In this document: in pieces, positions 1-64,000 of the stretch
Position numbering within the stretch: the first letter of the stretch is position 1
How the letters are laid out: the number at the start of each line of letters is the position of its first letter
DNA from: Chaetoceros tenuissimus
Lineage: Eukaryota > Bacillariophyta > Thalassiosirophyceae > Chaetocerotales > Chaetocerotaceae
NCBI GenBank assembly: GCA_021927905.1
Contig: BLLK01000060.1
Location: forward strand, 372,001-436,000
Length of the DNA stretch: 64,000 nucleotides
Direction of reading: 5' to 3'
Program-made: the position numbers and the translations under genes
Notes under the pieces: generated by a model
What the model saw: only the letters and a program-made list of their open reading frames with translations
Database searches by the model: none
What the model was told of the DNA's origin: nothing

Positions 1-486
1 CAACAAATAATTTATGCTCCACAAATATCACCCGGGAGGCAAAGATATTATCATGATACGTCGCCACAATTTCGCACTTCCATTACTTTTGTGTTGATCT
101 CGCCATCTGCTATGCAATTGTACCTTGATGATGTGGGACTGCTACATCCTAATGTTCCACAACATCTTTTGCTAGAATGGAATTATAAAATCCTCGCAAG
201 AGTTGCGGTCAAGGAAGGCCGTGTGGATGTCATGAATCATATTTGTAGAACTTTGAATAAATGTCGTATTCTTTGTGATGAAGAGTTTCGATGCGAAATA
301 GTGAAAACTGCCAGTAAGTTTGGTCATGTTTGCATTTTACAATGGCTATATGCTTCCTGCAAAGAACCACTTCGGTTTTGTGAAGTCATTGCGATAGAGT
401 CAAACGCTCTCTTGTACAACCAAAAACATGTGCTGAAGTGGATGGAGTCGAATAACCTCAAAACTCACATTACAGTATACTTGTAA
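1..486 (+). CDS. Ankyrin-like repeat protein, 3' part
   Basis: The reading frame is open from base 1 to a TAA at 484-486, so this is the C-terminal part of a gene that starts outside the window. The first ATG in frame is only at about 112, and the GTG at 91 is not a likely start. The protein shows degenerate ankyrin-like helical pairs: VAVKEGRVDVMNHI, then TASKFGHVCILQWLY, then a final HVLKWMESN. This matches the large families of divergent ankyrin proteins in diatoms, where each unit reads A-x2-G-x-hydrophobic2-hydrophobic-x-WL. No catalytic domain is visible. The partners and role are unknown. The family call is an inference from repeat pattern only. Confidence 0.5.
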   Translation, partial: QQIIYAPQISPGRQRYYHDTSPQFRTSITFVLISPSAMQLYLDDVGLLHPNVPQHLLLEWNYKILARVAVKEGRVDVMNHICRTLNKCRILCDEEFRCEIVKTASKFGHVCILQWLYASCKEPLRFCEVIAIESNALLYNQKHVLKWMESNNLKTHITVYL

Positions 487-654
487 ACTTTAAAATTTAT
501 AGTCTTTTACTATTAGACTATGGGATTCGCAAGTTACCAGGTATGCTTGTCTCTCTTGATACGTACTACAATTCAAACCGACCTGATTTCTCAGGTGTCA
601 CATTTCAGAACGAATCCAATTTCAATCACACATAAAAAAAACTAGTAAAAGTAA

Positions 655-2187
655 ATGTCCAACAATGGAAATAACACAGATTATGATCCATTTTCATTCA
701 TTGCTCAGGCAAAAAAGATAAATAATGACTTGGGAAGACATGTTCGAAAATGTGGATTTAGCAACAATTTATCTGGCCGCTTCTATACAAATGGTTCATT
801 GCAGTCACATCAGGCACGAGCCAGAAGAATTACCCAGATGCAAACGAAACGAAAACTTCTCGAACGATCAATAAAAATGGAAGAAAAGAAGATTGAATTC
901 TTAGAGGATGAATTACGAAAGAGAATTGACGAGCGCCGAAAAGACGAAGCTATGAATTTGCTCTTGAATGAATCGGCAATCACTATACAACAATTTGTGC
1001 GAATCCATCAGGCTAAGGAAAGAGCCAACATAATGAGAGTGGAGAATGAAATAAAGGAATACCTGGCAGTATTTTTGCAATCTCGATATCGAGGTAACAG
1101 AGATCGCATAAGTTTTGAAAATAAAAAGAGGTGGCGTCTTCTCCACGAGCTGAAAACTTTGTCTGCGATCCGAATACAATGCAAACAGCGTGAAATTATA
1201 GCAAGAGAATGTTTGAAGAAAAAGAGGAAAGAAGAGCAATTGAAAAGAACTCGTTTGGCAGTAGTGATCCAATCTTTTGCAAGAGGATATCTTGCAAGAC
1301 GATTTGCTTTATCAAAGAGGAGATTCAATGCAAGCATTTGCATACAGTGTTGTTTTCGATGTTTTGTTGCAAGACGTAAATTGAAGGTCTTGATCAAGAA
1401 AAAAGCAAAGCCAATGCGTGTTCCTCTGCATGAACGAAGATATAGTACGTATTCTGTGTCCAATGATGATGCCTCAGCTGGCAGCAAACTCCAGACCGTT
1501 ATTCGCAGACGAAAGTCCTCTTTGATGAGCCTCCAAGCTTTTCATACTCTTGCAGAAAAAGACAAAACTCATCAGTCTACACAGAAGGTGCATCATACGA
1601 GTAGTCAACAGCCAAAAATCCCAAAACAAGATTCTGGGAAGCACTTGAAAAGTCGAAATGATAAAGATGCTATTAGAGACGGAGATTCCAAGTCGACCGC
1701 CGTCAAATCAGATCGACAAGAATCCAATCAACAAACAGATGTTCAGGACAAAGAAAAACTCGAAAAGGAGACACAAATCAAACAAGCCCGCCATCGTGCT
1801 GCTCTAAGAGCTCAAAGAAACAAACAAAAGTCACAAGATGAAGAGAGCAAGAAACAAGATTTAAGAATGGCTAGGAAAATCGAATTGACTAAATTGGAAG
1901 ATAAGCGGAGAGCTGCAATCGCTCAAAGTAAACGAGGCATTTCGAGTAAAAAGACGAACGATCAATTGAAAGTACTGAAAGATAAAAAGCACTCAATAAA
2001 CAAAATTGATAGGCATCCAAAATCAGCATTGAAGAGCTGTGATACAAGAGAAAATAGTACTGTTGATGGTTTCCATATAACTGTTCCTGTGTTTGTTGCC
2101 GAGATATTATCTGTGGAATGGGAGCAGTATACATTTGATGATTATATCGAAGAAAATGAAAATGATTTACAAGTTGAAATAGCGTAG
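655..2187 (+). CDS. IQ-motif coiled-coil protein
   Basis: A single-exon protein of 510 residues with ATG in a good AAA context. Four calmodulin-binding IQ-like motifs lie at roughly residues 103-245: AITIQQFVRIHQAKER, AIRIQCKQREIIAREC, AVVIQSFARGYLARRF and SICIQCCFRCFVARRK. They are embedded in highly charged helix (many KKR, EEK and RR runs). The second half (about 290-460) is low-complexity, Lys/Gln/Ser-rich and probably partly coiled coil. The C-terminus is acidic. By family knowledge such proteins bind calmodulin and often serve cytoskeletal or centriolar structures. Nothing in the sequence fixes the role here. A second IQ-rich gene lies at 35.5-37.2 kb. Confidence 0.7.
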   Translation: MSNNGNNTDYDPFSFIAQAKKINNDLGRHVRKCGFSNNLSGRFYTNGSLQSHQARARRITQMQTKRKLLERSIKMEEKKIEFLEDELRKRIDERRKDEAMNLLLNESAITIQQFVRIHQAKERANIMRVENEIKEYLAVFLQSRYRGNRDRISFENKKRWRLLHELKTLSAIRIQCKQREIIARECLKKKRKEEQLKRTRLAVVIQSFARGYLARRFALSKRRFNASICIQCCFRCFVARRKLKVLIKKKAKPMRVPLHERRYSTYSVSNDDASAGSKLQTVIRRRKSSLMSLQAFHTLAEKDKTHQSTQKVHHTSSQQPKIPKQDSGKHLKSRNDKDAIRDGDSKSTAVKSDRQESNQQTDVQDKEKLEKETQIKQARHRAALRAQRNKQKSQDEESKKQDLRMARKIELTKLEDKRRAAIAQSKRGISSKKTNDQLKVLKDKKHSINKIDRHPKSALKSCDTRENSTVDGFHITVPVFVAEILSVEWEQYTFDDYIEENENDLQVEIA

Positions 2188-2507
2188 TATTTCCAAATTG
2201 ATAAAAGAGAGTTTTCGAGTAATTCATCTGCTGTCAGTGACTTTTTCTTGCTTTGTTCTGTATTGAGCATACGAAGTAGTAATGAAATGCCTTTGTCTCA
2301 ATTCTGTTTTTTGTAGCTCAATATTTGTACATTCTTCTTCTATAAAGGAGTATGTGTAGAGGCAAGGAATTATCGAGTAAACTGAAGAGGAGAGGAGTAC
2401 TTGATATACTTATCAAACCAAGCTACACGTGTTGTACTGCGTCATTATGATTGGGGTGTCAGAGATTGTGACACAATTCTTTCTCCAGATTTACATTTTC
2501 TAAAGAA
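2188..2507. other. Intergenic stretch, no gene seen
   Basis: About 320 bp between two genes on the same strand. It holds the 3' end of the IQ gene and presumably the promoter of the next gene. I see no ORF, repeat or RNA gene in it. Confidence 0.5.
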
Positions 2508-3071
2508 ATGGAAGAAAACAATGACCGTAGTAATAAAATTGATTTTGCTGCCTTGAATGATTCTCTAGACAAAGCTCTTGACGAGAATGATGTTACGGAA
2601 GAGGGAACTATGATCAACCCTCCCCGTCATAACATCTACAAGGACTATTTCGATGAGGTAATTTTACAGCTATCCACCGTCAACATTGATGAAGCTACAC
2701 TACTTGGCAGAATTAGAGACGAATTTTCTGCCACTAGTGATGCTTACAAAAAATTGTACGAGAGTTCTGTTGCCTTTGGTCTGTCAAAGGCCATTGCAAT
2801 GAGGAAGGAGAATGAGAAACTCCACTCCAGAATTGACGAGCTACTGAATGAAAAGATTGCTCTTCTTGATGAAAATGAATTCTTGAAACGCAAATTAAAT
2901 GCAGTTGCAAAAGAAGAAGAAAGAAAAAGAGAGCTCGAGACTAGGCGATATAAATTGGAGCTACGAAGGTTAAAAGTTAGAAATGATTCCATCAAGAGGG
3001 GACTAGAAACTTGTCTCGTCGATCCCAACACTTGCGAGGAAATGAGCTTAATACTGGAAAGTAACAAGTAA
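2508..3071 (+). CDS. Small coiled-coil protein of unknown function
   Basis: A single exon of 187 residues. The N-terminal 45 residues are acidic and probably unstructured. Residues 45-90 contain a block reading YFDEVILQLS...LLGRIRDEF, followed by about 90 residues of strongly charged coiled coil (NEKLHSRIDELLNEKIALLDE and similar heptads). The short block followed by coiled coil faintly resembles the N-terminal region of TSNAXIP1-type ciliary proteins. That would suit a centric diatom with flagellated sperm, but the similarity is too weak to name it. It ends 22 bp before the foldback element. Confidence 0.6.
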   Translation: MEENNDRSNKIDFAALNDSLDKALDENDVTEEGTMINPPRHNIYKDYFDEVILQLSTVNIDEATLLGRIRDEFSATSDAYKKLYESSVAFGLSKAIAMRKENEKLHSRIDELLNEKIALLDENEFLKRKLNAVAKEEERKRELETRRYKLELRRLKVRNDSIKRGLETCLVDPNTCEEMSLILESNK

Positions 3072-3092
3072 AGTTTAGGATCACTCGATCAT

Positions 3093-3924
3093 TTAACAGC
3101 AGAGTTGTGTAAGAATACCGATTTTGTGCTGCAAAGTGAAAATCTAATTTCGGCTCCAATCGACGCGCAATAAAATACTAATACCTTTCTAAAAGCTCTT
3201 TTTACGCTTGTTTCAAAACTGTAGTCGGAAAAATCTCGGAAGCTTTCTGAGTTGAGATCGTCACTTTTTCAAATATTTGGTGTTGAATCCCAACCATATT
3301 TCTCGCCACAAAATGAGTTGACGAACGCAAGAAGTTACATAATTTTCATTTCAATAGTTTTCTAAATATTTATGTAGTTATATTTGTTGTAGGTCAAGTT
3401 CAAAATGATTTATTTGAGTGTATAGAAGACATGGTCGATTCATGATTCGAAATTGGCTTCAAATTCACTCGATTTCACAGACCAATGACGGAGATTGTGC
3501 CATTGTTGGTACAGTCCGTATGGTACGTACGAGAAAGAATCAAAGAAAATCCCTCCAAAGAGGCAATCGATAGAAATACTTGCTTTTACTCTATGGTCAA
3601 ACTAATTACATATTCATTTGATTCATTCACAGAATAACTACAAGAATTTATTTGTGACTTCTCGCGTTCGTCAACTCAGTTTGTGGCGAGAAATATGGTT
3701 GCAACCAAACTGTGACATAACCGAAGTAAGCTACTTTAGAGGTTACTTTCTCAACTCAGAGAGCATGCACGCTCTCGTCGATTACAGTTTTGAAACAAGC
3801 GTAAAAAAAGCTTTTAGAAAGGTATTACTACTTTATCGCGCGTCGATTGGAGCCGAAATTGGCATTTTCACTTTGCAGCAAAAACTCACAAAAATCAGGT
3901 ATTCTTACACGACTCTGCTGTTAA
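3093..3924. mobile_element. Foldback/MITE-like element with ~250-bp inverted arms
   Basis: The left arm starts at TTAACAGCAGAGT (3093) and the right arm ends at ACTCTGCTGTTAA (3924). The arms can be aligned inwards, with gaps, for about 250 bp. Shared blocks include TTTCGGCTCCAATCGACGCG, TACCTTTCTAAAAGCT, TTACGCTTGTTTCAAAACTG, CCATATTTCTCGCCACAAA and GAGTTGACGAACGC. The middle (about 3350-3610) is unique and has no ORF of note. TTAA at both outer ends could be a piggyBac-type target duplication, making the element 3097-3920. No transposase is encoded, so it would be non-autonomous. The right end touches the stop codon of the gene on the minus strand. Confidence 0.75.
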
Positions 3925-6900
3925 TCGTTATATGAATTATAAGATGACGGAAAGAGACTCTTCAGTAGTGGAAACTTCACTTCATCTTGTCCAACATCGA
4001 TTTCCCATTCAAGACTTGCGACAAGTGCTCTGTGTGAATTACTGAACGCGCGCTGAACTTGATTTATACGAAAGGAATTACGTCCCACATTGTTTCCTCT
4101 AGAGATGGGGTCTTCAACATACAAAGGGTCTAAACCAAACGAAGATGGTCCCGCGACCCGTTCATTCTGGTCTTGAAAACTATTTCGTCGTGTCAAGCTA
4201 GGCTCAGAAAAATGAGAAGTACCTGGTTGACCATTTTGATAATTAGGTCTCCTAAAATATTGTCCACCATTCAATATAGATATTCCAATTGTACGGGGAT
4301 CAAAAACATTACCATAGAAATCTAGAAATCCCATTAGTAATCCCCCCAGGTCTACATAGCTTGCAACACTTTGCTCCTGGAGGTACCTGGTAATCATCAA
4401 AAATAGGCAGTGTGATGACAAACCACCAGTGTAAGCAGTAAGCAAACCTCTATCCAACAGAAATTGTTTCAATATCAACACCATGGGCTGTATCATTGGA
4501 AAGGCCTACATAATAAATTAGAAATATTGACATTGGATTCTTGATGGCAAATGCAACAAATTTATACTCACCTCGATTGTTTGCTTTACGAGCACGACCG
4601 ACTCGATACCATGATGTTTTCTTGAATCAAAGCTCACATCAAGCTGAAGAGATTTACTGCGAGTGTCTTTTGTTGTGAATTTAATGACCGGAATAAGAGT
4701 TCTTTCAATGACCTTAATAGACCTTGGATCTGAAAGGGGTTGATGAATAAAATAGAATGTAAACTATGATAATATACGAGTAAAAACAAATTTCTTACCA
4801 ATCCACGATTCAGACTTTAGCTTTCTTGCAAGCAGTTTCTGGTTAGACTCGTTTATAGCATTTCGCCCTTCCAAGTCACCTGGAATTTGTGCAGGCGTTG
4901 TCTTATGAACTTCTGGTAAGCAAATCACGAAGTCAAGATCAGATCGAGGCAGCCTAAGATTTGTCTCTTGTGATCCCTGTTGGAAACAGATGACATGAGC
5001 CTTTGCTAGTGAAAATCAAACATGCAGATAAACATGGAATCCAGCCCAAACTTACATATGATACCAATTGCGCCCTAGGCCAAATAGCTGTAATTAATCT
5101 CGACAGTCTTTGTATAGCAACTATTCTTTTTGACTCTAATCTTTTCAATGTCATGGCAGTTTTTGTGAGGAATAAATTTACTTCATCTGACAAACGAGAT
5201 TGTAGACCGTTGAAATTACCCTTTTCAGCCAATTTATGGGGATAAATAGCTTGAGGAGGTATTACTGCACTATAAGTGGTATTCCCTAGTGATATGATAT
5301 CAGATCCTCCAGAGATGAAGTTATGATGGACTCCAAAACTATTCGCTCTTTGCATTCTTTTCTTTTCTACATCAACTGTCGCAGTCTCAGTTATGTTCCC
5401 ATCTTCACTCACTGGTACCTCATTCAGTCCAGCATCGCTCATTGCAACATATCTCTTTGTAGCCCCTTGTTCAGTCTGTTCATGCACAAAAGAAGGCATA
5501 TTCATGTATTCAATTCCAAAAGGATCAACATTCTGAGGAATTGAATAGTTTGAGTTTATTCGTTCCAGAGCCAACATGTTCTTCAATTTGGATATCTCCG
5601 CAGCCATTGTCAGACAAATGTCCCTATACGAATCTCTCTCACTACGTAAATTATGAATTTCATCAATCTCATGATATGTAGGGATCGAAGATATTGTAGT
5701 TGCGCCATCCTTCGTCACACTATTGTTGTCATTTTCCACAACATTCTTTGGTATAACGTTCCAATGGGAACTTTCCTCGTTGTCATCCAACGCAGTTTCT
5801 GATCTAGCACAAGCATTTAGATTAAAGTTGCCTCTGTCAATTATTACCTCCTTCATATCTCTGGTGAAAGACTTTATCCTGCGAAGTGACGGGCGTTTGG
5901 AGTAATGGTGCGGTACATCGTGTGAACTGACACTTCTAGCCTTGTCGCTTTTCTTCACAGCAACATTGCGATATGTCAAAGAAGAGAAATCAACAGTTCT
6001 AGACGAACAAAGAGCATTTTTCCTACGAGGTGGGACATCTATCGATCGAAGGTCTTCCCGCGAAAATTGTTTCGGCAAAGATAAATTCTCAGGCGGCATT
6101 TCGTTCCCTTCATCAATGGTCTCTTCTTCAATATCACTAAATGTGTGCCGGCTTGATTTCTTTCTACGCAACTCTCCAAGATCTGCCAGTGATACAACTA
6201 CTGGCGGAGTTTTGACCTCTCTAGCCTCATCTTCAAAATCTGACATACTAGGAACTATTTTGCTATCATCAGGGTCATATTCATTACCTGGCGTTTCTTG
6301 CACATCGACTTGAACTTCAGTCTCAACCTCTTGCTCTTTTACTTCTACAATATCCGCCTCAGGCCATTGCTTCGAATCCAAAACTTCTGTCGGCGTTGGA
6401 ACTCGAAAGAAGAAATCATCCTCCATTGGTATAACTTCCTCATCTTCATCATTATCCAAAATGGATGAGGCAATAGACGCAGCTGTTGAAGATGCAAAAT
6501 CTCTATCTACCTTGCCATTATCAAAGAAGTCAGAGAAGAAGCTGAAGTTTTGATCTCCATATTCGTAAGAACCTCCATGGAGGAAACCTTGGTCTCCTTG
6601 ATTGGAGGTCAAGAAATTTGACTCAACTCGGTCATCTATAGTTTCTAACGGAGTAAATAGATTAGTTAGACCCTTTGAGCCTCCCGATGCTTGAAAAAGT
6701 GGAGGCCTTGAATTAGAATTCCAGATTGAAAGGGACGGTGATAGGTTGCTTCGTTTCATCGTCATCATATTGTCTTCGATAAAATCTGAAGAGTTGGGCG
6801 TATTTTCTGATTTTTGTAGAACCTCAGGTTTCTTCTTAATTCTCTTCTTAAGGATGTAAGCCTCTTTCTGCCTTTTTTGTGCGTTTACTTTCATTCGTGT

Positions 6901-8355
6901 AGGCTGGAAACCATCTTCTTCTTGAACCTTTCCTTGTAACCCTACTTTTTTCCAAACGCCTTCCATGATATCATCTAATATCCCTAGTGCAACGATTTTA
7001 TGCTGATTATCTTCTTCATTCAAGGTAATAGTAGGTGGGAGGGTCAGCCCTACATTATTACTTGATCTTGAGCTGTTCGAGGTAGAATTTGAATCATCTC
7101 CCCTTTTCTCATCAATTGCCACTAGTTTCATTTCTATAGGTTTGTTTCTACGTTTCTTCTTTTTCCTACGTTTTTTACCCTTAACATTTCTACTCCCACT
7201 ATTTCCAACGGCTTGTTGATTAGGATGGGAGTTGAGTAGATCCCTTTCGGCCAATTTCGTTATCTCGGATTTCAAGTGATTCATAAGCATTATTCTAAAA
7301 GTATCAATTGTAGTATTTAAGCGCACAAGTTGGATCTCCTCTAAATCGCGGGTCATTCTAACATCTGGTCGCCTTGTTAAAAGTTTATATACTAATTCAT
7401 CTCGAAGTTTACCATCAGCTATCGATACTTCCAATAATTGTTTCATAACGCGTGTAACTGCAGACGAGATTTGTGACACATTTAATTGTCTCAAAGATGC
7501 TTCAATGGAATCTACTGTTACAATCTTGACGAAACCATTACATCTATGGAATCGAAATGAATTCCATAGAGCAATCTCAAAACGACTTGCCAAATACGTG
7601 GATAAAGAAAACCACTCTTTGGTTGGCTGTAACCATGGAGCCATAAACTTGCAGCTTTTTCGCTGTGGCTCTTCACTCAAAAATCGACCTCTGGATGCTA
7701 TTTTCAGCACCTTGAGAAAATAAGCTTTCTCATCTTGATGTTCTCTGTAATTGCATCTTTTAAATGTGCAACATCGACTCTGTTCACCTCCCCCCTTTAA
7801 GTAAGTACCAAATAAAAGTTCCTCATCGATTATTCTCATTTCTTCTGTTGGCGCCAAGCTTAATTGCTCACCCCAAGACGCTTTGAACTGCCTTGCAATC
7901 ACATCATATGATAATGCATTCTCGCCTCTATTTCTCTTTTGTTTCGATGATGATTGCACAGTATTTTCTTTGCGAACCATTGCTGCAATTTCTGGTGGCA
8001 AAGAAGCCAGACTCTGATCAAGATCGAAACCATTGCTGGTTTTTCTTTCAATAAATTGGTATAATCGTGGACGAACTCTTCTATTCCTCATTATCCTTTC
8101 TTCCTCATCTCTTCCATCGCTTGAAAACACATTTGATGCTAGTTTTACTCCCATCGCTCTAGGATGTATGGGCGTCGGTGGAGGACTTTGTAAATCTACC
8201 ATCTGCTTCAAAAGCTCATATTCGTGGCTTTTCGCATTGGCATCTTTTTCAAAAGCAAATGTGATTGCATCACGAAATTCACTTTCTGAGAGTTGCTCTA
8301 TCCAATTCTTTATCAAAGCTATTTCCTCTGATTGCTTCTTTTTTATTCTTGACAT
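3921..8355 (-). CDS. TRF4/TENT4-like non-canonical poly(A) polymerase
   Basis: Four exons on the minus strand: 8355-5056, 4976-4799, 4729-4572 and 4505-3921. All introns are GT-AG (79, 69 and 66 nt) and the frame closes to 1,406 residues. The catalytic core is at the C-terminus and is assembled only after splicing. The first splice gives VSYGSQETNLRLPRSDLDFV with the metal-binding pair D1113/D1115. The third Asp is D1190 in LQLDVSFD. The central domain follows (MIQPMVLILKQFLLDRGLL, YTGGLSS), then the nucleotide-recognition stretch (DLGGLL, DFYGNVFD, GGQYFRR). Family role: adding short 3' tails to nuclear or cytoplasmic RNA for exosome decay. The N-terminal 1,040 or so residues are unlike usual TENT4, with basic K/R runs near 395, acidic stretches and no recognised domain. 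Its first 145 codons are duplicated at 27.1-27.5 kb. Confidence 0.85.
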
Positions 8356-8765
8356 GATGGCGAGTGATGTATGATGTAGCTTTCCAAAACGAAATGTAAA
8401 AAGTCAAGTCTCTCCTCTCTTTTCCAGTAGAATGCGATGCCTAATAGCCCTCGACTGATGTATTCTATTGCAACGCTAATCAATCTATGCAATCCATCTT
8501 TGTAATGTAAGCAAATAATAGGAGTACTGTACAACTTGAAGATGAGAACAACGGACAGACCAAAATGATCCTTCTTTTCAAAGATGGAGAAATAGGTTTT
8601 GATACAGCCTCTCTAAACCGTAATGCAAGTGAAGTAAAATAGTGAGTATTGTACCTTACATAGTGAGTAGTAGTAGTAGTGAAAGCAAAATGCAATTGAA
8701 ATCTCCTTCTTTGTAATTGTTGATAATATAAAAACTACTATTCGATTTAGCATAAACAAATCAAG
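8356..8765. promoter_or_regulatory. Ancestral divergent promoter (copy A)
   Basis: A 410-bp spacer between the nucleotidyltransferase start (minus) and the truncated PUM3 start (plus). The parts adjacent to each start are conserved with the copy at 27.5-27.9 kb: the first 70 bp upstream of 8355 are identical, and a block around GATACAGCCTCTCTAAACC is shared. These conserved islands are the best candidates for promoter elements. Confidence 0.5.
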
Positions 8766-8819
8766 ATGGCAGTGAGGAACGATAAGAAGAGAAACTTGAT
8801 GGCAAAAAGACTAAGGAGG
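8766..8819 (+). pseudogene. Truncated 5' end of PUM3 copy
   Basis: ATGGCAGTGAGGAACGATAA matches the first codons of the intact PUM3 gene at 27919 (ATGGCAGTGAAGAACGATAA) and the alignment continues for about 54 bp. A one-base loss shifts the frame after the 10th codon, and homology then stops. The frame ends in a stop at 8820-8822 after 18 codons. Nothing of the PUF domain follows. Confidence 0.85.
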
Positions 8820-8822
8820 TAA

Positions 8823-9049
8823 ATCACCATGATATATATGCGTTGCAGTAATAGACATTTTGGGCAGCAGAACATGGGATAATATTTGCGATTTGGTTTT
8901 GCTTCCTTTTGCATTTTTTTACTTGCATCGCTCTTGACAGAAAGCCATGGTAGAAATATTTCATGCTAAAACTGATTTTATCCTTCGGCAACAACGTTGG
9001 AACAATCAAGAGCAGTGCATATGAACCTCCCAGAGAACAGTCAATAGGA
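8823..9049. other. Unassigned spacer
   Basis: About 230 bp after the end of the duplicated segment. I see no gene, repeat or RNA here. It marks the left border of the 18.3-kb interval. Confidence 0.4.
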
Positions 9050-9492
9050 TCAGTAGATATTAAAATTGGAGCAAGAACAGGTTAGATTTGAACAACGAAA
9101 GGGCCGAAGAGGAAAAGCAAGTGGCTGAAATACAAAAGAATACCAAAGAAGAAGACTTGAAGCAGAGGAGGAGGAACGATAGAGAATTATTCTAGAAATT
9201 GAACTTGAACGATTGGTGGAAATTGAGCACGAATGAAAAGGAGGAATTGGCAAAAGGATTCCCTTTCTACAAAGCTTGGCTAGAATGAAAAAAGATTTAG
9301 AATCCAAGGATCTTACATCTAGACTGATTTTGTGACAAGAAATTCAACCATTTAAAAATGGGCTAGAAGAATCGATTAGACGAATCAGCAAGCTTGAGCA
9401 AGCGGAAGTCAAACGTGAAGACAAGGAAATCTACATGAATATTCTCTTGGAAAAGAAAGAAAATAGACAATGTAAGAAGAATTACTTCCTTT
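9050..9492 (+). pseudogene. Decayed coiled-coil coding relic
   Basis: The plus strand has the codon texture of a charged coiled coil broken by stops and frame changes. One frame reads RRRLEAEEEER, a stop, then ILEIELERLVEIEHE and a stop. Further on another open piece reads LEESIRRISKLEQAEVKRED and ends at a TAA at 9490-9492. No intact gene can be drawn. It looks like the remains of an IQ or coiled-coil type host gene, but the parent cannot be identified. Confidence 0.45.
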
Positions 9493-10280
9493 AACTCTCA
9501 CAGAAAAAATATACTCAATTAGACAGCTTTTGTAAAAAACTGTCAAATACATTTGCCTACACTTACCCCTACTTTATTAGAAATATTCTCTCGTTATTAT
9601 CAAGATCGAGGAAATATTGTTGTGTATCATGATCCCATTTTCTTTTATTGATGATCACAATTATATCTTTTCCGATAAAATCTTCCGTGGTTTCGTTCTG
9701 TCAACCCAACAAAAGCAAGAAAAGTTTAAAAGAATACTCGTGCAGACTATCAATTTACAACACCATTTCTTATTATCCTTACGAGTTCAGAGACGAACAG
9801 TGTGTCTATCAATACTACCATTATCTCTCATCCATCCCTTACCATCATCACCTCATCATTCTTTAAACAAAAAGATATTTCCAGCTTTGATATTTTTATT
9901 GGGAAGGTAGACCTGCATAGTACGTACATTGATACTCAGAAAAAATCATCAAAAACGTCCTAGATATCCTCTCGGTCACGTAAATAGTGCAATGGTATCA
10001 AAATGCAATATGCTCAAAGACTGAATAAATTCTATATCAAAATAATGTATAATACGATCGAATGACAAAATTTTAGTGTCTTGAACGATTGAATTCATGC
10101 GTTGAAGCTTCATGCACTTTTTTTATTGACAATTTGCATGATACTTAAGAAGATGGAAGGGAAGGCGGGAACTTCTTGCTTGGCTAATCCAGCATACAGT
10201 AAAAATACTGAATACTGAATCTAGTTTACAATTATCCACCAGCAACATTGCGCAATATTACATAGCAAAATTCTTTCAAA
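9493..10280. other. Intergenic region before the giant gene
   Basis: About 790 bp of AT-rich sequence. A plus-strand open frame of 97 codons (9617-9910) has no protein-like composition and I do not call it. The last few hundred bases probably carry the promoter of the giant gene. I see no repeat or RNA gene. Confidence 0.4.
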
Positions 10281-13200
10281 ATGTACAGAAAGTTTACTGG
10301 CTTTCTATTTTTACCTTGCATCATTCTTGCACTTCGTCTTCTTCAGTTTCTCGATGTATGTGAGGCTGGTGGTGTTCCTTCGGTGAGGAGAGGACGAGGA
10401 GGAGGGCAGAAAATTGTTGCTTCAAAAGAAAAAAAGGTAGAGGAACAGCAGCAGCTCTATACTAGTGATACTTTGAATGAGTTTCAATGGAGTACTAGAG
10501 ATACAGGTAGTCTGGAAAAAGACTTCGACGAAGATACTCCTCATCCGAATCATGATAGCAGTACTAGCAGTGGTGGTGATATTGAGGACACTACTACTAA
10601 TCAACATGAGGAGGACTCGGCAGCAAGAGGGGAAAATAATCAAGAAGATGATGAATCCTTAATTCAAGATACTTTTAGTGGCAATTTTTCTCTCGTTAAA
10701 GCGGATCAACGTGAAAAAGAAGAGAGGAGTCCTCTCACCACTACTCCTGGTGTTGGGGTTCTTCACCATGGTCACCAACAGGAGTCGTCGTCGTCGGAGT
10801 TTTTGGAAAAGATGCAGAGTGACAAAACACCATTTGAAGAAACATCTGTGTCGGACTGGGTATTGAATTTGGCGGGAAAAGAAGAAGAAGATGACGTCAG
10901 CGAAGTGTCAGTCAGGAAGAATCTTAACGGCCAGTTACTGGTAAGTCAGGTATTTTCTGCCAGCTACGTACAACATTTTTTTTCTTTCCATCTCACATCC
11001 ATTACCATATTTATAGACCACTAAAATCTTTGGAAAATCTTCTCGCAGACTTTCAAGTATCAAAGAAGATGAAAATGAACAAGGTTTGAACATCTTTTCA
11101 AAAAAGAAATTGGCGTCTTTTTCTTCAATTCGTGATTCTTCTAGTTCTCGTCAGTCCTTGGTAAAAATGAGTCCATATCAACAAGGTGCAGAAAACAAAA
11201 ACACTCTAGCAACTAGCAAAAAACTTAATGGAAGAAATCGCCTTTCGTCATTCCGATCTGGAGCTATGCAGATGCCACTAACTGCAGTGCGTTTCATTTC
11301 AAACTACAACTATGATGGTACAGATACACTTTTCTGTCTAAAGGTTAAAAGTCTCAGAGTTCCGGCCAAGTTACAAATTAGAGCGTGTGATTCAATTACC
11401 GATCAAAGCAACTGGTTTTACTTTGACTCTAATCAGTATCTTCGTCTCAGCATTGATTCGTCAAAATGCATCAGATGGGTGAAAACTAGTTTGATTCTTG
11501 ATAACTGTCCTTTGGGAGAGACAAATCTCAAAAGAGCAAAATTTCAATTCAACAAAATACTCAGTGGAATTGAAGCTCGAAAAGGCGATGATTTCAGACA
11601 ATGGATGATTGGAGTTGACCGGACGGACAAATTTGATTTGGTTCGTCTTTTTCTCAGGAATGGTGGAAGAGACAATAGATCGTGTTATGCTTGGGAGATG
11701 GATTATGCAAGTGAAAGTCCATCTCTATCTCCCACATCCTCTCCCTCTACATCTCCATCTGTCAAGCCCTCATCTAAACCATCTTCTCATCCAACTGCTA
11801 AACCTTCAAGTGAGCCTTCTTTACTTCCGAGCTCATCGCCTTCAGTGACTCCGACAGCTGAACCTTCTATGCGCCCAAGCGCTTCTCCAACATCTACACC
11901 TTCCACTTCACCTTCATCTGAGCCCAGTTTACTTCCTTCGGATCAGCCTTCTTTGCTTCCGTCATCGATACCATCTGATATTCCAAGTGGTAAGTCAATG
12001 GTGATTGCATCGTCAGTGTTGGGTCTTGACTTTGCTATGATGAGGTGTGTTCGTCTACATGTGTCTTCTTTTCTTTACTTTTACTAACTACAATATTTCA
12101 TAGATGCGCCTTCCGATGTTCCGTCTGATGTACCTTCGGATCAGCCTTCTTTCTTCCGTCATCGATACCATCTGATATTCCAAGTGGTAAGTCAATGGTG
12201 ATTGCATCGTCAGTGTTGGGTCTTGACTTTGCTATGATGAGGTGTGTTCGTCTATATGTGTCTTCTTTTCTTTACTTTTACTAACTACAATATTTCATAG
12301 ATGCGCCTTCCGATGTTCCGTCTGATGTACCTTCGGATCAGCCTTCTTTGCTTCCGTCATCAATGCCATCTGATATTCCAAGCGGTAAGTCAATGGGAAT
12401 TGTATCTTTAGTCGTTAGTTGTTTTGCAAAGCTATTGTTTTTGGTGTTTGGTCTTGACTTTGCTATGATGAAGTGTCTTCGTCTATACGTGTCTTCTTTT
12501 TCTTTACTTTTACTAATTGCAAAGTTCTTTTTCTCAATGTTTCATAGACGAGCCTTCCGATGTTCCGTCTGATGTACCTTCGGATCAGCCAAGTCTTTTG
12601 CCATCTGCAGGTCCATCTAGCCTTCCAACGACAGAGCCTTCGCTGCTTCCGTCATCTGAGCCATCAAATCCGCCTTCTGATATACCGTCGACAGTTCCTA
12701 GTGATTCTCCGTCTATGGTTCCAAGTATAGAACCAAGTAACTCACCTACTGATTGCGTGGATGAAATGGGCTGGATTGTTGGTGGACAGTCCGACTACGC
12801 TGGAATGACTTGTACTCAACTTAGCTCCGAGGTTCATGACTGGTGCAATGCCGTGGGGAATGTGACAGACCATTCTTACAATGGAAAAGGTGTGAAAGAG
12901 GCATGTTGTGCCTGTGGTGGATCACATTACATGTCGACTTATCCATCGAGTACTCCCTCTAGCAAACCTTCAATCTCGTCTGCACCCACTACTGACAGTG
13001 AGGCACCATCTGCTGCTCCTTCTTCACAACCATCGGTCTGCGTTGATACTCCTGGTTGGGAATTTGAACATGGAGGTGCTTCTCTCGGGTGTAGTGCGAT
13101 CGAAGAGTATCCAGACGATTTTTGCAAAAGGTTTCAGGATATTTACTTTTTGGGAAAAAATACTTTTTCTGCATGTTGTACCTGTGGAGGTGGCATACAT

Positions 13201-16200
13201 CATTCTGTTTCGCCAAGTTCCTTCCCCACGGACTCTCCAAGTAACATTCCCACTTCGAATCCTACGTTGTCTCAAACACCAACCATAGGAATCACATCAT
13301 TCCCAAGCGCTTCCCCTTCAACATCTCTGGAGCCTTCTCTTGCACCTAGTCGACAGGCGGGAACCGTTTACGATGATATGGAATGTAGTTACACCTCAGA
13401 ATGCAAGAATGTAGGAACTAGTTTTTGTTTACCAAATGAAGATGAAAGTATTGTGACCAGCACTGGGAAGATTTGTAGAGCGAAAACGGTAAGATTTTAG
13501 TTGTGTTGGCTTGTATGTTTTTGTTTTCTCGCAAAGTAACTCACACTACTTTAAAAAACAAGGCTGATGAAAGATTTTTGGAAGAAGCATATGATATGGA
13601 TAATCCAAAGCAAATGTTGAGACGGAGAGACGTAAGTGAAAAATTCAATGTATCGTCATTTCATCTCAATTTAATTCTCATTACTCACCAATGCAACAAG
13701 ACTTCTGAGACTTTTAATGCAATGAGATCATTGATAGATGGTATTTCTAGACCTTATTCCCCTATTGATGGTATTCAAAAAGGAGGTATTCTGAAAAATA
13801 AATCATCCTCTACAATCAAAGTTGAAGGGAATGTCTGGACAGGAATTAAAATGACCAATGATGACAAAGTAGAGAAGCCGTATTTTTTGACTCCTCATAC
13901 ACGGCTCCGCTTTAAATTTACCTTGAAGAATGAAGCAAAGTCACATGCACTTTGTCTAGATTTTGATTCAATTGCAAGTGACCCGAGAAAGTGTTTATAT
14001 CTAGCTGGGACGGATTTCAATCCAGCTCAGCCATTTTCGCCCAAGACCGACTTGGATTTACAGAGGGCAAAACATTTGAGTTTGGCTTCCGGTATGGTTG
14101 CCACTCAAAGTTCTACCGACACTGATGAGGTTACTGATGCATATAAAGCTATTGATGGATTTCTTGACCCGCATGATAAAGAACTTGTTTATCCTGAAAA
14201 GAATTCCATTTCCAAGACAGGCAATGGAAGTAATCAGTGGTGGCAAGTTCAGTTTGATAGTGAGGTTTCTATTGATCGAATTGTCATTCATAAGGCGCAT
14301 GATTTCCCGCTTGATATTTTTCAATTGAAAATTTGCTTAGATAATGACTGTACTAGTCCTAATTACACTGAGAGAATAACAACAAAAAATTCCATAATTG
14401 ATCACAAATTGGACAGTGCAGCAAAAGGCAAAATTGTTAAAATCGAGATGATGCAGGCGGGCGTTTTAGCACTGGCGGAAGTGCTAGTATTTGGTCCTGA
14501 TGAAGTCGATGCTGCTAAAAATACTATCAAAACTTTTGATATTCCTGTTGGAAAGATGATAATGGAAGGTATCAGCTTTGGATATCCTCTATGGAACGGT
14601 ATCAAGAGACAACTAGAATCAGTGAATGGTAGTTCCAACGTAAATCTTGATTCGAGCTATCTTGTCACTGATGTAATGGTTGAGTTTTCATCTTCAATCT
14701 CTACCATCCAAGTAGGTTTGAAGGAAAATGGTGAATTTGTGTGCTCAATGCTTTTAGAAGATTTGAGTGATGACTTTGTACATGTTGCTATGCCTCCAAA
14801 TTGTTTTGGTGATAAAGTTGAAATCATTGATGTTGGGACCCAAGTTGAGATTGTTCAAGTTTTTGGATCAAAAAACAATGACAGAAAAATATATGGAAGA
14901 CCACTAATCAAATATATTGCTCTGATTCAAGATGAAATATTGGAAGAGTCGATAGCCTTGTCGTCATTTTCAAATATTGAGCTCTACGAACGGACAGAGG
15001 CCAGTGATGATACTGCTATGGTGAGTATCTATGACAATATTTCCTTTTTTTATAGGAGGGGTGAAGCCTGATTATGAGGACCCTACCCGAATTTGCCGCC
15101 GCCGGAACGAATATTGAATTCTACCCTGGTCGAACCCTTATTACTCAGACTCTGTCGTCATAGTAGTGATATCCTTAACCGATACGGATGCCTCTACTTA
15201 GTGTTTAGTCAGTGAAGAATCTGTGGATGAAACATTCACCCCTCTGAAAATTTGGGTAGATTCCTGGCCGCCGGAAGCCGTCCATCATTCTACCCGCCTG
15301 GTCGATAGTTGATAGCCCTCTCCATACAAGGCTTCACCCCTCCTATGCAATATTTCCTTTTTTTATGCATTTCTAATTTTCATTGCTTAATTTGTATCTT
15401 GTTGTCCTGTAATAGTTTCGTCCTCTCCAAGTCAATGATAAAGACTCTTCCAGTGCCATTCCTTATGGTAATGTTGCTGCTTTCAAACAAGACTTTGGAG
15501 GGAAAATAGAAGTCAGCACAGACAAGACCGCAGTCACTATTCACGGTAATGCGTGGAAAGCTTTTAAATTAGCTACACCAATCACAGTAAATGCAAAAAG
15601 CACAATTGAATTCAAATTCATGCTGCAAGAGCAAACGGAGGGACATGCTATTTGCGTCGACAATGATCTTAATCATGATCCTTTCATGGGCAAAGATGTG
15701 CGTTGTATCTTGTTGGCAGGCTCTCAGTTTAGTGACTGGAGGCATGTGTTTAGAAAGAACCTTGCTCTTGATGGGACAGCCTATCAAAATTTTGATTCGA
15801 GTAACTTATCTCTTGGTGCGGCAAGTAGGGGCAACGATGGGAATCTCAACACCTTCACCAACACTGGTTTCCCAGATGATGGTGTAGATACTGACTTTTG
15901 GATTCAAGTTAAAGATGGATGGGTTGCGGAAGAAGTGATAATTTACAATAGAATGGACTCTTACGTAGATCGTTTCGATGATTATACAGTCTACATTAGA
16001 AAGAGTGATGGTACTATTTTGGACCAAAAGAGGCTAAACACAATTCCTGAAAGTGGAATCATCCGTGTGAGTGGATTCAGAGACTACGAGTCTGAAATGA
16101 CAACTAATGAAAAGATTGAAGTGGGGATCAAACTTCACAATAAAAGTGGAACCAAGTTTCCTCACATGATTGCTGAAATGTTTGTATATGGTCGGCCGTT

Positions 16201-19200
16201 GATCGGGAGAAATACATCCTTTTCTATTAACTTGGCAAGTCTGTTCCCAGATTCTCAGTCAACCGTCCCAGCTGCGGTTTCTTTGAATACTATTCGTTAT
16301 GTAGTATTGATTCAAGATAGTGATAGAATTCCGGCCCAAGGTCAGTCTCAATTCTCGACGATACGCATTTACGATGGATCTTCTTCAACGTCAAGCCAAG
16401 ATACTCCTTTGAAGATGGAAGAAGATCCTAATCCAGAAGTGCCTCATCAACATGTGGATTTTGGAAATCTATTACCTCCAGAGTTGGATAATCGAAAGAC
16501 CTGGTCTGATATTAACAAACTTTATCCATCCCGAAGTGATGGATGGGAAGTTGTATCAGATGTAATGAAAGATCCAAAAAATGACTGCTACTTTTCCAAA
16601 TTCTTCACCTACGGATACATTAAAAATAACCGTGAGGAGACAATCTATCACAACTATTTGAAATCAGCTTTTGGGAGTATTTCTGAGACCTCTGGATCCT
16701 TAGATCGTCTCGGTAGTGCGAATACAGAGACGCTATTTTGTATCGCTGGGGAGATACAAGAAGTTGACCGAAGTAGCTTTGAAAAATCATATGATGAAAT
16801 CTACAAGAAAGGCGCACAGTATGAGGATCAAATCGAAAACAAAGCTACAGCGAGTATGTCTTCAATTGCCGAATTCGGTGATTACGCATATGGACCTGAA
16901 AAGGCTATAAAAAATGATATATCCAGCCACTTTCCTAAGTTTCCGGAAGAATTTTTTTGGAGAAATGGAGGATCATACCCAGATGGATATCATTGTATTA
17001 CTTTTGGACAATACTGGGTAGGAGATGGTTGGCCATTACAAGATAATCAATTGTGTTGGTTAAACAAATATGCAAATCCAAACCAATCAAATTATTTTCA
17101 ACTTTGGTTTTATGATTCGAGGTGGGTACATTCCGACCCTAATTATGATTGGATGCCTCCTGTATCAAAAATCAATCAATACAAGAAAATTAGAAAAGAA
17201 GGTAGATGCGATGATGGTTATCCAGGTCGTGAGGGAGTGGATTTAAAAATTTGCACCCCACGAAGTAGTCCATACTTTTTCGAGTACCAAACTTATGATC
17301 CGGTTGGGTTGGAAAATCATATTTTTAAATGCTTACATGTTTTTGATTCTGTCCTTGGTCACAATGACGATCATCTGTGCAATACTGGCAGTGGACAATT
17401 AATTGGATCTGTCACTTCTCTAACTGCAAAAGGGTAAGTCTTTATGACCTGATTTATTATAATTCGACAAACTGCAAAAGGTTCTCATATAATTTAATCT
17501 ATGCCTTAATCAAAAGCGGGATGCCATGGTACAAGTTGAAATGGAAGCATGTTTATCGAGTAACATCGCTTGAAATAAGAGCAAGCACTAACGAATATTT
17601 TAGAGACCAAATGAAGAACTTTAAAATCATATTTCTGAAAGCTGGGGAGGAGGTTAAAGTTTACAATTGTCCTGATTTACCACCACGTCCTGTTTCAGAA
17701 GAGGACTGGCACCAAATTAGCGTTGGATTCCCAATGGATGTTGATGAAATTAAAATTGAATTAAGTACGGTGAACTTAGAAGATTATAAATGGCCCAAAG
17801 AAAGAAATCCTGTGCTTGCGCTAGAAGGTATAAGAGTGAGAGGCAATTTGAGTATGAATTCGATTATGGATTCCTTCAAGTATGTACCACCGGCACTCCC
17901 ATTATCAGGCAACATAATATGTGATGATGACATTGACAAGATGGCATTCCAGGCATTGGTTTGCGACGTCCCGGATACTCCCGCAGAAATCACTACATTT
18001 GATGTGAAGAACTTTTACTATGATGACAACCAGAAGCAATGGTGGTTTCCTCATCTTTTAATCAGCCCAACCAAATTTCAAAAGCAAATTGAGACTTTTC
18101 TAAAAGGAAAATATACAGATGAAAAGGAAGTGATCGAATGGATGGAGGATACGAGGCGGTATGGTAAAGTGGATTGGAACAAGCTAGCAGAGGAATTAGC
18201 ATTTTCCTACCGCGAACGGTTTACTGCTCAAATACAATCATTTGCAGGTTTTACAGAGTACCAAAAGAGTGAAGGTTCAGACCCTAAATGCAATCCATCT
18301 TCCACAGTTGAAACAAATGACAAATACTTTTGTTTTGAGCAATCTCAGAAAGACAAACAAATAACCTTCACATACACAAGTCCTGAATCACAAAAGGAGA
18401 AATACAAAATTCTGAGTGAAGAAGTAAGAGAGCAAGATAACTATGGACTTGTAGCTGTTGGAGAAATTGCAGCTGAGACGACTTCATCAAACATGTTCCC
18501 TTTTTTCATAGAGTCTGGTGATGAGAAAAGTAAAAGCATCTCATTTCAGAAAGGTTGCTATAATGCCTATATTGAGTTGATCGACTTTGATGGAAAAACT
18601 TCCATGCCAATTGTTACTGGAGTGGGTAAACTTCCTGAAAAGTGCACACGTACTGGAGTTTGTATTGTTCATTGGTGTAGTAGCGACAAAATTGATTTAA
18701 GTGCAACCACAAGGAGGAGTAAAGCAAAATTCAAAATATCATCCTATGTTGGAGGAGAACAAGCTGCCATGTCTGGAGAATCAATCGATAAAGTACATTG
18801 TCTTCAGCAAGCACCAGAAGATGGTTGTGAGAAAGATTTATCTTTTACTGTCGACGTGTCAAAATTCGAAGCGGTACAGATCCCGAGTAAAAATGCAAAG
18901 AGAGGTTCAGTGGTGATTAGGAATAGAGCCAAAGATGACGAAGAGACTACATGTTTTGACATTCCTTACAAATGGAATTTCGAGGAGTATACAAAAAAAA
19001 TGGAAATGAATGAAAATAGCAAAGTTACACAATTTTACTCAGAAAACTTTGAAGTACCCGCGAAAATTGAATACGAATCAGACTTACTGCTAGTGGATGT
19101 TGCAAATGATGTCGGAGGAGCTTTGGCTGTATTCTCAAAAAAGAACAATGACAATACTTGGGTCATTAAGGCTCAAGTTTGTACTGAAGAAAACAACAGT

Positions 19201-22200
19201 CTTGAGTTACCTTCTTTTCAAATTACTTTCAGTAGCAAAGATACCTATGCAAAAAGCAAGACCAGGACGACTGCTATTTCAGATAGTGGCACAGTTATAG
19301 TAATTGAGGACGGTGGCAACTTAAGAATATTCAACCTCAATGCTGTTTCTGAGAAATGGAATGAAGATACAACTTCAACTATATTTACTTCAACTACAAA
19401 AACTGTGCTCCAGGTAGCCCTTAGTACACATGGACACTTCCTTGCTGTTCTTTTTAAAAACAATAATGGAAGTAAGGAGCTCATCCTATATCAAAGAGAC
19501 GCGTTAAAAATGGATTATAAGGCAAGGACAAAAAGTCCTGTCGTAATTTCAAATTCCTCTGCTGATCAAATATCTGTCTATGCATCTGAGTCAGGTCTAG
19601 TCTCCGTGGCTGTGAAAGCAAAGGGTGTGGATGATACTATTATGAAAACAATCGAGGTAAGATATACTTGCATGAAAAGCAACGCAATTTTTATGCTTTT
19701 GTCATTGACTAACATTTCAACCAATTTCAGTTTCATTTTCTTTGTTCGGATTCAAACTCCCGTTTCCTTGAAGGAGACTGTCAATGCCGCGACGGCTTCG
19801 TGATAAACTCATCTACTCATGGAATGAAGAAATATTTGGAGCAAGGTGATTCCTGTATTCCTCAAATCCATTCAACAGAAATACATGTTACTGCAAGAAT
19901 GGCTACTATTCCTCTTCATAAAAAGACTGATTCTAAATTGACAACGAAATATGACGGTGATGATCATCTAGTTTCAGACGGAGTCAAACTTGAAAAACGA
20001 GTTGAATCGAGTTCCTTCCAAACGGTTTCATTGAAAGATATCGCCAAGGTAGTAGACCATGGTGGAGAAAAACCAAAATTGCAACTAACATCATTGGAAC
20101 CTGGGAAGATGTACCAGTTGACAATGAAATATGATGAGACTTTTGTAAAGGTCAGGTTTGTCACTCACTGTACGTGTAATACTGCGAGAGATATAACTGG
20201 TGCCCCAAAGGATATGAAAATAGTCGAGCAAAAAGAAGGAAGAGTTTTTTTCTCATTTGTGGACAACTCCCTTTGTGAAAATGCGTTTTCATTCATTAGA
20301 TATGCAGCCTACGAAGAATTCTCAGAATCACTTGATTCTGCAGTATCATTTGGAATGATGTCTTCCCCTTCTGATACCAAGTGCCACCACGAGAAGATAG
20401 AACCAAACGAGGAAGTTTTTGATAATTTGACTTTGTCAAAACTCATTGTTGGAAAGACATATGTGTATTGTGTGCGTGCTGGTTCAAGTAAAGGAGCATA
20501 CATGCCTTCTCCTTATGACTTTTCTGATTCTGGGGAAGATCTAAGCTTCTCCGAGGCGAGCTGTACACCTCATGTCATCCAATGGGAGGCTTCAATAAAC
20601 GGAGTAATCACAACAGAGCCACAAAGTGGGTCATTGCCAATCGAAGGTGTTGAAGTTACCTATCAACTTCTTTCCATGAACTATGAAGATCTTTCCTGCG
20701 AAGGCTGCAATGGGAAGAAATTTACACAAGCTGGTGGAGGATTCGTGATTGATTTTCTCTTGACACATCCATACTTAGAAGGAGTGACTCATTTAACTGA
20801 GATACCTCTCAAGTTGAACTTCAGTAAAACAACCAAAGGTACAAATGATATTCATCATACCTTCCTTTGTAATCGTGGAGAAGAAGTTTGCAGTGAACAA
20901 GGCCATATTGTGTTTTTAAAACACTTGGAATTCCAGAAAAAAGTAGAAATATACGATTCGACTCAGGTAATGTTGTCAGGAAATGTCTTCTTATTAGATA
21001 CAGTGTTTGCTGGTTCAAATGGCTGTCCTGTCCCAAATGCAAAAGTTGAAATTTTTCACAGAGTCCCTTCGATTGATTCGCCAGAATTGTTAACTCAGAC
21101 CGAGACAGATGGACAAGGTCGATATGAAGCCCCTGTCGTGATTGGTTCCGTAATAAATGAAATATCAATTTATTATGAGAAACATGAGTTCAAAGCTGCA
21201 AGCAATAATAACTACGACTACAAAAATGGTGTGATCATATCGGCTGATGGTCTCTACAATGGAAATGACTTTGTCGATGTTACTAGAGCTTCGATGACAC
21301 TCGAAGGTAAGTAAAATGATATGATTAATATTCATACGATGAAATGCTTCTCACTTGTTATGCTAGTTGCCGGTGGAGATTGTAATTCACCTTTGGGGAA
21401 AACAACTGCCCAGATTTCTGTGCTTGGATGCAATTGGCCAGGAAAAACTGTAATCCAAGATACCAACAATGGTGACGAATACAAGAAAAGAATAGTCAAT
21501 CTACCTGCAGCAATTTTAGAAGTTCAAATCATAGATATTGTGGACGAGGACGACAAACGTATCAATGCAATTTGGGAGTCATTTCAAAATCCAGTAGTTT
21601 TTAGAACTATTGATTTGAGAGATACTAGTGTTTTGGAAGACATGATCCAAGAAGAAGAAAAGCAAGAAGTCCATACTACTACTGGAAAGGCTGAAGACGA
21701 TGCTGGGGATGTAGCTGGGGATGCCCTACCTGATAGTGATGCAATGATGCAAGAGAAAGAGACTGTTCGCTTTCAATACGATGGCACTTTGAAAATGGTC
21801 GTTTCGATTGAGCACCCATCAACATTTGAGGTACAGGATGTCAAGTATGATCAACTAGAAGCGTCATATAGAAATTTTGATTCGTTCCATGTAATTGACT
21901 ACATGTCCCTCTTCAAGTTGCAAATTGATTTAGAGTATGAAATTATAAAAGATGAGGTGTACTGCAGCAAAGTAGACAATTCGCATTATATTAGTATTAG
22001 CTCTAATCTTGGAGCGGACAGAATGGATGGCTTTGAAGAGTTTTACAACTCTGTTGATTATGTCACTCAAGACCTTTTACTTTTATGTAATGATGTCGAC
22101 CTTTCTGGTATCTGGGACAACGGAAGCGATGGTCAAGGTGTTTGCAACGAGCAAGTTGTCCCAGCGGGTACTGAAGGTTCTACAAGGTCAGGTCTACCAG

Positions 22201-25200
22201 ATAATTACTTTTTGCTCGCCGGCCGCCCAAATCCGTTTGGAGACTTTACAAGAAATCTGTTTCTCAGTGTACAATCCAAGGATAAAGCAATCGATTTGAC
22301 GCATACAGCAAAATTTTTCATACAGGGTAATTACGGGAAAGGTATCGGTAATATGTTTGCACTTCCCACTCATTACCCAATTATGATTTTGAGAGATCCA
22401 CCTGGAGGATCTTCGTTTGCATCATATGAAAACATTGTGACAAAGTCAAGAATTGTCGGGTCGGAGACAATTATCAAGACAGCTTCTGCAGGAGAACTTA
22501 CTATTGGGGCTGGTGCAGCATTCCAAGGGGACTTGTGTAGTGGGGGTGGAGTTGGTGCAATTGTATTGTTCTGTACAGTGAGTATCATACTTTTTGTCGG
22601 TGTAAAATTGTTCATTTCTTTCTTACCTTAAAGCCCACATTTGTTTGTCTTCTTGAAACAACAGCAAGTCAGTGATGCCAAAACAAGCGCAAATGTGCCT
22701 CTTCGAAGCGACTTGAATTCAGCATTAATGCACAAGTCTGACGAAAGGAAAAATGAAATTGCGACAACATGGTCATATACTACAAGTGAAGAGCCTGCCC
22801 GTGCAGGAAAAGAGTCGGACGTATTTGTAGGTGAGTGTGGTTCTGAAGAAATTGAATACACAGAATTGGTGTAAATTGTAGAACTTACATCGTTATTGTT
22901 AGTTCCAAATTTATCTGTGTTGTATGAGGAGATATTCATGGTTAAATGGGACAAAGCGAATAAGAAACCAGAACTGGTTGAAAAACAAAACGGCAGAAAA
23001 GAATTCGAGACATCAATAGCATTTGATCTTGAAGCTGCTTCGAACAAGCCATCCCTAGCATTTTATAGTCTTTACCATCTTAGTGAGTAAACTTTTTACC
23101 GCATTGACTACATTTAGTTGCAGATGTCTAATAAGTCTCCTATATTTAGCCACTGTAAAGATTCCGGAGTTAAAGTCAGCAATAGTTTCCCAGACTGGAA
23201 CAATTTCAAAAATGTCATCATCAATTGTTTGTTGTCAGGCTCCTACCAAAGGGAGCTGCCTGGGAAGAGTCAATGCTACTCACCCCGGGAGGATATGTGT
23301 AGACTCAGATTTTGAAGTTGAAAAATTAAAGTTACACACACTGAACATCGCTCTTCAGAGCTGGAATCATGCCATTGAAGAAAATGAGAAGAAAAAGAAA
23401 GATGCTGCGAATTCCAAAAAGAGAATAAATAACTGGTTTCAGGGTAATGGAAATGGTGATGAAGACTTACAAATCAACGATATTGCAACACCACTAGTAC
23501 CTGAAAAATTGATAAAATCTGCAGAGAGTTCCTATCTTTTTGATGGTCAAGAAGGTTCTGGCTCTGATCATAACAGAGATGCAATTAGAAAGGCGATGAG
23601 AGTACAAATTTCAGGTGATTCAGGGCTATTAGAAATGACTTTAAGTAAAGTTGCGACGGAATCCTTTACTTCACAAAATTGCGATATGAAAATTCCTGGA
23701 ATTATTGCAGGTAAGTCTAGAATTGAAAAATATTTTCTATAATGAGAAAATTGGTACTCATAACATATCAGGAAGTATTGCTGGAGTTGGATCACTATTG
23801 GGACCTGGTCTTGCTGCCTCTTTACCAGTTGTTGCAGGGGCGCTCACAATAGGAGCAGCAGCTGCTCGCTGTAATTATGACCTAGATTTGCAAGCTGGAG
23901 TCGGTGGTCTTTCAACCTCTTACAAGGGCCCTGGTATCAATTTGTCATTCAATGCTGGGGTAAATTTTGATTTTCATGTGGAACACTCCAGCTCAGTGAC
24001 AAGTGAAGACGAAGCTGAAACATCGATTTCATTTGGTCTTGGCGATCCAGATGACGGAGATGAGATCGTGCTTGAAATCTTTCATGATGAAGTCTATGGA
24101 AGTTTTGTCTTTAAAACAATTGGAGTAAGTATGATTATACTTGCAATATTTCATGCACTTGGGCACAATTTCTAACATCATCTCAAACAGGGAGTTACAA
24201 GATGTAGATGGGAAGGTAAGTAATTCAAGTTCTTCATCAAATCCTTTTCTTCTGACTTTGCAACTGACAGAATCACTCTACGTCAATAGAAAACACCCTT
24301 AAAGCAGAAGGTAAGTGTATCCAAACTTCTTTTGGCAACATATTTTCATGACACTGTCAATTCACTTTTTTTCTAGACCCTCGAGTACGAGTAGTGTCAC
24401 AGCCAAGTCAATTCATATTCCCAGACATAGATATGCTTTTTGATGTTGAATTCATGGTAAGTGAACCCTAATCCAAATTAAGTAATGCGTACAGTCAATC
24501 TTACGCTACATTTTCGCCACTCGATTAGAATATGGGAGAGCATCAATATTCATACTTTTTGATGGCTCAAGATATCGATGAAAAATCTGCTACTCTTGGT
24601 GAGTGAATTAATTCAATACCCGTGCTTTGTACCTTTCGATATCCATGTGCTCATGTATACATTATCCTTTTAGGTATGACCCTTGACAGTTTGAATAGTC
24701 TAGATTATGAAGGAGCCACGATCAAATTATGTAGGTTACTTTCATCTTTTTCTAAAAACGTTTATTACCTGTTGAATTTATTCCAATTGTGATTTCTCTC
24801 ACATTTTATAGACAAGGAAATACCTGAAATGCGTTCAATAAGAATTATGAGGGGACCCCAGGATTACGTGTTTAAACCTGCAAGAATTGCATTAAGAAGT
24901 GCTTGTGAATTTTCTATGGATTACGAGACGGTGAGTATGAAATTCCTAGTGATTGAGGTTTTCAATTAGAAAGTGTGCTAACAGTTTTTTCAGGTGCCTG
25001 TATCCGAATTTTTATTCAACTACGTCGAGCCTGGCACTGGTGAGAAGAAATTAAAATGGTTAGAACCATGTCCTATGGCACAATATGCTGGGGAACTCAA
25101 ACGTGACCAAAGTTTCATAATGAACACTCTTTCACCTGTGCGCGATTCCATGACTGTGACTATTTTCAATCCAAAACGCTCTTTGAAAAAATCAACTTTT

Positions 25201-27020
25201 GCTGAGAAACTGGTTCCAAAAGGAAGGCTCGAAAAGATATCTTTCCTTTATCGTAAACAAGGCACTTCAATATGGAGCAACGGTCTTATGCAAACTAATA
25301 AAGGCTTGGAATACATGAACTTTGCTATAATGGAAGAGAGTGAGTACGGTTACGTAAGTATAGACTGGTACATCGAGGGTGTAGTTCCTGACGGCACTTA
25401 CGAAATAATGATTGAGGCAGAATGTGAGAAGCTTGTAGGTATGTAGACAAAGCCATATTTTGATAATACTTATATCCCCAAAATTCAATAACCAATACTA
25501 CATTCATCAAAATAGGGCCCATGGAATTTCTTTATTCAAGAGAAAATATCCTGACGGGTGTTATCGACTTTAGTCCACCAGAGCCATATGGTAAACCATG
25601 GCCTCTCAAAGAGGAAGTCCTCCTAGGACAAGAAATGTATGTTGAATTTACTGAAGATATTGACTGCAGAATACCTTTCAGTTTTGATTTGGAATTGCGA
25701 ATGGCTGGGCAGAGTAAAAACCCTACTTTGAGTCCAAGTCCTAGCAGTATTCCATCTGGCTCAATTGCTCCTTCATTGACATCATCACCCAGTTTATCTC
25801 CTACTATGTCATCGAGTCCATCACAGACATCGGAGTCACCATCTTTGGTTCCTTCCTTAAGCTCAAAACCATCTATAGAATCCGAAAAAGATACAATATA
25901 TCGTTCACTAAGCTCATCCGCAGTATTGGAGGACAGAGCCTTGACCGAGAGCGATGAATTTGTCCTCAGGAATGGAGACGGCTTGCATGTTATTTGTGAG
26001 AATCGAAGAATCAAGTTTCAAGTTGACTATGCCAGTGGTCTCAGTATTTCTCAAATCAATGGTAAAACTTTCACTGTTGAAATAGGAAGAATTGGAGGTA
26101 AAAGTGTATCCTATATTGCCGACAAGAATAGAAATCCCATCGATCATCAGACAAAGGGTAATATTCGCTTCACAAAGAAATTTGCTGCGATAGATATCTC
26201 AAGAGCTACAACACAATTTAGATTGTTGAAAAGGAGTGAAGATATTTCCTGTTCAGCTGACGAAGAGAGGCTCTTACGATCTGATATGTCCGCACTCTCA
26301 TCGATAAAGAATGTCGATAGGTTTAATATATCAAAATTCTACTGCGATGAGAAGAGATCGTTACTTACAGCTCAAGTCGAAATTATACCTGTACCAAATG
26401 GTCGAAGGCTTTTGAAGGGATCTGATACATCTACATCGTCTGATATTTTTGAAACTTTGAAGAAAGCGTTCAGCAATAGGTCCTCCGAAAGCAGCCACCG
26501 AAAACTACGCGAGGATGAATCTTACACTATTGAAAACGTTCAAATTATCCCATGCAAAGAAGACGAGGAGAAATACTCTACTGCTGTTACCGAGACCGGA
26601 GAAAGTCATGAAACGGATTCAGAAAAAACGGCAGATGAATACGAGAAGCGTGAACAGAGGTTGTTACAGGAGATTGATAGAAGAAGAGAGATCGATGTCA
26701 AAGAGCAGAAGAAAGAGCAAGAGGCTTTAGTAAAGGCATTGACAGAGCAAAATGCTGAGCAGAAGAAAGAGCAAGAGGCTTTAGTACAGGCTATGGCAGA
26801 GCAAAATGCTGAGCAGAAAAAAGAACAAGAGGCTTTAGTACAGGCTATGGCAGAGCAAAATAAGGCAATGATAGACCAAAATGCTGCGTTAGAGCGACAA
26901 CTAAGAGGATCAGAAGCATCAAAAATGAAATACGAAATGATGTTTCAAATGGTAGTCTTTTTCGGTATTTGTTCGCTTGCTGCTCTTGTATTTTTCCAAA
27001 CGACTAGACAGCAAAATTGA
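10281..27020 (+). CDS. Giant secreted, membrane-anchored lectin-like surface protein
   Basis: Exons as read: 10281-10940, 11017-11989, 12104-12186, 12301-12384, 12548-13488, 13563-13631, 13701-15020, 15416-17433, 17517-19656, 19731-21306, 21367-22577, 22665-22830, 22903-23082, 23150-23710, 23772-24124, 24191-24215, 24290-24310, 24377-24456, 24529-24598, 24674-24730, 24812-24930, 24994-25438, 25516-27020. All introns are GT-AG and phases agree, except that the 83-nt exon 12104-12186 breaks the frame. Skipping it gives exactly 4,858 codons including the stop. Order of parts: signal peptide, beta-trefoil-like lectin domain (11281-11700), PSxxPS repeats, two ACCxCGG cysteine modules, two F5/8C galactose-binding modules, a long unknown region, an EGF-like CxCxxGF knot (19770), FN3-like and carboxypeptidase-regulatory-like segments, conserved glycine-rich blocks, a second PSxxPS run, coiled coil and a C-terminal membrane helix. 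Probably cell-surface adhesion or polysaccharide binding (inference). Confidence 0.8.
11719..12756 (+). repeat. PSxxPS low-complexity repeat
   Basis: Coding repeat of Ser/Pro units such as SEPSLLPSSQPS and SDVPSDVPSDQPS, running through the end of exon 2, the two small cassettes and the start of exon 5. It is interrupted by three related introns. This linker type is widespread in extracellular stramenopile proteins, where it probably forms an extended, glycosylated stalk. A shorter second run lies at 25720-25875. Confidence 0.9.
11950..12600 (+). repeat. Tandem intron-exon cassettes (~198 bp)
   Basis: Introns 11990-12103 and 12187-12300 are both 114 nt and differ by one base. Intron 12385-12547 is an older, 163-nt relative with the same ends and interior. 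Each is followed by the same PSDVPSDVPSDQPS-coding exon start. Introns 1 and 2 have a yeast-like TACTAAC branch site. All are phase 1, so adding a cassette of 84 coding bases keeps the frame. The first cassette exon has only 83 bases. Confidence 0.9.
12757..13200 (+). other. Two ACCxCGG cysteine modules
   Basis: Within exon 5 of the giant gene. Module 1 (12757-12924) runs from CVDEMGW to ACCACGG, with six Cys. Module 2 (13039-13197) runs from CVDTPGW to ACCTCGGG, with the same spacing pattern. They are separated by a short PSxxPS linker. This C-x-D-x2-GW...ACCxCGG module is recurrent in diatom secreted proteins and probably forms disulphide-bonded knots. Its ligand is not known to me. Confidence 0.75.
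13740..16210 (+). other. Duplicated HxxCxD + F5/8C lectin module
   Basis: Two copies of a bipartite module. Copy 1: a beta-rich segment ending SHALCLDFDSIASD and LAGTDF, then an F5/8C (discoidin) domain at about 14071-14490 with ATQSST, AIDG, QWWQVQFDS, DRIVIHK and LALAEVLVFG. Copy 2: EGHAICVDND and LAGSQF, then an F5/8C-like domain at about 15760-16200 with NLALDG, DFWIQVKD, EEVIIYNR and IAEMFVYG. F5/8C domains bind galactose, fucose or other surface glycans. The MITE-bearing intron separates the two copies. Confidence 0.75.
15054..15347. mobile_element. MITE inside intron of the giant gene
   Basis: A 294-bp insert inside the intron 15021-15415. Its ends are inverted: AGGAGGGGTGAAGCCT at 15054 and AGGCTTCACCCCTCCT ending at 15344. 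It is flanked by identical 19-bp direct repeats CAATATTTCCTTTTTTTAT (15035-15053 and 15348-15366). The interior is GC-richer than the surroundings and has subterminal CTACCC(G/A)AATTT blocks in opposite orientation. No ORF. The host intron keeps intact splice sites. Confidence 0.8.
26703..26864 (+). repeat. Three 54-bp coding tandem repeats
   Basis: Starts at 26703, 26757 and 26811. Each codes for an 18-residue unit EQKKEQEALVxAxxEQNA that forms a membrane-proximal coiled coil. The second and third copies are nearly identical, so the expansion is recent. It sits just before the C-terminal transmembrane helix (VVFFGICSLAALVFF) of the giant protein. Confidence 0.9.
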
Positions 27021-27115
27021 GGAAGAAATTGACGGTGTATGTTAAGGAACTGGAAAAATAATAATTATAAATACACGTTTTTGATTATGATGTTCCTCTG
27101 ATAGACCTTTTATGG

Positions 27116-27507
27116 TCTCGCCTCTATTTCTTTGTTTTTGTACAGTGTTTTCTTTGCGAACCAATACTGCAATTTCTTGGGGCAAAGGATCAAGATCGAA
27201 ACTATTGCTGGTTTTTCTTTCAATGAATTGGTACAACTTTCATTATCCTTTCTTCCTCATCTCTTCCATCGCTTGAAAACACATTTGATGCTAGTTTTAC
27301 TCCCATCGCTCTAGGATGTATGGGCGTCGGTGGAGGACTTTGTAAATCTACCATCTGCTTCAAAAGCTCATATTCGTGGCTTTTCGCATTGGCATCTTTT
27401 TCAAAAGCAAATGTGATTGCATCACGAAATTCACTTTCTGAGAGTTGCTCTATCCAATTCTTTATCAAAGCTATTTCCTCTGATTGCTTCTTTTTTATTC
27501 TTGACAT
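27116..27507 (-). pseudogene. Truncated 5' copy of nucleotidyltransferase gene
   Basis: The first 89 codons are identical in protein to the intact gene at 8355 (from MSRIKKKQSEEI to DEEERIM). Then a 19-bp loss shifts the frame. Further recognisable pieces (FIERKTSNSFDLD, VRKENTVQ) follow in another frame up to the border at 27116. No catalytic core is present, so this cannot encode an active enzyme. Confidence 0.9.
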
Positions 27508-27918
27508 GATGGCGAGTGATGTATGATGTAGCTTTCCAAAACGAAATGTAAAAAGTCAAGTCTCTCCTCTCTTTTCCACTCGATTGCGGTGTCCAATAGC
27601 CCTCGACTAATGTATTCTATTGCAACGCTAATCAATCTATGCAATCTATCTTTGTAATGTAAATAGATGTACACAAGTAGACTACAAGAAGTTGAAGAAA
27701 AATCTTGTTGTGGAAAAGTTGCCATTCCTTTTCTTTGGTCGATGAACAGACGAAAAAGCTATCCTCAACATAGTACGAAAATAGGTTTTGATACAGCCTC
27801 TCTAAACCATTGAAAGTAGAATTGAATGCACATTTTCTGAAATTTCCTTCTTTCTAATTGTTTATTGTTGAATGGATACGACAAATAAACACTTCTATTC
27901 AACATAAAACATATCAAG
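27508..27918. promoter_or_regulatory. Divergent promoter (copy B), now driving PUM3
   Basis: 411 bp upstream of the PUM3 start. Identical to copy A for the first 71 bases and conserved again near GATACAGCCTCTCTAAACC and just before the ATG. The middle has diverged. Confidence 0.5.
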
Positions 27919-29788
27919 ATGGCAGTGAAGAACGATAAAAAGAGAAAGTTTGATAGCAACAAGGCTGAGGAGGCTCCAAGTAACTCCAAACGTGCTCTCA
28001 AGCAGGCTAGACAGTCTCATCGTCCACATGCAGAAGCAGTTGTTGCTGCAAAAGAGCTATGGAATAAACTTCGTGTTAAGACAAATACTGATGAACAGAA
28101 TGCAAAGATGATGAAAGAACTTATGGAACTCTTGCAGGGAAAATTCAACCGAGTAGCTTTGCAGCATGATGCATCTCGTGTAGTTCAAGCAGCAATCCAG
28201 TTTGGTAATCAAAAGCAGAGAAAAATTGTCATCAAGGAACTTTGTGAGGGAGGGAACTTGATCGAGCTTGCAAAGTCGCAATATGCTCATTTTGTTGTAT
28301 TGAAAATGATCAAGTACTCTGCAAAAGATGAAGACTCTATGCGCTTGATTGTCAAGGTAAGAGATTAGTTCTATTGCAATGAATATATATTTCTTTTATT
28401 GTAATGTATCTCACATTAACTTGCTTCTTTTGACCTAGACTTTCAAAGGAAACATGAATAAGTTGGCAGTTCATGCTGTGGCAGCAAGAGTTGTTGAATT
28501 CTTGTTTGCAAACTTCCCATCAAAGAAAACAAGCAAGCTAAAGTTAGAATTCTATGGACCAAGATTTGGACTCTTTAATGATGGTAGCAATGTTGGTGGA
28601 AATCCCACCATTGAGAATCTGACCAAAGATAACGAGTCGGCAAAAGAAGCAGCATTAGAGTCACTCCTTGCACTCATCAATAAAGGAATTGAGAAGGGTC
28701 TTTTCAGTTTTGCATACTTTCAGCAAATTGTTTGTGAATATGTTACTGCAGCTTCTCCAAATGATGTACGGGCACTTTGTTCTTCTCTTGTTGATCACTC
28801 TATTCATTTTCTATCAACCAGAGCTGGGGCGAGAGTCGTTGCTGAGTGTGTTTCATATGGAACTCCAAAGGATCGTAAGCGTATTTTGAAGAGTTTGAAA
28901 GGATACACAAGATCCAGTCTTTTGCATTCTGATGCATATATTGCAGTCTTGCGCATACTCGATGTCACCGATGATACAGTAAATGTACAAAAGGCATCGC
29001 TTGCTGAGTTACAACAACTTCCTGAAAAGCAAAAGAAAATCAATGTGCTAGGAGAAGAAGAAGGAGGCGACGATGACGACGAAGGAAAATCTCCTCTTCT
29101 TGAACTTGCTCTAAGTGATACTGGTTCAAAATTGTTTTTAATGCTTCTTGCAAAAGATGAAGAGGCTAGAAAGAAAGTATTTGATCCGAACGAGTTGGAA
29201 ATTCTTCGACCAAATCCAACTGTGAAAGAAGGTGATGAGGAGATTCCTACTAGTAAGAAAAGTGCAAATGCTAGAAGAGTGGAACTTTTGCAATATATGA
29301 AGAATCTTTTGACTGAATGCTGCATATCACACGCAGACTTACTTCTTCAGTCACGTTGTGGTGCAAAGGTTCTTCGTGGGATGTACGAAACTTATACATC
29401 TAAGGAGCTTACTGATGCAATTGTTGAGGCATGCGAAAATGAAGATGAAGAAGATGACGTTGGCGAAACCATGTCTATATTCGAGCATGCAGTTGGTCAT
29501 TTATCTATAAAGAATATTGTGTTGTCAGATGCAAATTCAAAGTCGAAGGCAGACTCTGTTACTGCAGGGTTAATCGAAAAATTCAAGGGTACAATGATTG
29601 ATGATATTGCTTCATCAAATAGAGGGGCCTTTGTACTTGCTGCTTTATTATCAAGTGACGACTCTGGCGTTGTCTTGAAAGAAGTGAAAAAGCAAAAGAA
29701 AGAAATCAAGAGTAGAATCAAACAATCCACTTCCATGTCCAAGCCAAGTGCTGGTTTTGAAGCACTCTTGAAAAGTATTGAGTCATAA
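27919..29788 (+). CDS. PUM3: PUM3/PUF6 pumilio-family ribosome biogenesis protein
   Basis: Two exons, 27919-28356 and 28439-29788, with an 82-nt phase-0 intron, giving 595 residues. A basic Lys-rich N-terminus (nuclear or nucleolar signal) is followed by PUF-type helical repeats: HDASRVVQAAIQFGN at 83-97, SQYAHFVVLKMIKYS, NKLAVHAVAARVVEFLF, STRAGARVVAEC and SRCGAKVLRGMYE. An acidic loop (GGDDDDEGK) and a C-terminal CPL-like region ending in a basic KEVKKQKKEIKSRIKQ tail complete it. The family (human PUM3, yeast Puf6) binds RNA without the classic sequence code and acts in 60S maturation in the nucleolus. The promoter segment and first codons are duplicated at 8.8 kb. Confidence 0.9.
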
Positions 29789-29902
29789 ATTTATTCTAGA
29801 AATCTCATTCTTGTAAATTCTTTGTGACTATTTTTTAATGATTTTAAAAAAATGTAGCTTTGCCTATTTTTAACATTTCAAACTTTTGAGAAATATGAAC
29901 AT

Positions 29903-32185
29903 TTACCCAAGAAGAGCTCCCGGACCCATTTTCTTCAAGCTTTCAAGTCCTAATTCTTGTGATAACCTTTGATAGAAAAAGGAGTCCTTAGAGTTTTCGA
30001 ACCAAGTCTCAAATTCTTCAAAGTCCACGCGGTCATTACCATTCTGATCCATCTCAGAAAATGCAACATTAAGCTCGTCTTCAGTCAATTCAATCCCCAA
30101 GACCGATGCTAGTTCTCCAACCTCCATTCTATCAAGGAAACCAGAGTCATCAGTATCAATTGCATCGAACAAATCTTGGAGAGACCTATAACTAGTTCCT
30201 CTTAGACTTGTTTCCTTATTCTCTGGGATGCGTCCCGCGTAAGATGAAACATATTTGGTCGCAGCAGCAATCTGCTCAGCCTTGACATCCTCTGTCCAAC
30301 CTAGCTCTTTGGCCATAATATCTGCTACAATTGGAATGCTTCCAAGAGCTGCATCCTTATTCAAATACGCTAGACGGGTGCGACGACTCAAAACATCTTC
30401 AATTGTACATGCATACTCTCTACATGCATATCTGACTTCTGCTGTAATATAAGGGTAATTGTTTGCAAGAGGAACTCCAAATCTTGGCCAAGTAAGTTTT
30501 GTTGACTCAGACAACTCGCAAACTTCCCAAGCTCTGCCTCCATATGTTTTTGCCAGCATGCTTGCGGTATCATTTGTCATACCGTGCTTTTGGATAAGCT
30601 TGATGGACAAATTGCCAGAGTACCCATCTCCTCCAAAAAGTTTCAAATCCAATGTTTTGCTCTTTGGAGCCTTTTCACCAAATACACGATCGACAGCCTC
30701 TTCAGCCATTTCTCTCCAAGTAGTCCATTTTCCTCCTGCGATGAAAACAACTCCAGTGTCAGGATTCTCCGAGATGATATGGTCTCTAGAGACTGGAGCT
30801 CCTGGTGGGGCATGAGGATCGTTTGCAAGAGGACGCCATCCTCTCCAAGCTGATAATACATCTGAACGTCTAACTCTCACATCATCAGACAAGTACTTTC
30901 CACATTCATCAAGAATCCATTGGACTTCATCTTCTGGTGGTGAAGGCAACGTTTCAGCTGGACATTTCGTATCAGTGGTACCTACCAAACAGTGCTTTTC
31001 CCATGGTACAAAGAAAAGAAATCGCCCATCTGAAGTATTATAGTCAAGGAGACCAATGTCTCTAGGACAATAGTACCCTGGAAGAACGATATGGGTACCA
31101 GAAGCTCCATTCACTGCTGGTTTCAATTTACTTGGATCTTCTTCTTCCATCTCACGAAGGCCGTCTGTAAAAGGTCCTCCAGCAAAAACAACTTTCTTGG
31201 AATATATATCGAATTCTTTGTTTGTCATACGATCAAGCGCCTTCACTCCAATCACTTTTCCATTTGCATCTTTTATGGTGCTTGTCATTTCTACATAGTT
31301 ACTGATGTGTGCCCCATGTTCAGCCGCACTCATTGCAATTGCAATATTTGTGCGGCTGTCATTATGTTGTGCTTCATAGAAGACTGCACAGTAATTGATT
31401 TTCCTATCACTAAGCTGTGGAAATATTTCTTTTGCTTTACTCTTCCCCATGATATAAGATGGTGGACAAGTGAAACCACTCATACTATCATATACCTTCA
31501 ACACAAAAGGAGCTAGAACAGGGAAAAAGCTGAAGAGAGGGTGACCGAAAGGAGCAGGACTAACGTACCATTCAGAGAATGGGATAGCAATAGGAACCCA
31601 ATTCGTTAAATGTTTCTGTTGAGTAGTCATGTATTTTCTTTCCCTATGACAATTCAAAACCATTTTGATTTCTCCTGCAAAATCCTTGATTGTATCAATA
31701 GGATTGGTGAAAAGATTCTTTGAAAGTAATGACGCAGAAGCTGTAGCCATATATCTGATTCCTGCCCAAATTAACTTTGTTGATCTTGATGATGTTTCCG
31801 ATGCAAAATCTCCGCGCTCAATACAAGCCACTTTGTAGCCACCATCACGAGAAGCTGCATCAAAAGCAATACCAGCACCAGTTGCTCCACCTCCGATAAC
31901 GAGAATATCATAAGGATCATCTGGAGAAGTACTGGAAAGTCTCTTTATTTGCTCAGCTCGACTAGGTAACCCCTGAGGACCAGGAATTTCGTTGGGATAA
32001 GTTGCTTGTCCAGTGATATCTAGACCAGGATCTCTTTTTCTTTCTTGACGAATACTTGTAGTTGAGAATGTGTTTACGGAAGAAATAACAGGCAATACTC
32101 TTTGTTTTGAGATAGTTGAACATGCCAAGCGATTCAACCGAGACACATAGTTGCGTGAAGCAACTAAACGCAAAGCTGAACTCAT
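29903..32185 (-). CDS. GPD2: Mitochondrial FAD glycerol-3-phosphate dehydrogenase
   Basis: A single exon of 760 residues. The N-terminus is a mitochondrial presequence rich in Arg, Ser and Leu. The FAD-binding motif DILVIGGGATGAG is at 93-105, followed by IERGDF and TSSRSTKLI. QHNDSRTNIA and GGKWTTWREMAEEAVD match the family core. The C-terminus carries two EF-hands at about 675-730 (DTDDSGFLDRME and DQNGNDRVDFEE), as in animal GPD2, so calcium control is likely. It oxidises glycerol 3-phosphate to DHAP and passes electrons to ubiquinone at the inner membrane. Oddity: the usual LIHGGVRYL after the FAD loop reads LIWAGIRYM. Convergent with PUM3, 114 bp apart. Confidence 0.95.
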   Translation of the reverse strand: MSSALRLVASRNYVSRLNRLACSTISKQRVLPVISSVNTFSTTSIRQERKRDPGLDITGQATYPNEIPGPQGLPSRAEQIKRLSSTSPDDPYDILVIGGGATGAGIAFDAASRDGGYKVACIERGDFASETSSRSTKLIWAGIRYMATASASLLSKNLFTNPIDTIKDFAGEIKMVLNCHRERKYMTTQQKHLTNWVPIAIPFSEWYVSPAPFGHPLFSFFPVLAPFVLKVYDSMSGFTCPPSYIMGKSKAKEIFPQLSDRKINYCAVFYEAQHNDSRTNIAIAMSAAEHGAHISNYVEMTSTIKDANGKVIGVKALDRMTNKEFDIYSKKVVFAGGPFTDGLREMEEEDPSKLKPAVNGASGTHIVLPGYYCPRDIGLLDYNTSDGRFLFFVPWEKHCLVGTTDTKCPAETLPSPPEDEVQWILDECGKYLSDDVRVRRSDVLSAWRGWRPLANDPHAPPGAPVSRDHIISENPDTGVVFIAGGKWTTWREMAEEAVDRVFGEKAPKSKTLDLKLFGGDGYSGNLSIKLIQKHGMTNDTASMLAKTYGGRAWEVCELSESTKLTWPRFGVPLANNYPYITAEVRYACREYACTIEDVLSRRTRLAYLNKDAALGSIPIVADIMAKELGWTEDVKAEQIAAATKYVSSYAGRIPENKETSLRGTSYRSLQDLFDAIDTDDSGFLDRMEVGELASVLGIELTEDELNVAFSEMDQNGNDRVDFEEFETWFENSKDSFFYQRLSQELGLESLKKMGPGALLG

Positions 32186-32539
32186 GATACTAATAATACC
32201 TGAAGATATGTTACGGAATAGGTATAGAAAGAATTAGATTCTCAGCTTCCAGTTTTATGATGGAAGATTCAATTCATTAGGAACGTTTTCAAACAAGCAG
32301 AACAAAGTAACGAAGAATGAGAGATTGGCTTACTCGGACGTATTGGACTAAAATCTTCTAAATATGTCTCATTCTTGCCCGTCCGTTGAGATATTGGGTT
32401 CCAGTTTTTTGATGTTTTCTTTTCTTTACGAGTGGCACCTTACTTGTAGAGATAGTAACTTTCATCGCATATTGCTTTCTTTGGAATTTATACTACACCA
32501 TTGAAATAATATTATCCATTATCATTTGGAGCCGCGAGG
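32186..32539. promoter_or_regulatory. Divergent intergenic region GPDH / membrane protein
   Basis: 354 bp between two divergent starts, so it must hold both promoters. No ORF, repeat or clear motif beyond AT-richness. Confidence 0.4.
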
Positions 32540-33391
32540 ATGCTTCGGCTACTCCGATCAACAATATGCGCCATGTTTCTGACAAAGAGTATTCATGCTG
32601 AAAACCTTTCTCTCACACCGATCGAATTACGGTTATATTTCCAAGCAGGCTCAGGTGTAGAAGTTAGGTTGTCAAACGAGGCCACTTTACAATTCAACAA
32701 TATCAGTCTTGTTCATAATACAAATTCAACACAAATCCAAATGGAAAGTGAACTCTATGATAGTGTCGAGCAAGCAGTTTATCAGACATTGTATAAATCA
32801 ACAACTGTTGAAATTACCTCACAAGATACATGTATTTACTACAATCACTTGGTAAATACAAATTGCATCCTTTTGAAATTAAGAGCTGCAGTAGATTACT
32901 ACGAACATGACTACTTCAAAAATGCAGGATATTTGAACTTTAAAAACATGATGGATTTCTATACCAGTACATCGTTTGTATCAGATGAATTACTGCAACA
33001 ATTGACAAACAAATTGAAGGAGAATGATGAGTTTGCATCTTTACTGGAGATTAGGGCACAATCGAAATTGCGTTCAAAGGTAATCTTTGAAGATTCTTAC
33101 ACGGTGGAATTAGATCCAAGGATAAAATATAATGAATCAGAAAAGAATTCGTTCATATCCATGGCCGAGAGACCAGATTCGGTTTTATTCTACTCGACGT
33201 TTATTGGTGTAATATTAGTTGTCATGATGACATTGAATGATAAGCGACATGAACGGAGAGAAAAGATAATACAGAAACATATGAGAAGTCTCTCAGAGAT
33301 TATCCAACAAAGACCTACAGATACTGAACAAAGCAGTGCAAATTCATCCCAGTTTGACGATACAACTGATTGGTTTTTACGCAAGCAGTGA
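32540..33391 (+). CDS. Type I membrane protein of unknown function
   Basis: A single exon of 283 residues. The N-terminus is a signal peptide (about 1-20, LLRSTICAMFLTKSIHA). A luminal or extracellular part of about 190 residues with only two Cys (DTCIYYN and NTNCILL) follows. One membrane helix lies at about 214-232 (VLFYSTFIGVILVVMMTL), then a short basic cytosolic tail. The topology is well supported. I recognise no domain and do not assign a function. Divergent from GPDH and convergent with the next SDR (102 bp apart). Confidence 0.7.
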   Translation: MLRLLRSTICAMFLTKSIHAENLSLTPIELRLYFQAGSGVEVRLSNEATLQFNNISLVHNTNSTQIQMESELYDSVEQAVYQTLYKSTTVEITSQDTCIYYNHLVNTNCILLKLRAAVDYYEHDYFKNAGYLNFKNMMDFYTSTSFVSDELLQQLTNKLKENDEFASLLEIRAQSKLRSKVIFEDSYTVELDPRIKYNESEKNSFISMAERPDSVLFYSTFIGVILVVMMTLNDKRHERREKIIQKHMRSLSEIIQQRPTDTEQSSANSSQFDDTTDWFLRKQ

Positions 33392-33493
33392 TGACCTTTC
33401 TTTTTGGATACTGTCAATCTGTACTTTTATAATGTAAATTAGCTATCATATGGAATATCACATCTAAGTTATATCATATATTATGAAGTACTT

Positions 33494-34461
33494 TTAAGGA
33501 TAGAAAGAATCGTAGAATGAATTTCTTGTAAAACCTCCATCAACACTAATCACCTGGCCTGTAATGTAACCGGCGCCTGGAAGACACAGAAAAGCACAAA
33601 GCGCTGCTACTTCTTCTGGTTCACCAACCCGACCTGCAGGAGTTTTCTCAAGAACAGATTTCTTATAATCTTCATTCTTTAGAACTTGCTGCGCCAAAGC
33701 AGTATTTATATACCAAGGTGCGACACAATTCACTCTTATCTGTTGTTCAAGATGTGTTAAAATTGGAAATTTCTATATACAGTTTCTAATGATGAGTACA
33801 TCATATAATATTTACTTACTCCTTGAGGTGCCCACTCACAAGCCCAGTTACCAGTAACTTGGTTCATAGCCGCTTTGGTACTCGCATAAGGTGTCCCACT
33901 CTTCATACACACAACTCCAGCTACAGAACCAATGTTGACAACACTCGAAGTTTCTGCACAATGAGTTCCTCCTTCTACCTGTGGCCTTTTCAAGTATGGA
34001 TGACATAATTTGGTGAGTTCGAACATTGACTTGAAGTTTGTCGACAAGATAAATTCTAAATCTTCCTCGGTATATTCAATAGAAGGTTTACGAATGTTGG
34101 TTCCAACATTATTCACCAAGATATCAAGCTTTCCTGGATTCGCACAGTCATCTTTGATTAGTTCTTTCACTCCTTCCATGAGCTTTGCCCTTCCCTCTGC
34201 ATTTGATATATCAGCTACTACACCTCTAACATTGATGCCTTGTTCTTTCCATTCTTTGATGCATGTATCAAGTTCCTTCTCGTTTCTTGCACATGTGAGA
34301 ATCTTACATGCAAAAGTTTGACCAAGTTCTTGGATGATGGCATGGCCAATTCCTTTCGTTCCTCCAGTTACAACTGCAGTTGTCTTTGGCGGCAGGTTCC
34401 ACAACCCTGCACTAGCAAGAGAAATAAGGGTTGTAAATACAACAATTACAAGTTTCATCAT
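33494..34461 (-). CDS. Short-chain dehydrogenase (tropinone reductase-like)
   Basis: Two exons, 34461-33820 and 33739-33494. The 80-nt intron is phase 0 and splicing joins APQG to [11 protein letters not shown] chose the ATG at 34461 because it opens a signal peptide or membrane anchor ([18 protein letters not shown]), giving 295 residues. An ATG at 34551 is also in frame and would add 30 residues. SDR motifs: cofactor loop [14 protein letters not shown] in place of NNAG, the serine in NIGSVAG, the catalytic YASTK, and the C-terminal [11 protein letters not shown]. It should reduce a carbonyl with NADPH in the secretory pathway. The substrate cannot be read from sequence. Confidence 0.85.
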
Positions 34462-34794
34462 TCCAATTATGACACGAATGGGAAAAGCACCACTTTCAAT
34501 AGAAAGAATAACAATAGAGCAAAGAGATGATGGATGATCGAAAAGATCCATCTGACTAAGTCCCAATCCGAGAGTGATAGATGTATACCAAAATAGATGG
34601 ATGAATTGGCCAAATTAGATGACGACACGGCAGCCGTTGGGTCTCACATTTTTCATCAAGTTTGAGAATTCACTTTTCCATGGATGAAATGGGGAAATAT
34701 CCACCGTGTTGCAGCCTGTAGCCTCGTCTTCTGAATGAAATGAAGAGGAACAACTTCACATTAAAGTAAAGCATCAGTGAAGTAGAAAAAGAAC

Positions 34795-35400
34795 ATGAAT
34801 TTTGGACTAGATACAGCCTTAGACAAAACCCTTTTTGGAATCGCAATAATACTGACGATAATACTGATTGTAGTTGTTGTTTTATTTTGGAGGAGAAGAG
34901 ACAAAGTTGTTCCAAAAGTCAGTGCAGATGCGGACCCTGTAAAGGCAAAAGACAAGCTAAAAGGAAAAGTAAAAAATCCATCAGAATATCCAACTATTAC
35001 AGTAATCAAGAAGCAAAGTACGGGACCGGAAGATGATGAGCAATCAGATGTTTCATCAATATGGGATACCAGTTCTCAACAACATGATAAGAAATATTTT
35101 ACAGAGATGGCGCTACGGCACCAAATAGACAAATGTCTCAAAGCAGCAAGTAAAGATATAGAAAAGGACAGTGATGATGATACAGACAGAGATGACAGTA
35201 GCAGTTGTACGGGTGAAGTTGGAAGTACTGCCGATAGGTTGGAAGTAGCTTCCAGGAAAATGCATTCTATAACACAGCAATTACAGTTTTGGAGTAATTG
35301 GGGTGACGAAGTTGAAGAGGGCAGAGATGCAAATGAAGTCAGGCATACAGAAGATGTTCGAGACGATGGGGAACTTGCAACAAGAAGTGTTGAAGTTTGA
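34795..35400 (+). CDS. Small single-span membrane protein, unknown
   Basis: 201 residues, one exon. A membrane helix at about 13-32 (LFGIAIILTIILIVVVVLFW) is followed by WRRRDK, so the N-terminus is outside or luminal and the long tail cytosolic. The tail is hydrophilic, with acidic and Ser-rich stretches (DSDDDTDRDDSSSC) and a predicted helix (ATADRLEVASRK-like, 155-175). No known domain. It lies between a divergent SDR and a convergent IQ-motif gene. Confidence 0.6.
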   Translation: MNFGLDTALDKTLFGIAIILTIILIVVVVLFWRRRDKVVPKVSADADPVKAKDKLKGKVKNPSEYPTITVIKKQSTGPEDDEQSDVSSIWDTSSQQHDKKYFTEMALRHQIDKCLKAASKDIEKDSDDDTDRDDSSSCTGEVGSTADRLEVASRKMHSITQQLQFWSNWGDEVEEGRDANEVRHTEDVRDDGELATRSVEV

Positions 35401-35533
35401 TGTTTCAAACCAATGTATTCATAACCAAACGAAAGATGGAATCAGTCATTTTCATTTATGCTACCACAAACAGTGAAAATTGAAGGTACACTTTTATAAA
35501 ATTACAAGTGTAAATACTAAGTCAAAGTTAAGG

Positions 35534-37180
35534 CTACAAACGAAAAACCTTGTTGTAGGCAGCCTTGAATGCTTCAACTTGAAGTAGAAAGTTTTTGTGT
35601 GCAATCGTATCAATGACATCCCCTTGGAAAGAAGGTATTGTCCCTTCATCTTTTGTATGGACTTTTTGGCTCCTTTTAGAATGCTTCTTTGGCTTTCCAG
35701 AAGCAGTCACAAGATTTACGTTCCACATTCTCTTCTCATCACCAACCAGTTTTCTCTTTTGAAGTCCTTCTTCTATTTTTTGTCTCTCCCTTCTTTCCTT
35801 ATCGAAAAGAGACTTTAGTGAAGCTCTTTGGCTTTGAAGTTCCTGATTTTTTGCCTTTATTTGCTTCTGGAGATTTTCAACCTCATAAAGAGCTTTCTTT
35901 GAAGTCTGGATAACGAATCCATGCTTTAGAACAATATCGAGCTTTAGCGCTGTTTGATTCTTTCTTTCTAGCTCAATGCTTTCTTCAACTTCATCTTCCC
36001 AGCCTTCTGCTACATCTTTTGTATTCATGGTTGCTTTCATCTTTTCGAGATCTTTGGAGTTATTGAGACTTGTATGCAATGAAATTGTTGCATCTTTGTA
36101 TGCAGCTTTTGCCCCTTCTAAATTCTCAAGTAGTGTGTGCTTATTCGTGGTCTTTTCAAAAACAGTTAATTCATACTCATATCTTTCGATCAATGCCTCT
36201 ACCATCATTATATGCTCATTTGTCCTTTCATCCCAGTTGCTAATTAGGATACGATTACGACGGACTCTAGCTACTCTTCCTCTCCAGCACTTTTGAATGA
36301 GAAGTGAAGCTGAATTGAATTCTATAGATCGTTTCTTCACAAAATTCATGGCTATGATTCTTCTCATAACTCGTTGAATGACAGTAGCTTTACTGTTTCG
36401 CATCCTAGCCTCACATCTATTCCCAAAATTGTATCTTCGATAATACATTTGAATACAAAGCGCTGCAACGTGTCTTTGGTGTCGTATTGCTCGTCTCTTC
36501 CCAAGAAACATTCGAATACTTTTTTGAATAACCAATGCACTAGAATGCATACATTCAAGTCTCTTGTTCCACTTTTTTGTAGCAAGTCGCCTTCGTAACT
36601 GTGCTTGACACTTTGGAATATAATAGTTGAGCTTTTCAACCCACTCATGCACCCAGACTCTTGCTACCACAGATCTATAGAAAGATTGAATGGTTATTGC
36701 TGCTAATCTTTGCATGGCTACATTATGTAGTCTCCTTCGAGCAAGAATACTTCTCCACAATGTTTGAATTACTATGCTTGCCTACAAAACAGTTGAGTTC
36801 AGTATAGAGAAATAGAACAAAGAAATGACAGGACTTACCTCTATTTCGTTTCTATTGATTAAAAAGTAAGCTTCCATACGTTTAGACCGAATCTCCACTT
36901 TGCTTTTCTTACCAGTCTTACGCCTAGCTTTGGATTGATATGGTGACTGCTGAATCATCTTCATTCCTCGACTACGTCTTTTCGATTCCAACATTTTTCT
37001 TTCATTTGCCTTAGCTTGAATTGAAGGTTTGTTTGTCTCGAGAGCTTCATGCTGAACAAAGGAAGAAATGTAGAAGGAATCAAGCTCTTTGCTCTCGGAT
37101 AAACCATTACTCTTGTTTGTTTCGAATTGCGGAAAGTATATTTTCTTGTTGGACTTGGTTTTGTGAAGCTTTAGTTTCAT
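35534..37180 (-). CDS. IQ-motif repeat protein with coiled coil
   Basis: Two exons, 37180-36839 and 36781-35534. The 57-nt intron is phase 0 and the splice itself completes an IQ motif (NEIE|ASIVIQTLWRSILARRR). 529 residues from the ATG at 37180; an upstream TTG in the same frame is not a likely start. At least six IQ-like motifs follow in a row: AAITIQSFYRSVVAR, ALVIQKSIRMFLGKRR, ALCIQMYYRRY, ATVIQRVMRR and ASLLIQKCWRGRVARVRR. A long coiled coil (about 330-460) and a basic KPKKHSKRSQK patch complete it. Domain order resembles ASPM or myosin-neck style calmodulin-binding scaffolds without a motor. Role unknown, probably cytoskeletal. Confidence 0.75.
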
Positions 37181-37333
37181 TTTCGTTGCTTTCAGAAGAG
37201 AAAGTAAGTAGACTTGCTGGCTCCACAATGGAAATTGATTTCGAATCGATCAATTTTGTTTTTGGATTCAAAATCTTTTTATTAAAACCTAATTGTGTAC
37301 ATTTTACGTTACAAACAACTATAGAACCCATCC

Positions 37334-38299
37334 CTAGCTTTCCAACTTTTGAAAAGTCATTTTACCCTTTTTCTTCTTCTTTTTTGTACGGATGGCTCCA
37401 TGCACTAAACCCTTTCGAACAACTGGAGCAGGCCTCTTTCTTGTCTCAGCATCATTATGTTGTTCTTCTTTTTTTACACTACTATCTAAAGATTTGTTAA
37501 TAATCCCATCGTCTGCATTCAGACTGTCTTTTTCTACAGTCATTGTGGTTTCTTCAGCTTTTACTTTCATTGTCGGATCATCACACTTTGTCATGTTCAT
37601 CCACTGATGAAATTGCTCTTCATCTACTTTTACATCGTTCTTCTCCACCACAGTAGCTGATACTTGCTGCTCCAACGCTTTTTGTAAAAGTGGAAATGCA
37701 AGAGGTCCAATTTTTCCATATGCCATGTCATGTTCCGAATGAATATGCATTCGCATCTTGTCATGTAATTCAGGATGGGTCATTTGTACAATACAGTGAG
37801 GATACTCATCTTTATGCTTTTCTTCCAATGGAATTTGTTTCACACTGGCATCTTGTAGTTCCGATAGAGCACTTGCTACGAGTCCAGCGAGACCTTTCAC
37901 AGAATCTAATTTTGCTTCGTCGACCGCGATGCCTGTTTCTTCAAAGAATATCTGTAAATCTTGGATTTCCCACGGTTTCGAGCTAAGATAATATCTATTT
38001 TCATCTATAGTAGCGGTTCGATGATCTTGTAGAACTGATGGAGATGGTAAAATTCCAAATCGGAGCTCAAGCGTCTTCTTTCCTCCTCGAATAGATTCTT
38101 GAAAGTTTACGCTAAATAGATGGATTCTTTGCTGCTTGGTAATTTGCATGGACTTGTGCCACTCTAATTCTACACTATTATGGTTACACGAGGAATTCTG
38201 CAATGCTCGATAAACAGCTTCAGTTCCCAGCAATTTTGTTGCAAGATGAAAATTGAATAGATCCATAAAGGATGTCGAGCTTGCACCGGATGAACTCAT
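37334..38299 (-). CDS. Nuclear-type protein of unknown function, 5' end uncertain
   Basis: From the first ATG (38299) the protein has 321 residues. The same frame stays open upstream to 38449 and reads protein-like there (FEHLWTGVKLQSIKKYF, FSERKEQFRVIVYLNG) but lacks an ATG, so an upstream exon probably splices in near 38440. Inside, about 75 residues with the pattern ELEWHKSMQITKQQ...LELRFGILPS look folded. The C-terminal third is Lys/Glu-rich and ends in KKKKKKGK, a nuclear signal. I recognise no family. It sits 153 bp upstream of the IQ gene on the same strand. Confidence 0.65.
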   Translation of the reverse strand: MSSSGASSTSFMDLFNFHLATKLLGTEAVYRALQNSSCNHNSVELEWHKSMQITKQQRIHLFSVNFQESIRGGKKTLELRFGILPSPSVLQDHRTATIDENRYYLSSKPWEIQDLQIFFEETGIAVDEAKLDSVKGLAGLVASALSELQDASVKQIPLEEKHKDEYPHCIVQMTHPELHDKMRMHIHSEHDMAYGKIGPLAFPLLQKALEQQVSATVVEKNDVKVDEEQFHQWMNMTKCDDPTMKVKAEETTMTVEKDSLNADDGIINKSLDSSVKKEEQHNDAETRKRPAPVVRKGLVHGAIRTKKKKKKGKMTFQKLES

Positions 38300-38339
38300 G
38301 CTGTTTGATGTTTCTATGCCGTTGAGGTAGACAATCACT

Positions 38340-38705
38340 CTAAACTGTTCTTTTCGTTCCGAAAAAGAATCTCTGAAATATTTTTTGATACTTTGCAGCT
38401 TGACCCCTGTCCAAAGATGTTCAAATGATTTGAATATCTCTACACTCTTTCACAATTATTATGCAAGCAGAAGCCAAACGATTCTTTACTGAAAATGAAA
38501 TGGTGTTGGAATCAAGCTCGAGTTGGAATACAGTGTGGTGACAGGTGACAATGACGAAAGATAGGAGAAGGACGGACGAAAAAGGGAAATATTTTCTAGC
38601 TAGTCTCTTGCTCTATCTATCTTAGCTAGGTAGGATAAGAACGGTTTATCTCATTCTCACGTCATTGGCATCAGATAAAGGCAGATTCATATGAAAGATT
38701 TAATT
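38340..38705. other. Intergenic region / possible upstream exon
   Basis: 367 bp between the unknown nuclear-type gene and the 3' end of CTP synthase, both on the minus strand. 38340-38440 probably belongs to the coding region of the former. The rest should hold its first exon and promoter. No repeat or RNA seen. Confidence 0.45.
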
Positions 38706-40840
38706 TTATTCGCTTTTAGCTGCTTTGCTAGCTTCCAATAAACCAAAGAATAAAGGATTTGGCTTTTCTGGACGACTTGTGAATTCAGGGTGGAATTGAG
38801 ATGCAACAAAGTACGGATGGGATGATTCTTCTAGCTCTACAATCTCCATTCTCTCACCACTGTTATCTGCATTTCTTCCGACAAAGTGCAGTCCCGCAGC
38901 CTCAAGATCGGTAACAAATGCAGGGTTCACTTCATATCTATGCCGATGCCTCTCATTCACCTTTTCATGTCCATAGAATTTACGTGCAATACTTCCCTTT
39001 CGCAAGATTGTTTCTCTCAATCCAAGTCTCATTGTTCCTCCCATTCTCTCCCGATCACCTTCTGGCATGAAAATGATTGCATCTTCTACATCTTCAACAA
39101 GATCATCCTTGAATTCAGAACTGTGTGCATTTGGTCTATTTAATACATTGCGGCAATATTCAACTACAGATGCCTGCATTCCCAAACAAATTCCCAAAAA
39201 TGGAGTCTTTGATTCTCTTGCGTATTTAATTGCTTCTACTTTTCCTTCAAATCCTCTCATTCCGAAGCCACCTGGTACTACGATTCCATCACAATTCTTG
39301 AGTCGATTCCATGCATTATCAAATGTTTCTTGACTTGTATTTTCATCATTGATATCTAAATCCGATGCAACAATCCACTCAATCTTTAGTCTTTGCTTAG
39401 TAGCAATTGCAGAATGTGTCAATGCCTTCACAACAGATAAATCTGGCAATGAAAATAAAAATGTGAGATGGATGAAGTCTCGGTGTTATATAAAAACAAT
39501 CAAAACTTTGATTGTACTTACAAGCATCTCCTTGATCAACATACTTTCCAACCATAGCTATGGTACACTCTCCTTCAGGCGAGTCAACACTATCTGCCAA
39601 TTCAGTCCATTCCTTGATCAATTTACTCTTTTCAATACCAGTAATTTCATTATTCTCATATGCAGAAAACTTTTGCGATACACTCTTTTTGTAATATGGC
39701 TCAAGACGAAGACGATGTGCAAGCATAGATGGAAAGTTTTGACTCATCATCATCAAAGGTACACGGTAGATATTTGATACATCATGAATACTAATGATGG
39801 CATTCTTTGGAATAGATGAAAACATTGCAATTTTCTTCTTTGCAGATGCTTCCAAAGGAAGCTTACCTCTACATGCAATAAAATCAGGTGTAAGACCAAG
39901 TTGTCTCATTTGTGCCACAGAATGCTGAGTAGGTTTTGTCTTTTGCTCTGGTGGTGATCCAAGAACTGGGACAAGTGATACATGAACAAAACACATATTT
40001 TTGTATCCAACAAGTACTTGAAGTTGACGCAAAGCTTCTACAAAAGGCATGGATTCAATATCTCCTAATGTTCCTCCCAACTCAACAATGCATACTTCTG
40101 GTATTTCTTTTGTAGACGATCCAAATCTTGCTACTGGAGCTTTTGCAACTCTTAAAATCCATTCCTGAATCGCATCTATTTCCAAGTTGTAACAAAGTCA
40201 GTTCTATTCACTTGATATCAATGTACGAAATATAGACTCGGCACATACACTAATTTGCCTTACCTGAAATATGAGGAACAACCTGGACAGTTTTCCCAAG
40301 GTAATCTCCCATTCTTTCTCTATCAATTACAGATTGATAAATCTTTCCTGTACTCAAGTTACTCTCCTTTGTCAAACTGACACTTAAAAATCTTTCATAG
40401 TTTCCCAAGTCCAAATCAGTTTCACCACCGTCATCAAGAACAAAAACTTCTCCATGTTCAAATGGACTCATAGTTCCAGCATCAACATTCAAATAAGGGT
40501 CAATTTTGAGTGCAGTAACACGAAGACCCATTGCACGAAGAAGTACTCCAATGGATGAAGCAGTTACTCCCTTCCCAATTCCAGATAAAACTCCTCCAGT
40601 AACTACAATGATTTTGCGATTGGATGCAACTGTCTCTTCTACAAGTTCTCTTAGAGAATCTGGAATCACATCTGCTTTTTCTCCTCCTCTTGTATTAAGC
40701 GCCTGAGATGACGATTTAGAAAGAAAATTTTCAGAAAATTTTCCTTTTGACTTTAATAGCGATAGGTTTTGTCCAAAACCATTATTTGTATGAGCAAAGG
40801 TCAGTATTGGAAATAATCCAAAGAGAAGAGATAGCTTCAT
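38706..40840 (-). CDS. CTP synthase with N-terminal targeting-like extension
   Basis: Three exons: 40840-40264, 40175-39522 and 39442-38706, introns 88 and 79 nt, 655 residues. The synthase domain starts near residue 74 with [19 protein letters not shown], the ATP loop, then [21 protein letters not shown]. The first splice restores VVPHISDAIQEW. The glutaminase domain has PGGFGMRG, the nucleophile Cys in LGICLGMQ and the His/Glu pair in SQFHPEF. It makes CTP from UTP, ATP and glutamine. Unusual: the first 20 or so residues ([20 protein letters not shown]) look like a signal peptide, and a Ser-rich 50-residue spacer follows. CTP synthase is normally cytosolic. The start has no in-frame alternative that would remove the leader and keep the domain intact. 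Divergent from flavodoxin. Confidence 0.95.
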
Positions 40841-41186
40841 GTTCAGAGGTTAATATTGACTTGCGTCTATGTTACCCACGAAAGTGAGAAAGGTAAGGGT
40901 ATCCATCCTTTGTGATGTGCGAGTATGTGTTCAAAAAAGGCGTTGAATCATCATCATTTTTTAGAAATTTACTTGGCCCTCATTGATGGATTTCATCTGG
41001 CGGATGAAGGCCAGACGCTACTATCATAAATGGCCTAAAAGACACATCGACGAAAGATATCACAGTTCTGAGTTTGATGTTCTTCTTCTTCCTGAACATA
41101 TTTATATGCAATTGCATTTTTATTGAAACTATTCATTACACTGGAACCAGATCTTGCTCACATATATTGAAAATCAATACTTTCAA
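40841..41186. promoter_or_regulatory. Divergent promoter CTP synthase / flavodoxin
   Basis: 346 bp shared by two divergent genes. If the flavodoxin is induced by iron limitation, as many diatom flavodoxins are, this is where such elements should lie. I see no motif that I can name. Confidence 0.45.
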
Positions 41187-42239
41187 ATGAAATTGAATCC
41201 ATTTATCTTGACACTATCGGCTTTGAGCTCGGTTGAAGCATTTTCTCCCTCTACTCTAAACAAAAGATACCCTCTTCGCAATGCAGTGTTCGCAAAAGGA
41301 AGATCTTCATGTGATCTTGTCTTGTATGCAAAGGTAGGTATCTTCTTTGGAACTTCTACAGGAAATACTGAAACTGTCGCAGATTATATTGCTGCTGAGT
41401 TCGGAGATGATGCCGAGGGTCCAATTGAGATTGATGGAATTGTCGGAAGCGTTGCTGATGAATTTGCAAAGTATGATGCTTTGATTGTCGGCACTCCTAC
41501 ATGGAACACTGGTGCTGATAGTGAACGCAGTGGTACTGGCTGGGATGAGATTTACTACGGTGAAATGCAGGATCTAAATATTGCCGGAAAGAAGGTGGGA
41601 GTTTTTGGTCTAGGTGACCAAATCTCCTATTCTGAAAATTACGCTGATGCATCTGGAGAGGTTAGTGCATTTATTTGAATTTGTACTTTGATTTGGTATT
41701 ATATCTCTAATTTATCTCATTTCAACCTACCGTTTACGTAGCTTCATGATGTTTTTGAAAAGCTTGGATGTCAAATGATTGGATACACATCACAGGAAGG
41801 CTACGAGCATGAAAACTCAAAGGCTATTCGTGGAGATCTATTTTGCGGACTCTTATGCGATGAAATCAATCAAGATGATCTTTCAGAGGAGAGAGTACAA
41901 AACTGGGTGAAACAGCTAAAAACTGAAGGTATTCTTGACGGAAGCAGTGAATCCTCTGCTTCTCCTACTCCTACTGCTGTAATTGACGCTGAAGTTGTTG
42001 CAACACCTCCTGCAGAAGTAATTGTTGAAGATGATGTTATTTCAAAATTAGAAGCTGAAAATGCCATGCTTCGTAAATTGCTTGACGAATCCAAAGCCAT
42101 GGATAAAGTTCTAGCTAACGACGTAATGAACGGTGAAAGTGGATACAAGCCTTATTATAATCCCAAGAGTTTGTCCACCATGTGGGTCAGTTCAGATGGA
42201 AAGAAATGTTACTACACCAAAGAGTCACGTATCCCTTAG
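41187..42239 (+). CDS. Plastid flavodoxin with C-terminal extension
   Basis: Exons 41187-41660 and 41742-42239, an 81-nt intron, 323 residues. I start at the ATG 41187 because it opens a signal peptide ending in SSVEAFSPS, a diatom ASAFAP plastid signal. The flavodoxin fold follows: VGIFFGTSTGNTETVADYIA (phosphate loop), TPTWNTGADSERSGTGWDE (50s loop), FGLGDQISYSENYADASGE, then after splicing HDVFEKLGCQMIGYTSQEGY and an end near VQNWVKQL. It binds FMN and replaces ferredoxin at photosystem I under low iron. About 100 extra residues follow: a Ser/Pro/Thr linker, a short heptad coil (LEAENAMLRKLLDES) and a conserved-looking YKPYYNPKSLSTMWVS tail. Confidence 0.9.
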
Positions 42240-42816
42240 ACTCGAAAGTTTAGAGAGAAAAGAAATTCTTGAAGAGTTCAATGCAAAGGATGCCAATTGA
42301 ATGTCAAGGCTTGATTCGTTTCCTTCTTTGGAACACTTCATCTGAAAGGGGATGGCAGGCATTGTACAAATGTACTACTCACGAATACATTTAATCATAA
42401 AAATAATTCAATTTATCAAAAAATGTGGAAGGAATATATACGTATGCAATAGACTATGAAATACAGAAGCATGCAGAGTAAATGTAGTGAAGAATGGCAT
42501 TCTTTTTCAAAATGAATACACAAGTCATTCAGGGACGTTATTATTGAAATGAATGGCCTATCGATGACATTGACATTTTCCTGCTTCCTGCTTTTGGCGC
42601 GAAGCCTTCTTCTTCGTCAAACAACGTCAACCAGCTCATCATTCTATTATTTCATTTGGGGAAGTACGTACTCTGTTTTTTGCCCTAGTTGGTATGGTAT
42701 GGTATTCATAATGTTGAACAAAGAATCTTTCGTAATAATAGAAGAAGAACGCTAAGTATCCCATCCAATCCTTTAGTTCATAGTCAATCAAGAGGAAAGA
42801 AACTTCTGGTCGAAGC
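42240..42816. other. Intergenic region flavodoxin / divinyl reductase
   Basis: 577 bp with the flavodoxin 3' end and the upstream region of the next plastid gene. A 68-codon frame at 42549 is hydrophobic and unlike a real protein. No repeat beyond GGTATGGTATGGTATT near 42690. Confidence 0.4.
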
Positions 42817-44231
42817 ATGCGATTATCAAATTTAGTTCTATTATCATCGTTTGCATTCTTGCAAAACACATCTGCCTTTCCCACATCTTTGAGAAGTGTA
42901 GGTGCTTCCAATTTGGTGCGAAAGGCATATTCGTCAGCTTCTCATTTGAATGGAGCTGCAGAACTGTATTTTGCAGATGAAATTGTGAAAACCTCTGACA
43001 ATGGTCAAAAGTCTGTTGTAATCGCAGGTGCCACTGGGTACATTGGAAGAGCAGTGGTTGAGGAATCGGTGAAGCGTGGCTACAATACATATGCACTGGT
43101 GAGAAGTATCGAGAAAATTGAATCAGAAGAAGGACAGAGACTATACGGCGACTCTTTTGTAGGGGCCAACCTTATCAAGATGGATGTAACAGATCCAGAA
43201 GCATTATCTGATTTCATGGCGTCTGTCAATGTTCCAATTGATACTATTGTAAGTTGTTTGGCAAGTCCTGTTGGAACCAAAAAGGAAGCGTATGCCATTG
43301 ATTACCAGGCAACACTGAATTGTCTAAATGCAGGAAGAGATGATAGAGTGAATGCTCGTCACTTTATTCTTTTGTCAGCATTTTGCTGTAGAAATCCATT
43401 GCTACAGCTTCAACAGGCAAAGCTTAAATTTGAGGCTGAATTGGCAAATCAAGATGACATGACATGGAGTGTCGTCAGACCAACTGCTTTCTTCAAAAGT
43501 GTAAGTGGTCAGCTCGAAGGTATTCAGCAGGGAAATCCTTACGTTTTGTTTGGTGATGGAGCAGTGACACAATGTAATCCAATCGCTGAATGTGAACTAG
43601 CAGAATACATGTTGAATTGTATGACTGATGAAACAAAATGTAACAAAATCATGAACATTGGAGGGCCTGATGAGCCTTTAACAAACAAGATGCTCGGAGA
43701 AATGATGTTTAAAGCAACTGGTTTAGAGCCACGATTTGCATATGCTCCAACATTTATTTTTGACATTATCATTAGGGGTTTCGATGACTTGGCAAAAGTG
43801 ACGAAAAGCGAATTCATGGAGGATGCAGCTGAATATGCAAGGATTGGAAAGTACTACGCTGTAGAAGACATGCTTACAACCGACCCAGATGAAAAATATG
43901 GAAAAATTACAATGCAAGATCATTACAACAAAATTGCTCAGCAAGGACAAGATCCATTTACACCTATGTAAGTTCTATGATTTATTGGTGATTCATGGTC
44001 TCTTTGTTAATCACCTTTCATTTATTTCTAATCTGCATTCGATATCAATCAATTCCCATCTAACTTTCACTTTGATATAGTCGCGCGACTGCACTTATTG
44101 GTAAAGCTGTTGAAGCTGTTCCAGTCATTGGTGCACTAGGAATACCTGCAACATACATCGCTACACACCCAGAAGGGGTAATATCACAGCAATCGTTGCA
44201 AATGGCTCTGTCAAGCTTATTTTCTTCATAG
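42817..44231 (+). CDS. DVR: Divinyl chlorophyllide 8-vinyl reductase, plastid
   Basis: Exons 42817-43967 and 44081-44231 with a 113-nt intron, 433 residues. The intron is easy to miss because the first exon runs only one codon into it before a stop. The leader ends NTSAFPTSL, an ASAFAP motif, so the protein goes to the plastid. An NAD(P)H-binding SDR-a start ([17 protein letters not shown]) is followed by [22 protein letters not shown], a lysine-bearing [11 protein letters not shown], and [15 protein letters not shown], typical of the 8-vinyl reductase of plants. It reduces the 8-vinyl group of divinyl (proto)chlorophyllide in chlorophyll synthesis. The last exon adds a glycine/alanine-rich tail. 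Convergent with the next gene, 103 bp apart. Confidence 0.88.
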
Positions 44232-44334
44232 GCTTAGCTAGGAATCTAGGATGTAGGTAGCTTATAATTTCCTCTAAATAATATGTCTATATTTATGTCT
44301 ATATTTAGCTTGAATTAATAGAAAAGATCACTAT

Positions 44335-45879
44335 TCAATAGTCTTGATTTTTAAATTCAATGATTCTCGCTAATTCGTATACTGAACTTTGAGTGACAAA
44401 CTTCTTTTCTAAAGAATCAACGTCGTTGTATTTTGAATAAAATTCATTCAACTCATCATCAGACAAGTTGCCATGCTTCGGGATGCATTTCCCTTTCAAA
44501 CCAAAACAAGTCTCAAGTAACCCTTTCAGCATCTGTTTCCTACCTTTCAAGCGTCCAGGGTGCATGATTACTTTCAAATCCAGATCTAATAATTTTTTAT
44601 CCAGCAAACTTGGATCATTTATGATTTGTCGTATTCGTTCTGAGGACATTGAAATTTTATCATTCATAAACATCAATTCATCTTCATCTAACTGCTCGCT
44701 TTGATTCATTGTTTTTGACGTTGCCTTATTTCTAGATGAATCGACATTTGTCGATTTATTTACATGTTTGATCCTAGTTTGGTAGGCCTTCTTTGATCTT
44801 TCGGATCTCCTCTTTTGCTGCTCTCTCAATTCTTCTGCAACACGACTATCGCCGTTCATTTGAGAAAGAAATGAATCAAGAGTGGGGCCTGAGACTGCTT
44901 TGACACTCGAAGATTTCATTTTACTTTTCTTCTTTTTATTGCTTTGTATCTTCATTGCCGCTTTCTTTTCTTTCAGCCTCTTCTTTTGGGCAATACTCCT
45001 TCTTTTGTTGGCAATCACATAGATTTTTATAGCATATTCGATCTCTTCATCAGTCAGTACAGCTAGCTCCTGATTTTTTAAAATGCTGTTGGGAATCTGC
45101 TGAACGTATTTTTGCAACTTTTTCTCCTTGTTCCGTTGCTCTCTTTGTCTTTTAGAAGCATGGTTACCCCATCGCCTTGTATACCACATTTTCTTCCAAT
45201 CCGCATCTTGAAAGAGTTCTTTTTTATTATTCGAGCGAAGAATGTATTCTTCTGGAGGCTTTGAAGGAAACCCAGTGAATATCCCATCTTCGTCATACTC
45301 TTCTTCAAGCAAAAATTCATCATCGTCTTCATCGTATTGGTTTTCTTCTTCTTCATCCATATTATATAAAAAATCTTCATCGAGTGAATCATCTTGATCA
45401 TCAAATGAAAGTCTTGGTCTTCCCGTTCGCAAATACTTCAGTTCTTCTGGATTTTCCCAAAAATAACCAGCTCCTGGATCTACAGCAGGCTGAGCCTTTG
45501 CATGATCTTCTTCCGAAGCATCTTGTGAAAAGTTTTCATCAATATGACTACCCATAGCTAATGCACTTTTTAGTTTCTCTTGCCGTTCTTTATATTTTGT
45601 CCAACCATCTTTACCTAGTCTATTTTTCCTCTGAAGGTATGCTCTACATGCAAGGAGAGCTTCTTCGTCAGAAATATCATCCATCATAATGTTGACATCG
45701 TCTTGACTCTTCTCACTCTTTGCTTCCAATCTCGACTGCTTACAGTGCTTTCTATGTTTATCATGTTGAATACACTGATTACGGTTCGTTGAAAAGCCAG
45801 AAACACCAAACGAAGTAAAATTATCTTGTAGCTTTGAAACTATGAAGCAACTTGATACAAGGCATATACTTCGTTTCAT
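44335..45879 (-). CDS. Acidic/basic protein of unknown function
   Basis: A single exon of 514 residues from the ATG at 45879 (an upstream TTG is not a likely start). The N-terminus (MKRSICLVSSCFIVSKL) is mildly hydrophobic and could be a signal or transit sequence. Two features stand out: a strongly acidic block (about 175-215, DEEEENQYDEDDDEFLLEEE) and Lys/Arg-rich helices (about 250-345). The last 110 residues look folded (SSERIRQIINDPSLLDKKLLDLDLKVIMHPGRLKGR). The short repeated phrase GWTKYKERQEKLK near residue 90 is conserved in style but not one I recognise. No function assigned. Confidence 0.7.
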   Translation of the reverse strand: MKRSICLVSSCFIVSKLQDNFTSFGVSGFSTNRNQCIQHDKHRKHCKQSRLEAKSEKSQDDVNIMMDDISDEEALLACRAYLQRKNRLGKDGWTKYKERQEKLKSALAMGSHIDENFSQDASEEDHAKAQPAVDPGAGYFWENPEELKYLRTGRPRLSFDDQDDSLDEDFLYNMDEEEENQYDEDDDEFLLEEEYDEDGIFTGFPSKPPEEYILRSNNKKELFQDADWKKMWYTRRWGNHASKRQREQRNKEKKLQKYVQQIPNSILKNQELAVLTDEEIEYAIKIYVIANKRRSIAQKKRLKEKKAAMKIQSNKKKKSKMKSSSVKAVSGPTLDSFLSQMNGDSRVAEELREQQKRRSERSKKAYQTRIKHVNKSTNVDSSRNKATSKTMNQSEQLDEDELMFMNDKISMSSERIRQIINDPSLLDKKLLDLDLKVIMHPGRLKGRKQMLKGLLETCFGLKGKCIPKHGNLSDDELNEFYSKYNDVDSLEKKFVTQSSVYELARIIEFKNQDY

Positions 45880-45909
45880 AATTTTCCCTTTCTCAACTAA
45901 GCAACCCAA

Positions 45910-46441
45910 GATCTATCACTGCAATGTACCTGATTCTCATTTATGTCCAATCCACTAGCGCAAGCGAGTAGAGAATGAGCTTGGTAAATGGAAGAGTAGA
46001 ATATGCTTAAAAAGGCAGGATGGACATGCTTCTACTCGTACACTCGTAGTGTATGTACAATAGGAGATGAAAGCTACGTGGTATTCTATTACGTACAAGT
46101 TTTACGTACGAGAAGTGAGAAAACATCATGGGATATCTAGCTAGCGCTCCAATGACTACTCGACTGACTCGCATTTGGAACAAAAAAGACATTCACTTTC
46201 TTTTTTGAATTTTACTTTTTACTCGTAATAATAAAGGTATCTAGACTAGACTATATTTTCAAGCAAAAAGTGAAGGTGACTTTATATAAACTCATATTTT
46301 CATCTCGGTAATTTCAAGGAAAAAGACCATAATTCCAATCATTCTGAAAAATTACTGTCAATATAAGCAGCTAAAAATGTACATGTTCTATTCTTGCACA
46401 GCAATTCTGGCTGGACACTCACACATGATGTTTCATTGTTA
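45910..46441. other. Intergenic region
   Basis: 532 bp holding the promoter of the preceding minus-strand gene and the 3' end of the HSF gene. Contains several GTACGTA-like palindromic steps (46030-46110), common in the intergenic DNA here. No gene seen. Confidence 0.4.
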
Positions 46442-47875
46442 CTATGAAAAAGAGTAAGAAGATGATATAAATGTATCATCCCATTCAAATGATTCCCTGA
46501 TACATAACCTAGCCTCATCGAGAAGTGCTTGTTCCTCGATGGTTCTGTGACCAAAGATATCTTTATCTTCTTCTCTTGATTTTTTATATTGTTCATCTTT
46601 CATAGACAAAAGGGATGAATTTGACACCTTTCTTGCTGCTGCTGGCACCACCATCTTCGTCGAGTAGACTTTGTTCAAACTTCTCGAAGAAGAAGAAGAA
46701 AAAGCTACGGCAGGTTCGATGGGATCTCTCTCATCATCAAAAGTAGATGATGCTGGAAGCAGACTTGGCAGCTCCTCGACCTGCACAATAGGTCGTTCTT
46801 GACGACTACAATCTTCATCCTTGTGTGTTGAAATCTTGTGCTGAATATTACTGGATACAGTCATAGCATCATTTGAATTTCTACTACTACTTCCTTGGTC
46901 CTCTCTCTTCTCATCTCCTCCAAAACTAGGACGATTAGGAATCGAAGAATGTCCTGTTGGTACATTTCTACTTCTTGCTGGAGGAACTGGTGCTGTGTAA
47001 TGATAATTATCGAAATGAGCATTATGAGAATCATGGGAGTAATATTCATTTGAGAGTGAACCGTCATTCGTCTCTTTCTTACTTGAAGCTATTGCATTCT
47101 CTACCATCATATGATCTTCATATGGATTATGATAGTAGTATGGCTCAAAGGGATGGTAGTTTCGGCGACCATCATGATCAAAAGAAAGAGATGGAACAGA
47201 ACAACAAAAGTCAGAGACTTCTTGATACCTTCCTTTCTGGGCATGACGAGATTCTACAGTAGTACCAGGATAGTAATACAATTCCTTGTGCCCATTTTTT
47301 GGGAAGTATTCGTTTCTTGTATCAGAACGAAACGACGAGTGACTAGGAGGAGGAACAGGACGACCCATCATCATGAAAGGATGCACACGATCATGATGAG
47401 ATCTTGTCGTATAATTGAATCCTTCCTCATCTGCTCTACTCTTTTTCTGATTAGGAAGAGGTGGCATAGGTGTCATTTGATAGAACTTTGGCTCAGGACC
47501 TTTATTCTGTGGACTCTTCAGTCCTCCTCTTCCTTCTTCTTGCTCTCTTTCAACATGACGATTGACTTGCTGGGTACACAAACTGAAGCAGCCTCTCAAA
47601 AATTGCGGATGATGGTAACCACCCTTATCAGGTCCTGGTAAATCTTGACGTGTAAAGCCATAGTAGCTTAGCTGCCGCTGGAAGGACGGATACTTCACAC
47701 TCTTTTTGAAGTAAATAGGGTAAACTTTCTTCACAAAGTCTTCTTTTTGATGGACCTTGAATGATCTACCATGAGGCTGCCATGAGATAATCTCTTCAAA
47801 TAGGTTGTCATCTAGGAGTTTGTGCAGTTTTTGTGGAAAAAGTAGATTATTCATGTTTTCATTAGCGATTGACAT
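46442..47875 (-). CDS. Heat-shock-factor-type transcription factor
   Basis: A single coding exon. I use the ATG at 47875 (AAAATG) rather than the upstream TTG, giving 477 residues. The HSF DNA-binding domain is at about 14-105: FPQKLHKLLDDN, IISWQPHGRSFKVHQKEDFV and YPSFQRQLSYYGFTR, the recognition helix. The family is greatly expanded in diatoms and members differ mainly outside this domain. The remaining 370 residues are low-complexity, rich in His, Tyr, Asn, Pro and Ser, with no clear heptad trimerisation region visible. It should bind nGAAn elements in the nucleus; target genes are unknown. A 5' UTR intron is likely (47963-48042). Confidence 0.9.
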   Translation of the reverse strand: MSIANENMNNLLFPQKLHKLLDDNLFEEIISWQPHGRSFKVHQKEDFVKKVYPIYFKKSVKYPSFQRQLSYYGFTRQDLPGPDKGGYHHPQFLRGCFSLCTQQVNRHVEREQEEGRGGLKSPQNKGPEPKFYQMTPMPPLPNQKKSRADEEGFNYTTRSHHDRVHPFMMMGRPVPPPSHSSFRSDTRNEYFPKNGHKELYYYPGTTVESRHAQKGRYQEVSDFCCSVPSLSFDHDGRRNYHPFEPYYYHNPYEDHMMVENAIASSKKETNDGSLSNEYYSHDSHNAHFDNYHYTAPVPPARSRNVPTGHSSIPNRPSFGGDEKREDQGSSSRNSNDAMTVSSNIQHKISTHKDEDCSRQERPIVQVEELPSLLPASSTFDDERDPIEPAVAFSSSSSRSLNKVYSTKMVVPAAARKVSNSSLLSMKDEQYKKSREEDKDIFGHRTIEEQALLDEARLCIRESFEWDDTFISSSYSFS

Positions 47876-48653
47876 TTTGGAACAAAATTTTATCAACGGA
47901 ATGAGGAATGTGTATCCTAAGATCTATACAATGTGCAACCCTATATCTAGTCTGTTGAACTCCTGTATGAAAATTAGAAGACATAGATAGCTTTAGGAAC
48001 AGTGAAAAGCGTAAATATTGTATTATTGTTTATAAAACTTACCAATCTTGAAGAACCCCTAACACTGTTTGTAGTAAGAAACGGAAAAGGAATGTGAGCG
48101 AAAACGAGGAGAACATTCGTCTTTGGGGTCCAGGAAAGCCAGGCAATTCGAGCGATCCGCTGAAAAAGATACGTTGAAAGATGTATTACTTATGTAGTCA
48201 GGTATTTTTAGTATCACGTGGAAAGCAGTCCGGGCAAATTTACACGATTGACCTTTTTGTCCTCGGAGAAATAAAGAACGTGCAATTGATGAAAAAGGGA
48301 AAGATAAGAGAGGGAGAAAGAAAGTTCACTAAATTCACGTACGTATATGAATAGTATACTCTGTAACTGGATTGTTCTCAGAGAAGTTTCTTTTTTCTTC
48401 CAAGTTTTAATTCTACACCAGAGAGTCTTTGTGATTGTAAAATACTTCATTATCACCTGCTTCTGTATATCTACCATTTGTTACACAGCAAACAGCCAAG
48501 CTACATTATTAAACGGCAAAGGTGTGAAACGTGTCTTTTCCAAAAAAAGGTCCTTCTTGCTTGACACACTCACTCATTAGCTAGCTACCATAAAAACAGG
48601 CAAGAGCTAAAAGCACCTTCTTCATGGATTGAACAAAGTACTCATAGATCAAT
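47876..48653. promoter_or_regulatory. Divergent region HSF / eIF2alpha kinase with 5' UTR intron
   Basis: About 780 bp. On the minus strand GTAAGT at 48042 and a pyrimidine-flanked CAG at 47965-47963 would frame an 80-nt intron in the 5' leader of the HSF gene. The rest must hold both promoters. No ORF of interest and no repeat. Confidence 0.45.
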
Positions 48654-51080
48654 ATGGACAGAGGTCGAAGTAGCTCAAGTGGGTCAGCATCTGAGCAGAG
48701 TTTAATAGATGCTCTAAATACACCTGCAATTTCAAATTTGAATATACATGGAATAAGTTCGCCTTCTTTGACATCGACCCAAGTTAGTAGTGACACTGAA
48801 ATTTACCAGACGGATGAAGATATGAAAATTGCCAAGCAACATAAAAGCGGTTCAACCATGGAATCCATAACAGAAGCGTTTGGAAATTTAAATACTTTTC
48901 CTAGTGAAAGCAATAATGTCACAAAAGAGAATTCTAGTACAGATGATTCAAATGAAAATGACGAGAACAAGAGACAAGATGCATCTGCTACAACTCAGAC
49001 ATTTGTCAGTAAAGAACAAGAACGCAAAGAGCTGATTCTCTTCTTCTTGGCTCAAGTTTGTGCTCTTCAAGATTCTACACCCAAAACTTTTATCATTCAC
49101 GTGTTGAGTCTTTACGAAAGTGGGATTTTAGATGATGATAGTATACATAGACTCGTCAACCTTGGGTTAATTCCTACAACACAAGTGATTACTTCATCAG
49201 CTACAACAATGAATGCAACGGAAAAGACTCGGCAGAATAATATAAACACTGGCGATGTTGGAGAGCAACTAACTTTTGAAAGTCGTCACATACAGTCTCA
49301 AGAAATGATTGAAGGGGCTATTGTACCATTGCAAACCAAATCACACACGTCTAATGATTCACAACTTCAGATTCTGACAAAGTCAACTGCTACTCAAATA
49401 ACAAGCACATTTGGTATGAATGAAAATGAGGCTCAACGACGATCAAGAAAGGCCTTTGAGATACGAACTCATCTTCAACTTCATGAGGAACAACAGCAAT
49501 CTATAAAGAATTGGAGTAATCCTTCCTTCTTTCAGTCTAATCCAAATTCAACTACACCTTCATCTTCGTGGAGCGTTGAGCATCATCCATTATCGTTTTC
49601 ACGGTATCATAGGGACTTTATACAAAGGAGAATGCTGGCATCTGGATCTTTTGGACAAGTTTTTCACGCTGTAAACAAACTTGATAATTGTGATTATGCT
49701 GTCAAATGTGTTGCCTTCAATGCAAAAGGGTATGATACAAAACAAGTTGAAATGGTGATTAGAGAAGTGCAGTGTTTGGCAAAAATGGGTCACGAAAATG
49801 TTGTTCGATATTACACTTCATGGCTTGAGCCAATTTGGAGTCCAACTGATGATAAATCTGATGATGATAGTGATTTCAGCGATGAGGATAGCGATTCATC
49901 TGATTCTCGAAGTAATTGGTTTCAGTCAAATAGGAACCAATTATTATTGTTAGAAGCTGCACATGATGCTCGTGATGACGACTTTAGTGGAGGCTGGTCT
50001 TTTGAGCGTTCCAATGGAAATGAAGCTGGTGAAGATTGGGATGAATTAGCTTCTCATCATACGCATTCGAACCAAAAGACAAATAATGGAGAACAAAGTC
50101 AATGGACAATTGATAACCAAGAATCTGCAAGATTTGCATCTAGACATTCGAAAAAGTATAATGCCAATCAAAAGAAAAAGAAACATGATGACAAAACGTA
50201 CAAATACTCGATTAGCATGTACATCCAGATGCAACTCTGTAAACCTACCACATTAGCGGATTGGATCCGACAAAAGAATCAAATTGTAGGTACAAAATCT
50301 TTCGCAGATACACAAAAACGATTTTTAGATGCAGCAGTCATATTCAAGCAAATCTCTGAGGGTTTAGCTCATGTTCATTCAAAAGGTATAATTCATCGAG
50401 ACCTCAAACCAGCAAATATTTTCCAATCCGTAGATGATGGCAGCTTCAAGATTGGGGACTTTGGTCTATCCAAGCAGCTTACTCGTGCAAATGGAGGGAT
50501 ACCATTCAATAATGCTGACAATGACTACCAGAATGCTATAGTTCCTGTAAATCGCAATCGGGATGTCTTTGACGATCTTCTCACTGAGGGAGTTGGAACT
50601 TCTAGCTATGCAGCTCCAGAACAAATGTCAACGCAGAACTATGGTAAGGAAGCCGACATAGTTAGTCTCGGTCTGATATTATTAGAGCTTGTATGCGAGT
50701 TTTCATCAGCACATGAAAGAGCAGAAGCTTTCAAATTATGTCGAAATGGCATCGTGCCTGATTTTTTGAATCATGGAAAATTGAAGGAAGTGGGTGACCT
50801 AATCCTAGCATGTACCAATACAAATCCGAGAAAGAGACCTTCAGCCAATAGCATTCTTCGATCTAACTTATTCCACGATTCTAAAGTTGCCGATGTACAG
50901 TCCGCTGTAATCAAGAATCTAGAAAAACAACTGAAGGAAAAAAGCGATGAAAATGCTCGTCTCTTGAAGATTATTCATGAACAAGCTCAACAGATTCGAT
51001 CTTTATCTGGCGATAATGATCCAAAACCTACAGTAGAAACTGTTGCTTCCAACGACTATAGCGACGAAGATGACTATTAG
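48654..51080 (+). CDS. eIF2alpha kinase, HRI/PEK type
   Basis: A single exon of 808 residues. The N-terminal 110 residues are Ser/Thr-rich. Residues 123-175 (LILFFLAQVCALQDSTPKTF and HVLSLYESGILDDDS) resemble the N-terminal helices of HRI-type kinases. The kinase domain runs from about 322: glycine loop ASGSFGQVFHAV, Lys351 in YAVK, then WLEP followed by an acidic, low-complexity insert (about 393-520) typical of eIF2alpha kinases. It continues with IQMQLC, HRDLKPAN (H581-D583), DFG at D602, activation loop VGTSSYAAPEQ and RKRPSA. A coiled coil ends it. The family phosphorylates eIF2alpha and slows translation under stress. No membrane helix, RWD or HisRS part is present, which favours HRI over PERK or GCN2. 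Confidence 0.88.
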   Translation: MDRGRSSSSGSASEQSLIDALNTPAISNLNIHGISSPSLTSTQVSSDTEIYQTDEDMKIAKQHKSGSTMESITEAFGNLNTFPSESNNVTKENSSTDDSNENDENKRQDASATTQTFVSKEQERKELILFFLAQVCALQDSTPKTFIIHVLSLYESGILDDDSIHRLVNLGLIPTTQVITSSATTMNATEKTRQNNINTGDVGEQLTFESRHIQSQEMIEGAIVPLQTKSHTSNDSQLQILTKSTATQITSTFGMNENEAQRRSRKAFEIRTHLQLHEEQQQSIKNWSNPSFFQSNPNSTTPSSSWSVEHHPLSFSRYHRDFIQRRMLASGSFGQVFHAVNKLDNCDYAVKCVAFNAKGYDTKQVEMVIREVQCLAKMGHENVVRYYTSWLEPIWSPTDDKSDDDSDFSDEDSDSSDSRSNWFQSNRNQLLLLEAAHDARDDDFSGGWSFERSNGNEAGEDWDELASHHTHSNQKTNNGEQSQWTIDNQESARFASRHSKKYNANQKKKKHDDKTYKYSISMYIQMQLCKPTTLADWIRQKNQIVGTKSFADTQKRFLDAAVIFKQISEGLAHVHSKGIIHRDLKPANIFQSVDDGSFKIGDFGLSKQLTRANGGIPFNNADNDYQNAIVPVNRNRDVFDDLLTEGVGTSSYAAPEQMSTQNYGKEADIVSLGLILLELVCEFSSAHERAEAFKLCRNGIVPDFLNHGKLKEVGDLILACTNTNPRKRPSANSILRSNLFHDSKVADVQSAVIKNLEKQLKEKSDENARLLKIIHEQAQQIRSLSGDNDPKPTVETVASNDYSDEDDY

Positions 51081-51131
51081 AAAATCTGTTGATATAATCT
51101 AGGCTTGAATTAAGACATCACTTTTGCCTTG

Positions 51132-53525
51132 TTAATTTATTTTTGACCACCTTTTTTTGAAGTAGTCTACTTCACAGAGATAAAAGAGTTGGCCTTCAAA
51201 ATCGCGAGAGAAAGTAGTTGTTAAACCTCTTCTCATTAGTTCATTGCCCGAACAGATCCTTTTGCAACTACCTTTCGGAATTTCAACAACAAAATAATTT
51301 TTCTTTGAGTCAAGTCCTTTGAGTAGAAATGATGGAATTATTTCTCTGGTGTGTTGAAGGCGTTGATAGACAAAAACCACAGCTTCACGAGAATTGTCCT
51401 TGGACACACAACTCCATGCAGCCAGATTGGATTTATTAGGATTTCGAAGTCGGTAGAAGAAGCCTTCATGAATCAAATGCCAAATAGTTACATGAACATT
51501 AGAGTCAATTGAAACTTGAGTTTTAGGTTCGTAACGCATGTCCAATTCATAGCCGAAGGTTCCGAAATGAGCAACTGCTGCCCGTGAACCCCAGTCAGTT
51601 ATTCTTCCAACCTGTTGGTTTGGTGATGTTGAAACATGAGCACCTACCATCGATAATGGATAAACCATACTAAGGCTATGCTGGATTTTAACCCGTTCTT
51701 CAACATCTGTAGAATCAGATGCCCATATTTGAGGAAAGAAAGCTAGTGTGGCTGGGTCAAATCTACCGCCTCCACTTGAACAACCTTCAAAAAGTATATA
51801 TGGGAACCTTGATGTCAATGAAGCAGCTACCCGATAAAAGCCTAGCATATATCTATGATGGAATTCACATTGCCTATCATGAGGAAGACTCAAAGAATAG
51901 GGATTTGAAATGAAACGATTGTGATCCCATTTCACATACTTGATATTTGCACAGTTCAATATATTGGTGAAGGTCTCGATCAGATAATCTTGGACATCAG
52001 AAGAAGTCAAATCAAGAAGTAGTTGATTTCTCATCTCAATTGGTCTTTTTTCAGGAACTTGCACTACCCAATCTGGGTGTGTCCGGTATAAATTACTATC
52101 GAAACTAATACTTTCTGGTTCTATCCAAAGGCCAAAATCAAGTCCTAATGAATTGACATCTTTTGCCAGTCCATGTAAACCATTTGAAAGTTTTTCTTTA
52201 TTCGGATACCAATCTCCCAACCCTGCTTTGTCACTATTTCTAGCACCAAACCATCCATCGTCAAGCACAAAGAGGTCCACACCTGTCCCTTGCGCAGACT
52301 TTGCCAAATCAAGAAGAGAACTATGTGTGAAAGAAAATCCGAAAGGTTCCCACGTGTTGATTAATATTGGTCTCATTTTATCCCTCCACTCGCCTCTTGC
52401 TAAGCGGGTTCGATACAATGAGTGGAAATGTCGAGACATCTCTCCTAGTCCTTTGCTTGAATATACTGCTACACTTTCAGGACTTTCAAAACTCTCACCT
52501 GGGTTCAGTTTCCATTGAAATAGATCTGGATGCATACCCATGTTCAATCGTAACAAACCCCACTGATTCACTTGAACAACAGACTGAAAGGATCCACTAT
52601 AAATATGAGAAAAACCAAAGACTTCACCTGAATCTTCAGAAATTGGACCATTAGCAAGAGCAACGAATGGATTTGCTCTTAGAACTCTCGAGCCTTCAGC
52701 ATCTGCAATGACATATTTGCCTTGGTCAACCTTAATCCAAATCTCTTGACATTCCTTCGCCCAAGCTCCTTGTAATTGCAGAAAACTATATCCATTTTCA
52801 TATGAAGATGGAGGGAAATCAATGCTCCAAGACGAAAGTCGTTCAATTATGATCGTTTGGTTTCCATTGTTCATAATTTCTGTATGCCTTGCGATTGCAT
52901 TGAAATCACGAAAAATAGTGTAGTGCAAATGCAAATCAAGACCAATATTTTCATCTCGAAGTTTCACTATCATAGTTCGAGCTTCATTCTCATGTTCTAT
53001 ATACGTACAAGGTAGACCACTTTTTAAAAGTCCTTTCTTCCCACCAACAATTTCATATCCTTGATAGCAGAAGTCAAATGTGCGGATGCCAGTTTCGCTC
53101 GAACACAATTTCAACGCTGGTTCTCTATCGTCACCATCACCATAAATAGGATAATCAGAGTATATGGATGAATATTCATCCCCGCCCATAGATTCGTCTT
53201 GATATCCAGGACGAGGATTCAAAGTTGACACCTTTTCTCCGAAGTGAAGCAACGTTACTTTACCAGTTTCTTCATGGATCTGTAATACATACTGTATCTC
53301 TTTGTTACCAAGTAGAATCAAATTATTTTGTTTGACAGCATATAGATCTTCTTCACCAGATTGTATCTGTAATTGAAAAGGCTCTTTTTCTTCCAATTCA
53401 TGCAAACATTCAAATGGGTTTACACTCATATCTACGGATGATTGTGGAACAGAAGATGAAGTTCTTGGCAATTGAAAGCAATGAAGTGTGTTCACAAGAA
53501 CCAAAAAAAGAGAGATAATGAACAT
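51132..53525 (-). CDS. Alpha-galactosidase, glycoside hydrolase family 36
   Basis: A single exon of 797 residues. A signal peptide (MFIISLFLVLVNTLHC) is followed by FQLP, which could be a secretion signal or, given the Phe after Cys, a plastid signal. The N-terminal beta-sandwich leads into the TIM barrel: NTWEPFGFSF, FVLDDGWFGARN, GLWIEPES, the nucleophile D534 in KYVKWDHN and the acid/base D604 in WASDSTDVEER. The 70-residue spacing is as in bacterial GH36 enzymes. It hydrolyses alpha-1,6-galactosides such as raffinose-type sugars or galactolipid-derived melibiose-like units. The length is close to bacterial enzymes (about 730) and the gene has no intron, so a bacterial origin is possible. 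Convergent with the kinase, 51 bp apart. Confidence 0.93.
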   Translation of the reverse strand: MFIISLFLVLVNTLHCFQLPRTSSSVPQSSVDMSVNPFECLHELEEKEPFQLQIQSGEEDLYAVKQNNLILLGNKEIQYVLQIHEETGKVTLLHFGEKVSTLNPRPGYQDESMGGDEYSSIYSDYPIYGDGDDREPALKLCSSETGIRTFDFCYQGYEIVGGKKGLLKSGLPCTYIEHENEARTMIVKLRDENIGLDLHLHYTIFRDFNAIARHTEIMNNGNQTIIIERLSSWSIDFPPSSYENGYSFLQLQGAWAKECQEIWIKVDQGKYVIADAEGSRVLRANPFVALANGPISEDSGEVFGFSHIYSGSFQSVVQVNQWGLLRLNMGMHPDLFQWKLNPGESFESPESVAVYSSKGLGEMSRHFHSLYRTRLARGEWRDKMRPILINTWEPFGFSFTHSSLLDLAKSAQGTGVDLFVLDDGWFGARNSDKAGLGDWYPNKEKLSNGLHGLAKDVNSLGLDFGLWIEPESISFDSNLYRTHPDWVVQVPEKRPIEMRNQLLLDLTSSDVQDYLIETFTNILNCANIKYVKWDHNRFISNPYSLSLPHDRQCEFHHRYMLGFYRVAASLTSRFPYILFEGCSSGGGRFDPATLAFFPQIWASDSTDVEERVKIQHSLSMVYPLSMVGAHVSTSPNQQVGRITDWGSRAAVAHFGTFGYELDMRYEPKTQVSIDSNVHVTIWHLIHEGFFYRLRNPNKSNLAAWSCVSKDNSREAVVFVYQRLQHTREIIPSFLLKGLDSKKNYFVVEIPKGSCKRICSGNELMRRGLTTTFSRDFEGQLFYLCEVDYFKKRWSKIN

Positions 53526-53886
53526 AGATCTAATAAGTCAGTGATGTTGCAAGCATCATCCTCCATTATTTAGGTATCTTATACCTAATATGAAGAAAGG
53601 ATCTTCAGTGTGGACTCAGACTCGACTCCGTCGGTATTTGTCTGTCTCACAGTAATACCTACCCTAGTATCATAGACGATGGGAGACAATAGGTTATGTC
53701 CAGTCCCATGTTGAGAAACGTGTCTACTCGTAAGCGCACTTGGACATTGAAGACATCAAATATTTGATGTCTTTGGCGAAGTAAAAGCGCTGGTTCGACG
53801 ATGGAAGATGAAGGTGCGAAGTTCCTCCTTTCTTCATGTTCAATGTATGCATTATTTCTAATCTTAAAACTTTTATCTCAACAAAA
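53526..53886. promoter_or_regulatory. Divergent region galactosidase / protease
   Basis: 361 bp between two divergent secreted-protein genes. No ORF, repeat or named motif seen. Confidence 0.4.
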
Positions 53887-56028
53887 ATGGTATCTTTTCC
53901 CAAGGTTTCCTTATCTCTATTCATCCTTGCTTCCAATGTTGGAAGAGTTTCAAGTGCTAGTATGCCTCCAAGGATGTTGAAGACAAGCTCTTTGACCGAA
54001 GAAGAACATTACATAGCTTCAAGAAATGCCCATGAAGAACTACTTACTCTCCTTCCAGACAAGAAGCGATTCCTTCAGTCAAATGCAGCTATTGAAAACT
54101 CCTCTGTCCATGTGGAGATGACTCAGGAGGACAAGGCATACATACGTGAATATAAGAAAACAGAAAAACTTTTCCCTATGCCAACCATTACTGGGGCTGT
54201 GAAGACCATTCAAAAAGCGGTCGGTAAAGGAAACAACTCTCAAAGACGTTTAGGACAGAAACATAATTTTGACAGTGGTATCTACGAAGAGAGAAGCGAT
54301 GGTTTTACTTGGACTTTGAGTGTCAAATCTTATGATGCCTTAGGTTTGAGCGTTTTTATCAAGAACATTGTCGTTCCTAACGATATTGTAATCAGTTTCT
54401 TTAATGCAGATGGAGATTTTGATACAAACATTGAGACCCGTATTTCAAACAAAGAAGTCTGGACAAAGACAGTCAACGGAAATGAAGCGTTCCTTGTATT
54501 CACTTATAAAGGTGAAGACATTGAGGAAGCTCTTTCGACCTTGTCTTTCTCCGTGAGTCAAGTGAGTATATTCAATCCTGATCCAAGCGACGAAATGGAA
54601 ACAAGAAAGTTGGGCAGCTGTAATTGGGGTATTGCAGACTGTGTTGTTGACTATATGTGCTGCAAGAAGAATATGACAAATAGCGATCCTGATGGTATCG
54701 CTCCTCAAGAATGCGGAAACTGGCAGAACGCAAATGAGGATAGTGCCCTCTTCCGTGACGAACACATTACAAACTACAGCAGAGCTATTGCAAAAATGTC
54801 ATGGTATGTATTTGTTACTGTTTCAAATTCCAATCTTTTTTATACTGCATAAAACTAACCCAGTCGGATTTGTGCTCTTCCAAAAGGACGGATGCCAACT
54901 GGAGATACAGCTGCACGTAAGTAGAACAAATTATTTTTTTGGTTGTAGAAACTTTTTTATCATTTATCCTTATTCTGATTTTGGTATTCAAAAGTGGAGG
55001 TTTGATCAACAATGCAGATGGACGTCCTCTTTTCCTGACAGCCAATCACTGTATATCAAAGTCTAATGCATCCATGGAACTATACTTTGGGGCAAGAAAC
55101 AATAAATGTGAAGCCAATGACACATGCGTGTATGCATTTAAAACAGCAGATACTATTGGAGCCACAAAATTGGCATCTTCCCGTGCATCAGACTTCACAT
55201 TGATGGAAATTTCTCAAGCCTTGCCCGAAGGCAAAAACTTTTATGCTTTGGGTTGGAACATTGACAAGGTGCAACCAGGAACGAAAACTTATCGTATAAG
55301 GTATGTTTGATAGTACAGGTCTCGTGCATCAATGCAAGAATTAGTACCTATTTTCTAACGCAACTTTCATTCAAAGTCATCCACGGGCTGGGCCTCAGTC
55401 GTATCAAGAGCAAGTTGTATCAAGTAATCAGCCAGAGGTAGGATTTATCTATAGCCAGCCATTGTTGGGAGAAACAATGAGTGGTAGTAGCGGTGGCCCG
55501 ATAGTCAATTCGAACAACGAGATTGTTGGGCAACTCTATGGAGATAGTAATGGAAATGCAGATTGGTGTGTAACTCAAAGTGACGGAACAAATAAGTATG
55601 GTAACTACAAAAATATTGATGGAGAATTTCTTACAACATACAACACTGGGAAAGTGGCAGAGATTCTTGGTACAATTTGTACAGAAGGCGATATTTGTGA
55701 TGATGGTGATGCTTGTACTGAGAATGATGCGTGTTCTGGAGGAGTTTGCTCTGGTACTCCAATTGATTGTATTGATGGCACTTGCGAGAATGGCGTTTGT
55801 GTCGAGGTTTGTATTGATGGTACTACGTGTGATGATTTTGATGGATGTACAGTGAATGATGTATGCTTTGCAGGTGTATGTGCAGGTACACCAAAACAAT
55901 GCAATGAATTTGAAGTTTGCGAGAATGGTAATTGTGTTCCACAGAATACTTGCAGTGGAAAGAAGAAAAAAGATTGCACTGGTAACTGTGATTGGGCGAA
56001 TGGCTTGTGTATCCCAGTCATTGCATAA
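53887..56028 (+). CDS. Secreted trypsin-like serine protease with Cys-rich tail
   Basis: Exons 53887-54803, 54887-54916 (30-nt microexon), 54995-55300 and 55377-56028, giving 634 residues. The microexon is needed for frame and completes WRYSCTGGLIN, the usual beta-strand before the catalytic His. The triad reads H334 (LTANHC), D382 (ASDFTLMEI) and S456 (GSSGGPI), with overall similarity to lysyl-endopeptidase-like S1 enzymes. The leader is a signal peptide (about 1-24). A propeptide or PPC-like beta domain follows (about 130-245). After the protease come cysteine-rich units of Dictyostelium-repeat type (CDDGDACTENDACSGGVC, CDDFDGCTVNDVCFAGVC) and a final CSGKKKKDC...C block. Acts outside the cell; specificity cannot be read. 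Confidence 0.85.
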
Positions 56029-56333
56029 AATAGTACTATTAAAAAGAGATTTTTGAAGAGCTGACCTCTACAGATTCCAAAATCAAACCGGACCACTTTA
56101 TGCATGGCACAGTTTTGAAAGCGTGTGCGAATCTAATATCACCTGTTGATGCTGAAACTCCAGTAGGTTTATATAGAGAGCTGATCCCAGAAGATGCAAT
56201 GGATAGATCAAATGGACACTTTATTACACAACATACGGTATGCCTCCAGAATGGATTCGCAACCTGAAAGAGAAGAAACATAGTCATAATCGCACACAAT
56301 AAAAAAATACTAGATCTATATGTACTGTATTCT
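56029..56333. other. Convergent intergenic region
   Basis: 305 bp between two convergent 3' ends. No gene or repeat seen; presumably both 3' UTRs. Confidence 0.4.
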
Positions 56334-58159
56334 CTATAGTTTTTCAGATTGCCTTAATGCAAGTTCAAATTCACCGCTCATAAAATATCTATTCAACTTT
56401 TGCATAGTAGATCTAGTTGGACATGCACTTGATCGAAACTCATGAATTTTCAACAGAGCCTGTCGGAGCGATTCCTTTGTAGCAAATGGCATTTCGCTTT
56501 GCATCATCTTCTCATGGGAAGCATTTTTATCAATAATCATTTGCACATAGGAAAAGAAAATATTTTTGCCATCTCTACTGCACAAATGCTTGACAAGTAC
56601 AGATGGTATCGAACTGTGCTTATAGACTTGTGTAAAACAAGGGTCCCCTTCCTGAATTTTATTTTCATATTGAAAATAAGTATACATATTTTGATATGAT
56701 ACTTCTTTTACCCACGATTTGAGAACAATTGAGCCGTCATCTCTATCAAATTCACAACAAAGGCACAAAACAGCCATGCATATAGCAACGCTCCTATCCA
56801 TACCTTGAGCGCAATGAATCAATACTCTTCTATTCTCTTTCAGATGTACTACGATAAATAGCAATGCAGTTGACATCCACTTTTCGAGCTCGGTTTTATC
56901 TCTCTTCCCTTCTTTCACTGGAAGCTGGATATAAAATTTTCCTGTGGGAATAATACCATTCATTGAGCTAAATTCTTCATACTCCATCGTTGTCACATTT
57001 ACTATGGCATCAAAATGTTTCCAGGCAGTGTTTGGCCTACCGGAGCGTCTTGATCCTATCGAAATAGTCGCCTTATCATTGTTCTCATTGGAATTAGTAA
57101 TTGTCATAGTGTTAAAATATGAAGTAAACGGTGCCTGTGGTTGGTATAATTTGCATCGAGAATGATTGGCACGGAAATATTCTTCGTTCTCAGATTTCGC
57201 TTCATTGACAATATGGCGAATGGTAGACATTATCTCTTCTTCCCGTGCTGCATCATAAGGCTCATTGTATGGAGAGAAATGATCTATATTCTTCCATAGC
57301 AAATATGGTGTTAAGCCATGAGCCCATGACTCTTCATCATCCCCTTTTATATGCAAAAATGCTTCCTTAGACTTTTTAAAATTTACAATAGTTTGTAAGA
57401 TAGCAATTATTATCACATACCTGCACCAGAGATATAATTATCATTTGTCAACCCGTTATCTCTGTCTGAACAACTTACGCATACGATGCAAGAGTATTCA
57501 CTTTTAGCTTTGTCTATTTCATCGCTTAACTCATTGAGTTTCGTCAATGTATCTTCGTTTGAATTTTGAACAATCCAAAAGCATCTCAAGGGTTTGCTAG
57601 GAGAATTCCTTATAAACTCTTTTGGATTCAATACAACTTTTGCATCTACTGCATTTTGAAATCTGTCTTCGATAACCCCCTTCATATTCATGTGTTCCTC
57701 TTCTGATGTAGTAGGTGGAGTGAATAATTCTATTTCTTCATGTTCTTCAAAGTTAAAATTTGCATCTACTTCAGAACGATAATACAAAATCAACTTGTTC
57801 ATGACTGCGCACCAAATTGGCAAAGTAGCCTTGAAACTATCGCAGTAGGTTTTGTACTTGGATGCATCAACAACAAGGACCGCGCCGTCTTTTCTGGAGG
57901 CCTTGGCAACAGTTCTCAAAAAGTCAAAGTGCAATCTTTTCAAAGAAAAATTGTAAATATTTTTGTGCCCATCTGTAGATTTGAAATGGACATTGTTATG
58001 AGTTGAATAGGGGAATCCATACCAAGCACCACATCGGTCATTGGAAACGATGGAATACTTCCCTTTTGACTTCTCATGAAAGAAAGAAACTACTTCGTTT
58101 AGAAAAGTTGACGAGTCGAGCAAAATGGAGCGTATTCTGGTAGCAACGTCTGAGTTCAT
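56334..58159 (-). CDS. RIT1: Initiator tRNA phosphoribosyl-transferase (Rit1)
   Basis: Exons 58159-57421 and 57343-56334 with a 77-nt intron, 582 residues. The splice joins YISGA to GDDEESWAHGLTPYLLWKN, exactly the conserved Rit1 core. N-terminal half: NDRCGAWY, FKSTDGHKN, VVDASKYKT and LPIWCAVMNK. C-terminal half: a dual-specificity phosphatase-like domain with IHCAQGMDRSVAI (CX5R) and a HxFRSSACPTRST end. In yeast, Rit1 adds 2'-O-ribosyl phosphate to A64 of initiator tRNA-Met so that it is barred from elongation. The enzyme occurs in fungi, plants and some protists. Length is close to the yeast protein (513). Confidence 0.93.
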
Positions 58160-58722
58160 ATCATATGGACATCCAGAGCTCTTCTTCTTATGTGGATGTG
58201 TAAGAGGAGGTCTTGGCAGCCAAAATGGAAAATGAAATCCAAAATATACTATGCATGAAGCTGTGTAAATACTAGATAGTCTACTCGTAGAGAGGCATAA
58301 AAAAATGAAACTTGTTGGAAGATGGGACTCATCTTAGACCTCTCACAGCCACTCATTTTCCGCATTTTTTGAATGATAACGGATGTGCTTTATAAAATAT
58401 TTATGTAATAATAAGAATAAGAAATATTTGCAGTTTTGAAACAAGTAAGGATTGAGTGTAAATATAGGAGAGAAAGGTGAACAAACAATTGAGATAGTCG
58501 TGGTACAAGTACTGTAGACAAGAAATTCACATGGAAAAAGTGAAGCCGATAGGAGGAGTTATATAAGGGTTATCGGGTTATTTCCTCTTCTATTTTGATG
58601 CATTTCCATTGCAATACGTACTTATTAGCAATACTATTCTTTCCTTATTTTTACGAATTACGTCCATACAAGTTCATCAATATTCTACTGACAGCTACTG
58701 AGGAATATAGAAAGCATGGAAA
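58160..58722. promoter_or_regulatory. Divergent region Rit1 / SDR
   Basis: 563 bp between divergent starts. An ATG at 58716 lies seven bases before the SDR start in another frame and opens an overlapping upstream ORF of about 40 codons, which may lower translation. No repeat or RNA gene seen. Confidence 0.45.
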
Positions 58723-59685
58723 ATGGAAATGTTAAAAAGTATAGCCCTCCTACTACTGCCGCTTTCTGCTGCTTCATTTTTTGTTCCGTCAACTTACAGG
58801 AAAGAATCTCTTTCTCGCCTTGCTGCTTCCATAGAAATCAATGAGAAAACTGCAAAGGAGCTTACAGACAAGAGCGCTATAGTGACAGGTGCATCATCTG
58901 GCCTTGGCAAAGCTCTAGCGTTACAATTAGCAAAATGTGATATGAAGAAGATCGTCCTCAGTGGCCGTAACATGGACTCTCTCCAAGATGTGAAAGAGCA
59001 ATGCGATGCATTGAATTCTCAATGCGAGTTTCATGTTTTACCATGTGACCTTAGTGATATCGAAGCATCTAAAAAATTTGCAAAGGATGCCCTTTCGAAA
59101 TGCAATGATAATGTTGATGTACTAGTTTTATGTGGTGGAATGTCGTCAAGATCATCATTCCTCGAATCAAGTTATGAAGTGGATGAAATGTTGATGAAGG
59201 TAAACTTTTTATCTGGGTCTGCTATTTCAAAAGAAATTGTTCCATCAATGGTAGATAAGGGCAGTGGGTCGATCATATGGATCTCAAGTGTACAAGGGTT
59301 AATCGGAACTCCATATCGTACAAGTTACGCTGCAAGCAAGTTCGCAGTTCAAGGTTACTGCGAAGCATTAAGATCTGAATTAACTTCCAGTGGTATAAGT
59401 GTCCACTGTGTTAGTCCGGGATATATTAGTACAAACCTGTCTTTGAATGCAGCAAATGGCGATGGTTCATCATATGGTAAAATGGATCAGACAACAGCAA
59501 ATGGTGCGAATCCTAATCAAGTTGCGGGCGAAATCTTAAACAATGTCTTTAGCAAGGGGAAATCAGATTTTGTCGTTGCCGCTGGTTTCTCGGCTACTGC
59601 TGCAATAATACTGAAATTCTTTGCCCCAAAATTTCTTGAACAAAAATTGGTAAAGAGATTCCTCAAAGCTCAAAAGAATGAATAA
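58723..59685 (+). CDS. Short-chain dehydrogenase, DHRS7-like, likely plastid or ER
   Basis: A single exon of 320 residues; ATGs at 58723 and 58729 are equally possible. The leader MLKSIALLLLPLSAASFFVP is a signal peptide ending in an ASAFAP-like SFF, so plastid import is likely. Classical SDR: TGASSGLGKALA (cofactor), CDLSD, LCGGMSS where NNAG is usual, ISSVQGL with the catalytic Ser, YAASKFA with Tyr and Lys, and VSPGYISTNLS. The C-terminus has a hydrophobic stretch (VAAGFSATAAIILKFFAP) and a basic tail, as in DHRS7B-type membrane-associated reductases. Substrate unknown, perhaps a lipid or sphingoid ketone. Only 30 bp separate it from the next, convergent gene. Confidence 0.82.
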   Translation: MEMLKSIALLLLPLSAASFFVPSTYRKESLSRLAASIEINEKTAKELTDKSAIVTGASSGLGKALALQLAKCDMKKIVLSGRNMDSLQDVKEQCDALNSQCEFHVLPCDLSDIEASKKFAKDALSKCNDNVDVLVLCGGMSSRSSFLESSYEVDEMLMKVNFLSGSAISKEIVPSMVDKGSGSIIWISSVQGLIGTPYRTSYAASKFAVQGYCEALRSELTSSGISVHCVSPGYISTNLSLNAANGDGSSYGKMDQTTANGANPNQVAGEILNNVFSKGKSDFVVAAGFSATAAIILKFFAPKFLEQKLVKRFLKAQKNE

Positions 59686-59715
59686 TGTTGAAAATAAAAA
59701 GCAGCTACAGTTTTA

Positions 59716-62700
59716 CTAAATTTCAAAGGCCTGAATCTTGCTCGTGTCAGTTTCTGTCATTGTCATATCAATGTCACCCTCCGGTGCTAGACTACTCATA
59801 GGTAGGCTTTCATCAATTCCATTCTGGAGAGGTGGAAGCTTCGTGCTCATGAAATTTGTCCCAGCTTCATAATCATCACCTTCATCCTCTTCCATCTCCT
59901 CGTATTCTTCGTCTGAATTATTGTCAGGATCCTCACTCCCTTCCATCTCAAAACTATTCTCAGTTTTTCCCATGGAAGAATTGTACCTTCCAGCTGCTTT
60001 TTGCATTGCAATAGCATCAGACCTGCCCCTTCCAATTTCTGCTTTTACTGATTTGTCCCAAGAGTTCAATGCATTCGTCCTTTCATCGCCATACATGATG
60101 GAGCAGATTATAGAGTCAATTCCAACACTCACAGTATAAGTAAGTATTCCTACAATTCTCCATTTGGGTGTCCAATCATGGTTTACTTCTTTCTTGTCCC
60201 TATGTAAACAACAAACTCTAGCTGCGAAGCTGCATAGAAACATAGCTTCTGAAGTAAAATGGATTGCACGAAGACAGTCAGCTCTCCCTAAAATTTGTAG
60301 AGCTTCGTCGGCTGTACAATCCTCCTCAGTTGGCAATGATTTCTTGAAAACTTCATCATTGTTCCCCCCTTTTGGAGCTTGTGCAGCGAATATTGCGGCT
60401 TGGTTCATGCACAGGAAAGGGTTACGGCATTCTTTCTTCGAAGCAACTTCTAGCAAAGATAGTGCAACTTCAAGACTAGCTTTTGAGAGCGAAAAAATTG
60501 TTGCACACTGACGAAGTTTCTGAATACTGTAATCAAGCTTCTTCATTGCAAGTTTAGCAGGACCCGAGACATTGCTGTTCCATTTATTGAGTCGCTGCTC
60601 TAATTTATCATCGTCCTCATCGCTCTCTTCAAAAGTTTCCTTGCCATTCCACTCTCGCAAAAGGACTTCTGCCGAAATTTTTACTAGTTTTGACATAGGA
60701 GACTTTGTCATTCGGTTGCTTGAAATCTTTTTCAAAGTTGGTTGTCTAGGCTTACCAAAGCTTTGTCTTTTGGTATCTTGAGCTTTCCTAGTTTGTGAAT
60801 CGTTTTCTGCAGATTCTTTGGATGCATTCGACGCACTAAAAATGTGCCAATCCGTTTCATCTCCAGAACCTTTCACACCCAATGGGGAATCCCATAGAGA
60901 TTGGTCGAGACAAAATTGGGACTATCGGAAGCAAAAAAAATTAGCCGATGTATCGATTGTCAATAATACATAGTTCTTACAAAATCTACTTACTGCTGGT
61001 AGTACAATACTAAGGGCATGTTTCAATAGAGCATTTTGCTTAATTTCATCTTCTTCTTTGTTTGCCAACAAAAGCGCAACATTAGCAAAACTCAGTAGGA
61101 TATTAAGTCCACTATCCTCTCCAAAGCTTGAAATTTGATCCCCTTCAAATTCATGGAGGCTTTTCAAAGCATCTTTGTACCAACCTGTCTTTTTTGTATT
61201 CTTCATTGAATCTTCAAAATCAATTGGTGTCAAAGAAGGAATCACATCTTCAATTAATAACCATATGTTCGTCAATTGCCTTTCCCTTTCACGGTCCGTG
61301 AGTCCAGCTACTTTGTCCCCTTGAATATTGATACCAAACATAACTTTTTGACGATTTCTTTTCATGAGATTTAGATGAAACTCGTCCTTCTCCCACCCCG
61401 AAAACGAAGAGACAGCCCCAGCAACACAGAGATTATATGCACTTCTTGATATGACTACATGTTCATCGTCTTGCCAATCTGATGGAACAGGAAAATGTCG
61501 CCAAGTCTCACTGAGTAAACCTTTAGAAGAATTGTAGAGGTCATGGAAGTCCAAATTACAAACAAGGCCCACACAGAGTTTCATTTTATCAAGTAAATCA
61601 CGAAGGCTAGATATGCTATCATTGTCACTAGCCTTCATGCTCATAATTGCAAGTGAGAATGACGAAGAAAGAATATTCAACATCTTCAAAAATGTGAGAC
61701 TCAAGAAAGTAATCGTAAATATGAACACAAAATTGATGTGAAATGAACTTACCTCGATTGAGCTTGATCGAGGAGTGCCATCAGGTGTTAATTTCCACAG
61801 CTCTTTCTTGAACTTGAGCATGTCATTGATGACTGAAAATGCAGAGTCATATACAAGCTTTGCATCATCAATATGCTTACTTTGACATGATCGATATGCC
61901 CTATCCAACCGCATGCGAAATGTTGAAAATAGAACTTTGATACAATTCTCTTTCTTCAAAGAAAGGTTTACGTTGTTGACAAGCGATGTACTCTCTTTCA
62001 AAAGATTCAACTCATTTTCTTTCTGCAATTTTTCGAAATAATTTTGAAAAATTGGCAAAACCTCGTCGACCCAAGTACTTCTACTCTTGACGTTTTTGAA
62101 GATATCCGCTGAGAATGCATAAGCTTCCAATTGGGTCATGGGTTCCGACATTGCTTTGCGAAAAATTCGAAGTGAGAGATTACCATCATTCTCATTTAAA
62201 TCTTCGTGAATGTTTTCATTTAGAGGTGTCTCTAATCCTTCCAAAGCTTTCAACATTTTGACGGCTAAAAAGTCAGCTTTTCCCTCCGACAAAAGAGTTA
62301 ACCCATACAGCACTTGAAGCTCAGGAGGTAAAATACCGTTCTTCATCATATCGAGTAGTCCTGTACCTGCTGGACCTTCGAAGTCTTCATCATCAGAAAG
62401 AATTACGTCTGAATCATCTCCATCTCCATCACTATCATACTGTAATCAAAGAGGAAAGGATTAGAATTGGTAAAAAGAAATACTAATAAAGTATTCACAA
62501 CTTACTGTATCATATGTTTCTCTCTCAAGTTGAAGAATGCTTTTTCCTTGAAAGTGTTGTCTCTCTTCAAACCGCTGCCACCGTCTTATTCGCTCTTCGA
62601 TCCTCTTTGCTCTTTCCTTCAAATATATGGAAACAGACTCGCACGCCAAAGATCCTGCTCGATATAATTTCATCAGCAAGGCTTGTTTCAAAAGTTGAGA

Positions 62701-64000
62701 TGCAATGTCACATACAGCTGCACACGTTGCTGTCAGAGGAATGTTGTTTCTTTTATTATCAATTTCTCGCTCACTCGTATCAATTTTCTGTTGGAGGGTA
62801 GCTTTCTGAGACTGATATTCCAACGCAAGATCAAGCAAGGCTTTTTTCTGTGTTTGAATTAGTCGCAACCTCTCTTTCTGTCTCTCTTCCAAGTCTAGGC
62901 TGACATTATTATTGAGGCGCATATTTTCTGTCTCCTCGTCAAAAGTCGACAAATCTTTACCATGTGCGTCAATCAGTGAAATTCGATCATTGTGGAACTT
63001 ATCAGCCAGTGCCTCTAGAGTCAATGTTTCATTATTTTCTTCGGAAGTTTCTTGGAGAGTTATTTTTCCGACAGTACCATCATCGTCACCACTCTTCTGT
63101 TTCGAATTACTTTCATCCACACCACTGCTTTCGTCTCTTCTATTTGAAGAAGACTCTTTTCGAAGTTGTATTTTTCTATCCATTTCAAACGTATCACAGA
63201 CTTGCCACCTAGAATCTTCTTCGGAATTTTTCTTTTCTTTCAGTATATAATGTGCTCTTTTTTGAATCCATGAAGATAATTTTTCGCAAGATTTTGTACC
63301 AGCAGCAGCTTCTAATGCCATACAGAGTGCTTGGAAACGCCGTTCTTGCCAATCAAAAGATGTAGAATACTTCCTCAACCATCTCCTAAACATGTAGTTA
63401 TCATTTGTATGGATACCTCTATTCCACTGCCTACATTCATGACCAATTATTAACATGAGGTCTGCATACAACAACCAGACATGATAACTTCGCTCAAGTT
63501 CGGTTCTTTCTTGTGATTTAGTGCTTTCTTCTTGAGACTTATTTTTCAAATCGGTCAAAATTGTTAATGCCTCGCTAATATTTCCTAACTCCATATGAGT
63601 ATATGCAAGCTTTGAAGGAACGCTAATACCTGGAGGGCGTAAATTATCTGCAGTTTGGAAATCTTCCTTTGCCTCTTCTAGCCATTTTTTCCTTTGCTCT
63701 ACATGATATCTTGTATAATCTTCTGCATTTCTAATACTTGGCATTTCCTCCTTTTCACCTTCATTTTCCTCATTCGTACCAACTTCATCTATCTTTGCAG
63801 TTTCATTATCCATGTCAATTGTGGGTGGAAGCCGTAAACATTGTGCATGTAGGTTAGCTATGATAAGCGCAGCATCTCCAGCGCGAATCCACAATGAGCA
63901 ATCCATTTTACACAGTAAAGCCGCCACGTGATAGGATGCAAAAGCTTTCTTTGCCAATTTGAGACGCTCTTGGATACTTTCATAATCATCCTCTATATTC
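59716..64000 (-). CDS. TPR protein resembling TFIIIC subunit TFC4/GTF3C3, partial
   Basis: Exons read on the minus strand: 64000-62506 (open to the window edge, start outside), 62439-61753, 61683-60994 and 60921-59716. Splices are GT-AG in phase 0. The intron 61752-61684 has 69 nt and no stop. The visible 1,359 codons contain TPR-like helices: LAKKAFASYHVAALL, CSLWIRAGDAALIIAN, PSKLAYTHMELGNISEALTIL, ILPPELQVLYGLTLLSEGK, TADEALQILGRADCLRAI and TSEAMFLCSFAARVC. Acidic linkers and a coiled coil (ERQKERLRLIQTQKKALLDL) separate them. The layout of N-terminal and C-terminal TPR arrays split by a charged middle fits the TFIIIC TPR subunit, which bridges the tRNA-gene B/A boxes and TFIIIB. The name is an inference. 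Confidence 0.6.

Follow-up and report, generated by a model that had tools for sequence, protein, structure and literature searches.

Long direct repeats divide a divergent gene pair around a giant surface-protein gene in the diatom Chaetoceros tenuissimus

The window analysed here, a stretch of 64,000 bp from Chaetoceros tenuissimus, holds two divergent genes, for a nucleotidyltransferase and for PUM3, with a large block of DNA between them. The first large open reading frame (ORF) of the single-copy nucleotidyltransferase lies on the minus strand at 4954-8355; past ORF 8355-4954 the reading resumes in another frame with LPRSDLDFVICLPEV, as in relatives, many of which carry the domains PF22600/PF01909. 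Intact PUM3 occupies 27919-29788 on the plus strand (ORFs 27919-28368 and 28454-29788). It has PUF and CPL domains and an N-terminus resembling that of its relatives, and 114 bp separate its ORF end from the next, convergent ORF (29788-29903). The original prediction held that 7920-8819 (900 bp) and 27116-27973 (858 bp) are direct copies of one nucleotidyltransferase-promoter-PUM3 unit, here called U, and both the alignment and a genome search bear this out. The left copy combines codons 1-145 of the nucleotidyltransferase, present from its start, with the shared intergenic region and an 18-codon PUM3 stub (ORF 8766-8822, plus strand), whose ATG is at 8766 and whose TAA is formed at the junction; a 1-nt gap distinguishes this stub from the right copy. 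The right copy has the reciprocal content that had been predicted, namely a broken 5' stub of the nucleotidyltransferase in which stops are seen, the shared intergenic region, and codons 1-18 of PUM3, which is whole from 27919. Long direct repeats of 900 and 858 bp thus surround an insert-like block of 18,296 bp (8820-27115, plus strand), here called block X.

Aligned with each other, the two copies of U give 919 columns, of which 839 are ungapped and 130 of these differ. The core alone is a 423-bp match with 98.1% identity and a bit score of 737, and no third copy turned up when the 41.03-Mb genome was searched at the DNA level, so that U occurs at this locus alone, in two copies, and chance similarity is excluded. 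An LTR or other repeat element at the block ends can also be ruled out, since U is not dispersed in the genome. The main exons of both neighbour genes are single-copy, including the second PUM3 ORF (28454-29788), which was searched in the genome. As a small background sample, positions 28001-64000 of the window, compared with themselves under the default low-complexity filter, gave no match at E 1e-6.

The identity between the copies is a mosaic, which the original prediction had missed. Positions 8088-8426 of the left copy are identical to 27240-27578 of the right copy (339 sites, no difference), and an identical run of this length did not arise in any of 10,000 shuffles. This putative gene-conversion tract has sharp ends inside diverged duplicates, with neighbouring segments at p of 0.10-0.15: p is 0.121 with 44 gap columns at 7920-8087, 0.095 without gap columns at 8427-8510, and 0.151 with 21 gap columns at 8697-8819. 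The spacer at 8511-8696 is poorly alignable and holds 89 of the 130 differences (p = 0.514 in the MAFFT alignment); with cheap gaps it consists mostly of indels, and 8490-8819 then shows 21 differences in 250 ungapped columns. Since the core has no difference and most other parts of U are 10-15% different, the duplication is probably old, and one tract was probably homogenised afterwards by gene conversion. Its age is uncertain, as conversion makes any age based on divergence a lower bound; if the p of 0.514 in the spacer is accepted as it stands, U may have been duplicated as early as the paralogs described below split from one another.

The same divergence bears on the idea that alleles were joined, or duplicated by haplotype merging, during assembly. 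The genome was assembled with MaSuRCA and reduced with HaploMerger2, and its heterozygosity is 1.56% according to PMC8613185, which gives this idea some ground. However, most parts of the copies outside the core differ by 10-15%, with indels, against about 1.6% for alleles, the searched exons of both genes and of the giant gene occur once at full identity, and the same source describes a joint assembly of Illumina and nanopore reads. We therefore regard an artefact as very improbable.

Most of block X is taken up by a giant surface-protein gene at 10281-27020 on the plus strand, made up of several ORFs. Its translation has Ser/Pro-rich repeats and a C-terminal hydrophobic segment, and one ORF shows an F5/8 type C-like domain. 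The 1.4 kb on its 5' side (8820-10257) had no match elsewhere among those listed in the genome search and contains broken K/E-rich reading frames. By our own grouping of matches the genome has 24 other loci of this gene, giving a family of at least 25 loci. Against the four nearest paralogs dS ranges from 1.6 to 1.9 in one large exon and reaches 2.1 or saturation in a second; in a third exon it is 0.745 overall, with a lowest value of 0.35 against the paralog on C17. This synonymous divergence, in three exons, rules out that block X is a recent copy of any of these four paralogs, and points instead to relocation, a lost donor, or a gene that was already resident, in which last case no donor is needed. 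A transposon or retroelement, with enzymes of its own and a short target-site duplication of constant length, does not describe the locus either: what is duplicated is 0.9 kb of single-copy genic DNA, and a Pfam scan of four of the twelve ORFs assigned to the giant gene detected neither transposase nor reverse transcriptase.

Each copy of U is continuous with the gene that is whole on its side, and the main exons are single-copy, which requires an ancestral divergent pair with a single U. In relatives, linkage of the two genes was read from longest contigs of equal size and compatible sources, rather than from coordinates, orientation or the presence of U. Among the best 120 of 313 PUM3 homologs, five cases shared a contig size with a nucleotidyltransferase homolog: P0005/P0141 (10,367 bp), P0016/P0146 (8,640 bp), P0054/P0165 (61,113 bp), P0010/P0143 (1,621,586 bp) and P0099/P0175 (3,223 bp), the last of which could not hold both proteins next to each other and was counted as chance. 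When contig sizes were jittered by up to 10%, the mean number of matches was 0.10, and a fraction of 0.00145 of 20,000 trials had any match larger than 20 kb. Once the two proteins are accounted for, no more than 5,117 and 3,426 bp are left on the contigs of 10,367 and 8,640 bp. Judging from these sizes, the two genes seem to lie together on contigs of 10.4 and 8.6 kb in two relatives; block X would not fit on either contig, and the empty arrangement is thereby supported indirectly. A search of the viral and prokaryotic collections with one PUM3 homolog, P0003, found no contigs of relatives.

The giant gene itself had 16 homologous proteins, none more than 69% identical to the gene in the window, a small sample that says little on absence, and none of the 16 shared a contig size with the list of either neighbour gene. 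Five of them, P0122, P0125, P0126, P0131 and P0135, are 92-98% identical to the paralogs C47, C44c, C56, C44c and C34b, respectively; P0131 is from C. tenuissimus itself.

Taking these observations together, we consider it fairly probable that block X was inserted during break repair with a target duplication of 0.9 kb, and that gene conversion followed. We infer the following order of events. Starting from one divergent pair with U between nucleotidyltransferase and PUM3, the repair of a break would have inserted the 18.3-kb block with a pre-existing giant surface-protein gene and duplicated the target. This might have happened at a break with long staggered ends, both of which were filled in before the block was captured by end joining; alternatively, a repair fork might have copied U, changed template to the block and then returned to a point 0.9 kb upstream. 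Each neighbour gene would have kept its own 5' end and one promoter region, so that neither was lost, which is probably why the insertion survived. The two direct copies would afterwards have undergone ectopic gene conversion, which restored identity over 339 bp. The staggered break or repair insertion proposed in the original prediction thus stands in so far as one event explains the reciprocal split, the lack of convincing relics and the short contigs of relatives; the copies, however, lack the appearance of having arisen freshly in a single event, since they are diverged and partly re-homogenised. The ends are eroded, which obscures any microhomology at the junctions. Against an insertion speak the lack of a close donor among the four nearest paralogs and other paralog loci that do not cleanly repeat the pattern.

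The missing close paralog would fit another history, in which the giant gene originally sat on the far side of PUM3 (or of the nucleotidyltransferase), the second U arose by a tandem duplication that had one end in the nucleotidyltransferase (or, in the mirror case, in PUM3), and the redundant gene body and second giant gene were then deleted. A donor is unnecessary here, and tandem giant-gene pairs do exist on C44 and C16, about 21 and 24 kb apart and 87% and 91% alike in the compared stretches. Yet this history requires one duplication and two clean deletions, and no convincing relic of PUM3 or of a giant gene was found in the window, though U is still easily recognised. The best PUM3 match in block X outside U had an E value of 0.092 (28% over 53 aa) and lay inside the giant gene, and a second giant gene elsewhere in the window was represented by nothing better than E 0.16 for protein and 0.058 for a 26-bp DNA match. 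Clean deletions would leave no relics, but with 114 bp between PUM3 and the convergent ORF a deletion there would have been very clean. None of the giant-gene matches had a contig size of 61,113 or 1,621,586, in a search of limited sensitivity that used the longest contig per cluster only. This alternative is weakened by these observations, and we consider it unlikely, albeit the strongest competitor of an insertion.

The kind of event is already known, and insertion by break repair would extend a pattern from Helicobacter and Arabidopsis to a diatom. The original prediction saw here a target duplication two orders of magnitude longer than a transposon makes; long ones have been described for gene insertions in Helicobacter and Arabidopsis, and inverted ones for inversions in Drosophila (PMC1643837, PMC2869330, PMC3355041). 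Insertion with long target duplication in Helicobacter pylori was reported by Nobusato et al. 2000, as described in PMC1643837, and likewise places a gene block between long direct target repeats; that system is bacterial, often involves restriction-modification genes and was recognised by comparing two strains, whereas here an 18.3-kb block is seen in a single eukaryotic genome. In Arabidopsis, relocated non-transposon genes lie between direct repeats, most of them genic, whose sequence matches that of the unoccupied site of a relative (PMC2869330). Those repeats measure 34-120 bp, from an automated search bounded at 30-400 bp, so that U, which is partly re-homogenised and covers 0.9 kb with the intergenic region of a divergent pair and the 5' ends of both genes, is longer than the cases given in the consulted portions of that paper. 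At inversion breakpoints of Drosophila mojavensis, single-copy DNA of 1, 4.3 and 7.1 kb was duplicated, for which staggered breaks of single strands, together with end joining, are held responsible (PMC3355041), but those duplicates are inverted and surround inversions, whereas U is direct and surrounds an insertion. As proposed for this locus, break repair copies or duplicates DNA in the capture of nearby sequence (PMC2671141) and in fill-in tandem duplications (PMC8355091), though these are shorter or have another arrangement. The captures reach 619 bp for proximal and 3,424 bp for distant sources, with no target duplication of the 0.9-kb scale in the text seen of PMC2671141, and the fill-in duplications described in the consulted part of PMC8355091 are small, with induced overhangs down to 43 bp.

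The locus would represent a readable scar of the entry of a large gene into a compact eukaryotic genome; the gene would have come to lie between two housekeeping genes and harmed neither, because the stretch that was duplicated held their common promoter region together with the 5' end of each. From the identical core it would seem that repeats of this kind continue to exchange sequence. One might speculate, with little confidence, that conversion keeps the copies recombinable, so that the giant gene can pop out again, and that such insertion is a regular route of the family. Such a reversible cassette would restore the divergent pair and produce presence/absence variation of surface proteins among diatom strains at no cost to the neighbours. 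PMC8613185 notes no huge insertion between the haploid sequences, with "huge" left undefined; this makes an empty haplotype less likely for the sequenced strain, while other strains could still have one. The suggestion in the original prediction that the arrangement shows how the giant gene moved holds in that relocation is among the possibilities; block X is no recent copy of any of the four paralogs compared, and how the family multiplies is not shown by it.

We inspected four of the 24 other giant-gene loci, with 8.5 kb on each side, and compared their flanks; a reciprocal split like that in the window was seen at none of the four. C17 has a direct flank-to-flank repeat of 840 columns and 95% identity, whose right copy lies inside a longer gene. 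A target duplication was rejected there, because the paralog of that gene at C17:515 kb matches across both edges of the right copy, making the left copy a pasted fragment. This 0.84-kb fragment of a nearby gene, upstream of a giant-gene paralog, lends some colour to a further explanation for the window, in which the target recombined with a circular or linear DNA that already bore both U and the giant gene; PMC2869330 proposes this mechanism for transposed genes of Arabidopsis. Homologous recombination of this kind yields exactly the observed topology and a reversible state. Without a third U in the assembly the donor copy must have vanished, however; the genome search found neither U nor a part of it at a donor site, though the donor may have been lost, and we think this course of events improbable. 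At C32 the flanks match each other over 40 bp only. Downstream, the 3' end of the giant gene there is duplicated directly, over 1.07 kb, around a 5.8-kb segment that holds a reverse-transcriptase ORF and a gene for which no second DNA match was seen. In a three-way comparison of C32 and C47 all copies stop, by eye, at about one point, so that the duplicate at C32 is compatible with an insertion, with a pasted fragment and with retroelement transduction alike. C47 and the main locus on C34 have no flank-to-flank match. At C34:3675-3679 kb a 2.1-kb giant-gene fragment sits between units of a tandem gene array, where the repeats pre-existed.

Self-comparison and alignment of the window bore out the original prediction that positions 7920-8819 and 27116-27973 are direct copies of a single unit (U), which extends from codon 145 of a nucleotidyltransferase gene across a shared intergenic region to codon 18 of PUM3. 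The claimed reciprocal break also holds. At the left copy, the nucleotidyltransferase continues from U and PUM3 is an 18-codon stub ORF with a 1-nt gap relative to the right copy. At the right copy, PUM3 is whole, with PUF and CPL domains and an N-terminus resembling that of its relatives, and the nucleotidyltransferase is a broken stub that contains stops. The name PUM3, taken over from the prediction, agrees with these domains and with the homologs, which include proteins named pumilio family protein 6. Judging from sequence features, we take the nucleotidyltransferase to be TRF4-like and its motif to be catalytic, and the ORF to the right of PUM3 is presumably a glycerol-3-phosphate dehydrogenase. 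Just past the first ORF of the nucleotidyltransferase, the reading would continue in another frame with LPRSDLDFVICLPEV, and relatives show LPSSDLDFVICLP or a close variant at the corresponding stretch. Near the 3′ part of this gene lies an inverted repeat (3093-3924; 84-88% identity in matches of 146-176 columns). A DNA search of the assembly (41,027,912 bp, 68 contigs; the window is G000:C46:372001-436000) found no third copy of U, and the main exons searched, 28454-29785 for PUM3 and 8355-4957 for the nucleotidyltransferase, each occur once in the genome, the stub aside. The G+C content of the window is 38.6% and contig C34 measures 4,456,483 bp; the published C. tenuissimus assembly is described as 41.0 Mb in size, with 38.9% G+C and scaffolds of up to 4.46 Mb (PMC8613185).

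The reciprocal topology of the copies requires an ancestor with a single divergent gene pair and one U. We consider it fairly probable that the block of 18,296 bp between the copies (8820-27115) was inserted with a target duplication, which would account for the arrangement by one event and one conversion. Long staggered ends could have been filled in and then joined, or template switching could have made a backward jump of 0.9 kb; either would fit, and the data do not separate them. Each neighbour would have stayed complete because the duplicated target included the 5′ ends of both genes and their common promoter region. With a shorter duplication one of them would probably have suffered, which may be why this long one survived. 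The main rival, a tandem duplication followed by loss, retains some weight since it needs no donor, but we regard it as unlikely: it requires two clean deletions, and although U can still be recognised with ease, the block holds no convincing PUM3 relic (best E outside U 0.092) and the rest of the window no relic of the giant gene (best protein E 0.16).

Aligned over 839 ungapped columns, the copies of U show 130 differences, and these are unevenly spread. Positions 8088-8426 of the left copy form a homogenised core of 339 sites with 0 differences, and an identical run of such length occurred in none of 10,000 shufflings of the difference sites. The segments 7920-8087 (p = 0.121, 44 gap columns), 8427-8510 (p = 0.095, 0 gap columns) and 8697-8819 (p = 0.151, 21 gap columns) are diverged, and the spacer at 8511-8696 (p = 0.514) holds 89 of the 130 differences in the same alignment. 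When gaps were made cheap, a setting that flatters identity, 8490-8819 aligned with few substitutions (21 differences over 250 ungapped columns) and numerous indels. We interpret the core as a tract of gene conversion within an older duplication, because synonymous-site identity in a broken stub is not readily explained by selection. Given this mosaic, the age of the duplication is uncertain: the 10-15% divergence is a minimum, and the spacer may point to far more.

The original prediction expected relatives to have both genes adjacent and divergent with a single promoter, and the giant gene absent or elsewhere. Both genes do seem to be co-located in relatives, in two cases on short contigs without room for the block. 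This support is indirect and comes from two protein searches: linkage was deduced from equal sizes of the homologs' longest contigs rather than read from the contigs, a comparison blind to orientation and U. Five of 39 sized nucleotidyltransferase homologs (40 found) share a contig size with one of 116 PUM3 sizes, drawn from the best 120 of 313 PUM3 homologs. With sizes jittered by up to 10%, the mean was 0.10 matches, and four or more occurred in 0 of 20,000 trials; two matches exceed 20 kb (61,113 and 1,621,586 bp), whereas any match above that size arose in a fraction of 0.00145 of the trials. A shared size of 3,223 bp was counted as chance, since the two proteins would not fit next to each other on such a contig. 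The contigs of 10,367 and 8,640 bp leave at most 5,117 and 3,426 bp beyond the two proteins, so the block cannot separate the genes there. Two sequences from other sources resemble the window genes closely: P0001 (PUM3; 96% identical, 3,944-bp contig) and P0137 (nucleotidyltransferase; 98% identical, 4,757-bp contig).

Comparable events are on record. For Helicobacter pylori, the term insertion with long target duplication was introduced (Nobusato et al. 2000, as described in PMC1643837). Transposed genes in Arabidopsis are often flanked by direct, mostly genic repeats matching the A. lyrata target site, and circle integration was proposed (PMC2869330). Inversions in Drosophila mojavensis carry duplications of 1, 4.3 and 7.1 kb, from which staggered single-strand breaks were inferred (PMC3355041), and shorter repair duplications are described elsewhere (PMC2671141, PMC8355091). 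In view of these precedents we file the locus under a known kind of insertion, unusual in its length, host and homogenised core. Our search, mainly of literature outside subscription journals, found no report of target site duplication with gene transposition in diatoms, and titles and abstract beginnings named no case joining divergent pairs and target duplication.

The giant gene in the block (10281-27020) encodes Ser/Pro-rich repeats and belongs to a family of at least 25 loci including this one, a lower bound from our own grouping of 38 matches. Similarity to F5/8 type C domains appeared in one of four giant-gene ORFs scanned. The homolog CTEN210_14200 of Chaetoceros tenuissimus lies on a 1,427,234-bp contig, a size identical to that of contig C44. 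Against the four nearest loci, dS is 1.6-1.9 in one large exon and 2.1 or saturated in another; an N-terminal exon gives 0.745 for C17 and 1.035 for C34, is saturated for C32 and C47, and reaches a lowest value of 0.35 in 60-codon windows. These values rule out a recent copy from any of the four. The gene may therefore have been relocated, its donor may be lost, it may have been resident, or the event may be as old as the paralog splits. At 11446-11805, dS against the C17 paralog falls to 0.35-0.43 over about 120 codons, versus 1.6 in another exon, perhaps through older conversion between dispersed paralogs. For the stretch upstream of the giant gene (8820-10257), the matches listed by a genome search included none elsewhere. 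Broken K/E-rich reading frames at 8820-9500 are perhaps a decayed coiled-coil gene from a donor site.

Flanks of 8.5 kb at four of the 24 other giant-gene loci held no clear second case of the reciprocal pattern; duplicated kb-scale fragments do occur close to members of this family, on C17, C32 and C34. The right-hand 36 kb of the window, a small background sample, had no self-match. On C17, a fragment of a gene that by its sequence looks like an SNF2-type helicase has been copied to a place upstream of another giant gene, at a distance of about 21 kb from the original (753843-754676 and 775407-776246, loci L054 and L055; 840 aligned columns, 95% identical); a paralogous stretch at C17:515 kb shows 84% identity. 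On C32, the 3′ end of a giant gene is present in two direct copies over 1.07 kb (906382-907448 and 913232-914182, loci L006 and L049). The 5.8 kb between them contain a reverse-transcriptase ORF of 1321 aa, which stops about 240 bp short of the second copy, and a gene that has no second DNA match. At C34:3675444-3677561 (L015), a tandem gene array has a giant-gene 3′ fragment of 2.1 kb between its units. Two tandem giant genes on C44 share about 87% identity across 2.7 kb, and beside this a 532-bp stretch downstream is 99.4% identical (L016:557-1088 and L018:640-1171), which looks like local gene conversion.
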